From Sphingobium sp. Leaf26 (GTDB taxonomy: Bacteria > Pseudomonadota > Alphaproteobacteria > Sphingomonadales > Sphingomonadaceae), in contig NZ_LMKV01000023.1 of assembly GCF_001421665.1 (NCBI RefSeq), forward strand, positions 251,879 to 315,878: a stretch of 64,000 nucleotides of DNA. Reading direction: 5' to 3'. Position 1 is the stretch's first letter; every line of letters begins with the position of its first letter. A program made the position numbers and the translations under genes. Below the pieces are notes generated by a model that was not told the DNA's origin, searched no databases, and worked only from the letters and a program-made list of their open reading frames with translations. This document shows, piece by piece, positions 1 through 64,000 of this stretch.

Positions 1-2
1 GC

Positions 3-1820
3 GAATCGACCACGCAGGCGGCGTTCCTGCCGCTGTTCATCGGGCCGGATGCGGGCAACGGCAATCTGCTCGACACCATATCGGTCGATGCCAGCAATCC
101 GTTCAATCCGTTCGGCGTGACGCTGTCGTCCGGCGCGGATGGCAATGCGGCCAATTATTCGACCATCCGCCGCCGCTTCGTGGAGGGCGGGCCACGCATC
201 TTCAGTCAGGAAGTCGATACGCTGACCATGGCGGCGACGCTGGAGGGCAGTTTCGATGTCGGCGACCATAAATGGTATTGGGACGTCAACGGCAGTTACG
301 GCACCAACAATGCGCACCAGACCTTCACCGGCAACCTGAACGCGGCCAAGCTGGCGCGGGCGCTCGGCCCGGTCGCGGACTGCGCTGGCGATTGCGTGCC
401 GTTCAATATCTTCGGTGGCGCGGGTTCGATTACGCAGGCGATGCTCGATTATGTGACCTTCGACCAGCATGACCGCAGCGAGCAGGAATTGTGGGACGTC
501 ACCGCCAACCTGTCCGGCGACCTGTTCAACCTGCCCGCCGGCGCGGTGGGCTTTGCCATCGGCTATGAACATCGCGACCAGCAGGCCAGCTACACGCCCG
601 ACCCGCTGATTGCTGCCGGCCTTGGCGCGGACGTGCCGACCAGTCCGGCGCGCGGCGGCTTCAACGTCGATGAATTTTACGGCGAACTGCGCATCCCGAT
701 CCTGGCCGACACGCCCTTCTTCCACAAGCTGGAGCTGGATGGCGCGGTGCGTCATTCCAACTATAGCAGCTTTGGCAGCAACACGACCTATACCGTGTCG
801 GGCCTGTGGAAGCCGACCCGCGACCTGTTGCTGCGCGGCGGCTATGCCGAAAGCCTGCGCGCGCCTAGCATCGGCGAGTTGTATGCCGGCCGGTCGCGTA
901 CCGACGCCACGATCAACGATCCGTGCACGAACGTACCGGGCAGCGCGTGGCAGACCAACGCCACGGTGCGGGCCAACTGCATCGCCAATGGCGTGCCGGC
1001 CAGCGGCAGCTATCAAGAACCGCAGGGCGGCCAGCTCGGCGTCTTCTCGCAGGGCTTCGCCGGCCTGAAGCCGGAAACGTCCAAGACCTGGACCGCAGGC
1101 GGCGTATACAGCCCGGCCTGGGCGCGCGACAGCTTCGCCAGCCAGTTCAGCATCGAGGTGAATTATTACACGATCACGCTGAAGAACGCGATCGACTCGG
1201 TGCCAGCGTCGCTGACGCTGCAACGCTGCGCGTTCGAGGCTGACCCGATCAGTTGCGCCGCCATCACCCGCACCGGCAGCGGCGCGGTGGCCGGCATCGA
1301 CGGCGTGCTCCAGAACCTGAACGCGATCGAGACGGACGGGATCGACGGGACGCTGAACTATCGGTCGAAGATGGTTGGCAATGGCTCCGTCGGCCTCAAC
1401 ATCAACGCCGCCTATCTGCTGAAATATAATATCAAGCCGCCAGCGGATCTGGGCGCGCCGACGATCAAATGCGCCGGTACGGAACGGTGCGGGGCGAGCG
1501 ACCAGGCCTATCCGCATTTCAAGGCGAACGCGACGATCGACTATTCGACCGAAGCCTATGGCCTGTCCTTCACCGGCCGTTATCTGAGCAAAGTGACCGA
1601 GGGCGACGGCAACGTCATGAAGGCGACCTTCTATGGCGACATGCAGGCCTATTTCTCGCCCGGCTGGATGGACCATCGCGCGCGCTTCACGATCGGCGTC
1701 AACAATCTGTTCAATCAGGACCCGCCGCTGTGCGGCACCTGCGACGGCGCCAATTTCGACACGACCAGCTATGACGTGCCGGGCCAGTTCGGCTATCTGC
1801 GCCTGTCCTATAAAATGTAG
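3..1820 (+). CDS. TonB-dependent receptor, C-terminal part (5' end outside window)
   Basis: Outer-membrane TonB-dependent receptor that would import a siderophore, sugar or other large substrate. The reading frame is open to the left edge, so about 605 codons of the C-terminal beta-barrel are seen and the signal peptide, TonB box and plug are missing. Barrel-type features are alternating aromatic strands, the conserved SLRAPSIGELY stretch, the GLKPETSKTWTAGG stretch typical of these receptors, and a final strand ending YLRLSYKM. Cys pairs in the extracellular-type loops (for example ADCAGDC and CGTCDG) are common in sphingomonad receptors. The substrate cannot be read from the sequence. Confidence 0.93.
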   Translation, partial: ESTTQAAFLPLFIGPDAGNGNLLDTISVDASNPFNPFGVTLSSGADGNAANYSTIRRRFVEGGPRIFSQEVDTLTMAATLEGSFDVGDHKWYWDVNGSYGTNNAHQTFTGNLNAAKLARALGPVADCAGDCVPFNIFGGAGSITQAMLDYVTFDQHDRSEQELWDVTANLSGDLFNLPAGAVGFAIGYEHRDQQASYTPDPLIAAGLGADVPTSPARGGFNVDEFYGELRIPILADTPFFHKLELDGAVRHSNYSSFGSNTTYTVSGLWKPTRDLLLRGGYAESLRAPSIGELYAGRSRTDATINDPCTNVPGSAWQTNATVRANCIANGVPASGSYQEPQGGQLGVFSQGFAGLKPETSKTWTAGGVYSPAWARDSFASQFSIEVNYYTITLKNAIDSVPASLTLQRCAFEADPISCAAITRTGSGAVAGIDGVLQNLNAIETDGIDGTLNYRSKMVGNGSVGLNINAAYLLKYNIKPPADLGAPTIKCAGTERCGASDQAYPHFKANATIDYSTEAYGLSFTGRYLSKVTEGDGNVMKATFYGDMQAYFSPGWMDHRARFTIGVNNLFNQDPPLCGTCDGANFDTTSYDVPGQFGYLRLSYKM

Positions 1821-1930
1821 GCGATCCGGTCGCTTGATCATGAGAGGGGCGTGCCGGCGACGGCGCGCCCTTCTTCATTTTCGCGCCCCTCGTGACATTT
1901 GCCGCAAAAATCCCTATGTGCGCGGCGATC

Positions 1931-3298
1931 ATGGCAACCAAAATCCCAGACGCGCCGAAAATCGGCATGGTTTCGCTCGGCTGTCCGAAAAACCTCGTCG
2001 ACTCCGAACGTATCCTGACCAAGCTGCGCTCCGACGGCTATCAGATGTCCGCCGACTATGCCGGCGCGGACGTCGTGCTGGTCAACACCTGCGGCTTCCT
2101 CGATTCCGCCAAGGAGGAATCGCTGGAGGCCATTGGCGAGGCGATCGCGGAAAATGGCCGGGTCATCGTCACCGGCTGCATGGGGGACGAGGCGGATGTG
2201 ATCCGCGCGAAATTCCCGCAGGTGCTGGCCGTCACCGGCGCGCATCAATATGAGCAGGTGGTCAATGCGGTGCATGACGCATCGCCGCCCATTCCCAACG
2301 CCTTTGTCGACCTGGTGCCCGAAGGCGGGCTGAAACTGACGCCGCGCCATTACAGCTATCTGAAGATTTCGGAGGGCTGCAATCATCGCTGCTCCTTCTG
2401 CATCATCCCGTCCATCCGGGGCGATCTGGTGTCGCGGCGCATCGACGCGGTGCTGCGCGAGGCGGAAAAGCTGGTCGCGTCGGGTACGAAGGAACTGCTG
2501 GTCATCAGCCAGGATACGTCGGCCTATGGCGTCGACACCCGGCATGATCCGCGCATGTGGAAGGGTCGCGAAGTCCGCGCCCATATGACCGACATGGCCC
2601 GCGAACTGGGCCAGTTGCGCACGGCCGAGGGCAAGGCGCCGTGGGTGCGACTCCACTATGTCTATCCCTACCCGCATGTCGATCAGGTCATTCCGCTGAT
2701 GGCCGACGGGCTGCTGACGCCTTATCTGGACATTCCCTTCCAGCATGCCTCGCCCAGCGTATTGAAGGCGATGAAGCGCCCGGCCAATGAAGCCAAGGTG
2801 CTCAGCCGCATCGCCAAATGGCGCGACATCTGCCCGGACATCGCGATCCGTTCCAGCTTCGTCGTCGGCTTCCCCGGCGAGACGGAGGCGGATTTCCAGT
2901 ATCTGCTCGACTGGCTGGACGAGGCGCAACTGGACCGCGTCGGCGCGTTCCGGTTCGAGCCGGTCGAGGGGGCTGCGGCCAATGCCCTGCCCGGCGCGGT
3001 GCCCGAAGAGGTCAAGGAAGAACGCTATCAGCGGATCATGGAAAAGACCGCCGCGATCAGCGCCGCCAAGTTGCAGGCGAAGGTCGGTCGCGTCCTGCCC
3101 GTGATCCTCGATGAAGTGGGCGAGCCGGACGAGGAAGATGGCAGCATCGGCGCTACCGCGCGCAGCCAGCCCGACGCGCCGGAAATCGATGGCAACGTCT
3201 TCCTGCGCGATGTGGGCGAAGGACGGAAGGCCGGCGACATGTTCGATGTGCTGATCGAGGACGCCGACGATCATGACCTTTATGGGGTGCCGGCTTAA
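1931..3298 (+). CDS. rimO: Ribosomal protein S12 methylthiotransferase RimO
   Basis: Radical-SAM enzyme that adds a methylthio group to a conserved aspartate of ribosomal protein S12. The 455-residue product has the N-terminal UPF0004 domain with the three Fe-S cysteines C18, C54 and C83, then the radical-SAM motif C150-x3-C154-x2-C157 ([10 protein letters not shown]), and a C-terminal TRAM domain. The motif [11 protein letters not shown] after the cluster is typical of RimO rather than MiaB. I start at the ATG of MATKIPDAP; an ATG fifteen bases upstream and a GTG at 1892 would add residues not found in the family. It stands alone, convergent with the lipoprotein gene downstream. Confidence 0.96.
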
Positions 3299-3310
3299 AG
3301 ACACAGGCAT

Positions 3311-3342
3311 CCCTGTTCCCCGGCGCAGGCCGGGGAACAGGG
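3311..3342. terminator. Bidirectional terminator-like stem-loop
   Basis: Perfect 14-bp stem (CCCTGTTCCCCGGC with its complement) around a GCAG loop, placed between the convergent rimO and lipoprotein genes. The core CCCCGGCGCAGGCCGGGG recurs as an inverted pair at 51691-51750, so it also belongs to a dispersed repeat family. Confidence 0.7.
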
Positions 3343-3348
3343 GCGAAT

Positions 3349-4167
3349 TCAGCCCGGCACGAATCCGTCCTGATATTCGGTCTTGATCGCCTTGCGCATG
3401 GCCGCATCGACCGGCAACTTCACATCATAGCTGCCCTCGGCATAGGGACCGGCGCTGTAAGGGCCGACGACGACGGTCATGCTGTCGATCAGCTTGCCGT
3501 CGCTGGAGGTCGGCACCAATGTCTCCGACATCGGGTCGATACATTTGGTGAAGTCGTCATCGCCGCGCACGACCGGTTCGCCGCGCTTTTCCGCGCGTTG
3601 CCGGTCCAGTTCCTTGCAGAAGGGGTCGCGAATCGCCACCGCGAAGGCCGCCGGCGACGTCATCATCGCCTTGACGCTGGCTTCGCGCCGGCGCGCCTTG
3701 TCCCACAACACCACGTCATAGCCGGTCATGCCATGGGCGCCGCCGGTATAGACGTAGGATTCGGATTCGAGCGACAGGAAGCGCGGCGTGTCCGCCTCGA
3801 CCCGCCATCGGGTTTCGACACTGTGCGGGCGGAAGGGATAGCCCGACGCCTTCATGGCCGCGCTATCGTCCTTCGCCATCCTGAGCGCATCCGCCCTGGA
3901 TGACGCCGCGTCCTTGCCGAACTTGTCGACCAGGAAAGGAATCGCCGCCGCCTGCGCAGGATAAGCATAGGAAAATTCGAGAAATTCGCTTTTGTCCGCC
4001 TGCGCAAAGGGCTTGGCCGCCGGCTGAGGCTGGGGCGCGCCCGCCATCTTGTCGGCGAAGCGCGCGGCCGCCTCATTCTCTGCGGCGTTGCCAGTCGACT
4101 GATCGTGCGACGGCGAGCAGGCGGCGATCAGCAGGACCGCCGCCGAAACCATCATTCTACCCTGCAT
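3349..4167 (-). CDS. DUF3298/RsiV-like lipoprotein
   Basis: Predicted cell-envelope lipoprotein of 272 residues. The N-terminus carries a short hydrophobic signal ending in the lipobox LLIAAC. The body contains SYVYTGGAHG, a motif typical of the DUF3298/DUF4163 fold (the same module as anti-sigma factor RsiV and various periplasmic proteins). Function is unknown. The ATG at 4167 overlaps by one base the stop of the small gene upstream (TGATG), which fixes the start and suggests translational coupling. Two cysteines (FCKEL and FTKCID) may form a disulfide. Confidence 0.8.
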   Translation of the reverse strand: MQGRMMVSAAVLLIAACSPSHDQSTGNAAENEAAARFADKMAGAPQPQPAAKPFAQADKSEFLEFSYAYPAQAAAIPFLVDKFGKDAASSRADALRMAKDDSAAMKASGYPFRPHSVETRWRVEADTPRFLSLESESYVYTGGAHGMTGYDVVLWDKARRREASVKAMMTSPAAFAVAIRDPFCKELDRQRAEKRGEPVVRGDDDFTKCIDPMSETLVPTSSDGKLIDSMTVVVGPYSAGPYAEGSYDVKLPVDAAMRKAIKTEYQDGFVPG

Positions 4168-4370
4168 CAATGGGCCTTTGCAGCCGCGCGGCATTTTTCG
4201 CCGACCGCCTTGCGGGCATAGTCGCTGTCGAGCGCACGCCCGGCATTGGACCAGCCTTCGGCTACCAGAGCCTGCTGGACCGCATTGCTGTTGTCGAATT
4301 GCCCGCTTTCGGCCAGCGCATAGGCCCGCGCCCTTGCCGCTTGCAGGCTGCGATCATCACCATGAATCAT
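4167..4370 (-). CDS. Small hypothetical protein coupled to the lipoprotein gene
   Basis: A 67-residue, Ala-rich, mostly helical protein with no signal peptide and one cysteine (GEKCRAAAKAH at the C-terminus). I do not recognise a family. Its stop codon shares a base with the ATG of the downstream lipoprotein gene, so the two are probably one transcript. Start MIHGDDRS has no convincing alternative. Function cannot be inferred beyond co-expression with the lipoprotein. Confidence 0.65.
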   Translation of the reverse strand: MIHGDDRSLQAARARAYALAESGQFDNSNAVQQALVAEGWSNAGRALDSDYARKAVGEKCRAAAKAH

Positions 4371-4508
4371 CGTCCATCTCCTTGTTCTTTATCCAACGAA
4401 GCTACGCCCGGCCGGTTCACATCGCAATTGAAGAAAGGGTCGGACGTGGCGACGCAGCGATGAAAAATGCGCTTTCCTTCGCGGTTCGCTTTCCCTTACA
4501 TCCGCGTC

Positions 4509-5906
4509 ATGACCGATTTTTCCGACCTGCTCAAAGCCGACAATCAGCAGCCCGCCCATTCGATCCAGTTGGTCGACGCTAAGAGCTTCGACACATGGCT
4601 GGCCGGCCGCCCCGCATCCGTGCGCGGGCTGCTGGCGGCGCAGAAGTTCAGGGGGCTTGCGCATGAGCATGCCATTCTGCCCGGCGCACGGGATGGCGAC
4701 TGGTCGGTCGTCGCCGGGGTCGCCAATAAAGAGACTCTGGGTAGCTGGTGCCTTGCCCGTCTGGCCGAGACATTGCCGGAAGGCAGCTATCGCCTGACCG
4801 AGGGGTCCGTCGGTGCGGCGGCGCTGGGCTGGCTGACGGCGCAATATCGGTTCGACCGCTATCGCAAGGAGGAGGCGCCCGCCGGGGCGCGCGTGCTGCT
4901 GACCGGCGACGTCGCGCGGACAAGCGCCACCGTGCAACTGGCACAGGCGGTGGCGCTGGTCCGCGACCTGGTCAACACCCCCGCCGCCGACATGGGGCCG
5001 CCCGATCTGGAAGCGGCGGTGGAGAAGGTCGCCGCCGCCTTTGGCGCGAGCGTCACCACCGTTAAAGGCGACGCGCTGGAACAGGGTTTCCCGATGATCC
5101 ACGCCGTCGGCAAGGCGGCGGACAAGAGCTTCGCCCCGCGCCTGATCGAACTTCATTGGGGCGATGTCGCCCATCCGCGCATCGCCATCGTGGGCAAGGG
5201 CATCTGCTTCGACAGCGGCGGGCTGGACATCAAGCCGTCGTCGGGCATGCGCATCATGAAAAAGGATATGGGCGGGGCGGCGCATGCGCTGGCATTGGCG
5301 CAGCTCATCATGGCCGCGCGGCTGCCGGTGCGGCTGCTCCTGCTGATCCCGGCGGCGGAGAATGCGATCGCCGGCAACGCTTTCCGCCCCGGCGACATCT
5401 TGCGCACGCGCAAGGGGCTGAGCGTCGAGATCGGCAATACCGATGCGGAAGGGCGGCTGGTGCTGGGCGACGCCCTGACCCGCGCGGGTGAGGAGAAGCC
5501 CGGACTGATCGTCGATTTCGCGACCCTGACCGGCGCGGCGCGGGTTGCGGTCGGCCCCGACCTGCCCGCCTTGTTCGCCAATGACGATGCGCTGGCGGCC
5601 GATATCGCCGCCGCCGGTACCCAAGTGGACGACCCGACCTGGCGTCTGCCGCTATGGGACGGTTATGCCGACATGCTGAAATCCGATGTGGCCGACATCA
5701 ACAATGCGGGCGAAGGCGGCTTTGCCGGCGCGATCACCGCCGCGCTGTTCCTGAAACGGTTCGTGCCGGAGGATACGCCCTGGCTGCATCTGGACACTTT
5801 CGCCTGGCGTCCGGCGTCCCGGCCCGGCCGGCCCAAGGGCGGAGAAGCATTGGGCCTGCGCGCGGTTTTCCGCCTGTTGCAACAGCGTTATGGCAGGAGC
5901 CAATAA
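4509..5906 (+). CDS. M17 leucyl aminopeptidase family protein
   Basis: Cytosolic dizinc aminopeptidase removing N-terminal residues from peptides. The 465-residue product has the peptidase M17 catalytic domain in its C-terminal two thirds: GKGICFDSGGLDIKPSSGM (metal-binding Lys and Asp), MKKDMGGAA, and the signature NTDAEGRLVLGDAL with the catalytic Arg. The N-terminal domain is shorter and diverged from E. coli PepA, as in the second M17 paralogue of many alphaproteobacteria, so I do not assign pepA. Start is the ATG of MTDFSDLLKAD; the fourteen codons upstream look non-coding. It diverges from the lipoprotein pair. Confidence 0.92.
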   Translation: MTDFSDLLKADNQQPAHSIQLVDAKSFDTWLAGRPASVRGLLAAQKFRGLAHEHAILPGARDGDWSVVAGVANKETLGSWCLARLAETLPEGSYRLTEGSVGAAALGWLTAQYRFDRYRKEEAPAGARVLLTGDVARTSATVQLAQAVALVRDLVNTPAADMGPPDLEAAVEKVAAAFGASVTTVKGDALEQGFPMIHAVGKAADKSFAPRLIELHWGDVAHPRIAIVGKGICFDSGGLDIKPSSGMRIMKKDMGGAAHALALAQLIMAARLPVRLLLLIPAAENAIAGNAFRPGDILRTRKGLSVEIGNTDAEGRLVLGDALTRAGEEKPGLIVDFATLTGAARVAVGPDLPALFANDDALAADIAAAGTQVDDPTWRLPLWDGYADMLKSDVADINNAGEGGFAGAITAALFLKRFVPEDTPWLHLDTFAWRPASRPGRPKGGEALGLRAVFRLLQQRYGRSQ

Positions 5907-5966
5907 AGCTGCGACCGGTTCTCAGTCCGTTACGCAACCGGATTGGGAATCATGCGTTAAGGGGGC

Positions 5967-6362
5967 ATGAACGCGCATAGCCTCACCGAAACCGAGCGCC
6001 CCGCCCTTCAACCCCTGGGACAGTGGATGCGCACCCTTGTCGATTATGTCCGGTCGGGCAAACCCGACCTGACCAACCGCCAGATGGCGCTGATGATGAC
6101 CGTGTATATCGGGTCCGGCCCGCATACGGTGCGCGGTCTGGCGGAGGCGCTGCATGTGTCGAAGCCCGTCATAACCCGCGCGCTGAACAAGCTTTCGGCA
6201 CTTGGGTACCTCCGCCGGGAGCGCGATGTCGCCGATCGTCGCAATATTTTCATCACCCGGACGTCGAAAGGCGCGGAATTCCTTGACGCCTTTCACCATT
6301 TCATCGCAGGAACCGGCCGCGATGACAGGCACGACAAACTCCACGCGGAACGCACCGCCTGA
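5967..6362 (+). CDS. MarR-family transcriptional regulator
   Basis: A 131-residue winged-helix regulator. The helix-turn-helix lies at about residues 55-80 (TVRGLAEALHVSKPVITRALNKLSALGYLRR, recognition helix VSKPVITRALNKL), followed by the wing with the MarR hallmark DVADRRNIFI. The effector is unknown. The C-terminal 41 bases overlap the start of the NlpC/P60 gene in another frame, so the two are co-transcribed and perhaps coupled. The regulator may act on its own operon; no clear palindromic operator was identified in front of it. Confidence 0.88.
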   Translation: MNAHSLTETERPALQPLGQWMRTLVDYVRSGKPDLTNRQMALMMTVYIGSGPHTVRGLAEALHVSKPVITRALNKLSALGYLRRERDVADRRNIFITRTSKGAEFLDAFHHFIAGTGRDDRHDKLHAERTA

Positions 6363-7230
6363 ACGAACCCGTTTCACGCTCGACGGCCGATCGGTAGCGC
6401 TCGACCGCCGCGTCCATGCGGCGCGTGGCGACCTTGCGGATCTGGCGCTGGCGGGCGTCCTCTTCTCGGCGCATTACGCCAAGGCGGTTCCGCTCACCTG
6501 CGTGGCGGCCGGTGCGGCGATCGTGTCGGGCACATCGCCCACGGCCGAAGCGGTCAGCGAATTGCTGCGCGGCGAAACCTTCCATGCGCTGGACGTGATG
6601 ACCGACTGGGCCTGGGGCTTTTGCGGCCATGACGGCTATGTCGGCTATATCCGTCGCGATGCCCTGGACCTGCTGGAAACGCCGAACCACCGGATCAGGG
6701 TGGCAAGCGCGCCGCTGTTCAGCGCAGCGGACATCAAGTCGCCGATCGCCGACCATTGGCCGGGCGGCGCGCTCTTTTCGGGCGAAGCGCAGGGTGATTT
6801 CATCGCCTGCGCCGAAGGGTATATCCATGTTCGCCACGTCGAACCAGCCGATACCAGGCCGACCGACTGGGTCGCTACGGCGGAACGCTATCTGGGCCAG
6901 CCCTATATCTGGGGCGGGCGCGGCCATCGCGGGATCGACTGTTCGGGACTGGTGCAGGTCGCGCTGGGTCAGGCCGGCATCGTCGTGCCGCGCGACACCG
7001 ACCTGCAATGCGAGGGGATCGGCGCGCCGATCGACAGTGAGGCAGCGCTGCGGCGCGGCGACCTGATCTTCTTCCCCGGCCATGTCGGCATCATGACCGA
7101 TGGCAAGACGTTGCTGCACGCCAATGCCCATTGGATGGCGGTGGTGCAGGAGCCGCTGGCGGACGTGGTCGCGCGGCTTGCCGACACGCATCCGCAGCCC
7201 ATTATCGCCCGGCGGAGAATCGGCGCATGA
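6322..7230 (+). CDS. NlpC/P60 (C40) peptidase with N-terminal SH3-like domains
   Basis: Probable cell-wall peptidase that cleaves peptide stems of peptidoglycan. The 302-residue product has an N-terminal bacterial-SH3-like half (roughly residues 20-180) and a C-terminal NlpC/P60 domain with the catalytic Cys in HRGIDCSGLVQVAL, the His in FPGHVGIM and the third polar site near LLHANAH. No signal peptide is visible, as in many alphaproteobacterial members. Start ATG (MTGTTNST) lies inside the end of the marR frame. Its stop overlaps the argC start by four bases (ATGA). Confidence 0.9.
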   Translation: MTGTTNSTRNAPPERTRFTLDGRSVALDRRVHAARGDLADLALAGVLFSAHYAKAVPLTCVAAGAAIVSGTSPTAEAVSELLRGETFHALDVMTDWAWGFCGHDGYVGYIRRDALDLLETPNHRIRVASAPLFSAADIKSPIADHWPGGALFSGEAQGDFIACAEGYIHVRHVEPADTRPTDWVATAERYLGQPYIWGGRGHRGIDCSGLVQVALGQAGIVVPRDTDLQCEGIGAPIDSEAALRRGDLIFFPGHVGIMTDGKTLLHANAHWMAVVQEPLADVVARLADTHPQPIIARRRIGA

Positions 7231-8171
7231 GTACCAAGGTCTTCATTGATGGTGGCCATGGCACCACTGGCATCGAAATAGCCGACCGGCTGGCCGGTCG
7301 CGCCGAATTGTCGATCATCACCGTGCCGGAAGAATTGCGCCGTGACGCCAATGCGCGGCGCGATGCGCTGAACGCCGCGGACGTCGTCATCCTGTGCCTG
7401 CCGGACGATGCCGCGCGTGAAGCCGTGGCGCTGATCGACAACGGACATACCCGTGTGATCGACGCTTCGACCGCGCATCGCGTGGCGGACGGATGGACCT
7501 ATGGCTTCCCCGAACTGGAGCCGGGTCACCGCGACGTGCTGGCGAACAGCCGCTTCGTCGCCAATCCCGGCTGCTGGCCGACCGGCTTCCTGGCACTGGT
7601 ACGGCCATTGGTGCTGGCCGGCCTGCTGCCTGCCCAATGGCCGGTAACGGTGTCGGGCGCATCGGGCTATTCGGGCGGCGGCAAGGCGATGATCGCCGAA
7701 TATGAAGGGGAAGCCGGCGCGCCAAGCGCTTTCCGTCCTTATGGGCTGGCGCTGGGCCACAAGCATGTGCCGGAAATGACCCGCTATTCGGGCCTCGCCC
7801 ATCCGCCTATCTTCGCCCCCGCCGTGGCCAACGCCTATCGCGGGATGATCGTGGAAGTACCGCTGCAACTGCGGGCGATGCCGGGTGCGCCGACGCTGGC
7901 CGACATTCATGCCGCGCTGGCAACCGCCTATGCCGGGTCGCAGATCGTCAGCGTCGCATCGCTGGATGAGAGCGCGGCCATGGGGAATGTCACGCTGGAG
8001 CATGTCGGCGCGACCGACCGTCTGGCGCTGTTCCTGTTCGGCAGCGAGACGAGCGGACAGGCAAGGCTGGTCGCGGCGCTCGACAATCTGGGCAAGGGCG
8101 CAGCGGGCGCGGCGGTCCAGAATCTCAACATATTGGCGGGCCTGCCGGAAACCGCAGGCCTGCGCCTCTAG
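7227..8171 (+). CDS. argC: N-acetyl-gamma-glutamyl-phosphate reductase (type 2)
   Basis: NADP-dependent reduction of N-acetylglutamyl phosphate to the semialdehyde, third step of arginine synthesis. At 314 residues it is the short type-2 form. It shows the N-terminal dinucleotide-binding loop GGHGTTGIE, the catalytic cysteine C116 in VANPGCWPTG, and the substrate-binding SGASGYSGGGK. The ATG overlaps the upstream NlpC/P60 stop (ATGA). The TAG stop is formed by the first bases of the dispersed repeat that follows. Confidence 0.95.
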   Translation: MSTKVFIDGGHGTTGIEIADRLAGRAELSIITVPEELRRDANARRDALNAADVVILCLPDDAAREAVALIDNGHTRVIDASTAHRVADGWTYGFPELEPGHRDVLANSRFVANPGCWPTGFLALVRPLVLAGLLPAQWPVTVSGASGYSGGGKAMIAEYEGEAGAPSAFRPYGLALGHKHVPEMTRYSGLAHPPIFAPAVANAYRGMIVEVPLQLRAMPGAPTLADIHAALATAYAGSQIVSVASLDESAAMGNVTLEHVGATDRLALFLFGSETSGQARLVAALDNLGKGAAGAAVQNLNILAGLPETAGLRL

Positions 8172-8275
8172 AGCGCGCTGCGTTAAATCCGATGCAGGTC
8201 GCGCGCTCTGGTTTTTTGTTTTCGCATCGATTTAAGCGAAAAACCGCTTCCCACTTTTCCGGACGATTCTCTGAA
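8169..8275. repeat. Palindromic intergenic repeat, family 1, copy A
   Basis: About 105 bp, near-identical in layout to the copy at 41936-42040. It starts TAGAGCGCGCTGCGTT, folds into a first hairpin (GAGCGCG with CGCGCTC), then a TTTTTG run, then a second hairpin TTTTCGC with GCGAAAA, and ends in CGATTCTCT. Its first three bases are the argC stop codon. Such elements are scattered in sphingomonad genomes; no ORF is present. Confidence 0.75.
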
Positions 8276-8283
8276 ATTCCCGT

Positions 8284-8493
8284 TCAATGGATGGTGCCCA
8301 TCGGCTGGTCGTAGGTAAGCAGCACGATCAGCCGCTCGATCTGGCGCCAGTGGCAGAAATGGATGTGATTGCCCTGATCCAGGCTGCGATCGGCGCGAGC
8401 AGCGGCTTCATAGCCGGCATTGTCGCCGAACAGCGCCATCAGTTCGGCCGCATCATCATAGCTCTTTCGGTTCGAAAGATATGGCACCTGCAT
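8284..8493 (-). CDS. Small hypothetical protein
   Basis: A 69-residue soluble protein starting MQVPYLSNRKSYDDAAELM, with a His/Cys-rich middle (HIHFCHW) and no membrane segment. The codon positions are GC-biased as in neighbouring genes, and the frame is the only credible one here. I do not recognise a family for certain; short proteins with this DDAAELMALFG-type start are widespread in sphingomonads. It converges on argC across the repeat element, with about 240 bp of untranslated DNA upstream. Confidence 0.6.
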   Translation of the reverse strand: MQVPYLSNRKSYDDAAELMALFGDNAGYEAAARADRSLDQGNHIHFCHWRQIERLIVLLTYDQPMGTIH

Positions 8494-8734
8494 TGCAACC
8501 CCCGATTGTTCTTGGCGACTTTGTTATGGGACTGCCCTTTCAATCCCCGTGCCATTTCAACGCTTTGGCGGCGCAGGCGGGGGAAATGAGTCAATGGACC
8601 ATTAGGGAAGTCCCACAGCGGGACAGCATTCCCGAAATGACACGGACGGTCCCGAAACGGGCCAGCGCCGCTTTGACGTCCCCCTTTCACCAAAGCATCT
8701 GGCCTCGCCGCCGCTATCATGGCAAGGGGCAGGA

Positions 8735-8908
8735 ATGAGCAAGGGCAGAAAAGAACCGACCGGCGCGGGCGCGATCATCGCCTTCCTGATCCTGGCCGGG
8801 GCGATCGGCGGCGGGCTGATGGGCCAGCCCAGCATCGGCCTGCTGGCGGGCGCCGGCGCGGGCGTGCTGATTGCGCTGCTGCTCTGGCTGCGCGAACGGG
8901 GCCAATAA
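8735..8908 (+). CDS. Small membrane protein (57 aa)
   Basis: Begins MSKGRKEPTGAG, preceded by an AGGGGCAGGA ribosome-binding site. The sequence is two hydrophobic segments (about residues 11-26 and 32-51) rich in Gly/Ala, the first followed by GGGLMGQPS, and a positively charged end WLRERGQ. This is a two-helix hairpin or small-multidrug-like pore fragment in shape only; no family is recognised. It sits 62 bp in front of the sugar dehydrogenase gene and may share its promoter. Confidence 0.6.
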   Translation: MSKGRKEPTGAGAIIAFLILAGAIGGGLMGQPSIGLLAGAGAGVLIALLLWLRERGQ

Positions 8909-8970
8909 GGCGCAAATCTGCGCTCTCCAGCCCCTTGCTCCCGATCCTGCCTCCGCATAGATGTGGGGTC

Positions 8971-10296
8971 ATGAAAAAACATATCATCGCCATCCCCGCG
9001 ATCCTGCTGCTGATCGGCGGCGGCACTTTCCTCTATCTGGCGCAGGGGAACACGGCCGCACTGCCGCCGGGCGCGGACACCGGCAGGGAGCCGGTCTTCA
9101 CCACGCCGAAGAACGAGATGCTGCCAACGGTGAACATCGCCGAAGTGAAGCCGTGGACCGCCAATGCGCATCCGGTCGCGGCCAAGGGGCTGACCGTCGC
9201 GCGCTATGCCGAGGGTCTGGCCCATCCGCGCTCGCTGCTACGCCTGCCCAATGGCGACATATTGGTGGCGGAAACCAACAGCCCGCCCCGTCCGCAGGGC
9301 GGCTTCGTCAACAAGGTGATGAATTACCTGATGAACAAGGCGGGGGCCGGTACGCCGTCCGCCAACCGCATCACCCTGCTGCGTGACGTCGATGGCGATG
9401 GCAAGGCGGAGACGAAAACGGCCTTCCTGACCGGCCTCAATTCGCCCTACGGCATGGCGCTGATCGGCGACACGCTCTATGTCGCCAATACCGACGCGCT
9501 GATGGCCTTCCCCTATAAGGAAGGCGACACGAAGATCACGGACAAGGGCCGCAAGATCATCGACCTGCCCGCGCAAGCCCCCAACCAGCACTGGACCAAG
9601 AGCCTGGTCGCCAGCCCGGAAGGGCTGCTCTATGTCGGCGTCGGTTCCAACAGCAATATCGGCGACAACGGGCTGGAGGTGGAGAAGAACCGCGCTTTGG
9701 TGTTCGAGGTGAACCCCAAGACCGGATATAAGCGCATCTTCGCGTCCGGCCTGCGCAATCCGGTCGGCCTCGCCTTCGAGCCGAAGAGCGGCGAATTGTG
9801 GGGCGTGGTCAATGAACGCGACATGCTGGGCGGCGACCTCGTCCCCGACTATCTGACGCGGGTGGAATTCGGCGCCTTCTATGGCTGGCCATGGAATTAC
9901 TGGGGTGGCTATGAAGATCGCCGCGTCCAGCCGCAGCGCCCGGAAATCCGCGAATATACCAAGCGCCCCGATTATGCGCTGGGCAACCATGTCGCTCCGC
10001 TGGGCCTGACCTTCGCCGACAAGCTGCAACTGGGCGCGCCCTATACGGACGGCGCGATCGTCGGCCTGCACGGGAGCTGGAACCGCAAGCCCGCCGCCGG
10101 CTACAAGGTCGTCTATGTCGGATTTGCCGATGGGGAGGCGGGCAAGGCCAAGCCGGTCGATATATTGACCGGCTTCCTGGACAAGGATGGTGCGGCACAG
10201 GGCCGCCCGGTCGACGTCACCGCCGACGCCAAGGGCGCGCTGCTGGTCAGCGACGATGTCGGCGGCGTGGTGTGGCGCGTGACGAAGGCGCAGTAA
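8971..10296 (+). CDS. PQQ-dependent sugar / sorbosone dehydrogenase family protein
   Basis: Periplasmic or membrane-anchored six-bladed beta-propeller quinoprotein of the glucose/sorbosone dehydrogenase family (441 residues). One N-terminal transmembrane segment (about residues 4-24, IIAIPAILLLIGGG) anchors it. Propeller motifs include EGLAHPRSLLRLPNGDILVAE, DVDGDGKAE, GLNSPYGMAL, FASGLRNPVGLAFEP and the C-terminal GLHGSWNRKPAAGYKV, which carry the expected PQQ and calcium ligands. Substrate unknown. Start ATG of MKKHIIA. A strong terminator follows. Confidence 0.92.
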   Translation: MKKHIIAIPAILLLIGGGTFLYLAQGNTAALPPGADTGREPVFTTPKNEMLPTVNIAEVKPWTANAHPVAAKGLTVARYAEGLAHPRSLLRLPNGDILVAETNSPPRPQGGFVNKVMNYLMNKAGAGTPSANRITLLRDVDGDGKAETKTAFLTGLNSPYGMALIGDTLYVANTDALMAFPYKEGDTKITDKGRKIIDLPAQAPNQHWTKSLVASPEGLLYVGVGSNSNIGDNGLEVEKNRALVFEVNPKTGYKRIFASGLRNPVGLAFEPKSGELWGVVNERDMLGGDLVPDYLTRVEFGAFYGWPWNYWGGYEDRRVQPQRPEIREYTKRPDYALGNHVAPLGLTFADKLQLGAPYTDGAIVGLHGSWNRKPAAGYKVVYVGFADGEAGKAKPVDILTGFLDKDGAAQGRPVDVTADAKGALLVSDDVGGVVWRVTKAQ

Positions 10297-10311
10297 AACA
10301 CAAGCCGGGAA

Positions 10312-10354
10312 GCAAAAGGGGCGCTCCTGACCGGGTCAGGAGCGCCCCTTTTGC
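10312..10354. terminator. Bidirectional rho-independent terminator
   Basis: Perfect 20-bp stem (starting GCAAAAGGGGCGCTCC) with a CGG loop, flanked by A and T runs inside the stem, exactly between the convergent dehydrogenase and DUF815 genes. Confidence 0.92.
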
Positions 10355-10356
10355 GA

Positions 10357-11175
10357 TCAGATCGTCAGCCCGTGCCGGCCGGCCAGTTCGACCACATATT
10401 GCCAGGCGACCCGGCCTGAGCGGCTGCCGCGCTGGGTGGCCCACTGGATCGCCTCCAGAGGGTCGAAGCTGACGCCCAGCTTGGTCGCATAGCCACCGAC
10501 GATCGCCACATAGGCGTCCTGATCGAGCGCATGGAAGCCAAGGCTGAGTCCGAAGCGGTCGGACAGCGCCATGCGATCATCCACGACGTCGCGCGGGTTG
10601 ATGGGATCATCCTGTTCCGACAGGTGGCGCGGTACGATATGGCGACGGTTGGACGTCACATAGAGGCGGACATTGGCCGGACGTGCGGCCGTGCCGCCCT
10701 GCAACAGCGATCGCAACGTCCGGGCGTCGCCGACGCCGCCTTCATCGAAGCCCAGATCGTCCAGGAACAGGATGAAGGGCCGATCCGTGCCACGCAGCAA
10801 CGAAAAGAGTGTCGGCAGGCTGGCCAGTTCGTCGATCGCGCATTGCAGCAGGGCGATGTCCTGCCCTTCCCCCTGCAACTGACCGACGACCGATGCGACC
10901 ACGGCCGACTTGCCGGTGCCGCGCGCGCCCCACAGCAGCGCATCATGCGCGGCATGGCCGGCCGCATGACGACGGCTATTGTCGAGCAACTGCCCCTTTT
11001 GCGCGTCGATCCCGGTCAGCAGGCCATAATCCACCGGCGCGAATGCCTCCACCGCGCGGATCGCGCGGCCATCCCACACATAGGCGGGATGCGCGGTCAG
11101 ATCGGCGGAGATGGCCGGCGGCGGGGCCAGTCGCTCCAGCGCCTCGGCAATGCGGGTCAATAGTGCGTCGTTCAT
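10357..11175 (-). CDS. DUF815 family P-loop ATPase
   Basis: Predicted AAA-type ATPase of 272 residues. The Walker A GARGTGKS is at residues 83-90 and the Walker B-like FILFLDDLGFDEG at about 133-145, followed by a sensor-like LYVTSNRRHIVPRHL. The C-terminal region RSGRVAWQYVVELAGR matches the end of DUF815 proteins. Function is unknown. It starts ATG MNDALLTRI and is divergent from tsaC. The stop lies three bases from the shared terminator. Confidence 0.9.
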   Translation of the reverse strand: MNDALLTRIAEALERLAPPPAISADLTAHPAYVWDGRAIRAVEAFAPVDYGLLTGIDAQKGQLLDNSRRHAAGHAAHDALLWGARGTGKSAVVASVVGQLQGEGQDIALLQCAIDELASLPTLFSLLRGTDRPFILFLDDLGFDEGGVGDARTLRSLLQGGTAARPANVRLYVTSNRRHIVPRHLSEQDDPINPRDVVDDRMALSDRFGLSLGFHALDQDAYVAIVGGYATKLGVSFDPLEAIQWATQRGSRSGRVAWQYVVELAGRHGLTI

Positions 11176-11297
11176 GGCGGGGGCTTAACCGGGCTTGGCT
11201 GCGGTCGCAAGCATCCGAACATGGCGCGGCCCCGTTGTCATGTCGCTGACGCAATGGCCTTTTAATCGCCGGGATCGGGGTCTATATCGCGGGGGTT

Positions 11298-12251
11298 GTG
11301 ACGATCGCTCATCCAGTCTTTTCCACCAGGTCGGTCCGTTATGGCAGCGAGTCCCTGCGGGAGGCGGCGCTGCTGATCCGGGCGGGGGAACCGGTGGCCG
11401 TGCCGACCGAGACGGTCTATGGCCTGGCCGCCGACGCCACCGACAGCAACGCCGTCGCCGCGATCTACAGCGCCAAGGGGCGGCCCAGCTTCAATCCGCT
11501 GATCGTCCATGTCGCCGACCGGGCGATGGCGGAACGGCTGGCCGAGATGTCGCCATCGGGCGCACTGCTCGCCGACCGTTTCTGGCCGGGGCCGCTGACG
11601 CTGGTGCTGCCGGTGCGCGCCGATAGCGGCCTGTCGCCGCTGGTGACGGCCGGCCTGCCGACCGTGGCGCTGCGCCTGCCCGCTCATCCGGCGATGCGTG
11701 CGCTGATCCGGGAAAGCGGCTGTCCCCTCGCCGCCCCGTCCGCCAATCGCAGCGGATCGATCAGCCCGACGCGCGCCGACCATGTGCTGGCCAGCCTGGA
11801 CGGCAAGATCCGCATGATCCTGGACGAAGGGCCGACCAGCGAGGGCCTCGAATCCACCATCGCCGCGCCGGAGGTGGACCGCATCCGCCTGCTGCGCCCC
11901 GGCCCGGTGACGGCGGAGATGCTGGAGGAGGCGACCGGCCTGCCGGTGGTGATCGGCGGCGATGCGAAGATCGAGGCGCCCGGCCAGTTGGAAAGCCATT
12001 ATGCCCCGTCCAAGCCGGTGCGGCTGAACGCGCTGCGGGCGGAAAAGGACGAATATCTGATCGGCTTCGGCCTGATGCCCTGCCACATCAACTTGAGCCA
12101 GGAGGCGGATTTGCGCGAGGCGGCGGCGCACCTCTTCGCGGCGCTGCATATCGCCGACGCCGCTGCGGCCGATCGGATCGCGGTGGCGCCCATTCCCGAC
12201 GACGGCATCGGCGCGGCGATCAACGACCGGCTGCGGCGCGCGGCGGCCTGA
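11298..12251 (+). CDS. L-threonylcarbamoyladenylate synthase (Sua5/YciO/YrdC)
   Basis: Makes threonylcarbamoyl-AMP from threonine, bicarbonate and ATP for the t6A37 modification of ANN-decoding tRNAs. The 317 residues comprise the YrdC domain (PTETVYGLAADA, KGRPSFNPLIVHV, PGPLTLVLP, SANRSGSISPT) and a C-terminal Sua5 domain after the linker around SHYAPSKPVRL, so it is the long Sua5 form rather than short TsaC. Start is a GTG (MTIAHPVF). Divergent from the DUF815 gene with about 120 bp between. Confidence 0.95.
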   Translation: MTIAHPVFSTRSVRYGSESLREAALLIRAGEPVAVPTETVYGLAADATDSNAVAAIYSAKGRPSFNPLIVHVADRAMAERLAEMSPSGALLADRFWPGPLTLVLPVRADSGLSPLVTAGLPTVALRLPAHPAMRALIRESGCPLAAPSANRSGSISPTRADHVLASLDGKIRMILDEGPTSEGLESTIAAPEVDRIRLLRPGPVTAEMLEEATGLPVVIGGDAKIEAPGQLESHYAPSKPVRLNALRAEKDEYLIGFGLMPCHINLSQEADLREAAAHLFAALHIADAAAADRIAVAPIPDDGIGAAINDRLRRAAA

Positions 12252-12478
12252 GGGGCAGTCGTTGGATTATGTCGGGAAGCAGATAATAGCCGAAACACAG
12301 CGGCACGAACGGTCATGCGGCGGCCTTATGCGGTGAAGCGCCAGACGGCTTGATGTCGCAGCCGTCGCTGGGATGCCAATTGGATATTTCAATGACGGTG
12401 CGTCCATTAACTCCCATTTGCGGTAGTTGAGCATTTCTGACATTCTCCCGGCCAGATTGCTTCGGGAGGCTCTACGAG

Positions 12479-12769
12479 ATGAGTGACATCACAATCGTGA
12501 TTGCAGAGAGCTTGGCTGCTCTCGCGATGTCACTGGTGATAACTAGCCGGATCACAATCGAGGCAGTCCGAGTTTTAAGTTATGGCGCATTGATCGTGTT
12601 TGGAGCGCACGCCTTTGGCGTTGCGATCATGGCCCCTATCGCCTCGCGGTTTGCTGACATGCTGGGCATAATCGCGTTCGTTTGGCTGATTGCTGCCACT
12701 CTTGCGGTCTGCGCCCGTGGGGTCCGTCGCTCATCCAGCGGGAACCGGTCTGCTTTGAACGGTCGCTAA
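12479..12769 (+). CDS. Small membrane protein of unknown function
   Basis: A 96-residue protein with three hydrophobic segments: around residues 5-22, 32-54 and 60-80, then a basic tail RGVRRSSSGNR. A GGGAGG sequence lies upstream of the ATG. Codon use here is less GC-rich than in neighbours, and about 225 bp of untranslated DNA without any feature I can name lies in front, so this may be a recent arrival or a degraded locus. No family recognised. Confidence 0.55.
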   Translation: MSDITIVIAESLAALAMSLVITSRITIEAVRVLSYGALIVFGAHAFGVAIMAPIASRFADMLGIIAFVWLIAATLAVCARGVRRSSSGNRSALNGR

Positions 12770-12832
12770 CATCCAAAAACAGACATATCGCGTCTCACGT
12801 TCGCGCGCGAGCTATGCCTCGTTCAGCCAGTC

Positions 12833-13096
12833 TCACCCGCAATTATCATAGCCGGCCCTACGGCACTGTTCGCGCCGTTCCTTGTCGGCCTTCTTGCGTT
12901 CCTTGCCTTCGCGCGCTTCCTGTTTGCGCATCTTGCGGCCGTAATTGCGGTCTGCTTCGTCTTGGCTCGTGGTCGTCCAGTCCACCACCTGCGACCCGGC
13001 CCGCACCGGCGCGGTCACGACGCTGGCGACGGTCCGCACACAACCGGGGAGCGCCAGCATCAACAGCGGCATAGCAAGCAACAGCTTCGTCTTCAT
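12833..13096 (-). CDS. Small lipoprotein
   Basis: An 87-residue predicted lipoprotein: signal MKTKLLLAMPLLMLALPGC with the lipobox ALPGC, a short hydrophobic stretch VASVVTAPVRAGSQVVDW, then a highly charged helix of Lys/Arg/Glu (about residues 50-80) ending CRRAGYDNCG. The pattern (lipid anchor, then charged coil) recurs in sphingomonads but has no assigned role. It lies alone between the membrane protein and msrA. Confidence 0.7.
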   Translation of the reverse strand: MKTKLLLAMPLLMLALPGCVRTVASVVTAPVRAGSQVVDWTTTSQDEADRNYGRKMRKQEAREGKERKKADKERREQCRRAGYDNCG

Positions 13097-13196
13097 TTTT
13101 CATCCCCGGCTTGTGCGTTCGCGCGTCCCTAGCATGAGACGGATGAACCGCCCATAAAGGACGCTGCGAAACGCGACGGGCCGTAGACGCGGGGGG

Positions 13197-13730
13197 TTAG
13201 CCCTCGATCCGCGCGGCAAAGCCCTTGCGCAACTTGGCCAGCTTGGGCGGGATCACGGCCATGCAATAGGGATTCTGGTCGCCGACCCGGTCCCAATATT
13301 TCTGATGATAATCCTCGGCCGGATACCAGGGCGCGTCCGCTTCGATCGTAGTGACGACGGGATCGCTCTGGTCCGCCTGCGCACGCTCTATGCCGGCGCG
13401 GGCCTCGCTCTCCTGTTCCGCCGAATGGGGGAAGATGGCGGAGCGATATTGCGTGCCGACATCGTTGCCCTGACGATTTAGGGTCGTGGGATTGTGCGTG
13501 GCGAAGAAGATGTCGAGCAGGTCGGCATAGCTGATGACCGCTGGGTCATAGCTTATGCGGATCGCTTCGGCATGGCCGGTCGCGCCCGAACAGACCTGTT
13601 CATAGGTCGGGTTGGGCAGCTTGCCGCCGATATAGCCGCTCTCCACTCCCTGGACGCCCTTGAGATTCTGATAGACCGCCTCCGTGCACCAGAAGCAGCC
13701 CCCGGCCAGCGTTGCGATATCCTGCGCCAT
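13197..13730 (-). CDS. msrA: Peptide-methionine (S)-S-oxide reductase MsrA
   Basis: Reduces methionine-S-sulfoxide in proteins. The 177-residue product has the catalytic cysteine in [13 protein letters not shown] (C12), the VESGYIGG and [12 protein letters not shown] motifs, [23 protein letters not shown], and the C-terminal EDYHQKYW. Start is the ATG of [11 protein letters not shown]; upstream in-frame codons run into a large inverted repeat and are not family sequence. Confidence 0.96.
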
Positions 13731-13762
13731 GATCCATTTCCTCAAACTGTTTTTGAACGCGA

Positions 13763-13864
13763 CACCGGCCCGTTCCTCCACCCGGCCACGCAACGCCAGT
13801 ATTGTGTGGGTGGCCGGGTGGAGGAACGGGCCGGTGCGGGTGATGTGCCGCCAGGCACATCACC
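13763..13864. repeat. Two adjacent stem-loops between ligase and msrA genes
   Basis: A 27-bp perfect inverted repeat (13763-13789 with 13810-13836, 20-base spacer; core CCGGCCCGTTCCTCCACCC) is followed by a second 11-bp hairpin GGTGATGTGCC / GGCACATCACC (13839-13864). Both lie in the 150-bp gap between two minus-strand genes, so they may end the ligase transcript or be a remnant palindromic repeat. No T-run follows the large stem on the minus strand. Confidence 0.65.
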
Positions 13865-13887
13865 AACCGTCGCACAGATAGGAAGGA

Positions 13888-15594
13888 TCAGGCCGCAGTT
13901 CCAGCCTCTGCCAGCGCGGCGTCCGCCTTGGCCCGTTCCTCGGCCACCAGTTCCTTGCGCGACAGCTTGCCGACCAGCGTCTTGGGCAGGTTGAGGCGCA
14001 CCTCCACCTCGCATACCCGCTCATGCTTGCCCAGTTGCGGGTTGAGCCAGCTTTTGAGGGCCGCGCCATCCACTTCCGCGCCTTCGTTCAGGGTGACGAA
14101 GGCCTTGGGCTGCTCGCCACGATAATGGTCCGGCACGCCGATCACCAGCGCCTCCTTGACCGCCGGATGATGGTAGAGAACCGCTTCCACCTGGCTGGGG
14201 AACACCTTGAACCCGCCGACCGCGATCATGTCCTTCAACCGATCGACGATCTTTACATAGCCATCCTCGTCGATCAGGCCGACGTCGCCGGTGCGGACAT
14301 AGTCGCCGACGAATACTTCGGCATCGGCGTCGGGACGGTTCCAATAGCCCTTCATCACCTGCGGCCCGGCGAAGAGCAGTTCGCCCGGCTCGCCCTCTGG
14401 CGGTGGACGGGTCGGGTCTTCGCGATCGACCATCTTGACCCGCGTGCCCGGCACCGGCTGTCCCACCGTCCCGCTCTTGTTCAGCCCCTCATAGGGGTTG
14501 GTGCAGACGATCGGGCTGGTTTCGGTCAGGCCATAGCCCTCGACCAGCTTCGCGCCGGTCGCAGCCTCGAACTTCTGCCGCAGTTCCAGCGCCAGTGGCG
14601 CGCCGCCCGAAATGCAGGCGCGTAGCGAGGAAAAGTCGATGTTGCGGATGGCGGGATGATCCAGCAGCGCCTGGAACATGGTCGGCACGCCCGGCAGCGA
14701 CGTCGCCTTGACCCGCTGCACCGCCGCCAGCACCTGCGCCGCGTCGAAACGGGGCAGCATCACCATTTCGCCGCCGTTCAGCACGGTGCGGTTGAGCGTG
14801 CAGGTGTTGGCGAAGACGTGGAAGAAGGGCAGCACCGCGATGATCCGGTCCGGTTCATTCCGGTGCGGGTCGATCGCCTGCGCCTGCCGCGCATTGGCGG
14901 TCAGATTCTGGTGCGTCAGCATCGCCCCCTTGGGCGTGCCGGTGGTGCCGCCGGTATATTGCAGCAGCGCGACATCATTGACCGGGTCGATCTCCGGCAC
15001 GGTGCAGCCGCCCGCATTGGCGATCAGCCGGTCATAGCGGATGATGCGTGGATCGTCCGGCAACGGCGTGCTTTCGCTGGCCTTGAACCAGCGGAACAGC
15101 AGCGATTTGACCGGCGGGAGCATCTCCGCGACCGATCCGACCACCAATGTTTCGAGCGTGCTGTGGTCCAGCACTTCCAGCGCGGTCGGCAGCAGCGCCT
15201 TGGCCGACAAGGTGAACAGGATTTTCGTCCCGCTATCCTCGACCTGATGCTCCAGTTCGGCGGCGGTATAGAGGGGGGAGAAGTTGACGACGATCGCGCC
15301 GGCCATCAGCGCGCCATAATAGGCCGCGACATAATGGGGGGTATTGGGCAGGTACAGGCCGACCCGGTCGCCTTTCTGCACGCCCATCTTTTGCAGGCCG
15401 CAGGCGATGTGGCGTATCTGTTCCAGCATCGCGCCGTAGCTGAAATGCCGGCCCATGAAGTCGATCATCGGGGCGTCGGGATGCGCCAGCGCGCTTGTCT
15501 CGACCATCTCTCCCATCGACATCGGGGCGAATGTCTGGTCCCAGACCGTAGGGTGCTGGTACCGCTCTCTCCAGATTTTTTCTATGCTCTCCAT
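13888..15594 (-). CDS. Long-chain fatty-acid--CoA ligase (AMP-dependent synthetase)
   Basis: Activates fatty acids to acyl-CoA with ATP. The 568 residues show all adenylate-forming motifs: the phosphate loop YTGGTTGTPKGAMLTH, EGYGLTETSP, the YVRTGDVGLIDEDGYVKIVDRLKD hinge region, and GKLSRKEL with the catalytic Lys near the C-terminus. It is closest in shape to FadD; chain-length preference cannot be read. Start ATG MESIEKIWRERY; twelve upstream codons are rejected because they are not family sequence. Confidence 0.93.
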   Translation of the reverse strand: MESIEKIWRERYQHPTVWDQTFAPMSMGEMVETSALAHPDAPMIDFMGRHFSYGAMLEQIRHIACGLQKMGVQKGDRVGLYLPNTPHYVAAYYGALMAGAIVVNFSPLYTAAELEHQVEDSGTKILFTLSAKALLPTALEVLDHSTLETLVVGSVAEMLPPVKSLLFRWFKASESTPLPDDPRIIRYDRLIANAGGCTVPEIDPVNDVALLQYTGGTTGTPKGAMLTHQNLTANARQAQAIDPHRNEPDRIIAVLPFFHVFANTCTLNRTVLNGGEMVMLPRFDAAQVLAAVQRVKATSLPGVPTMFQALLDHPAIRNIDFSSLRACISGGAPLALELRQKFEAATGAKLVEGYGLTETSPIVCTNPYEGLNKSGTVGQPVPGTRVKMVDREDPTRPPPEGEPGELLFAGPQVMKGYWNRPDADAEVFVGDYVRTGDVGLIDEDGYVKIVDRLKDMIAVGGFKVFPSQVEAVLYHHPAVKEALVIGVPDHYRGEQPKAFVTLNEGAEVDGAALKSWLNPQLGKHERVCEVEVRLNLPKTLVGKLSRKELVAEERAKADAALAEAGTAA

Positions 15595-15645
15595 GGCATG
15601 AAGTCTATGGCGCGCGGGTGCTTTACGCAAGCGTCAACCACAGCA

Positions 15646-15681
15646 AAAAGGGCCGCGCAGATTGCCCCGCGCGGCCCTTTT
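15646..15681 (-). terminator. Rho-independent terminator after trcR
   Basis: 13-bp stem AAAAGGGCCGCGC / GCGCGGCCCTTTT with a 10-base loop; on the minus strand the stem ends in a T run, consistent with ending the trcR transcript. Confidence 0.8.
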
Positions 15682-15732
15682 GATGGCTGCATCATGGCCC
15701 GCCCGTGACAGGCGGCCGATGACGCTACGGCA

Positions 15733-16431
15733 TCAGACCTCGCCCTTGTTGCTGCTGAACGGGTCGAGGATGGTTGCGGCGCCGGAAATAAATTCGGACT
15801 CGCTCTTCAACGCCTCTTCGGCGCGGCGCACATTGTCCTGACGCTCACGGCGCAGTTCCTCGATCAGCGCCTCACGGTCGCCATCCAGACGCGAATCGGT
15901 CGGTGCCTCGATACCCGCCTTCTTCGCGGCCTTCGTCACCAGACCGTCCAGTTCGCGCTGCGAGCAGAGGCCGAGCGTCACCGGGTCTTTCGGCGTGATG
16001 TTGCTGATGTTCCAGTGGGTGCGGTCGCGGATCGCGGCGATGGTCGTGCGGGTGGTGCCGATCAGCTTGCCGATCGCGCCGTCCGAAATTTCCGGATGAT
16101 TGCGCAGGATCCAGGCGATGCCGTCCGGCTTGTCCTGACGCTTGCTGACCGGGGTGTAGCGCGGCCCCTTGGTACGGCGCACAGGCTCCGGGCCTTTCAG
16201 CATCTTGAGCTTATAGTCGGGATTGCTTTCGCCCTTGTGGATTTCATCCATGGTGATTTCATGGGCGCGCACCGGATCGCGGCCGGTATATTTGATGCTG
16301 GCGGTGTCATCGGCGATCGCCTGCACTTCCAGGATATGAAGCCCGCAGAACTCGGCGATCTGGTCGAAACTCAGGGCGCTGTTGTCGACCAGCCAACTGG
16401 CGGTCGCATGGGGCATGAGAGGCTGGGACAC
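15733..16431 (-). CDS. trcR: DUF1013 cell-cycle regulator TrcR
   Basis: Alphaproteobacteria-restricted DNA-binding regulator annotated TrcR (DUF1013). The 232-residue product carries the hallmark SWLVDNSALSFDQIAEFCGLH at the N-terminus, SDGAIGKLIGTTRTTIAAIRDRTHWN (a helix-turn-helix-like segment near residue 120) and a charged coiled-coil tail. I start at the GTG of VSQPLMPHATASW because homologues begin with x-QPLMPKATA; the ATG five codons later is the alternative. A conserved single-copy gene with its own terminator. Confidence 0.85.
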   Translation of the reverse strand: MSQPLMPHATASWLVDNSALSFDQIAEFCGLHILEVQAIADDTASIKYTGRDPVRAHEITMDEIHKGESNPDYKLKMLKGPEPVRRTKGPRYTPVSKRQDKPDGIAWILRNHPEISDGAIGKLIGTTRTTIAAIRDRTHWNISNITPKDPVTLGLCSQRELDGLVTKAAKKAGIEAPTDSRLDGDREALIEELRRERQDNVRRAEEALKSESEFISGAATILDPFSSNKGEV

Positions 16432-16460
16432 GGGACTTCTCCGCACGTAAAAACGATAAG

Positions 16461-16481
16461 GGCCGCCCAATCAGGGCGGCC
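16461..16481 (-). terminator. Short GC stem-loop upstream of trcR
   Basis: GGCCGCCC / GGGCGGCC around AATCA, followed on the minus strand by CTTATCGTTTTT. Placed between the glycosyltransferase stop and trcR start, so it probably ends the glycosyltransferase transcript. Confidence 0.6.
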
Positions 16482-16543
16482 ACGACGGGTCGGAGATAGA
16501 ACATCCCGGCGCTTCCGGCAAGGAATTACGCCCAAGAAAAGCG

Positions 16544-17572
16544 TCAGGCGGCGCTTTCGATGACATGCGGGTCGATGGCATGCAGGCCCGACAGGAATTC
16601 CTGCGCGCTGCGCGCCCAGGTGAAGCTGCGGCCATAGGCGGCGCAGGCGGCCCGGTCGCAAAGCAGCGCCTGCCCGATCGCGGTGCCCAGATCGTCCGAA
16701 AGCGCCCCGCTTTCCGGTATCACGATATCGACCGGCCCGGTGACCGGATAGGCCGCGACCGGCGTTCCGCAGGCCAGCGCCTCGATCATCACCAGCCCGA
16801 ACGTGTCGGTCCGGCTGGGGAAGACGAACACATCGGCCCCGGCATAGGCCCCCGCCAGTTCAGCACCGAACATCGGCCCCAGAAAGCGCGCCTGCGGATA
16901 GGCGCGCTCCAGCGCCGCACGCGCCGGGCCATCGCCCACGACCACCTTCGTGCCGGGATGAACGGTGGCCAGGAACGCCTCCAGATTCTTCTCCACCGCC
17001 ACCCGGCCGACATAAAGCTGGATGGGGCGTGGCAGATCGGCAAACAGCGCGGGCGGCGGCGCATCGGGTGTGAAGGCGGCCAGGTCCACCCCCCTGCCCC
17101 ATGGCTGCACATTGGGCACGCCATGGGCGCGCAACTGATCCCGCACCGACCGGGTCGACACCAGCACCGCCTGCGCCGGACCATGGAACCAGCGAATATA
17201 GCGCCAGAACCAGGCGGCAGGCAGGCCGGTGCGCTGCGCGACATAATCGGGGAAATGAGTGTGATAGGCGGTGGTGAACGGCACCCCGCTACGCAGGCAC
17301 CAGCGCCGCGCCGCCAGGCACAACGGCCCCTCGGTCGCCAGATGCACCGCGTCGGGCTGGATCGCGGCGATCGCCTGCCCCACCACGGCGGAGCGTACCA
17401 GCGCCAGCCGGATTTCGGGATAGGTCGGACAGGGGATGGAGCCGTACAGGTCGGGCGAGATCACATCGACCACATGGCCCATCTGTTCCAACTCAGCCCG
17501 GATCGTCTGCAATGTCCGCACGACGCCATTGACCTGCGGGTGCCAGGCATCGGTCACGATCGCTATGCGCAT
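16544..17572 (-). CDS. GT4-family glycosyltransferase
   Basis: Cytosolic-face glycosyltransferase of the GT-B fold (342 residues). N-terminal acceptor domain begins MRIAIVTDAWHPQVNGVVRTL; the C-terminal nucleotide-sugar domain has YVGRVAVEKNLEAFL, VVVGDGPARAAL and SRTDTFGLVMIEALACGTPVAAYPV, the EX7E motif of GT4 enzymes. It lies directly downstream of the LpxH-like phosphoesterase (46 bp), an arrangement common in alphaproteobacteria, which suggests a lipid or envelope glycan role. Start at the second methionine; MTNDGKVRP upstream is less likely. Confidence 0.9.
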   Translation of the reverse strand: MRIAIVTDAWHPQVNGVVRTLQTIRAELEQMGHVVDVISPDLYGSIPCPTYPEIRLALVRSAVVGQAIAAIQPDAVHLATEGPLCLAARRWCLRSGVPFTTAYHTHFPDYVAQRTGLPAAWFWRYIRWFHGPAQAVLVSTRSVRDQLRAHGVPNVQPWGRGVDLAAFTPDAPPPALFADLPRPIQLYVGRVAVEKNLEAFLATVHPGTKVVVGDGPARAALERAYPQARFLGPMFGAELAGAYAGADVFVFPSRTDTFGLVMIEALACGTPVAAYPVTGPVDIVIPESGALSDDLGTAIGQALLCDRAACAAYGRSFTWARSAQEFLSGLHAIDPHVIESAA

Positions 17573-17617
17573 GGGACGAACCTTCCCGTCATTCGTCATT
17601 TCAACGTGATACCAGCC

Positions 17618-18490
17618 TCAGGCCGCCATCCGTGCCCGTGCGGCCTGCTCTTCCTGCTCGCGCCTGGCGATTTCATCGGCCCAGTGCAGCACCTCCATCC
17701 GTCCGTCGCCATGTTCGACCAGCGCGGTGCAGCCTTCCACCCAGTCGCCGTCATTATAATATTCGATGCCCTCGATCTCGCGCATCTCGGCATTATGGAT
17801 ATGGCCGCACACCACGCCGTCCACGCCCCGCGCACCGGCTTCATGCGCCACCACTTCCTCGAAACGGGAAATGAAGGACACGGCATTCTTGACCTTGTGC
17901 TTGGCCATCTTGCTGAGCGACCAATAGGGCAGGCCCATCTTCTGACGCACCGCGTTGACCACGACATTCAGCCGCATCAGCGTGGTGTAGGCGGCGTCCC
18001 CCACGAAGGCGAGCCAGCGGTGCGCCAGCATGATCGTGTCGAACTCGTCGCCATGCAGCACCAGCAGTTTGCGGCCATCCGCCGTCTGGTGGATCGCCTT
18101 GCGCCGGATTTCCACGCCGCCGAAACTCATGCCGGTGAATTGACGGAACATTTCGTCATGATTGCCGGGGATATAGACGACCCGCGTGCCGCGCTTGGCC
18201 CGCTTCATCAGCCGCCACACCACGTCATTATGGCTGGCTGGCCAGTAAAAACGCTTTTTCAGCCGCCAGCCGTCGATGATGTCGCCCACCAGATAGATGG
18301 TGTCGCTGTCCACAGTGTCGAGAAAGTCGATCAGCATCGCCGCATTGCAGCCGCGCGTACCCAGGTGGATATCCGATATCCAGATGGTGCGATACCGGCG
18401 GCGCTTGCCCTCCCGCTCCGGAATGTGGAAGCGGTCATCGACGCCCTCTTCCATATCGCTCAGGAAGGGCAGGCGGGTGATGGCGTTCAT
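17618..18490 (-). CDS. UDP-2,3-diacylglucosamine diphosphatase-like metallophosphoesterase
   Basis: Calcineurin-type phosphoesterase resembling LpxH, 290 residues. The metal-binding motifs are ISDIHLGTRG, YLVGDIIDGW, IPGNHDEM, LHGDEFD and CGHIHNAEM. It is longer than classical LpxH (about 240) and belongs to the wider family annotated as UDP-2,3-diacylglucosamine diphosphatase in this group, so a lipid A role is possible but not certain. Start ATG MNAITRLPFLSD has a GGGG sequence nine bases upstream. First gene of a two-gene unit with the glycosyltransferase. Confidence 0.87.
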   Translation of the reverse strand: MNAITRLPFLSDMEEGVDDRFHIPEREGKRRRYRTIWISDIHLGTRGCNAAMLIDFLDTVDSDTIYLVGDIIDGWRLKKRFYWPASHNDVVWRLMKRAKRGTRVVYIPGNHDEMFRQFTGMSFGGVEIRRKAIHQTADGRKLLVLHGDEFDTIMLAHRWLAFVGDAAYTTLMRLNVVVNAVRQKMGLPYWSLSKMAKHKVKNAVSFISRFEEVVAHEAGARGVDGVVCGHIHNAEMREIEGIEYYNDGDWVEGCTALVEHGDGRMEVLHWADEIARREQEEQAARARMAA

Positions 18491-18603
18491 GATACGATCC
18501 CCAAAGATCAATGTCCTTGGGAGCGAATCCTTAACGCTGCAATGTTACAGTTCCGAAGAGAATATGACGGAAATGCTACGGTTTGCGTGGGTTTGGGGTC
18601 AAA

Positions 18604-18750
18604 TCAGTCAGTCAAGATCAGCACGCCGATCGCTAACACATTTCCGATTGTGAAAAGGCTCCAACCCAGCATCGGATGCCTTTTGAACCACGGTGCACAG
18701 CACCGCTTGCCCAGCCACGCACCAAGACCCGCCGAAACCCAATCGTCCAT
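18604..18750 (-). CDS. Small single-span membrane protein (48 aa)
   Basis: Reads MDDWVSAGLGAWLGKRC, then a basic patch KRH and one hydrophobic segment (WSLFTIGNVLAIGVLILTD) to the stop. A near-ideal Shine-Dalgarno GAGGT sits 6-7 bases before the ATG, and the codons are plausible. It is an isolated gene between the phosphoesterase and the quinone oxidoreductase. No family recognised; support comes from the ribosome-binding site and membrane-protein logic only. Confidence 0.55.
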   Translation of the reverse strand: MDDWVSAGLGAWLGKRCCAPWFKRHPMLGWSLFTIGNVLAIGVLILTD

Positions 18751-18819
18751 GCCGCACCTCATGCAAATCCGCGCTAGCCGAACGAATCCCCCTCCCTTGA
18801 AAGGGGGGGCGACATGATC

Positions 18820-19824
18820 TCAAGCCACCAGCACGATCTTCCCGAAATGCTCACCGGCATCCATCCGCGCATGCGCCTTGGCCGCATCCGCCAGCGCGAA
18901 CCGCTGGTCCATCGCCGGCCGCAGCTTGCCCTCGCCGACAAAGCCCCAGACCGTCCGCATCAGTTCATCCGCCACCAGGCTCTTGAACCCCACCGACCGC
19001 GCCCGCAACGTCGATCCGGTCAGCGTCAGCCGCTTTTGCATGATCGCGGGGATGAACACTTCCGCCTTCGCTCCGCCCAGCACGGCGATCGACACATGCC
19101 GGCCATCCTCGGCCAGGCAATTGAGGTTACGCGGCACATAATCGCCGCCCACCATGTCCAGCACCGCCGCCACGCCCTGCCCGTCGGTGATGCGCTTCAC
19201 TTCCTCGACATAATCCTGGCGCTTGTAATTGATCGCATGATCCGCGCCCCAGCCCTTCGCCTGCGCGCATTTCTCATCCGACCCGCAGGTGACGATGATG
19301 GTCACATCAAACAGGTTGCACAGCCGGATGGCCATCGTGCCGATGCCGCTGGTCCCGCCATGGACCAGCACCGTGTCGCCTGACACGACATAGGCGCGCT
19401 CGAACAAATTGGTCCACACGGTGAATAATGTCTCAGGCAGCGCTGCCGCCTCGGCCAGATCATAATCGTCCGGCAACGGCAAACATTGCCCCGCAGGCGC
19501 CACCGCATATTCCGCATAGCCTCCGCCCGCCAGCAGCGCGCAGACCTTTTGCCCGACCAGTCTGTCCGCGCCACTGCCGGCCGCGACGATCGTGCCGGCC
19601 ACTTCAAGCCCCGGAATGTCAGAAGCCCCCGGCGGCGGCGGATATTTGCCCTGCCGCTGCAACACGTCCGGCCGGTTCACGCCAGCGGCGGCAACGCGGA
19701 TCAGCACCTCACCCTCGCCCGGTAACGGTACGGGACGCCGCTCAGGCACCAGAGCCTCCGGTCCCCCCGGCGTCGGAATCGCGATCGCCGTCATTTCGTC
19801 CGGCACTGCGCCCAAATCCGCCAT
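18820..19824 (-). CDS. NAD(P)H-quinone oxidoreductase, zinc-type/PIG3 family
   Basis: Medium-chain reductase of 334 residues, PIG3-like quinone oxidoreductase, reducing quinones with NADPH. Groups seen: GVNRPDVLQRQGKYPPPPGASDIPGLE at the N-terminal catalytic domain, the Rossmann loop VLVHGGTSGIGTMAIRL, and AINYKRQDYVEEVKRIT. Zinc ligands of alcohol dehydrogenases are absent, as expected. Start ATG of MADLGAVPDEM, chosen because the 104 codons upstream are antisense to the DUF1192 gene. Confidence 0.92.
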   Translation of the reverse strand: MADLGAVPDEMTAIAIPTPGGPEALVPERRPVPLPGEGEVLIRVAAAGVNRPDVLQRQGKYPPPPGASDIPGLEVAGTIVAAGSGADRLVGQKVCALLAGGGYAEYAVAPAGQCLPLPDDYDLAEAAALPETLFTVWTNLFERAYVVSGDTVLVHGGTSGIGTMAIRLCNLFDVTIIVTCGSDEKCAQAKGWGADHAINYKRQDYVEEVKRITDGQGVAAVLDMVGGDYVPRNLNCLAEDGRHVSIAVLGGAKAEVFIPAIMQKRLTLTGSTLRARSVGFKSLVADELMRTVWGFVGEGKLRPAMDQRFALADAAKAHARMDAGEHFGKIVLVA

Positions 19825-19927
19825 ATCGCTGCCCCCAGCCGTTAACCATGTTGCACCGCACCTAAAATCGACGGACGGAGCCTGTGCCCTTATTGACAGA
19901 GTGGGCAACAGGGTCAACATTGGCGTC

Positions 19928-20125
19928 ATGGATTTGGAAGACGATCTGCCGCGCAAGGGAGATGATCCGCTGGCCCGCCTGCTCCAACAGGATCTGGGTC
20001 CGTTCTCCGTGGCTGACCTGCACAACCGCATCGTCGCGCTGGAAGCAGAAATCATACGGACCAAGTCGAAATTGGAAAGCGCCGTTAACCATAAGGCAAG
20101 TGCCGAGGCGCTATTCAGACGATGA
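19928..20125 (+). CDS. DUF1192 family protein
   Basis: Small 65-residue protein with an acidic start MDLEDDLPRKGDDPLARLL, the family core DLGPFSVADLHNRIVALEAEIIRTK and a C-terminal helix that could form a coiled coil (KSKLESAVNHKASAEALFRR). DUF1192 proteins are alphaproteobacterial and uncharacterised. It diverges from the quinone oxidoreductase with about 100 bp between the starts. Confidence 0.88.
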   Translation: MDLEDDLPRKGDDPLARLLQQDLGPFSVADLHNRIVALEAEIIRTKSKLESAVNHKASAEALFRR

Positions 20126-20278
20126 ACCATTGCCATGCCCCCTGCGCCTCGAAAGGCTCCATAGGGCTTCGGCAGTCAGGCAATTCCGCTGGTCGGGGCC
20201 ATGGCCTTGATCCCGCGTCGAGCAATGCCGACATAGGGTTCAACACCGCCCCTGTTTCGGGCCAGGAGTAGAACAGAC

Positions 20279-22597
20279 ATGCCTTCATTCGCACCCGCTC
20301 TTGAAACCACCCTGCACAATGCGCTGACCCATGCGTCGGAGCGCAAGCATGAATATGCCACGCTGGAGCATCTCCTCCTGGCACTTATTGATGACGAACA
20401 TGCGGCAAAAGTGATGCAGGCGTGCGGCGTGGAACTGGGCGAACTGGGCGACGCGGTCACCCATTATCTCGACACCGAACTCGACAGCCTCAAGGTCGAA
20501 GGGGCATCCGACCCCTCCCCCACCAGCGGTTTCCAGCGCGTGGTCCAGCGCGCCATCCTCCATGTCCAGTCGTCCGGCAAGGATGAAGTGACGGGCGCCA
20601 ATGTGCTCGTCGCGCTCTTTTCCGAACGCGAATCCTATGCCGTCTATTTCCTGCAACAGCAGGATATGAGCCGTCTCGATGCCGTCAGCTATATCAGCCA
20701 CGGCGTCGGCAAGGGCACGCCCGCGCCCGAGCGTCAGGAGACGAAGGGCGCCGCCGAGGAGGAAAAGAAGGTGCAGGATGGCAAGGCCAAGAAGGACAGC
20801 GCCCTCGATCAATTCACCGTCAACCTCAACGAGAAAGCGGGCCGGGGCAAGGTCGATCCGTTGATCGGCCGCACGGCGGAGGTGGATCGTACGATCCAGA
20901 TTCTGTGCCGCCGGTCGAAGAACAACCCGCTCTATGTCGGCGATCCCGGCGTAGGCAAGACCGCGATCGCGGAGGGTCTCGCGCGGAAGATCGTCGAGGG
21001 CGAAGTGCCCGACGTGCTCAAGGAAGCCGTCATCTACTCGCTCGACATGGGCGCGCTGCTGGCCGGCACCCGCTATCGCGGCGACTTTGAAGAGCGTCTG
21101 AAGGCGGTCGTCACCGAACTGGAAAAAATGCCGCATGCGGTGCTGTTCATCGATGAAATCCACACCGTCATCGGTGCCGGCGCGACCAGCGGCGGCGCGA
21201 TGGACGCATCGAACCTGCTCAAGCCCGCCCTGTCGGGCGGCACGATCCGCTGCATCGGCTCGACCACCTACAAGGAATTCCGCAACCATTTCGAAAAGGA
21301 CCGCGCCCTGCTGCGCCGGTTCCAGAAGATCGACGTCAACGAACCCACGATCGATGACACGGTCAAAATCCTGACCGGCCTGCGCACCGCGTTCGAGGAA
21401 CATCATCACGTCAAATATACCCCCGACGCGATCAAGGCGGCGGTGGAACTCAGTGCGCGTTACATCAACGACCGCAAACTGCCGGACAAGGCGATCGACG
21501 TGATCGACGAAGTCGGCGCGATGCAGATGCTGGTGATCCCGTCGAAACGCAAGAAGACCATCACCCCCAAGGAGATCGAACTGGTCATCGCGACCATGGC
21601 CCGCATCCCGCCCAAGACCGTGTCGTCCGACGACAAGAGCGTGCTGGAATCGCTGACCACCGACCTCAAGCGCGTCGTCTTCGGTCAGGACAAGGCGATC
21701 GAGGTGCTGTCCTCCGCGATCAAGCTGTCGCGTGCGGGCCTGCGGGATCCCGACAAGCCGATCGGCAACTATCTCTTCTCCGGCCCCACCGGCGTCGGCA
21801 AGACGGAGGTGGCGCGCCAGCTTGCCACCCTGCTCGGCATCCCGCTCCAGCGGTTCGACATGTCGGAATATATGGAGCGCCATTCGGTCAGCCGCCTGAT
21901 CGGTGCCCCTCCGGGCTATGTCGGCTATGATCAGGGTGGCCTTTTGACCGACGCCGTCGACCAGCAACCGCACAGCGTGCTGCTGCTCGATGAGATCGAA
22001 AAGGCGCACCCGGACCTGTTCAACATCCTCTTGCAGGTGATGGACAATGGCCGCCTGACCGACCATCACGGCAAGACCGTCGATTTCCGCAACACCATCC
22101 TCATCATGACCACCAACGCCGGTGCGTCGGACATGGCGAAGGAATCGATCGGTTTCGGCGAACTGACGCGCGAAGATGTGCAGGAAGACGCGGTGAAGAA
22201 GCTCTTCACCCCCGAATTCCGCAACCGCCTCGATGCGATCGTCCCCTTCGGCTATCTGCCGCCGGAAATCGTCGCCCGCGTCATCGACAAGTTCGTGCTG
22301 CAACTGGAACTGCAACTGGCCGACCGCGACGTCCACATCACCCTGGACGACGAAGCCAAGGCCTGGCTCACCAGGAAGGGCTATGACAAGCTCTACGGCG
22401 CGCGCCCGATGGGCCGCCTGATGCAGGAAAAGATCAAGCAGCCGCTGGCCGAGGAACTGCTCTTCGGCAAACTGGTCCATGGCGGCGAAGTCCATGTCCA
22501 TATGAAGGACGAGGCATTGGCCTTCCAGATCACCCCCGCAGCCCCCAAGAAGGGCAAGAAGGGCGGCAAGGCCAAGACGACCGAAGGCACGAAATAA
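20279..22597 (+). CDS. clpA: ATP-dependent Clp protease ATP-binding subunit ClpA
   Basis: Hexameric AAA+ unfoldase that feeds ClpP. The 772 residues contain the double Clp N-domain (1 to about 145), first AAA module with Walker A GDPGVGKT at residues 221-228, second with GPTGVGKT near 502, and the ClpP-binding IGF loop (ESIGFGE). A Lys-rich tail KKGKKGGKAK ends the protein. ClpS, normally encoded just upstream of clpA in proteobacteria, is not present in the 150 bp in front. A terminator follows the stop. Confidence 0.97.
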   Translation: MPSFAPALETTLHNALTHASERKHEYATLEHLLLALIDDEHAAKVMQACGVELGELGDAVTHYLDTELDSLKVEGASDPSPTSGFQRVVQRAILHVQSSGKDEVTGANVLVALFSERESYAVYFLQQQDMSRLDAVSYISHGVGKGTPAPERQETKGAAEEEKKVQDGKAKKDSALDQFTVNLNEKAGRGKVDPLIGRTAEVDRTIQILCRRSKNNPLYVGDPGVGKTAIAEGLARKIVEGEVPDVLKEAVIYSLDMGALLAGTRYRGDFEERLKAVVTELEKMPHAVLFIDEIHTVIGAGATSGGAMDASNLLKPALSGGTIRCIGSTTYKEFRNHFEKDRALLRRFQKIDVNEPTIDDTVKILTGLRTAFEEHHHVKYTPDAIKAAVELSARYINDRKLPDKAIDVIDEVGAMQMLVIPSKRKKTITPKEIELVIATMARIPPKTVSSDDKSVLESLTTDLKRVVFGQDKAIEVLSSAIKLSRAGLRDPDKPIGNYLFSGPTGVGKTEVARQLATLLGIPLQRFDMSEYMERHSVSRLIGAPPGYVGYDQGGLLTDAVDQQPHSVLLLDEIEKAHPDLFNILLQVMDNGRLTDHHGKTVDFRNTILIMTTNAGASDMAKESIGFGELTREDVQEDAVKKLFTPEFRNRLDAIVPFGYLPPEIVARVIDKFVLQLELQLADRDVHITLDDEAKAWLTRKGYDKLYGARPMGRLMQEKIKQPLAEELLFGKLVHGGEVHVHMKDEALAFQITPAAPKKGKKGGKAKTTEGTK

Positions 22598-22617
22598 GCC
22601 GTTGAACAGGTAGAAGA

Positions 22618-22646
22618 AAAAGGTGGCTCAACGAGCCGCCTTTTTT
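22618..22646 (+). terminator. Rho-independent terminator after clpA
   Basis: GGTGGCTC / GAGCCGCC stem with an AAC loop and one G-U pair, preceded by A run and followed by six T. Confidence 0.9.
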
Positions 22647-22812
22647 GCGCCCGGCCTGGCTACAATATGGCGCCAAGGGCGGAAATCGGTGGTTGGGCGA
22701 CGCAAGCCCCCCTAAAACGAGGGGGAAATGATCCCGTTTCTGGTCGAGAACGCCCCCGTCCCTTTCCAGGCCACGCAAGCATTTGCCACAAACATCTCAT
22801 ATATAGCCTCTC

Positions 22813-23370
22813 ATGCACCGCCTGTTCGTCGCCATCCGCCCGCCCGCAGACCAGCGCGCGCATCTTCTCTCGCTGATGATGGGGGTAGAGGGTGCCCGTT
22901 GGCAGGATGACGCCCAGCTTCACCTCACGCTGCGCTTCATCGGCGAAGTCGACCGGCATCGGGCAAACGACATCGCCGACGCCCTGTCCGCCATCCGCTT
23001 CTCCCCGTTCGACATCCAACTGTCCGGCGTCGGCCGCTTCGATCGCAAGGGCGTGGTCGATACGCTCTGGGCCGGGGTCCAGCCGCGCGACCCGCTCGAA
23101 CGGCTGCATAAAAAGGCCGACCGCGCCTGCATCTCGACCGGTCTCCCGCCCGAAAGCCGCGCCTATCTCCCACACATCACGCTCGCCCGCTTCGGCCGTA
23201 CCGGCGCCTTCGTCGATCCCTTTGTCGCCCGCCACGCCGCACTCACCTGCCCGCTCTTCCGCGTCGACGGCTTCACCCTCTACGAAAGCCGCATCGGCCA
23301 TGGCGGCGCGAGCTATCATCCGGTGGAGGAATATTCGGCGACTGCTACAGGCCCGATCATCACGGACTAG
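22813..23370 (+). CDS. thpR: RNA 2',3'-cyclic phosphodiesterase (LigT/ThpR)
   Basis: 2H phosphoesterase of 185 residues that opens 2',3'-cyclic ends of RNA. The two HxT catalytic motifs are visible: LHLTLRFIG (H37-x-T39) and PHITLARFG in the C-terminal half. The start MHRLFVAIRPP is the usual family N-terminus. It stands alone, convergent with the next hypothetical gene, three bases separating the stops. Confidence 0.93.
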   Translation: MHRLFVAIRPPADQRAHLLSLMMGVEGARWQDDAQLHLTLRFIGEVDRHRANDIADALSAIRFSPFDIQLSGVGRFDRKGVVDTLWAGVQPRDPLERLHKKADRACISTGLPPESRAYLPHITLARFGRTGAFVDPFVARHAALTCPLFRVDGFTLYESRIGHGGASYHPVEEYSATATGPIITD

Positions 23371-23373
23371 GGA

Positions 23374-23889
23374 TCAGAGATAATCGGCATCGAAAGGCTG
23401 TGCAAAATTGCCCGCCAGTGCTTCCACCGGTGCGGACTCACCGCCCATATGTTGTACGAACAGGGCTGACAGACGCGCCGTCCATTGCGCGATGCTGGCT
23501 GGTGCGGCATCCGCCTCTCCTTCCGCCTGGATGACCAGTTCGGCAAACTGCGCCGCCGTCATCACCCCGCTCGCAGGCAGCAAATCGGTAACATGAACCG
23601 GCTCGCCATCGACCACCCCCCCGCAACAGCCCTGATGGACGCAGATATCCCACAACAAACGATCGAAGGCGTAAGGATGCACGATCTCGACCTGCCTTTG
23701 CCGACTATCGCACCAGAAACGGATTTCGCGCTCGCCGATATCGGCTAAGACACGGTCATTGCTGTCTGGGCCAAAGGCATATTTCACACCAATCCTCGCC
23801 AGAGGCGGCAGATCATATTCCTCTTGGTTCGGCTCAATGACGAACCGCATGGTCCGATCGCTGCTATTCTCGAATGTGGATACCGGCAT
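23374..23889 (-). CDS. Hypothetical protein
   Basis: A 171-residue soluble protein with no signal peptide. It has an N-terminal beta-rich part (MRFVIEPNQEEYDLPPLARIGVKY), a Cys-containing centre (ICVHQGCCGGVVDGE) and an acidic helical C-terminus. No family recognised. The start is uncertain: ATG at 23889 (MPVSTFENSS) or ATG at 23850 (MRFVIEPNQ); neither has a clear ribosome-binding site. Possibly transcribed with the membrane protein upstream. Confidence 0.6.
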   Translation of the reverse strand: MPVSTFENSSDRTMRFVIEPNQEEYDLPPLARIGVKYAFGPDSNDRVLADIGEREIRFWCDSRQRQVEIVHPYAFDRLLWDICVHQGCCGGVVDGEPVHVTDLLPASGVMTAAQFAELVIQAEGEADAAPASIAQWTARLSALFVQHMGGESAPVEALAGNFAQPFDADYL

Positions 23890-23943
23890 CGCGACGATCT
23901 AGCATATAGACCATATTCAAATCCACGGCATCCCAAGGCGCCG

Positions 23944-24270
23944 CTACAATAGCATAGGCCCGCCATACAATATCACCAGTACCCACGGGATCAGAGAAAA
24001 GGCGATGAAGAGGACCGCCAGCAACGTCAGCCGTCCTGCCCCGTCCTGCGTTCGTGCCGCCTTCCCTGCAATAAGCCCTGCAATGACCAGCGGGACCGGC
24101 ATGATGATCAGGGCGATGGCACCCCATTGCGCGTGTCCGTCCAGACCATCTGCCCAGATGACACCAACATAGGCCAGATACAGCGACGGCCCCAATAGAA
24201 GGCAGCAGATAACGCAGAGCAAAATGGGGCTGATACTGGAACGGCGCATGCGTCTCACCTTGACGATCAT
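23944..24270 (-). CDS. Small membrane protein
   Basis: A 108-residue protein with three hydrophobic segments: about residues 15-32 (ISPILLCVICCLLLGPSLY), 45-65 and 80-104. An AGGTGA sequence eight bases before the ATG of MIVKVRRM supports that start. Basic N-terminus predicts the N-in orientation. No conserved family recognised; a transporter or regulatory role cannot be assigned. Confidence 0.6.
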   Translation of the reverse strand: MIVKVRRMRRSSISPILLCVICCLLLGPSLYLAYVGVIWADGLDGHAQWGAIALIIMPVPLVIAGLIAGKAARTQDGAGRLTLLAVLFIAFSLIPWVLVILYGGPMLL

Positions 24271-24467
24271 GGGCAATCACCTGCCTGTGCGCAACGTCAT
24301 ATCCATCGACCACAATGCGGCCGCCCAATCGATCGTCTCGTAGGGCTCGATACCTCCCCCGGCGCAGACTACCCAGCGGAACGACAAAGCGCCCGGACCG
24401 CCTCCCTCTTGGGACACGATCCGGGCACCATAAATGCCACCGCGCCATCAGCCGCGCAGCATAGTCC

Positions 24468-25001
24468 TCATCCCTTGGTCAGCACGCCGCATGCCACGCG
24501 GCCGCCGGCATTGCCGGTGGGGTCGGTGGCATAATCATCCGCCTGCGCATGGATCACGATCGCGGCGCCATCGGTGTCCAGCAGCGGCGAAGCCCCGTCG
24601 CTGATCGTGCCGCTGGCCACGACATATTCGATCGCGCCGGTGCCGTCCGACCCGACCGTCATGTTGGGCATGTCGCCCATATGCGGGCCGGCCGGATTAT
24701 CCTTGCCATGCTTGTGCGCGGTCGGGTTCCAATGGCCACCCGCGCTGGTGAAGTCCGGGCCGGCGCACTGGCCGGTCGTATGGATATGGACGGCATGGAT
24801 GCCCGGCGTCACGCCGGTCGCCTTGACCAGCACGTGCAGGCCATCGGCCGCCTGGGTCACGCTCGCCGTGCCACGCGCAGCGCCGTCGCCGGCGGCCAGC
24901 TTGGCCGAAGCGGTCGGCGCGGCAGGCGTATCGGCCGTCGTCGCGCAGGCCGATGTGGCAAGGGCGACAGGCAGGGCGGCGGCAAGGGCAAGAAATTTCA
25001 T
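24468..25001 (-). CDS. sodC: Cu-Zn superoxide dismutase, periplasmic lipoprotein
   Basis: Dismutates superoxide in the periplasm. The 177-residue product has a signal ending in the lipobox LATSAC, then the SodC domain with copper/zinc ligands: HAVHIHTTGQC, GGHWNPTAHKHGK, GPHMGDMPN, IVIHAQADDY and GNAGGRVACG, the two cysteines forming the expected disulfide. Start ATG of MKFLALAAALP; the 39 codons upstream are not family sequence. Confidence 0.95.
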   Translation of the reverse strand: MKFLALAAALPVALATSACATTADTPAAPTASAKLAAGDGAARGTASVTQAADGLHVLVKATGVTPGIHAVHIHTTGQCAGPDFTSAGGHWNPTAHKHGKDNPAGPHMGDMPNMTVGSDGTGAIEYVVASGTISDGASPLLDTDGAAIVIHAQADDYATDPTGNAGGRVACGVLTKG

Positions 25002-25136
25002 GGCAGGCTCCCAGGGAAGGGTCATAGATAGAAGCGCGAACGCGGCAACGGGCTTTTTGTTGCCGATCCACACCGATTTGTCACGCTGGAACAATCTGAT
25101 ATTGCCTATTATTCGCACTCACACGCCTGACACTGC

Positions 25137-25439
25137 TTATCTGGCAGAGCATCGGCGAGCGACAATTCCCACCCCGAAAAAGAGCATCGCCACAGGCGCG
25201 GCCATACCGAGATATCGGAAAAACAGCGGTGCCGGGTCGACGATCCAGCCGACGCCATCCTCAGTCAGTTCAATGCCGACGATCAAACATCCGGCAGCCA
25301 ACAGGATAGCGGCGATCCAGCAAAGGGCCGACTTCCACTGACGCGCATATAACCATCCGGCGATCAGGGGATAGGCCATGAACAGCAGGCCGCACCCTGC
25401 AAAGGTGATGGGTTGCGGGATCGTCAAAGCATTTTCCAT
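25137..25439 (-). CDS. Small membrane protein
   Basis: A 100-residue protein beginning MENALTIPQPITFAGC, with three hydrophobic segments (about residues 12-30, 36-57 and 72-94) and a basic tail ARRCSAR. A GGGGGCGGGG stretch precedes the ATG. Three to four-helix topology without recognised family. A longer frame upstream is less likely because it lacks a good ribosome-binding site. Confidence 0.55.
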   Translation of the reverse strand: MENALTIPQPITFAGCGLLFMAYPLIAGWLYARQWKSALCWIAAILLAAGCLIVGIELTEDGVGWIVDPAPLFFRYLGMAAPVAMLFFGVGIVARRCSAR

Positions 25440-25616
25440 CCCCCGCCCCCTGTCTTTTGCACGCCACGCACACCGGATCATCGCCCCCGTCAGCCAAATT
25501 GCGACGAACCCGCCACGCCAACGATCGGGAAATCGCTGTAGGCACCCTGGGTCGCCAGAGCCGAACGCCGCGCCTACGCCTTGCGCCCTTCCGCGCCGCG
25601 TCCACGCAAAGAAAAA

Positions 25617-25640
25617 GGGGCCGATCCTGCGATCGGCCCC
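25617..25640 (-). terminator. Rho-independent terminator after ompA
   Basis: 10-bp stem GGGGCCGATC / GATCGGCCCC with a CTGC loop; on the minus strand followed by five T. Confidence 0.9.
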
Positions 25641-25676
25641 CAATTCTGTACCCCATTCCGAAGAATGGAGATCGGC

Positions 25677-26753
25677 TTACATGCCCGAACCCGGACCGTA
25701 GCTGATTTCCACGCGACGGTTCTGGACTTCGCGAACACCGTCGGCAGTGTCGACGCGCGGCTTCGATTCACCGAAGGCCTGCGTGGTGATGACACCGTCA
25801 GGGATACCCTTCGAGGCCAGATAGGCCTTGACCGAGTCAGCGCGGCGCTGCGAGAGGCCGACGTTGTACGAGGCCGAACCCGAACGGTCAGCGTGACCGG
25901 CCAGCATGACCTGGGCGCTGCCGCAGCTGCTGTAGGCCGAAACCGCGTTGTCCAGGATGGTGGCGGCGTCAGGCGTGATGTCCGACTTGTCCCATTCGAA
26001 GAACACGATGTACGGCCCAGGGTTGCACTGTTCAGCGGCCGGCGGAGGCGGCGGCGGGGGCGGCGGGGGCGGCGGGGGCGGCGGCGGGGGCGGCGGGGGA
26101 GCGACCGTTTCGCCACCGAAGTTGTAGGTCAGGCCGAGCAGCAGGCTGTGCGTACGCAGCTTGGTTTCTGCGTTCGAACCGGCCTGGCCGTAGATGCTCT
26201 GCTGTGCCGGGATGAGCTTGATGTCATCCTGGTTGAAGAAGCGATACTTCAGCGAGACGTCGACATTGTTGGTGACCGGGTAACGAACGCCCGCGATCGC
26301 CTGCCAGGCGAAGCCGGTGTCGCTGTCGTTCACGATGTCCGAAGCCAGCTTGCCGCGCGATACGCCGACACCGCCGCCGACGAAGCCCTGAAGGCCGTCA
26401 TCGGGACCGAAGTCGAGCAAACCGTTCAGCATGAACGACAGGGCCGAAGCCGCGCCGCCGAAGCCGCCGCCGGTCTTGTCGATGTCGATCTTGGCGCGCT
26501 TGTAGGCCGCTTCGGCCTCCAGGCGGAAGCCGCCGAAATCATAGCCGATGTTGGCGTCGAAATCATAACCCTTGTGGTAATCGATCGACGGAACCGCCGA
26601 GCCACCCGGAGGGACGGCGTCGAAGGTCAGGTTCTGGTCTTCGACCAGCAGAACGCCGGCATCGACGCCGACATACCAGCTATTGTCACGCGCCATGGCC
26701 GGGGTGGCCAGGACAGTGGTCGCAAGCGCAGCCGCGAGGGCAAGCTTCCGCAT
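25677..26753 (-). CDS. OmpA-family outer membrane protein with a 20-proline linker
   Basis: Outer membrane porin-like protein of 358 residues: signal peptide MRKLALAAALATTVLATPAMA, an 8-stranded barrel (about residues 25-215), a linker of 20 consecutive prolines (26040-26099), and a C-terminal OmpA peptidoglycan-binding domain with YIVFFEWDKSDITPDA, AGHADRSGSASYN, LSQRRADSVKAYLASKGI and NRRVEI. It anchors the outer membrane to the cell wall. The AT-rich upstream region carries the promoter and an inverted repeat GGTTTCA/TGAAACC (26812-26843). Probably highly expressed, with its own terminator. Confidence 0.95.
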   Translation of the reverse strand: MRKLALAAALATTVLATPAMARDNSWYVGVDAGVLLVEDQNLTFDAVPPGGSAVPSIDYHKGYDFDANIGYDFGGFRLEAEAAYKRAKIDIDKTGGGFGGAASALSFMLNGLLDFGPDDGLQGFVGGGVGVSRGKLASDIVNDSDTGFAWQAIAGVRYPVTNNVDVSLKYRFFNQDDIKLIPAQQSIYGQAGSNAETKLRTHSLLLGLTYNFGGETVAPPPPPPPPPPPPPPPPPPPPAAEQCNPGPYIVFFEWDKSDITPDAATILDNAVSAYSSCGSAQVMLAGHADRSGSASYNVGLSQRRADSVKAYLASKGIPDGVITTQAFGESKPRVDTADGVREVQNRRVEISYGPGSGM

Positions 26754-26953
26754 TTGAATTCCCCTTTCAAGAGTGTCACGAAGGACTGCTGAAACCCTGT
26801 AATCACGAGAAGGTTTCATGGCAAGTCCACAATTAGTGAAACCGTTGCAAAAATAACGCACTAGCCCGGCAAGTAGAGCCTTATTCAGCTAATGCAGACA
26901 AATCCTAGACTATTGACGCACCACCGCAACAAGAAAAGCATATTACCGTAATA

Positions 26954-27451
26954 TTAGGTCGCGATCAGGCCGTGTCCGCGCAAGGCTTCCAGAATAGCCG
27001 CGATCGTAGAGCGGGCCTGCACGTCGATCACGCTCCCCCCGCTGGCCACCGGGATCGCCGCCAACCGTTCGCCCACCACTTTTTCTTCGTTCAGATATAT
27101 GCCGTCGTCCCGTATCGCACCGGCTCGCCATTCTGTCCCGTCGTAGAAAAGCGCATGATCCCGGTCCGCGACGCCGATGGACAGGCCCGCACGCGGCACG
27201 ACGAAGCGCCATCCTCCTTCGGTCCAGAGCGCGACCGTTCCCGCCTGCCCGGCCCAGTCGCCCGCGGCCCCGTCCGCCACGATCCAGCATTGGCCGATCA
27301 GCGCGTCGCCCGGCGGACTGCCCAGATCGGCGCTTTCCACCCGCCCGTGCAGCAGCGCATCGATCAGCACAAGTGCCTCATTATGCGTAATTTCCTTCTG
27401 CGCCTGCCCCGCAAACAACAGGGGCATCGCCCATCGCGCCGTTCCATCCAT
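26954..27451 (-). CDS. DUF2793 tail-associated protein
   Basis: Last gene of the phage-like cluster, 165 residues. The N-terminus MDGTARWAMPLLFAGQAQKEITHNEALVLID is the DUF2793 hallmark found in tail-fibre-type proteins of alphaproteobacterial prophages and GTAs. The remainder repeats Gly/Trp-rich beta strands (GGWRFVVPRAGLSIGVAD). It probably forms part of the adsorption apparatus with the tail hub gene directly upstream (25 bp). ATG at 27451 is preceded by AGGAG eight bases upstream. A palindrome ATATTACGGTAATAT follows the stop. Confidence 0.85.
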   Translation of the reverse strand: MDGTARWAMPLLFAGQAQKEITHNEALVLIDALLHGRVESADLGSPPGDALIGQCWIVADGAAGDWAGQAGTVALWTEGGWRFVVPRAGLSIGVADRDHALFYDGTEWRAGAIRDDGIYLNEEKVVGERLAAIPVASGGSVIDVQARSTIAAILEALRGHGLIAT

Positions 27452-27475
27452 GCTCAATTCTCCTCTTGATCCCGG

Positions 27476-29674
27476 TCAGGCGACGAAGCCGACCGACGCG
27501 GCCCGCCCCGGCGCCCGCGTCCCCATCTGCCGCACCTCCGCGACCAGCGATCGCCCGGCGCTGCCGTCCGCCGCGATCATCGCCGCCTCATAGGTCCAGT
27601 GCGGCACCGCGCTCTCGACACTGCGCAGCACCGCCGCCCCATCCAGCAGGCGGATGGCATAGCGTTCCGTCTCCTCGCCCAGCGGCACGTCGCCGCCATT
27701 GCTCCAGTGCCAGCCTGCCCGGCTGCGCCGCACCCAGCCGATCCGCCAGCCGCCATCGCGCGCCGCCACCGTCAGATGCACCGGCGACGGCGGCACCAAC
27801 GCCATGCCCTCGATCGTCAGCGCCGCCTCCACCGGCGCGACATCGCCCAGGCCCAGCGCCGCCACCCGCAGCATCGCCCCCGTTTCGCCGACGCTGCCCA
27901 GCGCCGCCAGCGGTTCGACCAGCCGATCCTCCTCGATCAGCAGGAAGCGCTCGCCCGCCTCATGCCCCGCCATCGCCCATTCGGTCCCGCGCAGCCCCCG
28001 GCGCAAACCGCCCAAGCGATAATGATCCGGCCCGATCCGCTCCGCCGTCTCGAACTGCATCAACTCCCGTCCCACCAGGCACAGATTCCGCCCCTGCCTC
28101 TGCGCCGCCGCATCCGCGCCGCCCAGGTCCATATCCTGCGCCAGCAACGTCACCGACAGGGTATGAAGCCGATCCACCAGCGTCGCGCTCCCCGCCGGCA
28201 AAGCCGCGTCCACACTCCCCATCACCGCCCGCAACCCGCTGCGCCCGACCGGCATCGCCTCGCCGCTCTCGCTCATCACGAACAAAGCCGCACTGCGCCA
28301 GCCTGCGCCGCCGCTCGCCGCCGCGACCAGCAACGGCGCGCTCGCCACCCCGTCCTTCAACCATGGCAGGTCCGCCAGCATCAATGTCGTCTCGCCATGC
28401 GGGGCATCAACCTGCCGCACGATCGCGCCGGATGAAGCGCCGGCCGGCAGCATGCCTCCCGCGCCCGGCACCCGCCGCAGCGCCAGCCGCACCGCCATCG
28501 CCTCCCATTCCCGCTCCTCGATCCGCCACAGCCCCGGCGCGTCCGCCACGCTCACCACCGCGCCCGGCGCCAAAGCCAGCGCCCGCCAGTCGCAGCGCAG
28601 CGCCATCGTCGCCCGCCCGGTCCAGCCAGCCGCCAGTCGTACCGCCGCCAGCGCCCGCGCCTCGTCCGCCGCCATCATGGCGGGCAATTCCATGCCCTGC
28701 TCCTGCCGCCCCGGCCCCGGCCGCGTCACCCGCTGCAACCCGGCCTGATAATCGCGCGCCGCATCATAATGGCGCAGGGTCAGCGCCACCGGCACCGCAT
28801 CGGCCGCCGCGCCCGATCGTTCCAGCGGCTCGACCGCCTGCCCGTTCACCCGCCGCACCCGCGCCCCCACGCCGATCTCGCCTTCGGCCACCGCAGCCGT
28901 CGGCACCAGCCGCAAGCCCGCTTCATCGGATCGCAGCGCCAGCCCATGCGCCTCGACCAGCGGCATGATCGCGTCCCGCACATCGCTCCCGCTCGCGGCA
29001 AAGCCATCCACGGTCGCTAGTCCCGCGCCGCCCAGCCGCCCCTCGCTCAGCGCCCCGGCCATCGCGTCGATCGCAACCGCGCCCTCGTCCGCCTCCACCT
29101 CGAAGGTCAGCGACGGAATGCGATTGCCATAATCGGCCAGCGCCAGATCCTCGAACAGCACATAGGCGATCCCGCGATGCGCCGGCGTCACGCCCATCCC
29201 CTCCGCCGCCGCAATCAGCGGATCGACCGGCTGGTCCTCTCCACCGCCATGCACGCGAAAGGCGGAAACCTCGGTCTTGAAATCCCCTGCCGCCCCGCGC
29301 AGCAGATTGCCGTCCGCCCAGATCCGCCGCACGGACCGGATCGCCCGCGCCGACAACGCCACCGCAAAACTCGCCGAATAGCTGTAGCTGGTGACGCTCG
29401 GCCGCCCCTTGCCACCGCCGCCCCTGCTCTTCACCTCCTTCAGGTCCGTGGCCCATATCACCGTGCCCGCCACCCGCATCGTGCCGAACAATTTGGGCAC
29501 CTGCGTCCCGTAACTCGACGTCTGCACTTGCAGGTCGGACAGGCGCGGCCCCTCGCGCCCCTTGGGTTTGAACAGGACCTGATTGTCGATGACATTGCCG
29601 ATCACCGCCCCGATCGCCCCGCCGATCGGCCCGCCCAGCGCAGTCCCCACCGCCGTCAGCACCACCGTCGCCAT
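27476..29674 (-). CDS. Phage/GTA tail hub protein (RcGTA g15-like, shortened)
   Basis: Baseplate hub-like tail protein of 732 residues; RcGTA g15 is about 1300, so this is a short form. The N-terminus has a glycine-zipper membrane-like stretch GTALGGPIGGAIGAVIG followed by LFKPKGREGPRLSDLQVQTSSYGTQVP, GTMRVAGTVIWATDLKE and PSLTFEVEADEG, a conserved N-terminal signature of GTA/siphophage tail hubs. The centre and C-terminus (ERYAIRLLDG, MIAADGSAGRSLV) look like immunoglobulin-like beta domains. Likely drives attachment and DNA ejection. Confidence 0.88.
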   Translation of the reverse strand: MATVVLTAVGTALGGPIGGAIGAVIGNVIDNQVLFKPKGREGPRLSDLQVQTSSYGTQVPKLFGTMRVAGTVIWATDLKEVKSRGGGGKGRPSVTSYSYSASFAVALSARAIRSVRRIWADGNLLRGAAGDFKTEVSAFRVHGGGEDQPVDPLIAAAEGMGVTPAHRGIAYVLFEDLALADYGNRIPSLTFEVEADEGAVAIDAMAGALSEGRLGGAGLATVDGFAASGSDVRDAIMPLVEAHGLALRSDEAGLRLVPTAAVAEGEIGVGARVRRVNGQAVEPLERSGAAADAVPVALTLRHYDAARDYQAGLQRVTRPGPGRQEQGMELPAMMAADEARALAAVRLAAGWTGRATMALRCDWRALALAPGAVVSVADAPGLWRIEEREWEAMAVRLALRRVPGAGGMLPAGASSGAIVRQVDAPHGETTLMLADLPWLKDGVASAPLLVAAASGGAGWRSAALFVMSESGEAMPVGRSGLRAVMGSVDAALPAGSATLVDRLHTLSVTLLAQDMDLGGADAAAQRQGRNLCLVGRELMQFETAERIGPDHYRLGGLRRGLRGTEWAMAGHEAGERFLLIEEDRLVEPLAALGSVGETGAMLRVAALGLGDVAPVEAALTIEGMALVPPSPVHLTVAARDGGWRIGWVRRSRAGWHWSNGGDVPLGEETERYAIRLLDGAAVLRSVESAVPHWTYEAAMIAADGSAGRSLVAEVRQMGTRAPGRAASVGFVA

Positions 29675-29709
29675 AAGCCCCTCCTAAACACGTCATTGTT
29701 CGCTTCACC

Positions 29710-30087
29710 TCAGGCCCGCCACCAACCCAGCACCGGCCATGGCGACACCCCCGGCATTTCGACCACCCGCCCCAGCCCTGCATGGGCATGGACGAACCCC
29801 GTTCCGGTTCCGATCATCAGATGCAGTTGCAAAGGCCCCGGCCGCACCAGCGCGAGATCGCCCGGACGCGCCACCGTCACCGGCCGCAGCCCCGCCGCCC
29901 GCAGCCAGCCCTCCGCCCGCGCCACATCGCCGCTGCGCAGCCCATAGGCGCAGGGCACATCGGACGCCCCATCCCGCCCCAGCGCCACCGCCGCCAGCCC
30001 GACGCAATCCAGCCCGCTCCCGCTGCGCCCATGCAGCCGGAACGGCACGCCGATCATCGCCCGCGCCCGCTCTACGATGTTGCTCAT
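29710..30087 (-). CDS. NlpC/P60 tail-tip cell-wall peptidase (RcGTA g14-like)
   Basis: A 125-residue C40 peptidase expected to open peptidoglycan during DNA entry. The catalytic Cys is C28 in GSGLDCVGLAAVAL, and the His lies in the LHLMIGTGTGFVHAHAGLGRVVE segment. Start ATG of MSNIVERARAMIG overlaps the DUF2163 stop by four bases (ATGA). In the RcGTA and many siphophage clusters the same DUF2460-DUF2163-NlpC-hub order is kept. Confidence 0.92.
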   Translation of the reverse strand: MSNIVERARAMIGVPFRLHGRSGSGLDCVGLAAVALGRDGASDVPCAYGLRSGDVARAEGWLRAAGLRPVTVARPGDLALVRPGPLQLHLMIGTGTGFVHAHAGLGRVVEMPGVSPWPVLGWWRA

Positions 30088-30899
30088 GCGCCGGGATAGC
30101 GGGTCAGCAGATCCATCCCCGGCAGATAAGGTTCCCCGCGAAAATTCACCCCATTGCCGAAACGCCCGGCGCAGGTCGCCAATTGCCGGTCGCACCCTTC
30201 CGTCAGCAGCGCCAGCGTCCCGCTCGCCACCGCAAAGGCCGGCGGATCGCTCAACGTCACGCCGTCCGCGCCATTATCCACCACCGCCTGCACCAGCCCG
30301 GCATTGGCCCCGCCCAGCCATCGCAACGTCCCGAACGCATAGGCGCCCGCTGCCAGTCCCCCGATCGCAATCTCCGTATCCGTCACGCTATCGACTGCTA
30401 CGATCCGCCGCCGCGCGGCCATATCGACCCGGCATGCCATGTCGCCCAGCCTCGCCCGGCAATCGGGCGAGGTCGACGGCGCCACCGGCCCGCCCAGCAC
30501 CGCCGCCACGCCCAGCAGTTCCGCGGTAAACGCCCCGCCCTTGCACGCCACCGCGCCCATCTCGCCGCGCGCCAGCAGCAACCACAATGCCCCCGGCATT
30601 TCCCATTGCGTCAGCCGCAATTCCAGCGCCGCCCCGTCCCAGCGCCCGGCCATCAGGTCCGCCTCGCCGATCGCATCGCTCGACAGCGCACCAGCCACAT
30701 CGCTATCCTCGCCCTCCAGGCCAATGCCGCTACGCACCGCCGACGGCGTCATGCCCGGCGCCGCACGATAGGTCAGCCCGCCGATCACCAGATCGCGATC
30801 ATGGCTCGTCAGGCCGATCGTCACCCCATCCCGCCGCTCGATCCGCCAGCAAAAGGCCAGCGTATTCAGCGGTTCGCCCAGCCTTTCCAGATCGCTCAT
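30084..30899 (-). CDS. DUF2163 tail protein (RcGTA g13-like)
   Basis: A 271-residue distal-tail component. Recognised by the C-terminal signature CRARLGDMACRVDMA and the end TCAGRFGNGVNFRGEPYLPGMDLLTRY, with paired cysteines. The ATG overlaps the preceding gene by four bases and its stop overlaps NlpC/P60. Together with DUF2460 it is expected to form the tail tip around the hub, in line with the cryo-EM assignment of RcGTA. Confidence 0.9.
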   Translation of the reverse strand: MSDLERLGEPLNTLAFCWRIERRDGVTIGLTSHDRDLVIGGLTYRAAPGMTPSAVRSGIGLEGEDSDVAGALSSDAIGEADLMAGRWDGAALELRLTQWEMPGALWLLLARGEMGAVACKGGAFTAELLGVAAVLGGPVAPSTSPDCRARLGDMACRVDMAARRRIVAVDSVTDTEIAIGGLAAGAYAFGTLRWLGGANAGLVQAVVDNGADGVTLSDPPAFAVASGTLALLTEGCDRQLATCAGRFGNGVNFRGEPYLPGMDLLTRYPGA

Positions 30900-33226
30900 T
30901 GCCGTATCTCCACCAGCATCACCGACGGAGCTTCGCCCGCAGCAAAGGTCGCGCGGTTGATATCCAGCCGGTCCTCGGCAAAGCGCACCGGCACATCGAA
31001 CCGGTATCCGGCGGTCAGCACCACGCCGTCCGCCGGCGCCACATCGAACGCGATCACGCCCAACCCCGCATGGCTCCACCCCTCCGTCAATTCCACGCCA
31101 TCGGCCGCCACGTGGATGCTGCCCGGCACCGGTCGCGTGATGATCCGCCCCTGCGCCTCCTCGCCCACGCCATAATGGCGCATCAACTGAAACGCGGCCG
31201 TCACCCCGTCACCCACGCCCAGCCGCTGGTCGATCGGCCCCGGCGCCACGCCCGGCGCGCCGCTGCGATCATCATAGGGATCGGTGAAACGGAACCCCCG
31301 CGCCGCCCCCCGCCGCGCCCGAAAGAAAGCGATCAGCGCGGCGATATCCGCCTCCGACCGCACCCCCGGCCCGGCATCATAGGACAACCGCGCATCCGCC
31401 CAGTCGGCGCTGCGCCGCTCATGCCCCGACGGGCTCTCCACGATCTGCGTCGAAAAGGCCGGCGATACGCTGGCCTGCGCCCCGATCGCGATCGGAAACA
31501 CTATGTCATCAAAGGCTTGCACATCATCCTCCCCACCAATGCTAAAGCAGGTAAAGCCATCGCGGCACACTTGCGGCAGCGCCCATATGAAGGTCTGTGC
31601 CGTCCCCCGCGCCACTGCCGCCTGCGCCGCTCCGGCAATCCGCTCCCATTGCGCGGCCTGTTCGGACAGCAGCACGAAGCCGGAAAAATAATGCTGCTCG
31701 GAAATCGGATAGCCCAGCCGCGCCGTCGCCAGCATCACGCCCCTGTCGGTCAGGCCGGGCCGCCCCTCCGTCACCCAGTCATAATCCTCCAGTTGCAGCA
31801 CATCGAACGCCGGGGCCGCCCATCCCACCGGCATGTTCGCCCGCTTCGCCTCCGGCGCGCGCGGGTCCAATATCGTCGGGAGATATGCCAGCAAATGCGT
31901 CACCGCCCCCGGCGCGACCGCTTTCACGGATGCGCACAAGGCCCCCGTAGACGCCGCCAGCAACGCCCCCGCCGCATCCAGCAAAGCGCATTGCCCGGCA
32001 TCCAGATCACCCCACAGGCTCGGAATGGACACCACACTCCCGCCCAGCGCCGCCCGCGCCGCATCGTCATACAGGCATATCCGCCCGTCCCCCGGCATCA
32101 CCCACCACCAGGGTTCACCCACCTGAAACAGGATCGGCAGTCCAGCTTCCAACCCCATGGAAACAAAGGCACAGGCCACCTGCTGCAAATACGCCATCGC
32201 ACCGCCATGGGCCGGCGACAACAGGGTCGACGGCGGCTCCCATCCGGTCAGCGCCGGCGCGCCATCCTCCGCCCGCTGCTTCCAGTCGTTCCAGCAATGC
32301 GCATCGAACAATTCGTAGGACAGCGACCAGATGACATCGAAGCCCAGCGCCTTCGCCCGGCTCGCAAAGTCCCGGTGCCAGGCCGCACAGGCCGCGTTCA
32401 GCACCCCGCCGCCCAGACTGACGTAAAGCCCGTCGCCCAGTCTTTCGAGCCGGAAATAATGGCTCATCCCCACATAATGGTTGATCGCCCCGCGATAGCC
32501 CAGCGCATGGATCGCCCCCACCACCCGTTCGGGCGTCTGGTTGAAACAATCGTCGTAACCGGTCGCCATCGACAGCCCATGTTCGGGCAGCATCACGTCG
32601 CCGATCGCCAGCACTGACCCCGCGCCCTCGCACGCAATATCGCTCAGTTCCGCCCACCCCTCGACCGCAGCGGCAAAGGGCGTAGTCCCTTCATCATAGC
32701 CAGGCGGCACGAGCGAAATGAACATCCGATCGACATCCCCCGCCCACACCGGATCGGCCTCTGACGGCAGGTCATAGCCACCCGTCAGCGCAGCAAAATC
32801 CAGCCTGATGACAGCATCTTCCGGCGCACCGCTGGCATAGTTCCACAAGCGCACATACCAGGCGCGGGGGGTTCCGTCCGCATCACGCCCCTCGATCGTC
32901 AGCGTCGGTCCATGCGTCTCGTCCAGCCGCCGCACGCCTGCGCTGCGCCACCGAAAGGACAGCACGCAATCCCGGAAATCCCGTCGCGTTTCATAGGCAA
33001 GCAAAGGATGGCTCCACCCATCCGCCGCGTCCCAGATCAGTCCCGCCAGATCGCCCGACCCGTAAAAGATCGCATCCACCCGCAGCGCATCCGGCGCGGT
33101 CGTCACGACGCTCGCCATCATCGGTCGCGGAAAATTGACGGTCCAGTGCGTGGCGGCAAAGCGCTTCATCCAGCGCGTCTCCTGCCCCCGCCGCGCGTCC
33201 GCCAGCCAATATCCTGTCCCGCCCAT
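30896..33226 (-). CDS. DUF2460 distal-tail protein fused to an N-terminal glycosidase-like (TIM-barrel) domain
   Basis: A 776-residue fusion. The last about 190 residues are DUF2460 (VSPAFSTQIVESPSGHERRSADWADARLSYDAG, RARRGAARGFRFTDPYDD), matching the roughly 210-residue RcGTA g12. The first about 580 residues are not present in RcGTA g12: they contain aromatic, acid-rich motifs of a TIM-barrel hydrolase-like fold (INHYVGMSHYFRL, FDVIWSLSYELFD, GLPILFQVGEPWWWV, FDVLQLEDYDWV), similar to the non-contractile tail-sheath TIM-barrel domains of some siphophages. The carboxylates in SYELF and VGEPWW are candidates for catalytic residues. Start overlaps the tape-measure stop by one base. Confidence 0.85.
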   Translation of the reverse strand: MGGTGYWLADARRGQETRWMKRFAATHWTVNFPRPMMASVVTTAPDALRVDAIFYGSGDLAGLIWDAADGWSHPLLAYETRRDFRDCVLSFRWRSAGVRRLDETHGPTLTIEGRDADGTPRAWYVRLWNYASGAPEDAVIRLDFAALTGGYDLPSEADPVWAGDVDRMFISLVPPGYDEGTTPFAAAVEGWAELSDIACEGAGSVLAIGDVMLPEHGLSMATGYDDCFNQTPERVVGAIHALGYRGAINHYVGMSHYFRLERLGDGLYVSLGGGVLNAACAAWHRDFASRAKALGFDVIWSLSYELFDAHCWNDWKQRAEDGAPALTGWEPPSTLLSPAHGGAMAYLQQVACAFVSMGLEAGLPILFQVGEPWWWVMPGDGRICLYDDAARAALGGSVVSIPSLWGDLDAGQCALLDAAGALLAASTGALCASVKAVAPGAVTHLLAYLPTILDPRAPEAKRANMPVGWAAPAFDVLQLEDYDWVTEGRPGLTDRGVMLATARLGYPISEQHYFSGFVLLSEQAAQWERIAGAAQAAVARGTAQTFIWALPQVCRDGFTCFSIGGEDDVQAFDDIVFPIAIGAQASVSPAFSTQIVESPSGHERRSADWADARLSYDAGPGVRSEADIAALIAFFRARRGAARGFRFTDPYDDRSGAPGVAPGPIDQRLGVGDGVTAAFQLMRHYGVGEEAQGRIITRPVPGSIHVAADGVELTEGWSHAGLGVIAFDVAPADGVVLTAGYRFDVPVRFAEDRLDINRATFAAGEAPSVMLVEIRQ

Positions 33227-33780
33227 CAGCCCAGCGCCCCCTTGACCGCCCGCGCCACCTGCCGCGCGCTGCGCGCCAGCAATCGCGGCTCGCTCTCGCC
33301 ACCGCGTCCATTGACTGCGATACTCACCCGCACGTCCCGCCCGCCGCCGCCATGCGCCACGACCTGCCCGCTACTCGTCGGCACGAACATTTCCGGCCCC
33401 CGCTCGCCGACCATATAGGCCCGCCCCGGCGCCACCGACCCGCCCGTCGCCCGTCCCGGCAGGCCCAGCGCCGACGTCATCAGCGACGCCCCCAAGCTCA
33501 CCAGCCCGCCGGCGCCATTCCCGCCGCCGCCCACGGCCGACCGCAGCGAACTGGCCGCAATCTCGTCCATCACGCTGACGGCGATCCGCCGCAGATCCTC
33601 GAACCCGAACTTGCCGGTCCGCACCGCGCGCATCAGCCCCTGTTCGATCCGCCGCCCGGCTCGGTCCGCCCCGTCGCCCAACGGCCCTTCCAGCCCCGCC
33701 CGCATCGCCTCCACATCGCGGCTCAGCCCCTGCGTATCGGCCCGCACCCGCACCACCAAAGTCTCGATATCCTCGTCCAT
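33226..33780 (-). CDS. Short tape-measure protein (RcGTA g11-like)
   Basis: A 184-residue tail-length protein beginning MDEDIETLVVRVRADTQGLSRDVEAMRAGL, the phage lambda-family tape-measure N-terminus, followed by Gly/Ala-rich helices and the conserved end APGRAYMVGERGPEMFVPTSSGQVV typical of tape measures. At about 0.15 nm per residue it would specify a tail of only some tens of nanometres, as in RcGTA, whose g11 is about 219 residues. Start ATG chosen over a GTG 69 bases upstream that lies inside a dispersed repeat. Confidence 0.88.
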   Translation of the reverse strand: MDEDIETLVVRVRADTQGLSRDVEAMRAGLEGPLGDGADRAGRRIEQGLMRAVRTGKFGFEDLRRIAVSVMDEIAASSLRSAVGGGGNGAGGLVSLGASLMTSALGLPGRATGGSVAPGRAYMVGERGPEMFVPTSSGQVVAHGGGGRDVRVSIAVNGRGGESEPRLLARSARQVARAVKGALG

Positions 33781-33801
33781 AGCCCGCCCTCCAACCTGTA
33801 G

Positions 33802-33838
33802 AGCCCCTCCCTTTTTCAGGGGAAGGGTTGGGGTGGGG
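33802..33838. repeat. Dispersed repeat, family 2, copy 1
   Basis: AGCCCCTCCC...CAGGGGAAGGGTTGGGGTGGGG; related copies at 35421-35455 and 57395-57429. GC hairpin followed by a TTGGGGTGGGG tail. Lies between the tail-chaperone and tape-measure genes. Confidence 0.75.
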
Positions 33839-33867
33839 GCGTGCTCCACACACCCACCTTCATGCCC

Positions 33868-34065
33868 TCAATCCGGCATCACCCCCATCAACCGCCGCAA
33901 CTCCGCCCCATCCACGGCGGCTTCGACCGCCTCCTCCCCCCGCGCCGCGCGCAGCACCGCCGCCAGTTCCGCCGGCGTCGCGCGCCAGAATTCGTCGGGC
34001 CGCCAGCCCAGCAGCCATCCGGCCACCCCCGCCAGCCGCCCCGCCCCATCGGCGAAGCGCGTCAT
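33868..34065 (-). CDS. Phage tail assembly chaperone, TAC_6/DUF2376 (RcGTA g10.1-like)
   Basis: A 65-residue protein carrying the family motif WRPDEFWRATPAELAAVL and ending LRRLMGVMPD. In siphophages this second chaperone protein covers the tape measure during tail assembly. The ATG overlaps the stop of the TAC_11 gene by four bases (ATGA). Although very small it is well supported by motif and overlapping frame. Confidence 0.87.
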   Translation of the reverse strand: MTRFADGAGRLAGVAGWLLGWRPDEFWRATPAELAAVLRAARGEEAVEAAVDGAELRRLMGVMPD

Positions 34066-34373
34066 TTTCCCGCCAATATCTGTTGCAAAATCGCCTTCAG
34101 CACCGGCGTCACCTTCGCCAGCCCCACCGCGACGATCGCCTCGCCCAGCGCCTCGCGGCTCACCGCCTCCCGATCCACCAGACAATGCCAGAACAAAGCC
34201 ACCAGATCGGCCAGCGACAGCTTTCCATCCGCCGCCCGCTCGACCAGATCGAACAGCGGCCCCAGTTCCGCCTCGGCCGCCACCAGCGCCCCGAAACTCG
34301 GCCGCAGCGCCAGCCGCTCGCCGCCCAGATCCAGCGCCGCCTCACCCCTTTCGGGATTGAATGCCCCGCTCAT
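34062..34373 (-). CDS. GTA-type tail assembly chaperone (TAC_11, RcGTA g10-like)
   Basis: A 103-residue protein with the gene-transfer-agent family signature GGERLALRPSFGALVAAEAELGPLF and LSLADLVALFWHCL, matching the TAC_11/GTA family. It chaperones the tape measure with the downstream small protein. Start overlaps the major tail protein stop (ATGA), and its own stop overlaps the next gene. Confidence 0.9.
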   Translation of the reverse strand: MSGAFNPERGEAALDLGGERLALRPSFGALVAAEAELGPLFDLVERAADGKLSLADLVALFWHCLVDREAVSREALGEAIVAVGLAKVTPVLKAILQQILAGK

Positions 34374-34777
34374 TCGCTCACCACCGCGCCGGAGCTTTCC
34401 AGGCTCAGCGCATAATTGCGCTCGCCATTATAATCGCCGGCATAGTCCAGCCGCGTGACCAGAAAGCGCCCCCGCATCCGCTCGCCGCTCTCGAAACTCA
34501 GCTCATAATCCTCGATCGTGCCGGCCAGCGCATGGCCCCGCACCCGCACCTCTGCCGCAGAGCCAGTGAACAGCCCCGCCGCCGATACGCTGACGGACCG
34601 CACCCCCGCCCCCGACAGCAATTCGCGCCAGCCGCCCGAATCCTTGCTGGTGATGTTCACCGCCTCGCCGTTGACGGACAGTTGCGTGGTGCGCATGCCC
34701 GCCACCGTCGCATATGTTGCAGGGACATTGCCGTCGCCCACTTTCAACAGAAACGCACTTCCCTTTTCGACGCCCAT
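34370..34777 (-). CDS. Major tail tube protein (RcGTA g9-like)
   Basis: A 135-residue tail-tube subunit of the TP901-1-like family. Sequence MGVEKGSAFLLKVGDG..YATVAGMRTTQLSVNGEAVNITSKDSGGWRELL is the family N-terminus; the later part carries VRVRGHALAGTIEDYELSFESGERM. The ATG is followed in frame by no internal stops and overlaps the next gene. It lacks an upstream neighbour on the same strand: an opposite-strand exported-protein gene separates it from the DUF3168 gene. Confidence 0.9.
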   Translation of the reverse strand: MGVEKGSAFLLKVGDGNVPATYATVAGMRTTQLSVNGEAVNITSKDSGGWRELLSGAGVRSVSVSAAGLFTGSAAEVRVRGHALAGTIEDYELSFESGERMRGRFLVTRLDYAGDYNGERNYALSLESSGAVVSE

Positions 34778-34914
34778 GGCGCATCCTCCGCACAAGCGAT
34801 CGCCGCGTCGGCAACACCATGTCGCCGCCCGGAAAATCGCGAAAAAATAGGGGACTCGGCGCAGGCCCGACCATCAGGTCGCAACCGCCACGCGCCGCTT
34901 ATGGAGAGGTCTGT

Positions 34915-35238
34915 ATGATTGTTGCTGCTTCGCTCATGATGATGCTGGCCGCGGCCCCGTCCGCCGACGCGGTCGGCACCGGCCGCAAGGAATTTTCCAA
35001 ATGCCTGAGCGCCCAGGTCCAGCCCTCGCTCGACAAGAAGATCGCGGTCGGCGATTTCCAGGCGGAAGCCAAAAAGGCCTGCGCCGACAAGGAAGCCGCC
35101 TTCCGCGCCGCCATCATCGCCTCCGACAAGGCCGACAAGATGTCCGACGCCGCCGCCAATTCGGACGCGGACGACCAGATCGGCGAATATGTCGACAAGA
35201 TCACCAGCGAATATGAAGAAAGCAGCCAGCCCCGCTGA
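34915..35238 (+). CDS. Small exported protein on the opposite strand inside the tail cluster
   Basis: A 107-residue protein: signal-like start MIVAASLMMMLAAAPSADA, then a charged, Lys/Ala/Asp-rich helical body (KEFSKCLSAQVQPSLDKKIAVGDF, KKACADKEAAFRAAI) with two cysteines, and an acidic end. Good ribosome-binding site GGAGAGGT eight bases before ATG. It lies between the tail-tube and DUF3168 genes but is transcribed in the other direction, so it is a host-type insertion. No family recognised. Confidence 0.75.
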   Translation: MIVAASLMMMLAAAPSADAVGTGRKEFSKCLSAQVQPSLDKKIAVGDFQAEAKKACADKEAAFRAAIIASDKADKMSDAAANSDADDQIGEYVDKITSEYEESSQPR

Positions 35239-35298
35239 CGGGCAAGGTTCGACCTAAATTCCTCTCCTCCCTTCAAGGGAGGGGAATGCCCTTAAACG

Positions 35299-35408
35299 AC
35301 TGGAACAGGTTCCAGTCCGATTGCATCGGACCGGCCGCTCTAAGTTTTTGGTTTGCCGCGTTTTCCGAGTCAGCAGGTGATTCCACCTGCTTGGAAAACG
35401 CCCTAGAG
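35299..35408. repeat. Palindromic intergenic repeat, family 1-like variant
   Basis: Two hairpins in the same layout as the family-1 repeats: GTCCGAT/ATCGGAC, then the shared CGCTCTAAGTTTTTGG, then a long hairpin GCGTTTTCC/GGAAAACGC with the internal AGCAGGTG/CACCTGCT, ending in CCTAGAG. The hairpin arms are unrelated in sequence to copies A and B but the architecture and the CGCTCTA-GTTTTTG spacer match. Confidence 0.65.
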
Positions 35409-35420
35409 GCGGACTTTTAT

Positions 35421-35455
35421 AGCCCCTCCCCTTCAGGGGAGGGGTTGGGGTGGGG
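35421..35455. repeat. Dispersed repeat, family 2, copy 2
   Basis: AGCCCCTCCCCTTCAGGGGA followed by GGGGTTGGGGTGGGG. Nearly identical to the copy at 57395-57429. Together with the family-1 variant it fills the 293-bp gap 35239-35531, which holds no gene. Confidence 0.75.
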
Positions 35456-35531
35456 CATCGCCTATGACAGGTGCATCATTAGGATGGCCGCACGCTGCTC
35501 CCTCCTCTTAGGGGAAAGGGATCATGTCTAC

Positions 35532-35936
35532 TCACCCCTCCCGCACCATCCTCAGCCGATAATCGATCACCGCCCGCCACCCCGCAGGCGGCCGGCCATC
35601 ATCACGCGCCACCCGTGACCGGACCAGCCGGGCGGTGACGATCCGCCATCCGTCCTGCACGCCCAGCCCCGCCACCGCCGCATCGACCCGCGCGATCATG
35701 CCGCCCAGCCGCGCCGCCGCCTCGTCACCCACGCGCAAACCCAGGCTCAACCGCACCTCGCGCCCGTCCAGCGCCTTCCCGCCCCAGTCCGCCCCGATGC
35801 AGGCATCGACATAGGCATAGGGCGCGCTCGCCCGCCCCGGTGCCCCGTCATACAGGCCGTTCAGCCCGTCCATCAGCGCCCCGTCCGCCTTCAGGGCCGC
35901 GATCACCGCCGCCCGCGCCGCCAATTCCGCGCTCAT
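35532..35936 (-). CDS. DUF3168 head-tail joining / tail-terminator protein (RcGTA g8-like)
   Basis: A 134-residue protein of the DUF3168 family: MSAELAARAAVIAALKADGAL, YAYVDACIGADWGGKALDGREVRLSLGLRVGD, ARLVRSRVARDDGRP. It is expected to cap the tail tube and join it to the head. Start ATG overlaps the preceding small gene by four bases. Confidence 0.85.
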   Translation of the reverse strand: MSAELAARAAVIAALKADGALMDGLNGLYDGAPGRASAPYAYVDACIGADWGGKALDGREVRLSLGLRVGDEAAARLGGMIARVDAAVAGLGVQDGWRIVTARLVRSRVARDDGRPPAGWRAVIDYRLRMVREG

Positions 35937-36124
35937 AGCCCGCCCCTCCCCACATCCCGCAATGCCAGATTCCGCCACCAGCGCCGCGCCAGCCCCGGCG
36001 CAGACGCGCGCACATCCTCGCCCTCGACCACCGCCGGGACGCCCATATCCGCCAGCCCCGCCACGATCCGCGCCCGCCGCCTCTCGGCTCGCGCCTCCAG
36101 CAGCGCCACCAACTGCGCCCTCAC
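35933..36124 (-). CDS. Small protein between connector and DUF3168 genes
   Basis: A 63-residue, Arg-rich protein beginning with GTG (VRAQLVALLEARAERRRAR) that overlaps the connector stop as GTGA, the same overlapping style as its neighbours; it also overlaps the DUF3168 start. The position is where RcGTA has its g7, but sequence similarity cannot be judged. Product may be an adaptor or minor head protein; function uncertain. Confidence 0.55.
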   Translation of the reverse strand: MRAQLVALLEARAERRRARIVAGLADMGVPAVVEGEDVRASAPGLARRWWRNLALRDVGRGGL

Positions 36125-36663
36125 GCCAGCCGCATCCGCCGGAACGGTCGCCACAGCGCGCTCACCACCGCCGGCGGCGCCGCGCTTTCCGTCCCCCGCG
36201 CCGCGAAATGCTCCGCCGCCAGCCGCACGATCCCCTGGCGCAGCGGCTCTGGCAGGCCATTCATCTCCGCCGCCAGCCCCGCCTGGTATCGCACCTTCAG
36301 CCGCTCGCCCGCCCGCGCCCGCGTCGATCGCACCCAGCCATCGCCCGCCGCGTCGATGTCGATCGCCCAGCCCTCCACCGGCAACACCTGCGCCACCCCC
36401 TCGGCATCCACCGCCTCGACCCCGTCGATCAGCGCCACCGGCCGCGCTGCCAGCCTTTGCCAGCTACCGTCCGCCGCCACCGTCTCGCCCACCGCGCGCC
36501 GCACCAGCCATTGCCCGGTAAACTGCTCGCACAAAGCCGCCGCACTGCGCAGCAAGCCTGCCAGCACAGCATCCTCGCCCGCCGTCTCGATCCGCAAATA
36601 GGCTTTCAGTTCCGCCAGCGATGCCGCCAGCGCTCCGCTCTCGCTCTCGTCCACCATGATCAT
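36121..36663 (-). CDS. Head-tail connector (phiE125 gp8-like, RcGTA g6-like)
   Basis: A 180-residue head-completion protein with the family features LAELKAYLRIETAGEDAVLAGLLRSAAALCEQFTGQWLVRR, VRYQAGLAAEMNGLPEPLRQGIVRLAAEHFAARG, in line with TIGR02215 proteins. It joins portal to tail. The start shares a base with the preceding stop (TGATG). Neighbours and size fit RcGTA g6. Confidence 0.85.
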   Translation of the reverse strand: MIMVDESESGALAASLAELKAYLRIETAGEDAVLAGLLRSAAALCEQFTGQWLVRRAVGETVAADGSWQRLAARPVALIDGVEAVDAEGVAQVLPVEGWAIDIDAAGDGWVRSTRARAGERLKVRYQAGLAAEMNGLPEPLRQGIVRLAAEHFAARGTESAAPPAVVSALWRPFRRMRLA

Positions 36664-36941
36664 CAGCGCTCCTCCACCCGCATCGTCACCGACCGCTCGT
36701 CCACCTGCCCGTCGGACAGGGTGACGCGATTGGTCAGCCGATAGACGCGCCCGACATGGCCTCCGCTCAGCCGCGCACTGCTGCGCTGCGCCTCGAACGC
36801 GCTCGCCTCGACCACCAGCCCGCCATCCTCCTGCGGGCTGACCGTCCACAGGCTCGCGACCAGATCCTGCCCGGCCAGATAGGCCGACCAGTCGATCGCA
36901 TGGTCCACCCGCGCCTGCGGGTCCTTGACATACAGGCTCAT
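36663..36941 (-). CDS. Phage fibre-tail adaptor-like protein
   Basis: A 92-residue protein with the pattern MSLYVKDPQARVDHAIDWSAYL near the start and LSGGHVGRVYRLTNRVTLSDGQVDERSVTMRV at the end. The pattern (DP-x-A-x-x-D-x-x-x-DWS, then SGG-x-x-G-x-x-Y-x-LTN-x-V-TSDG) matches a small family of tail/fibre adaptor proteins in siphophage-type prophages. It lies directly downstream of the fibre gene and a small ORF, consistent with an adaptor role. Confidence 0.65.
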   Translation of the reverse strand: MSLYVKDPQARVDHAIDWSAYLAGQDLVASLWTVSPQEDGGLVVEASAFEAQRSSARLSGGHVGRVYRLTNRVTLSDGQVDERSVTMRVEER

Positions 36942-37105
36942 CGCACCTTGCTCCCCCCGTTCGCTTCAGGCGCCATCGCCCCGTCCCGCACGCACACCCG
37001 CGCATCCTGCCCCGGCCGCACGCCCCATCCCCATGGCCCGCGCCACAGGCCCGCCAGCCGCACCATACCCAGCGCCACCGCGCCGATCGCCTCACCCGCC
37101 AGCAT
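36938..37105 (-). CDS. Small hypothetical protein between fibre and adaptor genes
   Basis: A 55-residue product (MLAGEAIGAVALGMVRLAGL and a Trp/Gly-rich middle) whose stop overlaps the next start as ATGA and whose start overlaps the fibre stop by 14 bases. The N-terminal half is hydrophobic and could span the membrane, resembling a short holin-like or phage hypothetical, but there is no motif. Support comes from overlap and frame only. Confidence 0.45.
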   Translation of the reverse strand: MLAGEAIGAVALGMVRLAGLWRGPWGWGVRPGQDARVCVRDGAMAPEANGGSKVR

Positions 37106-38543
37106 GGCCGCCTCCCGCTTCCAGCAGCGCAAGTCGCGCTTCCAGCCGGGCGACAGCGCGCCGCTGCCACGCCGCCTCCAGCGCGAAACATTCGTCATAG
37201 CGCAGCCCCCACCGGTCGCCCGCCGCCCGCGCCGGCCGCAGCAATGCGCCATCCTCCGCCCGCTGCTCGGCTTGCGCGTCCCAGCTATCATGGCAGATCA
37301 GCCCCCATCGGACCGCCGCGCCCGCGCCCAGTCGCTGGTCGATCGCATCGCGCACCTGCTGCGCCACCAGCCCCATGTGCCAGCGCGCATCCTCGCCCTT
37401 CTCCGCCACCGCCGCGCCAAAGCGATAGCGCTGCCATTGCACCGCCCCCCAGGCGTCGATCAGCGCCGCGTCCGGTGGGCCGATGTCGCATTTGCTGCGC
37501 GCATCCGATGTGTTGATCGTGCCGCTGCCGGCATAGACGGTGGACCAGCGATAGGCCGCCGCACCCAGCGCATAGCCATTGTCGGCCGTCGGTTGCACCG
37601 CGCCGTAACATTCGGTCAGCCCATATTGCCACGCCATGAAGGTGGAAATGCTGGCCGATCCGTCGCGACAGCCCGACAGCGATATCTTCGTCTGCTTGTT
37701 GTTCGCGCCGGGCGTCGCGGATGTCAGCGTCGTGCGCATCCGCGACAATTCGGCAAAGCTGCCCGCCACCTGGCCGTAACAGGCCATGTCGGCGACCACC
37801 GCGCCGCTTTCCAGGTCGGCCGGGCTACCCTGCGTCCCCTGCGCCCGTTGCAGCCGCAGCGTCGCGCTGCTGCCGCCATGGGCCAGCGCGCGCAGCGACG
37901 CGCCGATGCCGTCGCCCCGCGCGGCGATGATCGCCGTCCCTTCGGTGCGATAGGCGGTGATCGTTTCGGCCGCGATCGGGGTGAAGGCGCTGCCCGGCGC
38001 ATTGACGCTCAATGTCCCGCCGACGATCTGCGCCTCGCCGCTATTGGCCACCGCTCCCACATAGGCACGCGCGCCGCCGCCATCGGCGCGGGTCAGCAAT
38101 CCGCGCCCATATCCGGTCGTCGCCAGCGCCGCGATCGCGCCCAGTTCGCCGCTCGCCGCCTGCTTGCCCGCCAGCGCCGTCGCCAGCCCGTCGATCGCCC
38201 CGATGCCATGGCCATGCGTCTCGACCCGCGCGACCCAGTCGGCATGCAGCGCCAGCCCGACATGCTTCTCGCCCGCCGCGAAATCCACCGCATCCCCGCC
38301 CGCCGACGACGCATGGGGCGTCCGCACCAGCCGCCCGCCCTCATCGATCATCCCGTGCCCCGCTTCCCACTGCCCCGGATCGGCCACGCCCTGAATGACA
38401 TAGGGGAAGGTCGCGCCGGCACTCAGCGCCCCGGCAAAGCCGCGATAGCCCGGCAATGCCCCGCCCAGCACCAACGGCCCCGCCCCCGCATCGACACAGA
38501 CCTCCCGCACAAGGTCCGCCACCGCCCAATCCGTAATCCCCAC
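37092..38543 (-). CDS. Tail fibre/spike with C-terminal peptidase S74 chaperone domain
   Basis: A 483-residue fibre. The N-terminus GITDWAVADLVREVCVDAGAGPLVLGGALPGYRGF and DAVDFAAGEKHVGLALHADWVARV is a sphingomonad tail-fibre attachment domain. The last about 140 residues are a peptidase S74 intramolecular chaperone: TINTSDARSKCDIG with the nucleophilic serine near residue 346, and WHMGLVAQQVRDAI; it self-cleaves after trimer folding. Start GTG at 38543 preceded by GAGGGGG. It is unusual for a fibre gene to sit between capsid and connector genes. Confidence 0.82.
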   Translation of the reverse strand: MGITDWAVADLVREVCVDAGAGPLVLGGALPGYRGFAGALSAGATFPYVIQGVADPGQWEAGHGMIDEGGRLVRTPHASSAGGDAVDFAAGEKHVGLALHADWVARVETHGHGIGAIDGLATALAGKQAASGELGAIAALATTGYGRGLLTRADGGGARAYVGAVANSGEAQIVGGTLSVNAPGSAFTPIAAETITAYRTEGTAIIAARGDGIGASLRALAHGGSSATLRLQRAQGTQGSPADLESGAVVADMACYGQVAGSFAELSRMRTTLTSATPGANNKQTKISLSGCRDGSASISTFMAWQYGLTECYGAVQPTADNGYALGAAAYRWSTVYAGSGTINTSDARSKCDIGPPDAALIDAWGAVQWQRYRFGAAVAEKGEDARWHMGLVAQQVRDAIDQRLGAGAAVRWGLICHDSWDAQAEQRAEDGALLRPARAAGDRWGLRYDECFALEAAWQRRAVARLEARLALLEAGGGHAGG

Positions 38544-38561
38544 AGCCACCCCCTCGAAAAC

Positions 38562-38592
38562 AAAAAAAGGGGGAGGCCCAAAAGCCTCCCCC
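38562..38592 (-). terminator. Terminator behind the capsid gene
   Basis: GGGGGAGGC / GCCTCCCCC stem with a 6-base loop; on the minus strand followed by seven T. It lies 94 bp after the capsid stop and just in front of the fibre gene. Confidence 0.88.
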
Positions 38593-38685
38593 AAAATCAT
38601 CTCCCCATGGGGGAGAAGGATACGAAGCCTTGCCAGCTTGCTGGCTAGGCGCAGTTGGATGAGGGGGTAGCGCGCCCCCTCATCC

Positions 38686-39813
38686 TCAGGACGCCGCGAA
38701 CTTCATCAGCTTGATCGCGTCCGAATTCGCCACCGCGCCGCCGATCCGCTTGACGGCATAGAAATGCACGAACGGCTTGTTGCTGAACGGATCGCGCAGG
38801 ATGCTCGTCTCGCTGCGTTCGGCGATGACATAGCCGGCCTGGAAATTGCCGAAGGCGATCGACAGGCTGTTGGCCGCGATGTCCGGCATGTCCTCGGCCT
38901 CCACCACCGGATAGCCCAGCAGCGTCGCGGCCTGTCCGCCGGTCAGCCCCGGCTGCCAGATGAAGGCGCCGTCGGTCGTCTTCATCTTGCGGACCGCCGC
39001 CAGCGTGGCGCTATTCATGACGAAGCTCGCCCCCTGCCGGTATGGCGCGCGCAGGCTCTGGACCAGGTCGATGAGCTTGTCCTGCGGGTTGGACGCCGCA
39101 AAACCGCCCGCCGCACCCGCCGCCACATATTGCAGCGAACCGAACGCCCTGACGCTGTCCGCCTCGTTGGTGGTCGTATAGGTCAGGAAGCCCTTGGGCT
39201 TGTTCGTCCCATTGCCATTGACGAAGGCCGCACCCTCCGCGACCGCAAACTCGCGGGCGATCTCGCTCGCCAGCCAGCCCTCGACATCGAACTGCGCGTC
39301 ATCCAGCATCGCCTGGCTCGCCGCCGGATTGGCGAACAATTCGCCCGACGGCGGCGCGATCTCGTTGAAGCTCGGCGTCCCCGTCTCGGCCCGCGCCCCG
39401 GTTTCGCTCGCCCATCCCGACACGATGCCGCCGGACGTCACCAGCTTGCGATACCCCGCCGTGCCGGTGCGCACGACATTGGCGATCGAGCGGATCGGCG
39501 AAATCGCCTTCAGCGTCGATCCGATGAGTTGGTCGATCTCGCGCGGCACCGCATAGCCGCCCGCCGCGCCGGAAGCCCCCGAAAAGCTCTTCAACTCCAC
39601 GCCCGCCTCATGCCCCTGCCGCAGGTACCGATCGACAAAAACCGCCCGCGCCGGATCGACGCTGCCACCCTTCACCCCATCCAGCGCCGGTCGCTGTGCG
39701 GCAAGCAAAGCGCCTTTCAACGCCGCGACCTCGCTCTCCAATCCCTCGATCCGCTCCCCCTGCAACACCGCATCGAAGCTGGCTTCCAATGTGTCCATCA
39801 CCTGATCCGTCAT
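38686..39813 (-). CDS. Major capsid protein, HK97 fold (RcGTA g5-like)
   Basis: A 375-residue HK97-type capsid protein. An N-terminal coiled coil (QVMDTLEASFDAVLQGERIEGLESEVAALKGALL) is a scaffold-like delta domain, then GASGAAGGYAVPREIDQLIGSTLKAISPIRSIANVV at the start of the mature shell, FVNGNGTNKPKGFLTY and YPVVEAEDMPDIA later. Processing by the prohead protease would remove about 80-100 residues. Start ATG of MTDQVMDTL has GGAG seven bases upstream. It is framed by terminator-like hairpins on both sides. Confidence 0.94.
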   Translation of the reverse strand: MTDQVMDTLEASFDAVLQGERIEGLESEVAALKGALLAAQRPALDGVKGGSVDPARAVFVDRYLRQGHEAGVELKSFSGASGAAGGYAVPREIDQLIGSTLKAISPIRSIANVVRTGTAGYRKLVTSGGIVSGWASETGARAETGTPSFNEIAPPSGELFANPAASQAMLDDAQFDVEGWLASEIAREFAVAEGAAFVNGNGTNKPKGFLTYTTTNEADSVRAFGSLQYVAAGAAGGFAASNPQDKLIDLVQSLRAPYRQGASFVMNSATLAAVRKMKTTDGAFIWQPGLTGGQAATLLGYPVVEAEDMPDIAANSLSIAFGNFQAGYVIAERSETSILRDPFSNKPFVHFYAVKRIGGAVANSDAIKLMKFAAS

Positions 39814-39825
39814 GCCCGTCTCCAC

Positions 39826-39885
39826 AAAAAAGGGCGGCCCAAATGGACCGCCATACGAAAAAGGCGGCCCCGGATGGGACCGCCT
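39826..39885 (-). terminator. Two tandem terminator-like hairpins in front of the capsid gene
   Basis: Hairpin 1 at 39858-39885 (AGGCGGCCC with GGGACCGCCT) and hairpin 2 at 39826-39852 (GGCGGCC with GGACCGCC) are near copies; each is followed on the minus strand by 5-6 T. They lie after the DUF2335 stop and directly before the capsid ribosome-binding site. Confidence 0.8.
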
Positions 39886-39918
39886 TTGAACTCAGTTAAA
39901 TAATTCAGATTTTCATGC

Positions 39919-40425
39919 TCAGCGCTTTCGTTTTACCGGCAACTTTTTGGATGTCGGCAAAGGTTTCTCGACTGGCTCAACATCAATTTTGATCTGAGTA
40001 TAGCGTAAAAATGCTACCACTATCGCACCTACAGCGCCGATCACAGCAGCTGTAATCGGTTCACCAACAAATGCGCAATATGCGACCAATGAGCAAAGAA
40101 GGATAAGAGCGAAAATCGCTCCGAATTGCGCAACATAGCGGATACCATATTCATGAAATATGATCTTGTTTTCGCTGCCATGCCGATGGTCTTGCTCTTT
40201 TTCAGCCATCTTTAAAATTCGCTCAGCTGCTCCAGCATGGACTGCCTCATATTGAGCGTAGGTTTCTGGAGCAGGCAACGGGCCGCTGTGTACACGCCGC
40301 ACCATCGTCGCGACAATTTGAACACCCAGATCTTTTTTGTCAGGCCTGAACAGGGGTTCGAGCGCCTCAACAGTGAGCCGCTCGTCCTCTTCTTCAATTT
40401 CCATTTTCACCGGAGGCTTAGTCAC
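39919..40425 (-). CDS. DUF2335 membrane protein (moron-like)
   Basis: A 168-residue protein. It has a charged N-terminal region with HSGPLPAPETYAQYEAVHAGAAERILKMAEKEQDHRHGSEN, the DUF2335 signature, then two membrane segments (about residues 100-122 and 125-142) and a basic tail KKLPVKRKR. DUF2335 is found in phages and bacterial accessory DNA; a role in exclusion of other phages has been suggested for similar two-TM phage proteins but is not shown here. Base composition is clearly more AT-rich than the surrounding structural genes, so it is a late arrival. Confidence 0.82.
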   Translation of the reverse strand: MTKPPVKMEIEEEDERLTVEALEPLFRPDKKDLGVQIVATMVRRVHSGPLPAPETYAQYEAVHAGAAERILKMAEKEQDHRHGSENKIIFHEYGIRYVAQFGAIFALILLCSLVAYCAFVGEPITAAVIGAVGAIVVAFLRYTQIKIDVEPVEKPLPTSKKLPVKRKR

Positions 40426-40627
40426 GATTTTCGTATTGCTTCATGGCTTTACGAAAATCGGCGCCGACAGCTTTCCAATCGCCTTCTATAGAACCAGATT
40501 GGAACCGAGGTGATTTCGGGAAAAGAGTAAAGCTAAACGATCCTTGCAGAATGTCATGCCTTAGCTTAGCCCGCTTTTTCAGCTTGGCTCTTTGGCCTTC
40601 AAGGAGGCTACGATCATGATAGGTCAT
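40418..40627 (-). CDS. Small partner protein of DUF2335
   Basis: A 69-residue basic protein: MTYHDRSLLEGQRAKLKKRAKLRHDILQGSF, then FTLFPKSPRFQSGSIEGDWKAVGADFRKAMKQYENRD. Its stop overlaps the DUF2335 start by 8 bases. A strong AGGAAGGAGA sequence lies at the right distance only from the ATG at 40627. Similar small proteins ending in a GDWKAVG-type motif sit next to DUF2335 elsewhere in alphaproteobacteria, as far as I recall. Function unknown. Confidence 0.7.
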   Translation of the reverse strand: MTYHDRSLLEGQRAKLKKRAKLRHDILQGSFSFTLFPKSPRFQSGSIEGDWKAVGADFRKAMKQYENRD

Positions 40628-40768
40628 GTTCATTCTCCTTCCTAGCGCACGCTGCAAATGGGGCATACATGGATAACTGTCAATGATTGACATCCTATTA
40701 TAACTTGCTTGCCGGCGATTCGCTGCCAAAATCATGCAGCCTGCAAGGTATAAGCAGACCGATTCTAC

Positions 40769-41176
40769 TCACCCCTCCACCGCCACCACCCGCGCCAGAT
40801 CCTGCATCGGATGCGTCACCAGGCTGACCTCCACCAGTTCCAGCCGCAGCAAATCCCTCGGCCTTGCCCCGCGCGCCGCCTTCACCCGGTATCCGAACGA
40901 CAACCCGTCCAACTCCCCCCGCGCCAAGGCCGCCGCCGCCTCGCGTCCCGCTGCCGTGCGCCGCGACACCCGGCCGATCACGCGCAGCCCGCGCCGGTCT
41001 TCCAGCGCCTTCTCCACCACGCCGATCACCTGCCCCGGCCCATGCTGCCACAGCAGCGGCACGCCCGCCGGGTCGATCGCGCCAAAGGCGCCCGCCCGCA
41101 CCACGTCCCCGCCCCGGTCGACCCGGTCGAATATCGCCGCATAGCCGGCAAAGCGCACATCGCCTTCCATCCTCAC
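40769..41176 (-). CDS. HK97-family prohead protease (RcGTA g4-like)
   Basis: A 135-residue capsid-maturation protease. Family motifs: RFAGYAAIFDRVDRGGDVVRAGAFGA, VPLLWQHGPGQVIGVVEKALEDRRGLRVIGRV, and GELDGLSFGYRVKAARGARPRDLLRLELVEVSLVTHPM with the expected His/Ser catalytic residues. The GTG at 41176 overlaps the upstream stop (GTGA); an ATG two codons later with a nearby GGGG sequence is the alternative start. Confidence 0.9.
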   Translation of the reverse strand: MRMEGDVRFAGYAAIFDRVDRGGDVVRAGAFGAIDPAGVPLLWQHGPGQVIGVVEKALEDRRGLRVIGRVSRRTAAGREAAAALARGELDGLSFGYRVKAARGARPRDLLRLELVEVSLVTHPMQDLARVVAVEG

Positions 41177-41481
41177 CCCCGTACGAGGCCGACCAGCCCC
41201 ACCTTCACCGCAATCCCCAGCAGGATCATCGCCATCGCGATCCGCACGATCCAGCCGATCACCGCGCCGCGCGCCGCCTTCTTCGCGTCGCGCCAGGCGG
41301 ACAGCAATTCGCGCAATTCCCGCATGTCGCCCTCGGCCCGCCGATCCGCCAGCCCCAGACGCGCCAGCGCCCGCCCCGCGCCCAGATCGCTCGCCTCCTC
41401 GATCAGCGCGCGGACGGTCACGATGTCCATCGGCCGTCCCTCCGCCTGCGCCACCAGCCGCGCCAGCATCTCCTCTTTCAT
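41173..41481 (-). CDS. DUF6127-like membrane protein between portal and protease
   Basis: A 102-residue protein beginning MKEEMLARLVAQAEGRPMDIVTVRALIEEASDLGAGRALARLGLAD, with a single hydrophobic segment at the C-terminus (AVIGWIVRIAMAMILLGIAVKVGL). This layout fits DUF6127 proteins found between portal and protease in sphingomonad GTA-like clusters. RcGTA has the small gene g3.5 at the same place. Its role is unknown. It overlaps the protease start (GTGA). Confidence 0.7.
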   Translation of the reverse strand: MKEEMLARLVAQAEGRPMDIVTVRALIEEASDLGAGRALARLGLADRRAEGDMRELRELLSAWRDAKKAARGAVIGWIVRIAMAMILLGIAVKVGLVGLVRG

Positions 41482-41600
41482 GTCACGCTCTCCCAAAAGC
41501 CGCCAAAAGCGGCACCCGCCCCTCTTTCTTCTCCGCGCCTTCCGCGCCTCTGCGCGAACCCATCTTTTCTAAAGGCGCGCACATCCCTATCTGCGCCCGC

Positions 41601-41780
41601 ATGAAACGCGCCCCTCGCAAAGTCCTGATCATCCTCGCGCTGGTCATCCTCGCCGCCCTCGCCTGGCATTTCGGCCTGTTCCGGGCGGGCGACTGCATGG
41701 TGCAGGGCGGTAGCTGGAACTGGGACAATGGCTTTTGCCGCCTCGATTCCCTGCCCGCCCGCGCACCTGACGCGCCCTGA
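41601..41780 (+). CDS. Small single-span membrane protein with a C-x3-GGxW-x6-C motif (1)
   Basis: A 59-residue protein beginning MKRAPRKVLIILALVILAALAWHFGLF, one hydrophobic segment, and a periplasmic-type tail CMVQGGSWNWDNGFC with the pattern C-x3-GG-x-W-x6-C. It is on the strand opposite to the phage cluster and directly followed by a second protein of the same layout. The tail could form a disulfide in the periplasm. Not recognised as a named family. Confidence 0.72.
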   Translation: MKRAPRKVLIILALVILAALAWHFGLFRAGDCMVQGGSWNWDNGFCRLDSLPARAPDAP

Positions 41781-41797
41781 ACGGCGCGCTGCCAGTC

Positions 41798-41938
41798 ATG
41801 AAACGCCTTCTATTCACCACCATGCTGGTCGCGACCGCCATCGCCGTGTCCCTGTGGAACAGCGACTGGCTGGCGCAGGATCATTGCCTCGACAGCGGTG
41901 GTCGCTGGTCCGCCGCAAAGGCCGCCTGCGACCATTAG
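41798..41938 (+). CDS. Small single-span membrane protein with a C-x3-GGxW-x6-C motif (2)
   Basis: A 46-residue protein beginning MKRLLFTTMLVATAIAVSLW, then SDWLAQDHC and the tail CLDSGGRWSAAKAAC, again C-x3-GG-x-W-x6-C with the same spacing as in the gene upstream (17 bp between the two). They look like a tandem duplication. The TAG stop is part of the dispersed family-1 repeat that follows. Confidence 0.72.
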   Translation: MKRLLFTTMLVATAIAVSLWNSDWLAQDHCLDSGGRWSAAKAACDH

Positions 41939-42040
41939 AGCGCGCTGCGTTGAATCCGACGCAGGTCGCGCGCTCTAGGTTTTTGTTTTCGCATCATTTT
42001 AAGCGAAAAACCGGTGCCCACTTTTTCGCACGATGCTCTA
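41936..42040. repeat. Palindromic intergenic repeat, family 1, copy B
   Basis: About 105 bp matching 8169-8275: TAGAGCGCGCTGCGTT at one end, CACGATGCTCTA at the other, two hairpins (GAGCGCG/CGCGCTC and TTTTCGC/GCGAAAA). The left end supplies the TAG stop of the plus-strand membrane protein; the right end supplies the TAG stop of the portal gene on the minus strand. Confidence 0.8.
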
Positions 42041-43171
42041 GGCGATACCCAGCATCGCCCTCTTCTCCTCCGCGCTCAGGAAATCCGCCGCCGCGACCCG
42101 CTCCCACAGCGCCGCGCGCTCGTCCGACAATGCCGGCACCGCGTCCAAATCTGCCTCGATCACCAGCCCCGGCCACCAGTCGTCCAGCCCCTGGGCCAGC
42201 GCCCCGCAGATCTTGGCGACCAGCGGCAGGATCGTCTGCCGCCACAGCGCCTTGTTCGCCTCGCGATAATTGGCATAGCTATTGTCGCCCGGCAGCCCCA
42301 TCAGCATCGGCGGCACCCCGAACGCCAACGCAATCTCCCGCGCCGCCGCGCTTTTCAGCCCCACAAAATCCATCTCCGCCGGCGTCAGGCTCATCGCCTT
42401 CCAGCTCAGGCCACCCTCCAGCAGCATCGGCCGCCCCGCATTGGCCGCCCCGGCAAAGGCCAGTTCCATCTCCCGCTTGACCCGCTCGAACTGGTCGGGC
42501 GACAGCACCGATCCGTCGCCCGGATCATAGACCATCGCCCCGGAAGGCCGGGCCGCATTGTCCAGCAACGCCTTGTTCCACACGCTCGCCGCATTGTGGA
42601 TCGCCACCGCGCCCGCCGCCGCACCGATACAGCCCAGCCCATAATGATCGTCCAGCGGATGCAGCGCCTTGATATGCAGCACGCCCGTCCGCCCCGCGCC
42701 ATCCTGCGGCGACAGGCGCGTCACGCTCTCCCCCACCCGATAGAGATACGCCGCCGGCCACCCCCGCGCATCGGCCTCCACGCTCACCCGCTCAGGGCGC
42801 AACGCGAACAGCTCCGCCGGCTTCCCCTGCGTCCCGGCGATCACCTGCACATAGGCATTGCCGTGCAGCAGCAGATGGCAGGCCAAAGTCTCCACCAGCC
42901 CCTGCCCGGCCGAAGCCCGCCCGACCAGCGCGGCCACCGTCGCCACCGCCGCATCCTCAACGCCCCGCACCTTGATCGCGCAGGCCCCCGCCCCTTCGGA
43001 CACCAGCCGCATCGCCCGCTGCGCCACCGCATTGCCCATCACGCCGGCGCGCAACTGCGCCTCATAACTGGCCGGCCACTCCCCCAGCGCCACGGCGCCC
43101 GATCCCCACGCCCGCGCCAACACCGGCCGCGCATCGTTCGATGCGGCCGCTTTCGTTCCGAACCATTTCAT
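42038..43171 (-). CDS. Phage portal protein, HK97 family (RcGTA g3-like)
   Basis: A 377-residue portal subunit forming the ring at one capsid vertex. Family stretches: MKWFGTKAAAS start, NAVAQRAMRLVSEGAGACAIKVRG, HGNAYVQVIAG, DDHYGLGCIGAAAGAVAIHNAA, ARPSGAMVYDPGDGSVLSPDQ and AFGVPPMLMGLPGDNSYANYREANKALWRQTILPL. Upstream lies a terminator and a glycine-zipper protein gene, so the portal appears to start a separate transcript from the terminase. The stop codon lies in the dispersed repeat. Confidence 0.94.
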   Translation of the reverse strand: MKWFGTKAAASNDARPVLARAWGSGAVALGEWPASYEAQLRAGVMGNAVAQRAMRLVSEGAGACAIKVRGVEDAAVATVAALVGRASAGQGLVETLACHLLLHGNAYVQVIAGTQGKPAELFALRPERVSVEADARGWPAAYLYRVGESVTRLSPQDGAGRTGVLHIKALHPLDDHYGLGCIGAAAGAVAIHNAASVWNKALLDNAARPSGAMVYDPGDGSVLSPDQFERVKREMELAFAGAANAGRPMLLEGGLSWKAMSLTPAEMDFVGLKSAAAREIALAFGVPPMLMGLPGDNSYANYREANKALWRQTILPLVAKICGALAQGLDDWWPGLVIEADLDAVPALSDERAALWERVAAADFLSAEEKRAMLGIA

Positions 43172-43191
43172 ATGAGCACCCCCCAAAACGC

Positions 43192-43220
43192 AAAAACCCT
43201 CTCCCCGGCAAGGGAGAGGG
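43192..43220 (-). terminator. Terminator upstream of the portal gene
   Basis: CCCTCTCCC/GGGAGAGGG stem; on the minus strand followed by five T. Probably ends the glycine-zipper protein transcript. Confidence 0.75.
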
Positions 43221-43279
43221 TCCGTGAAAATCAGCAGCGCCAGCCGCTGACCCAAAACCGGAGAGGGGGCGTCCCCCCC

Positions 43280-43621
43280 CTATCTATTGCGCGCCAGCAC
43301 CCGGTCGCACACGCTGTTCGTGCCTTCGCTCTTGCCGATCACCCGGCCCGCGACCGCACCTGCCGCGCCCGCCAGCAACGTCTCGCCCAGGCTCGCACCG
43401 GCCAGCACGCCGACACCCGCGCCACCGGCTGCACCGATCACCGTACCCTTGTCGCGACCCTTCTTGCCCTTGAGCAAACAGTAGCGCACATCGTCGCGAT
43501 CACGCGGCGCCGCGCGCGCCACCCGCGCCCGGTCCTTGCTGTTCAGGCTCGCCGCCATCACCGGTCCCGCCATCAGCGAAAGACCCACGACAGCCGCACA
43601 GATACTGGCCATCCTCATCAT
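43280..43621 (-). CDS. Glycine-zipper exported protein
   Basis: A 113-residue protein with a signal peptide (MMRMASICAAVVGLSLMAGPVMAA), a charged middle, and a glycine-zipper hydrophobic stretch GTVIGAAGGAGVGVLAGASLGETLLAGAAGAVAG, as in glycine-zipper 2TM envelope proteins. Start ATG has GGAG seven bases upstream. Host-type gene lying between the large terminase and portal genes, not a recognised phage part. Confidence 0.8.
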   Translation of the reverse strand: MMRMASICAAVVGLSLMAGPVMAASLNSKDRARVARAAPRDRDDVRYCLLKGKKGRDKGTVIGAAGGAGVGVLAGASLGETLLAGAAGAVAGRVIGKSEGTNSVCDRVLARNR

Positions 43622-43703
43622 ATTTGCTCCGTTAAATCATGATGGAGCGAAAACGACCCGCCCCGCCGGCCGGTTCCCCAAGCCGACGGGGCCATCCGCA
43701 ATG

Positions 43704-44336
43704 TCAGTCCATCCGCGATATGAACTGCTCCACCGGCCGCCGCACCTTCTTCAGGTTCACCAGCCAGTCGCCTTCCTCCGCGCGATAGCCGACCGGCATG
43801 ATCGCCACGGAGCGCAACCCGCGCGCCCGCAAATCCAGAATCTCGTCCAGCGCCGCCGGATCGAACCCCTCCATCGGCGTCGCATCCACCTCTTCGAAGG
43901 CGGCGGCGGTCAGCGCGATGCCCAGCCCCACATAGGCCTGCCGCGCGGCATGTTCGAAATTGGTCTGCGCGTCGCGCTGCGGATAGCTGCCCAGCAGCAT
44001 CTGGCGATAGGCTTCCCAGCCCTCATTTTTGAACCCGCGCTCGTCATTGACCAGGTCGAACATATGGTTGATCCGCTCTGGCGTATAATTGTCCCACGCG
44101 GCAAAGACGATCAGGTGCGACGCATCCGTCACCTGCTCCTGGTTCCAGGCGATCGGCTTGATCTTTTCGCGCACGTCCTTGCTGGTGACGACGATCAACT
44201 CGAACGGCTGCAACCCGCTCGACGTCGGCGCCAGCCGCACCGCCTCCAGGATGCGCTCCAATGTCTCTTCCGGCACCGCCTTGTCCGGGTTCATCTTCTT
44301 GGTGGCATAGCGCCAGTTCAAACGGTCGATCAGCAT
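43704..44336 (-). CDS. Nitroreductase family NAD(P)H oxidoreductase
   Basis: A 210-residue flavin-dependent reductase: MLIDRLNWRYATKKMNPDK at the start, LAPTSSGLQPFELIVV in the FMN-binding part, and the C-terminal GLRSVAIMPVGYRAEEGDWLVNLKKVRRPVEQFI. It would reduce nitroaromatics or quinones using NAD(P)H and FMN. Start ATG chosen with AGAGG upstream. Host-type gene within the structural cluster. Confidence 0.9.
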   Translation of the reverse strand: MLIDRLNWRYATKKMNPDKAVPEETLERILEAVRLAPTSSGLQPFELIVVTSKDVREKIKPIAWNQEQVTDASHLIVFAAWDNYTPERINHMFDLVNDERGFKNEGWEAYRQMLLGSYPQRDAQTNFEHAARQAYVGLGIALTAAAFEEVDATPMEGFDPAALDEILDLRARGLRSVAIMPVGYRAEEGDWLVNLKKVRRPVEQFISRMD

Positions 44337-44632
44337 GCGATACCTCTTCATGACAGCGCGCCCGGCCTGAACCCGGCGCATGCCGCTATGATGTAGAGGC
44401 TTCGCCGCCGAAATAAAGGTATCGTTTAAAAACTGGAACTCCCGCCCCGACAATCCGGAAACGACCATCTCCCGTCACCTCGGACGTGATCCGGGGTCCC
44501 GCTTTTTCTGACGCTTGCGGAGACAGCAGGATGCCGGATCAAGCCCGGCATGCCGAAAGGGGCTATGGCGGTTAACGAGCATTCCCTACCATTCCCCTCT
44601 CGCTTGCGGGAGGGAGAAGACTGAAATCCACC
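44337..44632. other. Gene-free stretch between nitroreductase and DUF805-like genes
   Basis: Roughly 300 bp with no credible gene. It contains short GC palindromes (for example GCCGGATCAAGCCCGGC near 44530 and CCCCTCTCGCTTGCGGGAGGG near 44595) typical of dispersed sphingomonad repeats, and the upstream region of the nitroreductase. Confidence 0.5.
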
Positions 44633-45001
44633 CTAAACCGACTGAGGCTCGGATCTAGCGTCGCCCTTGGACGGAATAACCCATCCCAAAATTACCGGCA
44701 CGCAGCCTATAATGGCCCCGCCAAGACTGACCGTCAGCAGATCGGACACATGCCAGGTTGGACCGATACCGAATGAAAGGATCATCAGCCCGACCCAGGC
44801 GCCAGAAAATCCACCATCGCGAAGGCGGCGGTAGGTGATGACGATCAGTAATGCCAATAGAGGCGCAGCGACGAGGAAGCTGAGCCAGTCAGCTACGCCA
44901 ATCAAAACCCCCGCCAGCGCGAGGCAGGATGCCGCTATCAGCGCAATCGAGCCAAACCGATAACGCGATCGTTCGGAAAAAGTCGTCAAATTCCATCCCA
45001 T
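44633..45001 (-). CDS. DUF805-like membrane protein
   Basis: A 122-residue protein with four hydrophobic segments: about residues 15-35, 40-58, 66-88 and 92-112. RYRFGSIALIAASCLALAG, VITYRRLRDGGFSGAWVGL resembles the DUF805 core (RRLHDxGxSGWW in other members). Function unknown. It stands alone after the large terminase stop, on the same strand. Confidence 0.65.
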   Translation of the reverse strand: MGWNLTTFSERSRYRFGSIALIAASCLALAGVLIGVADWLSFLVAAPLLALLIVITYRRLRDGGFSGAWVGLMILSFGIGPTWHVSDLLTVSLGGAIIGCVPVILGWVIPSKGDARSEPQSV

Positions 45002-45053
45002 GGCTTATCATATACCTGCTGGACCAACCCCAATCCACCCCCAATCCACCCCC

Positions 45054-46367
45054 TCACATCCCCCTGACCCGCGCCTCGCCCTTCTTCCCCAGCATCAGTT
45101 CCGTCATCGCCCACACCAGCGCGTCGGCCCGATCGGGCGAGCGCCCCGGCCCGACATAGCCGCCCCCCGCCAGAAGCCCGCACATCTGGTCCTCCATCTG
45201 CGGGAAAGCGCCGCGATGCGCCACCCGCCCGGCCTCGTACAGCGCCGCCACCGGCTCCGCCCGCGCCGACTTGCCCCGGCTCGCATGGACCAGCTTGAGC
45301 GGCAGCGCCTCCTCCGCCGCCAGCAGCACGCTCGCCACCATCGCCCCGCCATTATTGGCCTCGGCCACCACCCGGTCGGCGCCATGCACCAGCGCAGCAG
45401 CCGCCACCGCCCGCGCCCAGCCTTCGGGCGACTGCCCCGCCACGCTCGCGTCGGCGATCACATAGGCCCGGCCGTCGCCGCCGACACCGGCCACCACGAT
45501 CCCGCACGCATCGCCGCCCGCCGAAGCCGGCGGATCGACCGCCACCACCACGCGCGTCAGCATCCCCGGCACATGCGCCACCCGGCACCGCTCGATCAGG
45601 TCGCGCGACCACAGCGCGCCCTCCACCTCCTCGATCAGTTCGCCGTCCAGTTCCTGCCGGCCCAGCCGGGTGCCGCCATAGCTGTCGGTCATCGCCGCGA
45701 CGAAGCCCGGCGCCAGATTGCCCGCATTCTCCGCCGTCCGCCCCCGCGTCACCACGACATCGCCCCCGTCACGGGCTACCAGCCCGCGCACCAGCGGCAC
45801 CGGTCGCGGCGTCGTCGTCGCCAGCACCTGCGGACAGGCGCCCAGCCGCAATCCCATCATCAGATTATGCCAGGCCGCCTCGCCGCTCGCCCATTTGGCG
45901 ATCTCGTCGGCCCAGCCATGGCTGAACTGCGGTCCGCGCAAACTCTCCGGCTCGGCCGCGCCGTACAGTGTCGCCATCGCGCCATTGGGCCAGCGCAAAG
46001 TCCGCAGCGCCGGCGCATAAGACGGCCGGTTCCACCACGGCGCGATCGCCAGCAGACCGCTCGCCCCCTCCACCATCACGCTGCGCGTCTCGCCCAGCGT
46101 CGCCCCGACCAGCGCGATCCGCGCCGCCGGGTCCGCTTCCGCCACGGCGCGCACCCATTCCGCCCCGGCCCGCGTCTTGCCATAGCCGCGCCCGGCCATC
46201 ATCAGCCAGATGCGCCACGCGCCCGCCGGCGGCAACTGCCCCCGTCGCGCCAGATAGCGCCACTCCTGCGCCAGCCGCTCCGCCGCCGGCAAGTCTTCCA
46301 GCAGGTCCAGCACCGCCCGGCCGGCCGCTTCCTCCGCGACCAGCCATTCCCTGCCCGAAATCTCCAT
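45054..46367 (-). CDS. Large terminase subunit (RcGTA g2-like)
   Basis: A 437-residue packaging motor. The ATPase domain has Walker A GRGYGKT at residues 59-65 (RIWLMMAGRGYGKTRAGAEW); the C-terminal nuclease domain has the RNase H-like VVVAVDPPASAGGDACGIVV and later DALVWAMTELML. In RcGTA-like elements this motor packages host DNA without sequence specificity; that property cannot be read from the sequence. Start ATG of MEISGREWLVAEE. Confidence 0.94.
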   Translation of the reverse strand: MEISGREWLVAEEAAGRAVLDLLEDLPAAERLAQEWRYLARRGQLPPAGAWRIWLMMAGRGYGKTRAGAEWVRAVAEADPAARIALVGATLGETRSVMVEGASGLLAIAPWWNRPSYAPALRTLRWPNGAMATLYGAAEPESLRGPQFSHGWADEIAKWASGEAAWHNLMMGLRLGACPQVLATTTPRPVPLVRGLVARDGGDVVVTRGRTAENAGNLAPGFVAAMTDSYGGTRLGRQELDGELIEEVEGALWSRDLIERCRVAHVPGMLTRVVVAVDPPASAGGDACGIVVAGVGGDGRAYVIADASVAGQSPEGWARAVAAAALVHGADRVVAEANNGGAMVASVLLAAEEALPLKLVHASRGKSARAEPVAALYEAGRVAHRGAFPQMEDQMCGLLAGGGYVGPGRSPDRADALVWAMTELMLGKKGEARVRGM

Positions 46368-46420
46368 CGCCCTCCCCCCCCCAAAAAAATTCGCGCAAAG
46401 GCGCCGGGATCGCACAGACG

Positions 46421-46444
46421 AAAAAAGGCCACCCAAAGGCGGCC
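46421..46444 (-). terminator. Terminator behind the M28 peptidase
   Basis: On the minus strand GGCCGCC / GGTGGCC with one G-U pair, followed by six T. The wobble pairs only in that orientation, fixing the direction. Confidence 0.8.
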
Positions 46445-46488
46445 TTCCTCTCAAATCTCTGCGCTTTCGGCGCCTCTGCGCGAACCGA

Positions 46489-47799
46489 TTATTTCCGCGG
46501 CGCCATCCCGCCGAACGTCACCACACTCTCCGCCCCATCCTTCGCCACGGCCGCCACGCCGATGAAATGATCGTCCACCACGATATCCTTCAGCACCGTC
46601 TCGGTCGCGCCCGCGACCACCCGGCTGTCGCTCCAGTCCTGCGCATCGGCCCGCCGCCAATAGACCTTGTAGGCCGCCGCCCCCGGCACAGCGTCCCAGA
46701 ACACCCGCGTATCCATCGACAGCGCCCCGTCCAGCGAGACGGTCGCCGGGGCCGCCGGCGCATCCGCCAACTGCCGCAGCGCCGTGACGTTAAGCGCCGT
46801 CACCTTCGCCAGATAGGGAAAGTCCATCCCCTCGACCGTATCGCCATAGACGCGGCCATTCTCGGTCCGCAAATCCTGATGCTGCCGGTCATAATTCTCG
46901 ATCCCGACCGAAAAGCGCACCGCTGGAAACCCCAGTTCCAGGAAAGGCGAATGATCCCCGCCCCGTCCGAACCGGTCCAGCCGCCGCACCGCGAACACGT
47001 CCAGCCCGATCTGCGGATTGCCCTCCGCTATGCCGTCGATCTTCTTGGCCAGCGCACGCGATGGCCCGTCATCCTCGCCGCCGATCGCCCGGCGCGTCAG
47101 ATTGGCCTTGGCATCCTCCGAAAAGCGGATGCCTTCGGAAAACACCCGCACCCGGTCCGCCACTTGTTGTCCATTCTGGCCCACCGTGTTGCCCACGATA
47201 TCGTTGTTCAGCATCGCCCGCACCTGCCAGCCGCGCTTTTTCGCCGTCTCCGCCAGCAGCTTGGCGCCCCACAGCCCCTGCTCCTCGCCCGACAGTAGCG
47301 CATAGATGATCGTCCCGTCGAACTTTTCGCCCGCCAGCACCCGCGCCGCCTCGATCACCAGCGCCGTGCCCGACGCATTGTCGTTCGCGCCCGGCGCATC
47401 GTCGGTGATGTTCATCACATCGGTCACGCGGCTGTCGATATGCCCCGCCACGATCACCACTTGGCGTGGATCGCCCGTCCCCTTCTGGATCGCCAGCACA
47501 TCGGCTACTTCGACACCGTTCGGCGCCCGCGGCCCGGTGAACGGCCCGGAAATCGTCTCCACGCTCAGGCACCCGCCGCACCCCTTGCTGATCTTCGCAA
47601 ATTCATCCGCGCCCCATTTGCGCGCCGCGCCGATCCCCCGCTTCGGGTCGGTCGCCGAAGACAGCGTATGGCGCGTCCCGAACCCGACCAGTCTCTCCAC
47701 CGTCGCCTTCAACCGCACAGGATCGGGCGCGCGCGTCTGCGCGGCGGCGGGTGTAACAGTCAGGGCGGATGCTGCGGCCAGCAGGATGATTTTTCTCAT
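46489..47799 (-). CDS. M28 family zinc metallopeptidase with C-terminal FnIII-like domain
   Basis: A 436-residue exported aminopeptidase-type enzyme. Signal peptide MRKIILLAAASALTVTPAAA. Catalytic motifs: VIVAGHIDSR (metal His and Asp), PGANDNASG, LLSGEEQGLWGAKL (Glu nucleophile), LNNDIVG and DRFGRGGDHSPFLELGFPAVR. The C-terminal 90 residues (SMDTRVFWDAVPGAAAYKVYWRRADAQDW) look like fibronectin type III. It follows the large terminase on the same strand and is a host-type gene, not a phage part. Confidence 0.9.
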   Translation of the reverse strand: MRKIILLAAASALTVTPAAAQTRAPDPVRLKATVERLVGFGTRHTLSSATDPKRGIGAARKWGADEFAKISKGCGGCLSVETISGPFTGPRAPNGVEVADVLAIQKGTGDPRQVVIVAGHIDSRVTDVMNITDDAPGANDNASGTALVIEAARVLAGEKFDGTIIYALLSGEEQGLWGAKLLAETAKKRGWQVRAMLNNDIVGNTVGQNGQQVADRVRVFSEGIRFSEDAKANLTRRAIGGEDDGPSRALAKKIDGIAEGNPQIGLDVFAVRRLDRFGRGGDHSPFLELGFPAVRFSVGIENYDRQHQDLRTENGRVYGDTVEGMDFPYLAKVTALNVTALRQLADAPAAPATVSLDGALSMDTRVFWDAVPGAAAYKVYWRRADAQDWSDSRVVAGATETVLKDIVVDDHFIGVAAVAKDGAESVVTFGGMAPRK

Positions 47800-47968
47800 C
47801 CCCCCGGTCTACCGCCTGTCGCACATCTGTAAAGCACCCCCGTCCTTCTCGCGCCCGCAGCATAATCCCCAATATAGATCAAATATTTATCCCTTGACGA
47901 CGCCCCCGCCACAAATGCACCAGAGCAAAACTCGGCTCCGGGGGGAGTTGAGTCTTTTGGGGGTTTAC

Positions 47969-48805
47969 ATGTTCAGAATGACTATTGCGGCTATGGCGCT
48001 TGCCATCGCCTCGCCTGCCTTTGCGGAAACATTGAGCGTGGATAGCGTGATCACATTGTCGCAAGCAGGCATTGGCGACGAAGCCGTAATAGCCAAGATC
48101 AAGACATCCGGCACCAAATTCGATCTGACGACGGATGAAATGCTCATGCTCAAGAGCAAGGGCGTCTCCGGGCCAGTCATCGCTGCGATGCTGAACAACA
48201 GTGCGACCACCGCCGCTCCGACCATGTCGATGGATTCATCCGATCCACTCGTTCCTCATCCGTCTGGGGTCTATCTCCTGTCCAGCACCGGCGCAGGCCG
48301 CAAGATGCAGCGTATTGATCCCACTATCACCAATCAGGCCAAAACTGGTGGCATCATTGGTTATGCCTTCACGGGCGGCATTGCGTCGATGAGCATCAAA
48401 GCTGCCATTCAGAACGAGGCCGCCCGCGTCCGCGCCCAACCCGGTCGCCCCAGCTTCTATTTCTTCTTCGACGAATCCAATCCTGACACTGCGCGCGCGA
48501 ATACCGCTTGGGCAGCCGGCACAGCGGCGACCGTCTCTTCCCCAGCCGAGTTTACGCTGATCAAACTCATGAAGAAAGATGGCCGTCGAGAAGCGCGGGT
48601 CGGCAGCGCGAACATCGGCGGGGCAAAGACGGGCGTCATGGATAAGGATCGCCTTCCCTTCGACTATGAAATGGTCCGTCCGGGCGTCTTCAGAGTAACC
48701 CCTACGCAAGAGCTGGAAGCCGGTGAATATGGTTTCATCTACGCTCTTACACCCGGTGGATCATCCGGTGCCATGACTGCGCGTATCTTCGACTTCGGCA
48801 TCTGA
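47969..48805 (+). CDS. Exported protein of unknown function
   Basis: A 278-residue protein with a signal peptide (MFRMTIAAMALAIASPAFA). The N-terminal part SVDSVITLSQAGIGDEAVIAKIKTSGTKFDLTTDEMLMLKSKGVSGPVIAAML is a helical, lipoprotein-like helix-turn region seen in several exported bacterial proteins; a middle stretch TGGIIGYAFTGGI is Gly-rich; the rest is beta-rich with PGVFRVTPTQELEAGEYGFIYALTPGG. No family is recognised with confidence. Divergent from the M28 gene. Confidence 0.7.
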   Translation: MFRMTIAAMALAIASPAFAETLSVDSVITLSQAGIGDEAVIAKIKTSGTKFDLTTDEMLMLKSKGVSGPVIAAMLNNSATTAAPTMSMDSSDPLVPHPSGVYLLSSTGAGRKMQRIDPTITNQAKTGGIIGYAFTGGIASMSIKAAIQNEAARVRAQPGRPSFYFFFDESNPDTARANTAWAAGTAATVSSPAEFTLIKLMKKDGRREARVGSANIGGAKTGVMDKDRLPFDYEMVRPGVFRVTPTQELEAGEYGFIYALTPGGSSGAMTARIFDFGI

Positions 48806-48969
48806 CGCCTTCGCTGGAAATCAAGGCCAACTGATCGTCAGGCGCGCGGGCGGCGTCGACGGGGCTGGTACGCCCCTCGCGCCGCCGCCCGCGCCCGCCT
48901 GCCAGGATCGCCCTGAATCCATCCCGATGAACCCATTTCCGTTCCGGTCGTTCTTCACTCCGGGAGACT

Positions 48970-49335
48970 ATGCGCATGGATGTGGATTTCGACATCGTCC
49001 CCGACCCCCGTCATAATATGATGCGGGTGCGGATGACCGGCTTTTTCGATCAGGAGCAGGTGCGGCAATTCGCCGCCGCCTACCGCTCGGCCCTTGCCGG
49101 CCTGACATCGCCCGGCCATCTGACGCTGGTGGATATCACGGCGATGAAGATCCAGGCGCAGGATGTCGTGGCCGCCTTTTCCGGCCTGCTCGCCGCGCCG
49201 GACGTGCGATCGCGCAAGCTCGCCTTTCTCTGCGGCTCCACCCTTGCCCGGCTTCAGGCGCAACGGCTGACCGACCGGGACGGCGTCTGCTTCTTCGAAG
49301 ACCCCGTCGCCGCCGAACGCTGGCTGCTGGCTTGA
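48970..49335 (+). CDS. STAS-like / SpoIIAA-like domain protein
   Basis: A 121-residue cytosolic protein. The pattern MRMDVDFDIVPDPRHNMMRVRMTGFFDQEQVRQFAAAYRSALAGL then LTLVDITAMKIQAQDVVAAFSGLL and KLAFLCGSTLARLQAQRL fits the STAS/SpoIIAA-like fold used by anti-anti-sigma factors and similar proteins. The phosphorylatable serine of true antagonists is not clear. GGGA precedes the ATG. Confidence 0.65.
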   Translation: MRMDVDFDIVPDPRHNMMRVRMTGFFDQEQVRQFAAAYRSALAGLTSPGHLTLVDITAMKIQAQDVVAAFSGLLAAPDVRSRKLAFLCGSTLARLQAQRLTDRDGVCFFEDPVAAERWLLA

Positions 49336-49357
49336 AAAACCCGACCGGCGACTGCGA

Positions 49358-49699
49358 TCAGTAGGTCCGGCTCGTCACCTTCGCAGTGCCGTCGGGCAAG
49401 ATCTGGATCAGGTGCGCGCTCTCATTGCTGCACTGCGCCTTCCACCCGCGCACGCCATGGCGAATTTCCGCCCGTTCCGATCCCGTCACTTCCGGGCAGG
49501 CCGCACCGCTGTCGCGGATCGCCTTGGCGAACACGCCATTGCGCAAATCCTCGTCCAGCCTGGCCACCTGCGCCGCCGCGCCGGTTTCCGGCTCGATCCG
49601 GTTTTCCGCCACGACCTGCCCGGTTCCGCCATCACCACAGCCGGCCAGCGCGCCACTCAGCATCGCGGCCAGACCCAGCATCATCAGCTTGCGCACCAT
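49358..49699 (-). CDS. Small lipoprotein
   Basis: A 113-residue predicted lipoprotein: signal with lipobox LSGALAGC, then a short glycine linker, an acidic helical part (IEPETGAAAQVARLDEDLRNGVF) and a C-terminal cystatin-like beta part with cysteines (CPEVTGSERAEIRHGVRGWKAQCSNESAH). No specific family recognised. It converges on the STAS-like gene. Confidence 0.72.
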   Translation of the reverse strand: MVRKLMMLGLAAMLSGALAGCGDGGTGQVVAENRIEPETGAAAQVARLDEDLRNGVFAKAIRDSGAACPEVTGSERAEIRHGVRGWKAQCSNESAHLIQILPDGTAKVTSRTY

Positions 49700-49769
49700 T
49701 CATCTCCCATCATCCGAACCATCTCTGCCCGCTACCGTCATCCATGGCAAATGTCCGGTGGCCAAATTG

Positions 49770-50093
49770 TCAGGCCGATCGCGGCCCCCACAGGATCACC
49801 GCGCCACCGATCAAACAGATGGCCATGCCGATCATATCCCACCGGTCCGGCCTTACCCCCTCCATCGCCCACAGCCACAGGACCGCCGCCATGATGTAGA
49901 TCGCCCCATAGGCGGCATAGGCTCGCCCGGCATGATCCGCCTCCACCAGCGTCAGCAGCCAGGCGAACAGGCACAGCGACGCGACGCCCGGCCCCAGCCA
50001 CCAGACCGACCGGCCCATCCGCAACCAGGCCCAGAAGGCAAAACAGCCCCCGATCTCCGCCAGCGCGGCGCCGATATAGACAAGCACGGTCAT
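49770..50093 (-). CDS. YnfA family (UPF0060) membrane protein
   Basis: A 107-residue, four-helix membrane protein. [80 protein letters not shown] is the YnfA pattern, a small-multidrug-resistance-like family with reported roles in drug efflux. Start ATG of MTVLVYIG. Confidence 0.95.
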
Positions 50094-50206
50094 GCCCAAC
50101 GCCGTGACACCATCACGGCCCGATCGCAAGCGCAGGCGCTCAGAACTGAATGTCGATCGGCCCTGGTCGCAGCGGGGCAGGCCGTCGCAACGTCCTGCGC
50201 CCATCC

Positions 50207-50740
50207 CTAAACCCCCGCCATTTCCCGTCGCCAGCCGATCTCGCCCAGCACCGCCTCGACCCGCGCGATGGCGTCCGCGCTGTCGGGCCGTCCCACCACC
50301 TCTCTCGCCGCGCGCCGCTTCTCCATCCGGTCGCGATGCAGCGCAAACAGCCGCAACGCCACGGCCAGGTTGCGCACGCGCTTCACCTTGCGCGCCTTCA
50401 CCGCCCCCTCGCCGTCCAGCACCACTTCCTCGACCTCGCTGCCATGCAGCGCCTCGCGCATCAGCATCAGTTCGATCTCGCCATAGCCTTCCTCCAGCGC
50501 ATCGTCCCACGCCTCGGCAAAGCCCGTGTCCAGCTTGCGCCGGCGATAGGCGCTGGCACGGCAGACCCCGGCCTCGCGCGCGGCCTCGCTGGCGTTGCAA
50601 CTGTCCGCCAGCGCCGCGAAGAAGGCCTGCACCTTTTCCACCGTCCAGCCATCCTCGCGCACCTTGCGCTTCTGCCCCCGCGCACCGCCGTCCCTGTGCT
50701 GGCGCCCCGCCACCAGTTCCCGCTCCGCTTCACCCGCCAT
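50207..50740 (-). CDS. Terminase small subunit candidate (RcGTA g1-like)
   Basis: A 177-residue basic protein that starts [29 protein letters not shown], then a helix-turn-helix: [45 protein letters not shown] (recognition helix ASAYRRRKL), then helical oligomerisation region. Small terminases bind DNA through such HTH domains. Ribosome-binding site GGAGGAGGG lies seven bases upstream of this ATG; longer starts are possible. It lies 4 kb upstream of the large terminase, separated by host genes, which is unusual. Confidence 0.65.
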
Positions 50741-50935
50741 CCATCCCTCCTCCATCCGCATCGGCCCATCCACCCTGCCCCAGGCAAACCTGCCCCAAGC
50801 AAAAAGGGCCGGCCCTTTCGGACCAGCCCTTCTTGCGCCGCCACCCGCATCGTCGCGTCGGCGATTCACATTTTTCCACTGTGCCAATCTCTGCCAGATC
50901 AGCGTGACGATGTCAAGATAAATGTTCCAGATGGG

Positions 50936-51583
50936 TTATTTTTCGACCATTGCCCGAACCGCCTCCGCTTCCTGCTCCAGCGCTGCCGCCACGCTCGGCC
51001 GGGCCTTCACCCGCCCGATCCAGCCCGCCACCCTGGGCCAGCGATCGGCGCTCAACCCGTCCGACACATAGCCCACATTGATGATCGGACAGGCCGCCGC
51101 CAGGTCCGCCAGCGTGAAGCGATCCTCCACCAGCCACCCGCTTTGCGGTAGGACATTCTCCAGATAATCATATATTTTCGGCATCTCCCCGGCCTCGGCC
51201 GCATCCGCCGCCGCCAGATCCGGTTCGCGCTTCAGCCGCTTCGCCACCGCCCGGTTGAAGAAGATCTTCTGACCGATCGGCTGCACCACCGTATCGCCGA
51301 ATTCCTCATACCATATCGTCCGGGCGCGCGCCTTCGGCTCCGCCGGGATCATCTCCGTGCCGGGGTGCAGGGCATCCATATAGGTGATGATCGCGGTCGA
51401 ATCGCACAGCAGGAAATCGCCATCCTCCAGCGCCGGTATCTTGCCGAACGGCGACCCCTTCAGATAGCCGTCCGCCCCGCGCCCGAACCCGGCCGCCTGC
51501 ACCTCGACTTCGATCCCCTTTTCCGCCGCAAAGACAATGACCTTGCGCACAAAGGGCGACGGCCGCGCGCCATGGATAATCAT
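50936..51583 (-). CDS. Glutathione S-transferase family protein
   Basis: A 215-residue thioredoxin-fold GST. N-terminal domain MIIHGARPSPFVRKVIVFAAEKGI with the S/T-x-x-x-K type contact, FGKIPALEDGDFLLCDSTAIITYMDAL (the conserved SXAI motif), and a helical C-terminal domain ending DRWPRVAGWIGRVKARPSV. It conjugates glutathione to electrophiles or acts as a disulfide handling protein; substrate unknown. Alone, on the minus strand. Confidence 0.92.
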   Translation of the reverse strand: MIIHGARPSPFVRKVIVFAAEKGIEVEVQAAGFGRGADGYLKGSPFGKIPALEDGDFLLCDSTAIITYMDALHPGTEMIPAEPKARARTIWYEEFGDTVVQPIGQKIFFNRAVAKRLKREPDLAAADAAEAGEMPKIYDYLENVLPQSGWLVEDRFTLADLAAACPIINVGYVSDGLSADRWPRVAGWIGRVKARPSVAAALEQEAEAVRAMVEK

Positions 51584-51690
51584 CTCGTCTCTCCTCCTGT
51601 GATCCGGTCGGGTGGCGGCACTCTGCCAATCCGGTATCGATATGCAATCTATTTATGCGAACAGGAGAAGGCCAGCCCACATGAACCGTC

Positions 51691-51750
51691 CCCCGGCGCA
51701 GGCCGGGGTCCAGTTCAGGCCTTGGACCTGGCCCCCGGCCTGCGCCGGGG
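51691..51750. repeat. Inverted repeat of the CCCCGGCGCAGGCCGGGG element
   Basis: 18-bp arms (51691-51708 and 51733-51750) in opposite orientation with 24 bases between. The same core is the terminator at 3311-3342, so it is a dispersed element found doubled here in the 250-bp gap between the GST and DJ-1 genes. Confidence 0.75.
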
Positions 51751-51834
51751 AACATGGAGCGACAGGCTCCATCATCACTTGCCGGCATTGGATATCATGC
51801 AAAACATCCCGCCTTCAAACGGAACCCTCAAGGC

Positions 51835-52458
51835 TCATCGGAGCGCAATGCGGCGACCCGCCCCCCCCCCCAGAAACGGCGCCACCACCCCCATCACCCG
51901 CGCCACCGTCTCCGCCTTCTCCCCCACCGGCGCGACATAGTCGATCACGGCCCGCGCGGCCTCACCCCCCGCCCCGCGCCCGATCGCCCAGGCGCTCAGA
52001 TACTGCGCCGCCATGCAGCCCCCGGCCGTCGCCACATTGCCATGGGCGACAAAAGGCGCCTCGATCACCTGCGCGCCGGTCGCCACCACCCATGGCTTGC
52101 TCGTCACATCGGTACAGACCGGCACGCCCTCCAGCAGTCCCAGCCGCGCCAGCACCAAGGCGCCCGAACATTGTGCCCCGATGATCTGCCGGGCCGGGTC
52201 CAGCCGCAACCGCGCCATCAGTTTCGCATCCGAAACGACTTCGCGCGTCCGCACCCCGCTGCCGATCAGCACGACATCGGCTTCACCAGCAAATTCAATC
52301 TCTTGCTGCACATCCACCCGTACGCCGTTCATCGACGTCACCGTCTCGCCCGGCCCGCAAATCCCCGCGCGCCAGCCCGCCACCCGGTTCAGCAGCGCCA
52401 GCGCCACGAAACTGTCCAACTCGTTGAATCCGTCGAACGTAACCACCGCAACCCGCAT
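51835..52458 (-). CDS. DJ-1/PfpI family protein
   Basis: A 207-residue class I glutamine-amidotransferase-like protein. MRVAVVTFDGFNELDSFVALALL at the N-terminus, GSGVRTREVVSD, and the nucleophile elbow IIGAQCSGALVLARLGLL with the Cys in the typical position, then GGCMAAQYLSAWAIGR. Family members act as chaperones, glyoxalases or transcription-factor domains; this one lacks an HTH. Start ATG of MRVAVVTF. Confidence 0.9.
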   Translation of the reverse strand: MRVAVVTFDGFNELDSFVALALLNRVAGWRAGICGPGETVTSMNGVRVDVQQEIEFAGEADVVLIGSGVRTREVVSDAKLMARLRLDPARQIIGAQCSGALVLARLGLLEGVPVCTDVTSKPWVVATGAQVIEAPFVAHGNVATAGGCMAAQYLSAWAIGRGAGGEAARAVIDYVAPVGEKAETVARVMGVVAPFLGGGAGRRIALR

Positions 52459-52506
52459 CGCCGCCTCCATCTGCTAGGGCCGACCGACATTCAGGAGATG
52501 GCGAGC

Positions 52507-52593
52507 CGAAAATGGTGTTTTTCCGTGACCCGGAGCGCAGCCTACTCAAAGTAGGTGAGCACCGGAAGCACGGAAAAGCGCCATTTGCAGGCC
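52507..52593. repeat. Structured dispersed repeat, family 3, copy 1
   Basis: A nested hairpin: outer AATGGTGTTTTTCCGTG with CACGGAAAAGCGCCATT, conserved middle CCGGAGCGCAGC and GTGAGCACCGGAAG, inner CCTAC/GTAGG. Copy 2 at 53646-53733 keeps the middle but has a different inner stem. Confidence 0.8.
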
Positions 52594-52621
52594 GTCAGAA
52601 CTGAATCGCAATTGGCTTGCT

Positions 52622-53464
52622 TCAGAATTGCGGTCCGGCGACCCCCGGCCCCAACGGCTTCGACTGCGGCCGCGATTCAGCCTCAGCCTCGTCATCATCG
52701 GCCCCAGCCCCAGGCCCCGCACCCCCCGGCACCATGGTCCGCGTATAGTCGATGCGGATACGCACCCAGCTACCCACCATCTTCTTGCCATTGACCCGCG
52801 GCGGCATCACCAGAAACTGCCAGGCCGCCAGTCGAACCGCCTTGGCAAAACCGGACCCGCGCGGGGACTCCCCCAGAATCTGGCAATTCTCGACATGATA
52901 ATGGTCGATCGTCTTGCACGCTACCAGGCCATAGCCCCGCGCCGGCGCATTGGCGGGCAGATAGCTGCCCAGTTCCGCATGGGTCGGCCGCCGATACCAT
53001 TCCGCCTCGTACAGTTGCACCCCGCCCGGCCCCTCGCCCGGCCCCTGCACCATAGAGCTGTTGCCCGTGCCTTCGCCCACGCCCTGCGTCCCCTTGGGCA
53101 TGGTACCGATATCGGCCGACGCCATCTGCTCGCGATTGAGCGTCAGGAAGGGGAAGGGCGACGGCGGCTGCTCGGCCGGCTTCTCTTGAGGAACCGGCGG
53201 CCGCACCACCGGATCGGCCTGCTTCTGCGGTGAAGACTGCTTCTCCCGCTTCTGCGTCTTTTCCGCCTTGGCCTGTTGCTGGTCTGTCTTCTCGCCCGTT
53301 TCGACATCGAACGTCACCGGCAGGCGATCGTCCACCTTGGGCGGCTCGAACGTCGGGGACAGGGTGAACAGGGCCAGCAACAGCAGCAGGTTCAGCACCA
53401 GCGCAAAGGCGATGCCGCCGGCACGCTGTCGCACCTTGTCCCAGGGAATCGAAGAAAAGGTCAA
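52622..53464 (-). CDS. TonB-like energy transducer candidate
   Basis: A 280-residue protein with one N-terminal membrane segment (about residues 17-36, GGIAFALVLNLLLLLALFTLS), a charged, Pro/Lys/Glu-rich linker (EKTDQQQAKAEKTQKREKQSSP, PVVRPPVPQEKPAEQPPSP), and a C-terminal domain with cysteines (VACKTIDHYHVENCQILGESP) and YTRTMVPGG. The layout is that of TonB-like proteins; this one could energise outer-membrane receptors such as the one at the window start, but the C-terminal fold is atypical. Divergent copies of repeat family 3 flank it. Confidence 0.7.
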   Translation of the reverse strand: MTFSSIPWDKVRQRAGGIAFALVLNLLLLLALFTLSPTFEPPKVDDRLPVTFDVETGEKTDQQQAKAEKTQKREKQSSPQKQADPVVRPPVPQEKPAEQPPSPFPFLTLNREQMASADIGTMPKGTQGVGEGTGNSSMVQGPGEGPGGVQLYEAEWYRRPTHAELGSYLPANAPARGYGLVACKTIDHYHVENCQILGESPRGSGFAKAVRLAAWQFLVMPPRVNGKKMVGSWVRIRIDYTRTMVPGGAGPGAGADDDEAEAESRPQSKPLGPGVAGPQF

Positions 53465-53645
53465 ATGCGCCGGCCGAACAGGTCTTGGAAGTGGGGGGTC
53501 ATGCCCAGACGGCGCCGAACAATCAAGCCCGTCCCGCCCACCCCGTCCTGTCGCCCCTCTTGTGTCACCCAGCCGTCACGCAAAAGCGCTGGCGACCCGA
53601 AACGATCTCGGCTAGGGGTCTGGTCGAATTTCCGGTCAGGCCGAG

Positions 53646-53733
53646 GCGAAAATGATGTTTTTTGAGAACCGGAGCGCAGCGTGCTGCCAGCACGTGAGCA
53701 CCGGAAGCGGAAAAAAACGTCATTTGCAGCCCG
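53646..53733. repeat. Structured dispersed repeat, family 3, copy 2
   Basis: Same design as copy 1: outer AATGATGTTTTTTGAG with the AAAAAAACGTCATT arm, conserved ACCGGAGCGCAGC and GTGAGCACCGGAAG, inner CGTGCT/AGCACG. The inner stem differs from copy 1 but stays paired, consistent with selection on structure. Confidence 0.8.
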
Positions 53734-53767
53734 GCATCACCGGAAAGTCGGCCTGACCCCCGCGCCA

Positions 53768-54403
53768 ATGCTCAACAGGCTCTATCAATGGACGCTGGCA
53801 AAGGCCGCGCACCGCCACGCCGAACGGTGGCTTTTCGCCATAAGCTTCATGGAATCGAGCTTCTTCCCGATCCCGCCGCATCCGCTGCTCGGCCTGATGT
53901 GTCTCGCCCGCCCGGAAAAGGCGATCCGCTTCGGCTTCATCTGCACCCTCGCCTCGGTGCTGGGCGGCCTCTTCGGCTATGCCATCGGCCATTTCCTGTA
54001 TGAAACGGTCGGACAGCAGATTCTGACCGCGCTGGGCCTCGCCGCCAAATTCCCGGTCGCGGCCTGCTATCTGCGCGATTACGGGGCGGAAATCATCCTG
54101 ATCAAGGGCGCGACGCCCATCCCGTTCAAGCTCATCACCATCACGGCGGGCTTCATCGGCCTGCCACTCTTCACCTTCCTCTGGGCCAGCATCGTCAGCC
54201 GCGCCTTCCAGTTCATGCTGGTGGGCTTCCTGTTCTGGAAATTCGGCCGCCCGATCAAGGCGTTCATCGAGAAATATCTCGCCCTCCTCTCCGCCCTCTT
54301 CCTCGTCCTCATCGCCGGCGGCTTCATCGCCGCCTCGATGCTGACCGGCGGCGGGCACAAGAGCGACAGATGCTCCGGCGCCACGATGGAATCGATCCGC
54401 TGA
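53768..54403 (+). CDS. DedA family (YqaA-like) membrane protein
   Basis: A 211-residue membrane protein with the DedA motifs AERWLFAISFMESSFFPIPPHPLLGLMCLARPEKAIRFG and FIRGATPIPFKL-like EIILIKGATPIPFKLITITAGFIGLPLF. DedA proteins are implicated in lipid flipping across the inner membrane. It lies two bases before lnt in the same direction and probably shares its transcript. Confidence 0.9.
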   Translation: MLNRLYQWTLAKAAHRHAERWLFAISFMESSFFPIPPHPLLGLMCLARPEKAIRFGFICTLASVLGGLFGYAIGHFLYETVGQQILTALGLAAKFPVAACYLRDYGAEIILIKGATPIPFKLITITAGFIGLPLFTFLWASIVSRAFQFMLVGFLFWKFGRPIKAFIEKYLALLSALFLVLIAGGFIAASMLTGGGHKSDRCSGATMESIR

Positions 54404-54404
54404 C

Positions 54405-56129
54405 GTGCTGAAACAAGCCTTCGCCCGCCACCCCAAGGTCGCGGTCCTGCTGGCGGGTTTCGCCTCCGCCACCGGCTTCGCCCCGCTTAATCTCTGGCCG
54501 GTGACGCTCGCCTGCCTGATCGTGCTGATCCTGGCTGTCGAACGCGCCCCCGACCGCCGCGCCGCCTTCTCACGCGGCTGGCTGTTCGGCGTCGGCCACT
54601 TCACCCTCGGCCTCAACTGGATCGCCCACGCCTTCACCTTTCAGGACGCCATGCCCCACTGGTTCGGCTATGGCGCGGTCCTCCTCCTCTCGCTCTATCT
54701 CGCCATCTATCCCGGCCTCGCCACGCTGGGCGCATGGTGGCTCCACCACAAACTCCCCTCCCGCAAGCGTTGGCCGGAGGCACGTGACTCCGGCCAAGGG
54801 CAGCGAGACTTGGCGGCTCTGCCGCCTGGTCGCAGCGCGGTGGGCGCCAACGCGCCCTCGTTCATCCTCCTCTTTGCCGCCCTGTGGATCGCCACCGAAT
54901 ATCTGCGCTCCACCCTCTTCACCGGCTTCGCCTGGAACCCGCTCGGCGTCATCTGGATGCCGACCAGCGTTTCGGGATTGGCAGCCTATGTCGGCACCTA
55001 TGGCCTGTCTGGCCTGACGGTCGCGATCGCAGGCACGGTGCTTCTCAATGGCCGCAACTGGCTGGCTCAAGACGACAGATCGCCTCAAAAATGGCGCGCC
55101 GGTTTAGCAGCGGCATGGAAGGATGGGACGTGGCTATCCTATGCCATTATCTCGCTCTTAGGCTTTCTGGCACCGCTGTTCGCCCTCCTTCTCCTCTCCT
55201 TCCCCCCATCCCCCGGCCCCGCCGCCCCTCCCGGCGCACCCCGCATCCGCATCGTCCAGCCCAATATCGGCCAGGACGAGAAATACTCCGTCGAGGCGGA
55301 ATATCGCAATTTCCACAAGCTCTCGACCCTCTCTGGTCATCCCCGCCCGGCTCCGCGCCTGATCTTCTGGCCCGAAGCCGCAATCCCCGCCTATCTCGAC
55401 ATGGAACCCGACTGGCGCGCCCGCCTCGCCACCCTGCTCGGCCCGAACGACCTGCTGATGACCGGCGGGGACAAGGTCTATTTCAAGCCGGTCGAGGAAA
55501 ACGGCACCCTCGTCAACAAACTCTCCGGCGCCAATAACAGCGTCTGGATCGTCACCCCCGCCGCCACCATCGCGGGCCGCTATTCCAAGGCGCATCTGGT
55601 CCCCTATGGCGAATATCTGCCGATGCGGAATATCCTCGAACCCATCGGCCTGTCCCGCCTGGTGCCGGGCGACGCCGATTTCTGGCCCGGTCCCGGCCCG
55701 CAGAGCCTGACCCTGCCCGCCAATCCCGGCCGTCCGCCGCTGAAAATGGGCATCCAGATCTGCTATGAAATCATCTTTTCCGGGCAAGTGATCGACCCGA
55801 ACAACCGCCCCGACTTCCTCTTCAACCCCTCCAACGACGCCTGGTTCGGCAGTTGGGGGCCGGTCCAGCATCTGGCGCAGGCCCGCCTGCGCGCGCTGGA
55901 GGAAGGCATCCCCATCATCCGCTCCACCCCCACCGGCGTCTCCGCCATCATCGACGCGCGCGGTCAGGTCGTCCATGCGCTCGGCCTCGGCCGCGCCGGC
56001 TTCCTCGATTCCGGCCTGCCCCCCGCACTCCCGCCCACGCTCTTCGCGCGGCTTGGCAACTGGGCGCCAGCGATCCTGATGCTGCTCCTTCTGGGCGCGG
56101 CTCTTGCGCTGCGCAGAGCCAAAAGCTAA
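54405..56129 (+). CDS. lnt: Apolipoprotein N-acyltransferase
   Basis: Inner-membrane enzyme that adds the third acyl chain to bacterial lipoproteins. The 574 residues give several N-terminal membrane helices and a C-terminal nitrilase domain with the catalytic Glu in LIFWPEAAIP, Lys in YSKAHLVPYGEYLP and Cys in MGIQICYEIIF. It is about 40-60 residues longer than usual because of a hairpin-rich in-frame insertion at roughly residues 117-152. GTG start with the preceding stop two bases away. Confidence 0.94.
   Translation: MLKQAFARHPKVAVLLAGFASATGFAPLNLWPVTLACLIVLILAVERAPDRRAAFSRGWLFGVGHFTLGLNWIAHAFTFQDAMPHWFGYGAVLLLSLYLAIYPGLATLGAWWLHHKLPSRKRWPEARDSGQGQRDLAALPPGRSAVGANAPSFILLFAALWIATEYLRSTLFTGFAWNPLGVIWMPTSVSGLAAYVGTYGLSGLTVAIAGTVLLNGRNWLAQDDRSPQKWRAGLAAAWKDGTWLSYAIISLLGFLAPLFALLLLSFPPSPGPAAPPGAPRIRIVQPNIGQDEKYSVEAEYRNFHKLSTLSGHPRPAPRLIFWPEAAIPAYLDMEPDWRARLATLLGPNDLLMTGGDKVYFKPVEENGTLVNKLSGANNSVWIVTPAATIAGRYSKAHLVPYGEYLPMRNILEPIGLSRLVPGDADFWPGPGPQSLTLPANPGRPPLKMGIQICYEIIFSGQVIDPNNRPDFLFNPSNDAWFGSWGPVQHLAQARLRALEEGIPIIRSTPTGVSAIIDARGQVVHALGLGRAGFLDSGLPPALPPTLFARLGNWAPAILMLLLLGAALALRRAKS
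54752..54861. repeat. Hairpin-rich insertion inside lnt
   Basis: Contains CTCCCCTCCCGCAAGCG and the 10-bp stem TTGGCCGGAG/CTCCGGCCAA (54770-54797), then GGCGG/CCGCC, encoding a charged, non-membrane stretch (SRKRWPEARDSGQGQRD) between two helices of Lnt. Reads as an intergenic-type repeat captured in frame. Confidence 0.55.
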
Positions 56130-56186
56130 TAGCCACATAAACAATTCTTTATATCGCAACCCGCCCAAACGGCTTACGGGAGTCCC

Positions 56187-57386
<1,200 letters not shown>

Positions 57387-57394
57387 TCCTTATT

Positions 57395-57429
57395 AGCCCC
57401 TCCTCTTCAGGGGAGGGGTTGGGGTGGGG
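57395..57429. repeat. Dispersed repeat, family 2, copy 3
   Basis: AGCCCCTCCTCTTCAGGGGA followed by GGGGTTGGGGTGGGG, near identical to 35421-35455, just downstream of metK. Confidence 0.75.
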
Positions 57430-57451
57430 CGCTAGCCTCCATACACAACAC

Positions 57452-57488
57452 AAAAAGGGCGCCCGGCCTCAGCCGCGGCGCCCTTTTT
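57452..57488 (+). terminator. Rho-independent terminator after metK
   Basis: 12-bp AAAAAGGGCGCC/GGCGCCCTTTTT stem with an inner CGGC-CTCA-GCCG hairpin, ending in a T run. Confidence 0.9.
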
Positions 57489-57615
57489 CATGCCCCCACC
57501 TGTCCATAAAATGACGAAAAGTTCATTAGGCAACCGCCCCCGACCGGCGCATAAAAGCCTCGTCGGGTTCGCAACCCCTGTCGAACCCGACACCCCTCTC
57601 CCCAAAGAGGTTCAC

Positions 57616-57795
57616 ATGACAAAGATGGTTGCCACCGCCCTTCTCGGCTTCGCTCTGATTGCCGGCACTGTTGCTCCTGCATCTGCCGCGCCATGCAAGG
57701 ACGCGAAGGGCAAGTTCGTCAAATGCGCCCCCAAGCCGCCCGTCAAAAAGGCGCCTTGCAAGGACGCAAAGGGTCGCTTCATCAAGTGCAAATGA
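57616..57795 (+). CDS. Small exported protein with duplicated Cys motif
   Basis: A 59-residue precursor: signal MTKMVATALLGFALIAGTVAPASA, then two copies of the motif CKDAKG-[KR]-F-[VI]-KC (APCKDAKGKFVKC and APCKDAKGRFIKC) linked by APKPPVKK. AGAGG precedes the ATG. Mature peptide is about 35 residues, strongly basic, with four cysteines that could form two loops or bind metal. No named family. Confidence 0.78.
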   Translation: MTKMVATALLGFALIAGTVAPASAAPCKDAKGKFVKCAPKPPVKKAPCKDAKGRFIKCK

Positions 57796-58003
57796 CCTGA
57801 CGAGCCTGTGGCGGCGGGCGGCTTTCAGCCAGGCCCTGCCGAAACCCGACGACACCCCCTCCTCGCCCGTCGTCGCCAGCCACTTTTCATTCTGCCCCTT
57901 CCCGAACCCCTCGACTGCACAGTGAAGGGGGTCCGGGAAGGGGCACCCCATTTCCAAGCTACGCGCTTGCCCCCATCGCCCGGCCCCGCTATCGGCGCAC
58001 CCC

Positions 58004-58699
58004 ATGACAGCGCATAAATCCGGCGATCCCACGACGCTCAACCGCCTCTACGGCCGCCAGTCGGGGCCGAAACTCCGCAAGGGTCAGCAGGAACTGATCG
58101 ACACCCTCCTGCCCGCCGTGTCGGTGCCGGCCGAAGGCGCAGTGACCGCCGCAGACCTTTTCGGGTATGACCGCCCGCTCCATTTCGAGATCGGCTTCGG
58201 CGGCGGCGAGCATATGGCCTATCGCGCCGACATGTTGCCGGACCATGGCTTCATCGGCTGCGAACCCTTCCTCAACGGCGTGGTGCAGGCGCTCGGCCAT
58301 ATCCGCGACGGCGCGCTGGGCAATGTCCGTCTGCACATGGGCGATGCACTCGATGTCCTGTCCCGCATCCCCGACGGCTCACTCAGCTTCGTCTATCTGC
58401 TCCACCCCGACCCATGGCCCAAGGCGCGTCACGCCAAGCGCCGCATGATGAACCCCGGCCCGGTCGCGATGATCGCCAGGAAGCTCAAGCCCGGCGGCGA
58501 GTTCCGCTTCGGCACCGACCATCCGGTCTATCTGCGCTGGGCGCTGATGGTGATGAACGGTCATCCCGATTTCGACTGGCTGGCCAGCGATCCAAAGGAT
58601 TTCCAGACCCGCCCCGGCGGCTGGCCCGAAACCCGCTACGAAGCCAAGGCCCGCCGCATCGGCCACGAAGTCTGGTATATGAGATATCGCCGCCGTTGA
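58004..58699 (+). CDS. trmB: tRNA (guanine-46-N7)-methyltransferase
   Basis: SAM-dependent enzyme methylating G46 of tRNA. The 231 residues include EIGFGGGEHM, GCEPFLNGVVQAL and HPDPWPKARHAKRRMMN, plus FRFGTDHPVYLRW, all family motifs. Start ATG of MTAHKSGDP. The lnt-metK-trmB order is kept in sphingomonads. Confidence 0.96.
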   Translation: MTAHKSGDPTTLNRLYGRQSGPKLRKGQQELIDTLLPAVSVPAEGAVTAADLFGYDRPLHFEIGFGGGEHMAYRADMLPDHGFIGCEPFLNGVVQALGHIRDGALGNVRLHMGDALDVLSRIPDGSLSFVYLLHPDPWPKARHAKRRMMNPGPVAMIARKLKPGGEFRFGTDHPVYLRWALMVMNGHPDFDWLASDPKDFQTRPGGWPETRYEAKARRIGHEVWYMRYRRR

Positions 58700-59099
58700 T
58701 ACCCTATGGCGCGATTTTTACCGTCGTTCCTTCGCCAACATACTACAATTTCCGGTGTTTTTCTGACGTCGTGTTCACCTGGTGATTACCAAAAAGGCTC
58801 GGACCATGAGGTCTTTTGCTTCGTGCTCTCCGTCAAAACTGACTTTATTGCCGACGCGCCAAGCGACAACCATTTTCGCTCAACACGGCAGCGCACCGCG
58901 AACGGCCGCAAATGGATTATAGGCGGACATAAACGCACCGGCGTGACGCGCCATGCTTTTGATCCGGCCAGTTCGCTGGGATGGGTGGGAAGCGGACTGT
59001 CCGGTATCAGTCGGAACGGTTCAATTGGGGTCATTGCCACATGCTGATTGCGGCAAACCCAAAAATAGGCGCCAGCGCGGTTAGCCGTTTCAGAGGAGA
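58700..59099. other. Intergenic stretch without a recognised gene
   Basis: About 400 bp, more AT-rich than average, between trmB and the exopolysaccharide locus. Short frames on both strands lack ribosome-binding sites and family sequence. It probably holds the end of the dioxygenase transcript; no repeat or RNA gene was recognised. Confidence 0.4.
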
Positions 59100-60101
59100 C
59101 TAAATCCTTGCCCGGGGAATGAGCCGGATGAGCCAAGGTAGATCTCGCCGCCAATATGCGCTTGCACGCTGACGATGATTCAGTGTTCTAGCGAGGTGGG
59201 AAATCTGGCTTCGGTTCAATCCCGACCGCTCGCAAAGAAATGGATGGCGTGGCACTCTCGCAAAATAGCTGTGAAACAACGCTTGCCGATCCGCATGGAC
59301 CGCCGGCTCGCCTCGATGAAAATGGAGCGCAGTCTCACAGAAGAAGACGGTTCCCGCCGGACCTTCGCAACTGACTATGTCCTGATCATAGTCCGCGCCC
59401 AGCTTTTCCGTCAGAATAGTGTCATCGGCCAGGACGTAGCGATAGCCATGTCCCCCGCCCTGGGTGGAATCGCGACGGCGTATCAATTGGAACGGGCCAC
59501 CCCCGGCGACGACGTCGTTGCAATAGATGCCGATCTTTATGGTGCGCCGATCTTCCCAATCGCGGTGCCAGCAACGCGGCCCGGCCTCCTTGCCACCGGC
59601 GGCGGTGTAGATAAGATTGACGCCATCATAACCGGCCGGCACGCCGAGATAGGCCTCTACAATATCCAGAAGGCGTTCATGCAATCCCCAAGCGAATATC
59701 TCTGGTCGGGACGCGATGATATCAGGTGGCACGATGGTGAATGCAGTTCCTTCGGCGGACAGCCGACGTGCCTCTGATGAGAAAGCGTCTCCCACCATTC
59801 GGGCCGATGCGAGCATTTCGGCAGAGCCAGGCAACCCCAGCTCGGCGAGGCTCGTCATGAATATGCCGTCCCGCCGCAGTCCTTCCACGATCTTAAGATC
59901 GATTCCGGTCAATATGGGCATACTCCCTTTGTGCATCGCCAATGCTTTGGCATGACGTCGGTAAAGGAGCCGGTCGATCACGCCGATATTGGTGCACCGC
60001 AGAGCAAGGCGCGCAGGAAGATCGCGCATCCATGCCATCGCGCCGAGTCCACGCGCTTCAGGCACGAGCGAGTATGCCAACAGCGCGGTCGACCTGCTCA
60101 T
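59100..60101 (-). CDS. PhyH-like 2-oxoglutarate/Fe(II) dioxygenase
   Basis: A 333-residue protein of the phytanoyl-CoA dioxygenase-like superfamily. The iron-binding HxD is in GPRCWHRDWEDRRTIKIGIY and a distal His in FFCETALHFHRGEPAVHADRQALFHSYF. N-terminal half is helical and basic. Substrate unknown; linked to a DegT aminotransferase and chain-length proteins, it may act on a sugar in a polysaccharide. Start uncertain: the GTG/ATG at 60101 overlaps the aminotransferase gene by 44 bases; ATG at 60038 is an alternative. Confidence 0.75.
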   Translation of the reverse strand: MSRSTALLAYSLVPEARGLGAMAWMRDLPARLALRCTNIGVIDRLLYRRHAKALAMHKGSMPILTGIDLKIVEGLRRDGIFMTSLAELGLPGSAEMLASARMVGDAFSSEARRLSAEGTAFTIVPPDIIASRPEIFAWGLHERLLDIVEAYLGVPAGYDGVNLIYTAAGGKEAGPRCWHRDWEDRRTIKIGIYCNDVVAGGGPFQLIRRRDSTQGGGHGYRYVLADDTILTEKLGADYDQDIVSCEGPAGTVFFCETALHFHRGEPAVHADRQALFHSYFARVPRHPFLCERSGLNRSQISHLARTLNHRQRASAYWRRDLPWLIRLIPRARI

Positions 60102-61224
60102 CGCTCAGATTGGCGTGGATCGGCAGGCACAATATCTGGCGCGCGATGCGGCGGGCGACCGGAAGAGCCTGACGTGCCGAAGGAAGGTCGCGATAACCGG
60201 GCATGTCGCAGATCAGGGGATGGAAATAGCGCCGCGCCATGATCCCGACAGATTGCAGTTCGCGGCATAATATATCGCTGCTGACCGCATATTCCTCCGT
60301 CACGCGTACGGGGAAATAGGCGTGATTGAGCGTGGGCGAGCCAATGGCGCGGAACGGCGTGATGCCCGTCATGTCTGCCAACGCATCATGATAACGCGCG
60401 CTGATCGCGGCCCGCCGCGCGATGATGTCGTCGATATAGCGCAGTTGCAGGAGGCCAAATGCCGCCTGGAGTTCATTCAGCTTGCCATTGATGGAGGCGC
60501 CCGCCAACGTCGTGTCGCCGATGAAACCGAAATTGCGCAGCCGGTCGATCTTCGCCTTGGTCCGCGCGTCAGGCGATATGATCGCTCCCCCTTCTATCGT
60601 GCTGAAAACCTTGGTGGCATGGAAACTGACAGTCGACAGATCGCCATGGCACAGAATGCTTGACCCATCAGCCTGCACACCAAAGGCATGGGCCGCATCA
60701 TAGATCACCTTGAGGTCATGAATGTCGGCCACTTCCCCGATCGCCCTTACGTCGCAGGGATGGCCAAAACAATGCACCGGCAGGATGGCGCTGGTCCTCT
60801 CAGTGATGGCCGCCTCTATGCCTTGCGGTGCCAGGTTGCAATCAGCGTCATCAATGTCAACGAAGACCGGCGTCGCGCCGACAAGGCGAAGCGCATGCGC
60901 GGTCGCGACAAAGGAAAATGGCGTCGTTATGACTTCTCCACCGACCTTGAGCGCCTGCAAGGCTATCCATAGAGCTGTGGTCCCGTTGGATATCAGGGAA
61001 AGATGCGGCACACCAAGATGCTGCTCCAAAGCACGTTCCAGTTCCTGGTGGAACGGCCCGGAGTTGGTTAGCCAACGATTGGCCCATATGGTCTGAAGAT
61101 AAGGCATATATTCGGCTAGTGGCGGCATGAAAGGCTGAGTAACGGGTGTCGGCCATTGTTCCTGCACCAAAGCAAGTGGGGGAGATACAGGGGGGATCGC
61201 AGCAAGCAGTTCACGAGGAGTCAT
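60058..61224 (-). CDS. DegT/DnrJ/EryC1/StrS sugar aminotransferase
   Basis: PLP-dependent aminotransferase of 388 residues that usually converts a nucleotide keto-sugar to an amino sugar. Motifs: ISNGTTALWIALQAL, EVITTPFSFVATAHALRLVGATPVFVDID, VHCFGHPCDVRAI, VIYDAAHAFGV and the PLP lysine in SFHATKVFSTIEGGAI. It lies between the BY-kinase-like gene and the dioxygenase gene in an exopolysaccharide locus. Confidence 0.92.
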   Translation of the reverse strand: MTPRELLAAIPPVSPPLALVQEQWPTPVTQPFMPPLAEYMPYLQTIWANRWLTNSGPFHQELERALEQHLGVPHLSLISNGTTALWIALQALKVGGEVITTPFSFVATAHALRLVGATPVFVDIDDADCNLAPQGIEAAITERTSAILPVHCFGHPCDVRAIGEVADIHDLKVIYDAAHAFGVQADGSSILCHGDLSTVSFHATKVFSTIEGGAIISPDARTKAKIDRLRNFGFIGDTTLAGASINGKLNELQAAFGLLQLRYIDDIIARRAAISARYHDALADMTGITPFRAIGSPTLNHAYFPVRVTEEYAVSSDILCRELQSVGIMARRYFHPLICDMPGYRDLPSARQALPVARRIARQILCLPIHANLSDEQVDRAVGILARA

Positions 61225-61378
61225 GCGTCCATCTCCACCTTGTCAGGCAAGGATCATACGACATTGCAAGGGCGCATGCCGGTCCTGCCATCTGCTATAG
61301 AGGATCGCCATACGCCCGCAGAGACAGCGGAATGCGTGGGGGAATTCCAGACCTTCATCCCACAGGCAGTAGTGGCGA

Positions 61379-62131
61379 TCAGGGTGCGTCATAATAGTCA
61401 TATCCATAACGATCCCGGTTGGCGGTTATGGACTTGTTCAGCACCGATCCGACAATCCGCGTCGGGCTGAGCAACTGCAAGACCTGCTTCACATCCCTCG
61501 CCGTGGTGCGCCCTTCCTCTATCACCACCACGATGCCGTCGGCATTGCGCCCGATCAGCATTATGTCGTCCAGAACAAGGGCCGGTGGCGTGTCGATAAT
61601 GCAGATGGGTTGATGGGATGCGGACTGAATGGCCCGTATCGCGCCGGACATTCGCCCCGACGCAAGAAGGGTCGAGGAATCCTGCCGAGGCAGCCGAACC
61701 GGAAATAATGTCAGATCCAGTCCTCTCGCCTTTTGCCCGACATCCTCCCATTCGCAGTCACCCAGCAGATAATCGTCTACCCCGACCTTCACCGTCAGGC
61801 CGAAGCGATCCGCCATCGACGGCCGGCGCAGGTCGAAATCTATCAATATCGTCGGCTGGATCAGGCAGAGCGCCGTCGCAAGATTTGTGGTGATGAACGT
61901 CTTTCCGTTGCCCGCCTGGGTCGACGTGATCGCCAATATCCTGCCGCCATCGGCGTGAAAGCCGTTCATGATCTGGGACCGCAGCAGGATGAAGCTGCGC
62001 GCGCGCTGATCCATATGCTCCAGCCCGAATATGCCATTATCAAGCAGCAGCGACCGGTCGAGAATGATATCCCGTCTTCCGGTTGCCTGCGCGACCATGA
62101 TCGCGGTGCCCTTGGCTATAGTCGCCATCAT
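61379..62131 (-). CDS. BY-kinase-like polysaccharide ATPase (CpsD/Wzc C-terminal type)
   Basis: A 250-residue cytosolic P-loop ATPase. Walker A-type STQAGNGKTFITTN, Walker A'-type ILIDFDLRRPSMADRFG, DTPPALVLDDIMLIGRNADGI and the tyrosine-rich C-terminus RYGYDYYDAP, where BY-kinases autophosphorylate. It would control polymer length with the Wzz-like protein upstream. The ATG overlaps the upstream stop (ATGA). Confidence 0.88.
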   Translation of the reverse strand: MMATIAKGTAIMVAQATGRRDIILDRSLLLDNGIFGLEHMDQRARSFILLRSQIMNGFHADGGRILAITSTQAGNGKTFITTNLATALCLIQPTILIDFDLRRPSMADRFGLTVKVGVDDYLLGDCEWEDVGQKARGLDLTLFPVRLPRQDSSTLLASGRMSGAIRAIQSASHQPICIIDTPPALVLDDIMLIGRNADGIVVVIEEGRTTARDVKQVLQLLSPTRIVGSVLNKSITANRDRYGYDYYDAP

Positions 62132-63618
62132 TCCACTCCCGGTCGAAGGATGCCGGACCGTTTAGACGGCAACCGCAAGAAGCGACGCGCGCGCTCCAAT
62201 ATCGGCACCGCCATGCCGGGCGCCAATATCGGGATGATGGCAAGAGGCGGACAGTCCATCAGCCGCGCCACCGCGCCCTCGCCATGGATCGGACCGGCAA
62301 TGAATTCCCAAATGATGACCAACATCAATCCGACGACAAACCCGCCCAGAAGGCCGCTGATCAACAGTTGCATTGTTTTGGGGCGAATAGGGTCCAGCGG
62401 CGCACTCGCCGCGTTCACGACCGAAAACCGCTCGCCCTTGTCCTCTGCCTGAAGGCTGGCGGCGACCTGCGCCTCCATCTGTGTGTCGCGCACGTCCTGA
62501 TATTGACGTTTCAGATTGTCGTAATCGCGTTCCAGATTGTTCAGTTCATAGGTCGCTTGCGGCGCAAGCGCCGTCACACGCTCCATCTGCGCAATCGTTC
62601 CAACCAGTTCATTCCGGCGTGCGGCCAACATAGCGATACGGGCGCGCGTAGCCCCCATTTCAGACACTACCGCACCGCTGCCCGGCATCGGCCCGGCCGA
62701 CCGCTGAGCGACCCGCCGCTGCCGGTCGACGGCAATTTGCGCAGCGATCAGATCGGGATGCGTATCCGAATAGGTGGAGCCCAATTGTGCGACACGTTCT
62801 TCGGCCCTGCGCAACGCGTCCAATTCTGGCCGAGGCGCGGCCGCGATTTCCTCGCTCCGCGTCGCAAGCAGGCTGTTCTGCTGCACGAGGCCCTGTGTTT
62901 CCGCATCCAGCCGGGACACTTCGGAACGGAGCGATGACCCCGATTGCGCGCTTAACGCCACCTGATCTGGAAGAGCGCCAGCATAGCGGCTTTCGATCTC
63001 CCGGCGTTTGCCTTCCAGCGCGACCATCTGATTACGCAAATCATCGACGCGCCGCCCCATAAAGGCGGCGGTGCCTACAGCCTGCTCGGTCCGGAGCCTC
63101 TTGTCCTCGGTCATGAACATCGCGACGAGTTTCTCAGCGACGGTATGGGTGGCGGCAGGGTCGAAATAGGTGAAGGACAGGTCGAATGCGATCGTGTCGG
63201 TTGCAGCGCCCGGACGCTGGTTCCCGCTGGCGCTTACCAGATCGACGGCGATGGCACTGCGCATGATCTCAAGCAGGTCGTCGAACGACATCGAACGCTG
63301 CTCCCTTTCGTAAAGCCCCCCTTCTTGGATCAATCTGGTCAGGTTGGACCGGCTCATGATCTGCTGCCGGATTTTTGCGACACGTTCATTGGCGTAATTG
63401 GCGGTACGCAGCGTGGCGAAGCTGGTCGGTATCTGCGGCGAATCTATCAACAACGTCGCTTGCGAACGATAGGCTGGCGTCATCACCAGCGCGATCGTCA
63501 GCGCCACCAATATCCCGATCAGCGTCGGTACTACGATCCACCACCGCCGCCTGTACAAAATGGCGAAGAGTTCCGGCAGGCTGATCACGCTGCCATTCTG
63601 GCTGAGGTCGTCGTTCAT
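62128..63618 (-). CDS. Polysaccharide chain-length determinant (Wzz/GumC)
   Basis: A 496-residue inner-membrane protein with two membrane segments: about residues 27-47 (WWIVVPTLIGILVALTIALV) and near residue 430 (LISGLLGGFVVGLMLVIIWEF), and a long coiled-coil periplasmic middle, as in GumC/Wzc-type proteins. It sets the length of exported polysaccharide with the ATPase downstream. Both ends overlap its neighbours by four bases. Confidence 0.92.
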   Translation of the reverse strand: MNDDLSQNGSVISLPELFAILYRRRWWIVVPTLIGILVALTIALVMTPAYRSQATLLIDSPQIPTSFATLRTANYANERVAKIRQQIMSRSNLTRLIQEGGLYEREQRSMSFDDLLEIMRSAIAVDLVSASGNQRPGAATDTIAFDLSFTYFDPAATHTVAEKLVAMFMTEDKRLRTEQAVGTAAFMGRRVDDLRNQMVALEGKRREIESRYAGALPDQVALSAQSGSSLRSEVSRLDAETQGLVQQNSLLATRSEEIAAAPRPELDALRRAEERVAQLGSTYSDTHPDLIAAQIAVDRQRRVAQRSAGPMPGSGAVVSEMGATRARIAMLAARRNELVGTIAQMERVTALAPQATYELNNLERDYDNLKRQYQDVRDTQMEAQVAASLQAEDKGERFSVVNAASAPLDPIRPKTMQLLISGLLGGFVVGLMLVIIWEFIAGPIHGEGAVARLMDCPPLAIIPILAPGMAVPILERARRFLRLPSKRSGILRPGVE

Positions 63619-64000
63619 TTGCGCTGTCCGAACTGGTAGCGCAACTGAAGGCCGATAAAGGCCGATCCGATACGCTTCCCCGTAACGAGTTGACGGCGAA
63701 GATATTGGGCGCTGCCGGTCAACGTGACATTCGGCCGCAACTTCCAGTCCAGCATCACGATGTTGCGCACCGCGTCGGTCGTACTGGTGCGCATGCCTTG
63801 GGCAGGTGCGGTCAAGAGCGATCCGCCGATCAGCGAGGAATGGCGATATTCGCTGACACCGCGCAGCTTGAAATGCTCGCCCAGAGCCTTGCTGAGCGAT
63901 ATCGACACCGTCGCGTCACGACGCAGGCCGCCAAAGCCGCTGACTTCCGAATTCAGCATGGCGGAAAGGCAACCGGTCAACGCATGGTCGCCTTCCTCCG
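63615..64000 (-). CDS. Outer-membrane beta-barrel protein of polysaccharide locus, C-terminal part (5' end outside window)
   Basis: The frame is open to the right edge; the last about 128 codons are seen. The sequence LRRDATVSISLSKALGEHFKLRGVSEYRHSSL, LDWKLRPNVTLTGSAQYLRRQL and the end FIGLQLRYQF show alternating aromatic/aliphatic barrel strands, as in the beta-barrel proteins that often precede Wzz genes in sphingomonad exopolysaccharide loci. Stop overlaps the Wzz start. Confidence 0.7.
   Translation of the reverse strand, partial: EEGDHALTGCLSAMLNSEVSGFGGLRRDATVSISLSKALGEHFKLRGVSEYRHSSLIGGSLLTAPAQGMRTSTTDAVRNIVMLDWKLRPNVTLTGSAQYLRRQLVTGKRIGSAFIGLQLRYQFGQRK

Follow-up and report, generated by a model that had tools for sequence, protein, structure and literature searches.

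An RcGTA-like head–tail gene cluster of Sphingobium sp. Leaf26, probably a gene transfer agent with a rebuilt tail tip

Introduction

The gene transfer agent of Rhodobacter capsulatus (RcGTA; Rhodogtaviriformidae) has a separately located pair of GH108 endolysin and holin. Its tail fibre protein is DUF2793 according to the accessible text of PMC10883770, and a July 2026 preprint (PMC13420450) says in its accessible part that what exactly its baseplate protrusions do, the TIM barrel of the megatron included, has remained unknown. The Caulobacter agent (CcGTA) is described in the available sections of PMC11150451 as having one promoter before the first gene, with GafZ helping passage of an internal terminator. 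RcGTA-like elements of sphingomonads have already been published: the RcGTA-like clusters of Sphingomonadales, earlier the 'conserved prophage' of Viswanathan 2017 (as cited in PMC6821227), are presumably the same element as the cluster described here. The portions of the GTA literature available to us contain no report of particle production in sphingomonads.

Results

Gene content and order

In the window (the whole stretch analysed, 64,000 nucleotides), an intact, collinear RcGTA-type head–tail cluster occupies positions 26954-50773 of the minus strand, running from the small terminase to a tail fibre. Profile searches (Pfam, phrog and TIGR/NCBIfam) recovered the RcGTA g1–g15 head–tail set in order, with a 73-aa ORF matching none of these families at the g7 position. 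The structural genes named in the initial annotation were thus borne out, the NlpC-type peptidase below cut-off. Counts out of 80 refer to the best 80 of 535 capsid relatives. The head genes are:

50207..50773, minus: g1, small terminase (phrog_4044, E 1.2e-11; 50/80 best loci)
45054..46367, minus: g2, large terminase, TerL (PF03237, PF17289; 65/80 best loci)
42038..43171, minus: g3, portal (PF04860, E 7.6e-72)
41173..41481, minus: DUF6127 gene, probably in the g3.5 position (PF19622, E 1.8e-25; 74/80 best loci)
40769..41170, minus: g4, prohead protease (PF04586, E 6.2e-22)
38686..39825, minus: g5, HK97 major capsid (PF05065, E 9.9e-87; RcGTA capsid 6tb9, E 2.1e-92)
36121..36663, minus: g6, head–tail adaptor (TIGR02215, E 2.8e-24; phrog_442)
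35933..36154, minus: 73-aa ORF in the g7 (stopper) position, by position

The 73-aa ORF is perhaps a replaced head-completion protein; replacement of g7 in some Sphingomonadales is described in the accessible text of PMC9765227. The tail tube genes and fibre module follow:

37092..38549, minus: S74 tail fibre or spike, 485 aa, in the slot between capsid and adaptor (PF13884, E 1.3e-11; 24/80 best loci)
36663..36941, minus: podophage GP4-type fibre–tail adaptor (PF23148, E 3.6e-30; 35/80 best loci)
35532..35936, minus: g8, tail terminator (PF11367, tail completion gp17, E 4e-09 on a longer ORF)
34370..34777, minus: g9, tail tube (PF06199, E 1.7e-40)
34062..34373, minus: g10, tail assembly chaperone, annotated 'tail protein' (phrog_2115, E 1.6e-14; position)
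33868..34065, minus: g10.1, tail assembly chaperone (PF09550, E 2.5e-10 on a longer ORF)
33226..33780, minus: g11, short tape measure (phrog_30701, of unknown function, E 1.3e-103; weaker tape-measure phrogs)
26954..27427, minus: DUF2793 tail fibre at the 3' end of the cluster (PF10983, E 2.3e-29)

The S74 fibre ends in a C-terminal Peptidase_S74 chaperone and matches the tail spike 9vvr (E 4.6e-28). Its neighbour matches the GP4 gp77 adaptor over the full length, but here adjoins an S74 fibre inside a GTA cluster. The gap between capsid and adaptor is a slot in which receptor-binding modules are swapped.

Further genes, specific to the lineage, interrupt the cluster:

49770..50093, minus: YnfA/UPF0060 insert (PF02694, E 9.5e-32; 0/80 best loci, some of which end short of this stretch)
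49358-49699, minus: ORF (ORF score; 1/80 best loci)
48976-49335, plus: ORF (ORF score; 0/80 best loci)
48032-48805, plus: ORF (ORF score; 0/80 best loci)
46489..47718, minus: M28 peptidase insert (PF04389, E 2.3e-22; 6/80 best loci)
44633..45001, minus: DUF805-like insert (PF05656 below cut-off, 17.9 vs 25.7 bits; 0/80 best loci)
43704..44351, minus: nitroreductase insert (PF00881, E 7.6e-24 on a longer ORF; 1/80 best loci)
43280..43573, minus: glycine-zipper-like ORF between nitroreductase and portal (PF05433 below cut-off, 17.4 vs 24.2 bits; 9/80 best loci)
39919..40735, minus: low-GC inserted pair of a DUF2335 gene and a 105-aa ORF, GC 0.485 and 0.456 (PF10097, E 3.5e-13; 0/80 best loci)
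34936..35238, plus: 100-aa ORF divergent from g9 (tblastn match in 35/80 best loci)

Pfam had no match for the three ORFs between 48032 and 49699 or for the 100-aa ORF, which also runs in reverse to the cluster in the locus maps. Among the host-type genes initially proposed, M28, YnfA and nitroreductase are real by Pfam, and DUF805 and the glycine zipper appear only below cut-off. That annotation had missed the S74 fibre, the PF23148 adaptor, the DUF2335 and 3'-end DUF2793 genes, a 776-aa Dit fusion, a 732-aa megatron and a promoter-like element. Variation between genomes consists of inserted content, mainly at a few permissive gaps of the head half.

Conservation, selection and composition

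Adjoining GTA genes were found at all 80 best capsid loci (of 535 relatives), where most frames examined are open, as they are in the window; few are broken. Suspect frames concern TerL (loci L003 and L007), portal (L044), g10 (L063), g11 (L040), g14 (L073) and the S74 fibre (L026). Across 17 genes with 3–9 sequences each, median dN/dS was 0.10–0.61, or 0.10–0.56 for the structural genes minus the S74 fibre: 0.10 for g9, 0.16 for capsid, 0.19 for g12 and 0.61 for S74, with weak constraint on g1 (0.56) and g8 (0.47). The structural genes are under purifying selection. In the core tree, judged by eye, most Sphingobium and most Sphingopyxis records group.

The initial annotation had suggested comparing dN/dS and synteny among relatives, and weighed a gene transfer agent scattered by rearrangement against a decayed prophage. 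Both comparisons, together with the collinear gene set, support the former identity; 'scattered' is wrong for the window, because gene order is collinear and only insertions vary between genomes. GC content, initially called host-like, is so in part: core genes have 70.1% GC and a coding-strand G skew of 0.264, against 66.6% and 0.101 in five minus-strand flank genes, and inserts span 45.6–70.7%.

A decaying prophage whose structural genes are by chance still intact would account for the phage-type genes, the interrupting genes and the low-GC inserts, and some relatives do show rearrangement or decay (G408, G457 and several deletion remnants). The decayed-prophage reading is not supported: frames are intact in most loci examined, dN/dS is low, the cluster recurs in relatives and the contig lacks an integrase, as initially noted (none of the 15 PF00589 matches in the genome lies on this contig, C23). 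A prophage, which we regard as highly improbable, is also at odds with the broad occurrence of the cluster across the order, with the family-level conservation of a promoter-like element (below) and with the capsid matches in 347 phage records, all below 60% identity (44–46% among the 20 listed). No replication or lysis genes appeared among the cluster ORFs annotated by profile search, which covered small ORFs in part. A gene transfer agent would explain the cluster far better.

Tail tip

The genes of the tip are:

30896..33226, minus: g12, distal tail protein (Dit, DUF2460), 776 aa (PF23844, PF23845, PF09343; TIGR02217)
30084..30899, minus: g13, baseplate hub (TIGR02218, E 1.1e-60)
29710..30087, minus: g14, NlpC/P60-like peptidase (PF00877 below cut-off, E 0.0043; position)
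27476..29674, minus: g15, short megatron, 732 aa (vs about 1300), without the peripheral TIM barrel

The g15 product aligns with RcGTA megatron residues 25–247 and 785–1300 only, residues 248–784 having no counterpart, and scores below the cut-off of the NCBIfam megatron equivalog NF048004, a model that takes in the peripheral TIM domain (441.8 bits vs a cut-off of 800). The g12 product comprises NCTSP_N (PF23844, residues 20–209), an NCTSP TIM barrel (PF23845, residues 214–558) and the PF09343 domain (residues 573–775). It matches both N4 gp64 (9lc0_M, E 6.8e-42) and the RcGTA Dit (6tba_6B, E 5.8e-41), and its AlphaFold model (mean pLDDT 86.1) gave TMt values of 0.65 with N4 gp64 and 0.79 with the R4C Dit. 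Acidic residues E305, E371, E480 and D481 align with N4 gp64. The likeness to the non-contractile tail sheath gp64/gp65 of phage N4 lies in the NCTSP-type barrel and these acidic residues; the difference is that the barrel is fused here to a siphophage-type distal tail protein. The g12 ORF exceeds 650 aa in 66 of 68 matched loci, and the three domains align over the full span in the window and 34 of the 66 long-ORF loci.

Among 246 genomes of the order Sphingomonadales, PF23845 occurs in 130, counted as domain matches with fusion to Dit checked for a part, and the RcGTA-type barrel GTA_TIM (PF13547) is above cut-off in none. In the class survey (289 genomes) PF23845 occurs in 4 and GTA_TIM in 29, never together; Caulobacter vibrioides served as positive control for GTA_TIM. 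In all 14 GTA_TIM-bearing loci fetched, the Dit match covers the DUF2460 part only, in ORFs of 198–263 aa. The particle tip would differ from that of RcGTA because the megatron barrel is gone and an N4-type domain sits on Dit. Taken jointly with the GTA identity, it is likely that the N4-type barrel on Dit takes the place of the RcGTA-type megatron barrel in Sphingomonadales.

That both are tail-tip TIM barrels with complementary distribution could also mean that one barrel moved from megatron to Dit inside the same GTA. This seems very unlikely: profile–profile comparison of the two gave no match (probability at most 1.8%), and the domain found in Sphingomonadales has a sequence match to N4 gp64 and is accompanied by NCTSP_N. 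The two TIM barrels may have a remote ancestor in common.

Alternatively, the whole tip block (barrel, hub, peptidase and short megatron) came from a siphophage like the elements L100 and L115–L118, where a short megatron is likewise found along with a barrel of this kind. Their barrel is hub-fused, not Dit-fused, and the Dit, hub and megatron trees each place the sphingomonad GTAs in a clade of their own (support 98–100) with an unresolved nearest neighbour, so we think this origin rather doubtful, though clearly less so than a moved barrel. It is compatible with barrel replacement in a GTA and differs on origin only. Fusion of PF23845 to the hub instead of Dit was also seen in the sole case outside the order (G159) and in second copies in some genomes.

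Promoter-like element and hairpins

Three short elements on the minus strand may bear on expression:

50897..50925, minus: promoter-like element with TTGACA at 50916-50911, a conserved spacer and, ahead of it all, an AACC...GG motif
50806..50829, minus: terminator-like hairpin with a trailing T-run, after the promoter-like element and before the small terminase (sequence)
39833..39852, minus: terminator-like hairpin with a trailing T-run, just 5' of the capsid start (sequence)

With up to 3 mismatches allowed, the promoter-like element matches its genome at this one site, and the 29-bp pattern is absent from the lysis locus in the same scan. Of 50 loci, 42 carry it upstream of the small terminase at ≤3 mismatches and 37 at ≤1. 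In the 246 order genomes the pattern gave 99 sites, spread over 98 genomes, while its reversed form gave 4. Of the positive genomes, 95 belong to the same family (95 of its 163 genomes); outside it, the exact core occurs in 3 of 83 order genomes, two of which, when fetched, lacked GTA genes. Half of the PF23845-positive genomes (65/130) lack the element.

Thirteen of these 42 loci have a leader hairpin within 130 nt 3' of the element, ahead of the called start in 10 of the 13 (shuffle mean 1.35). Before the capsid gene, 36 of the 80 best loci passed a strict hairpin criterion and 44 failed (shuffles, 0), with 24 different 5' stem 7-mers; some of these hairpins may only terminate inserted genes. 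Terminator-like hairpins inside the cluster would be compatible with anti-termination of the kind demonstrated in Caulobacter. CcGTA is alike in having a promoter ahead of the first gene and internal terminator-like structures, predicted here from sequence, but its terminator consists of GC-rich repeats after the first gene, whereas hairpins occur here, and Caulobacter vibrioides carries the GTA_TIM domain.

Lysis genes and regulators

A genome profile search placed a GH108 endolysin and GTA_holin_3TM on another contig (C29), away from the cluster. The genome has one DUF6456 protein, outside the window. DUF6456 occurs in 171 of the 246 order genomes; PF23845-negative ones (G145 and G315, for instance) are among them, so the family does not cleanly mark a GTA regulator.

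Discussion

Sequence comparison indicates that the cluster is probably an RcGTA-like head–tail operon of Sphingomonadales in a rebuilt-tip variant. It shares with RcGTA the gene set and order, capsid, Dit core, hub, megatron ends and the separate GH108 endolysin and GTA-type holin. It differs in its megatron without peripheral barrel, its Dit with an N4-type barrel, the fibre and adaptor among the head genes, the DUF2793 fibre adjoining g15, and the interrupting genes.

We envisage that a GafY/GafA-type activator would fire the promoter 5' of the small terminase and that a GafZ-type anti-terminator would carry polymerase past the terminator-like hairpins, both in the leader and inside the cluster, and across the inserted genes. 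The interrupted 24-kb block could in this way still work as one unit; we give this joint step about an even chance. Terminase subunits, portal and capsid would fill a small head with host DNA. Six Dit subunits, each with a glycosidase-like N4-type barrel at the baseplate, would replace the barrel of RcGTA's three megatrons and bind or cut surface polysaccharide. Recipient choice may fall to the DUF2793 tail fibre together with the S74 fibre, which the GP4-type adaptor would hold near the head or neck. The GH108 endolysin and holin, encoded elsewhere, would lyse the cell.

In a particle domesticated for another purpose, such as killing or enzyme delivery, the variable spikes and the glycosidase-like barrel would be suited to surface attack. 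Terminase, portal and capsid are conserved together with the tail, which speaks against a tail-only device, since that needs none of them; we consider a non-transfer particle most unlikely. The cluster looks like one kept by the bacterium for moving DNA between cells.

The accessible literature on RcGTA-like clusters of Sphingomonadales holds no description that we found of the barrel exchange, the fibre slot or the promoter-like element. An order with another barrel on another protein amounts to a natural domain-swap experiment, suggesting that the tip retains a barrel whose source is free to vary. The short megatron may explain why the order could be missed by high-coverage megatron searches (75% in the accessible text of PMC13420450), and the promoter-like element offers a simple handle to find and induce sphingomonad GTAs.

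On the full combination, an order-wide second RcGTA-type architecture with a tip rebuilt once by barrel exchange, a fixed spike slot and anti-termination from one promoter, we are evenly divided. If true, a mannanase-like megatron barrel (3 copies) gave way to an N4-phage barrel carried by the distal tail ring (6 copies), the slot behind the capsid gene keeps gaining new receptor-binding spikes, and processive anti-termination from one conserved promoter lets the operon tolerate inserted host genes. The gene transfer agent would then amount to a conserved chassis whose targeting parts come from phages and can be exchanged.

Identity and spread of the structural cluster

The minus strand of the window carries RcGTA-type head–tail genes in canonical order at 26954-50773, as the initial annotation had proposed. 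Structural coding, with the S74 fibre and the GP4-type fibre-tail adaptor counted in, makes up 15.4 of the 23.8 kb, and the remainder consists of interrupting genes and spacers. The closest solved structure to the window capsid is the RcGTA capsid (E = 2.1e-92); the best capsid relatives are from Sphingobium species, with 90% identity to S. lactosutens, which places the host in that genus or near it. RcGTA-like clusters in sphingomonad genomes are already known (accessible part of PMC6821227). In the literature within reach, which takes in parts of papers and few subscription titles, neither the barrel exchange nor the fibre slot or promoter reported here turned up. Judged by its genes, the cluster very probably encodes a known kind of GTA, as a variant whose tail-tip barrel has been exchanged.

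Within contig reach, GTA genes adjoin the capsid gene in all of the best 80 of 535 relatives. These 80 are loci rather than genomes (L029 and L069 lie in one genome), and their record titles are nearly all sphingomonad, a few naming just Alphaproteobacteria or Proteobacteria. Suspect frames among complete ORFs were few, in keeping with the intact frames noted initially: 0/80 for capsid, 0/67 for g12 (a short copy in L073 is unflagged), 0/37 for g15, 1/72 for portal, 2/62 for TerL, 1/71 for g10, 1/68 for g11, 1/63 for g14 and 1/23 for S74. Some relatives are clearly broken: in genome G457 the cluster is split inside g11, and genome G408, seen at two loci, has no portal, no protease and a capsid remnant only. 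Across up to nine Sphingobium-group sequences, median dN/dS values were as follows: tail tube 0.10, capsid 0.16, g12 0.19, portal 0.21, small terminase 0.56 and S74 fibre 0.61; g15 and DUF2793 were represented by three sequences each with dS >1, and the set leaves out g14 and g10.1.

A decaying prophage, one of two readings offered by the initial annotation, is made very unlikely by the frames, intact in most loci, by the purifying dN/dS values and by the window's contig, on which no integrase (PF00589) match was found; that annotation had likewise seen no integrase in the cluster. The cluster is a widespread element under selection. A second large-terminase match in the own genome (L002, G000:C1:678162-678824), not counted among the 65 loci with TerL relatives, is probably an unrelated prophage or remnant.

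A GH108 endolysin and a GTA_holin_3TM holin are encoded at another place in the own genome, which also has one DUF6456 protein outside the cluster. DUF6456 is one annotation given to GafA homologues (PMC9638019, as far as its accessible text goes). Because it is found in 171 of 246 genomes of the order, it does not stand up as a GTA-specific regulator and is weak evidence. There are no tRNA genes within the window and no matches to known RNA families at 26000-52000, and a PADLOC search for defence genes among the interrupting ORFs matched 0 of 10 proteins.

The tail tip carries a different barrel

The g12 product, of 776 amino acids, comprises three domains:

Residues 20-209: NCTSP_N
Residues 214-558: NCTSP TIM barrel
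Residues 573-775: distal tail protein

Sequence searches match it to N4 gp64 at E = 6.8e-42 and to the distal tail protein of RcGTA at E = 5.8e-41. Among solved structures, its model (mean pLDDT 86.1) comes closest to N4 gp64 and to the distal tail protein of R4C, with various TIM-barrel glycosidases ranked behind them. Of the 1304-residue RcGTA megatron, the 732-residue protein of the window covers residues 25-247 and 785-1300; it scores 441.8 bits, below the NCBI megatron cut-off of 800. The RcGTA stretch absent here covers the peripheral domain, residues 230-744 (PMC7296036, consulted in part); for phage R4C, a mannanase-like character has been predicted for this domain (PMC10276861, likewise in part).

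Across the order, the NCTSP barrel (PF23845) occurs in 130 of 246 genomes, one of them (G520) by a match below cut-off and 129 over it, with 101/163 in the family and 29/83 in the rest of the order. GTA_TIM exceeded its cut-off in 0 of the 246, with one match just below. Among 289 genomes of the class, PF23845 was found in 4 and GTA_TIM in 29, with zero overlap, and Dit was barrel-free in all 14 fetched loci bearing GTA_TIM. The g12 ORF is longer than 650 residues in 66 of 68 matched named loci, and 34 of these 66, with the window sequence, aligned across all three domains; the fusion was checked in these named loci, and in part for PF23845 matches from the genome scan. Relocation of the same barrel from megatron to Dit is very unlikely, as profile comparison of the NCTSP barrel with GTA_TIM gave no match (probability ≤1.8%). 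The simplest reading is barrel replacement, NCTSP for GTA_TIM. Four acidic residues, E305, E371, E480 and D481, are invariant across the 35 aligned g12 sequences, lie at or beside strand ends in the model and align with N4 gp64, forming a putative glycosidase active site.

We also considered acquisition of the whole tail-tip block from a phage. Five candidate prophage-like loci were seen, one in G159, a genome outside the order (L100), the others as additional copies in genomes within it (L115-L118). They share with the GTA the barrel kind and a short megatron, as this origin would suggest, but carry the barrel on the hub, with a separate Dit. Sphingomonad GTAs form one clade (support 98-100) in the trees built for Dit, for the hub and for each megatron end, with no clear nearest neighbour; acquisition of the block as a whole is less likely than not. 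Matches to any part of the g12 protein occur in 428 phage records, and many other phages carry N4-type sheath domains. MT840053.1, an unannotated 5.4-kb 'Bacteriophage sp.' record with ~62% identity to g12 and part of g15, is probably a GTA fragment, not a phage.

An exchangeable slot between capsid and g6

In the window, the S74 fibre (37092-38549) and the GP4-type adaptor (36663-36941) lie between capsid and g6. Elsewhere this receptor-binding slot holds an S74 fibre in 24 loci (a cluster that takes in L069, which has no Pfam S74 match, and L073) and an adaptor, with or without fibre, in 32 by ORF clustering (tblastn: 35). In six loci the slot is occupied by a spike base related to RcGTA Rcc01079, a family absent from the own genome; these form one cluster, with one member tested against NCBIfam, and include L049, scored as spike base, which also has an adaptor. 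In five of the six a large protein comes next. These proteins fall into four kinds without mutual clustering, and two of the four kinds are esterase-like, one of them below cut-off. The remaining loci have other genes in the slot or leave it empty. On a four-protein core tree of 64 of the 80 loci plus the window, in which 12 of 62 inner branches are weakly supported, the slot requires at least 18 changes of state, and fibre presence 9. This GTA variant has an exchangeable spike slot. An apparent mutual exclusion of S74 and DUF2793 in the locus maps was discarded, since the 10-kb flank ends longer loci before DUF2793.

Insertions and terminator-like hairpins

In the head half, gaps above 400 bp between adjacent core genes are frequent between TerL and portal (32/65 loci), protease and capsid (25/79), capsid and g6 (43/79), g8 and g9 (30/71) and, spanning the g7 position, g6 and g8 (19/73). 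They number 5/50 between TerS and TerL, 3/74 between portal and DUF6127 and 0/74 between DUF6127 and protease; from g9 to DUF2793 they are rare (0-5 per gap, ≤7%). The counts are confined to gaps between -200 and 8000 bp, and many loci stop short of the outer genes. The inserts, most of them host-type genes noted initially, are largely private to the window: among the 80 loci, YnfA, DUF805-like and DUF2335 inserts occur in none, nitroreductase in one and M28 in six. The gap pattern and private inserts therefore indicate a collinear, interrupted cluster; the other initial reading, a GTA scattered by rearrangement, does not hold for this window.

The DUF2335 pair between protease and capsid (39919-40735) has 46-49% GC, against 65% for the window; DUF2335 relatives lie between hub and megatron in two other loci (L111, L112). 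A small plus-strand ORF (34936-35238), divergent from the tail tube, recurs in 35 of the 80 loci with no Pfam match, and its product, judged by eye, is likely secreted.

Strong hairpins with T-runs were found at three sites:

39833-39852: just 5' of capsid
38569-38592: just 5' of the S74 fibre
50806-50829: just 5' of the small terminase

Terminator-like sites at 33000-51500, counted on both strands with overlapping alternatives included, number 27, against 9.5 (s.d. 3.2) in shuffles. Such a hairpin lies 5' of capsid in 36/80 loci, of S74 in 9/24 and of 16 other genes in 0-14%. The 36 capsid hairpins have 24 different 5' stems; stems vary across species while the structure recurs. Three roles may be considered for the hairpins: terminators that require anti-termination, the closing ends of inserted genes, or stabilisers of the 5' end. 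In Caulobacter, GafZ takes polymerase past a terminator inside the GTA cluster; that terminator has GC-rich repeats (accessible portion of PMC11150451), whereas the window has hairpins with T-runs. By analogy, GafZ-like anti-termination would keep the interrupted operon working.

A promoter-like element upstream of the small terminase

One further element lies upstream of the small terminase:

50897-50925, minus strand: promoter-like element, AACC-(A/T-rich)-GG, TTGACA, then TCGTCACGCTG(A/T)T..GG

In having a conserved -35/-10 spacer, it is reminiscent of the Caulobacter GTA promoter, where GafZ binds such an element (PMC11150451, same portion). At ≤3 mismatches, the 17-nt core was present in 42 of 50 loci, upstream sequence being truncated in two of the eight misses; in 13 of the 42 a hairpin follows the element, and in 10 of these 13 it lies ahead of the called start (mean in shuffles, 1.35). 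The own genome has the 29-bp pattern at this site and nowhere else. DUF2793 is immediately followed by an OmpA-type gene (25677-26753), possibly a conserved neighbour or partner; 11 of 15 loci carrying the motif have a relative of it.

Across the order, the exact core occurs at 99 sites in 98 of 246 genomes (reversed control, 4). Since 95 of the 98 fall among the 163 genomes of the family, it is a family-level rather than an order-wide element. Motif and PF23845 co-occur in 65 genomes; in 54 the motif lies ≤30 kb upstream on the same strand (median 10.2 kb), and 9 of the remaining 11 have them on separate contigs. The exact motif is absent from 65 of the 130 PF23845-positive genomes. Ten of the 33 motif genomes without PF23845 were fetched, and nine have GTA genes or remnants downstream. 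Motif sites in G372 and G291, with no GTA genes downstream, look like chance occurrences.

Remnants of varied truncation lie 3' of the element in L126-L132, L134 and L135; they often consist of terminase genes and DUF2793, with most head and tail genes missing, which suggests loss through internal deletion. G408 has two motif copies, one 5' of TerS–TerL and the other, on a separate contig, 5' of the capsid remnant and tail genes (L136, L137). Used as a search tag, the promoter-like element could help to find GTAs of sphingomonads and what remains of them.
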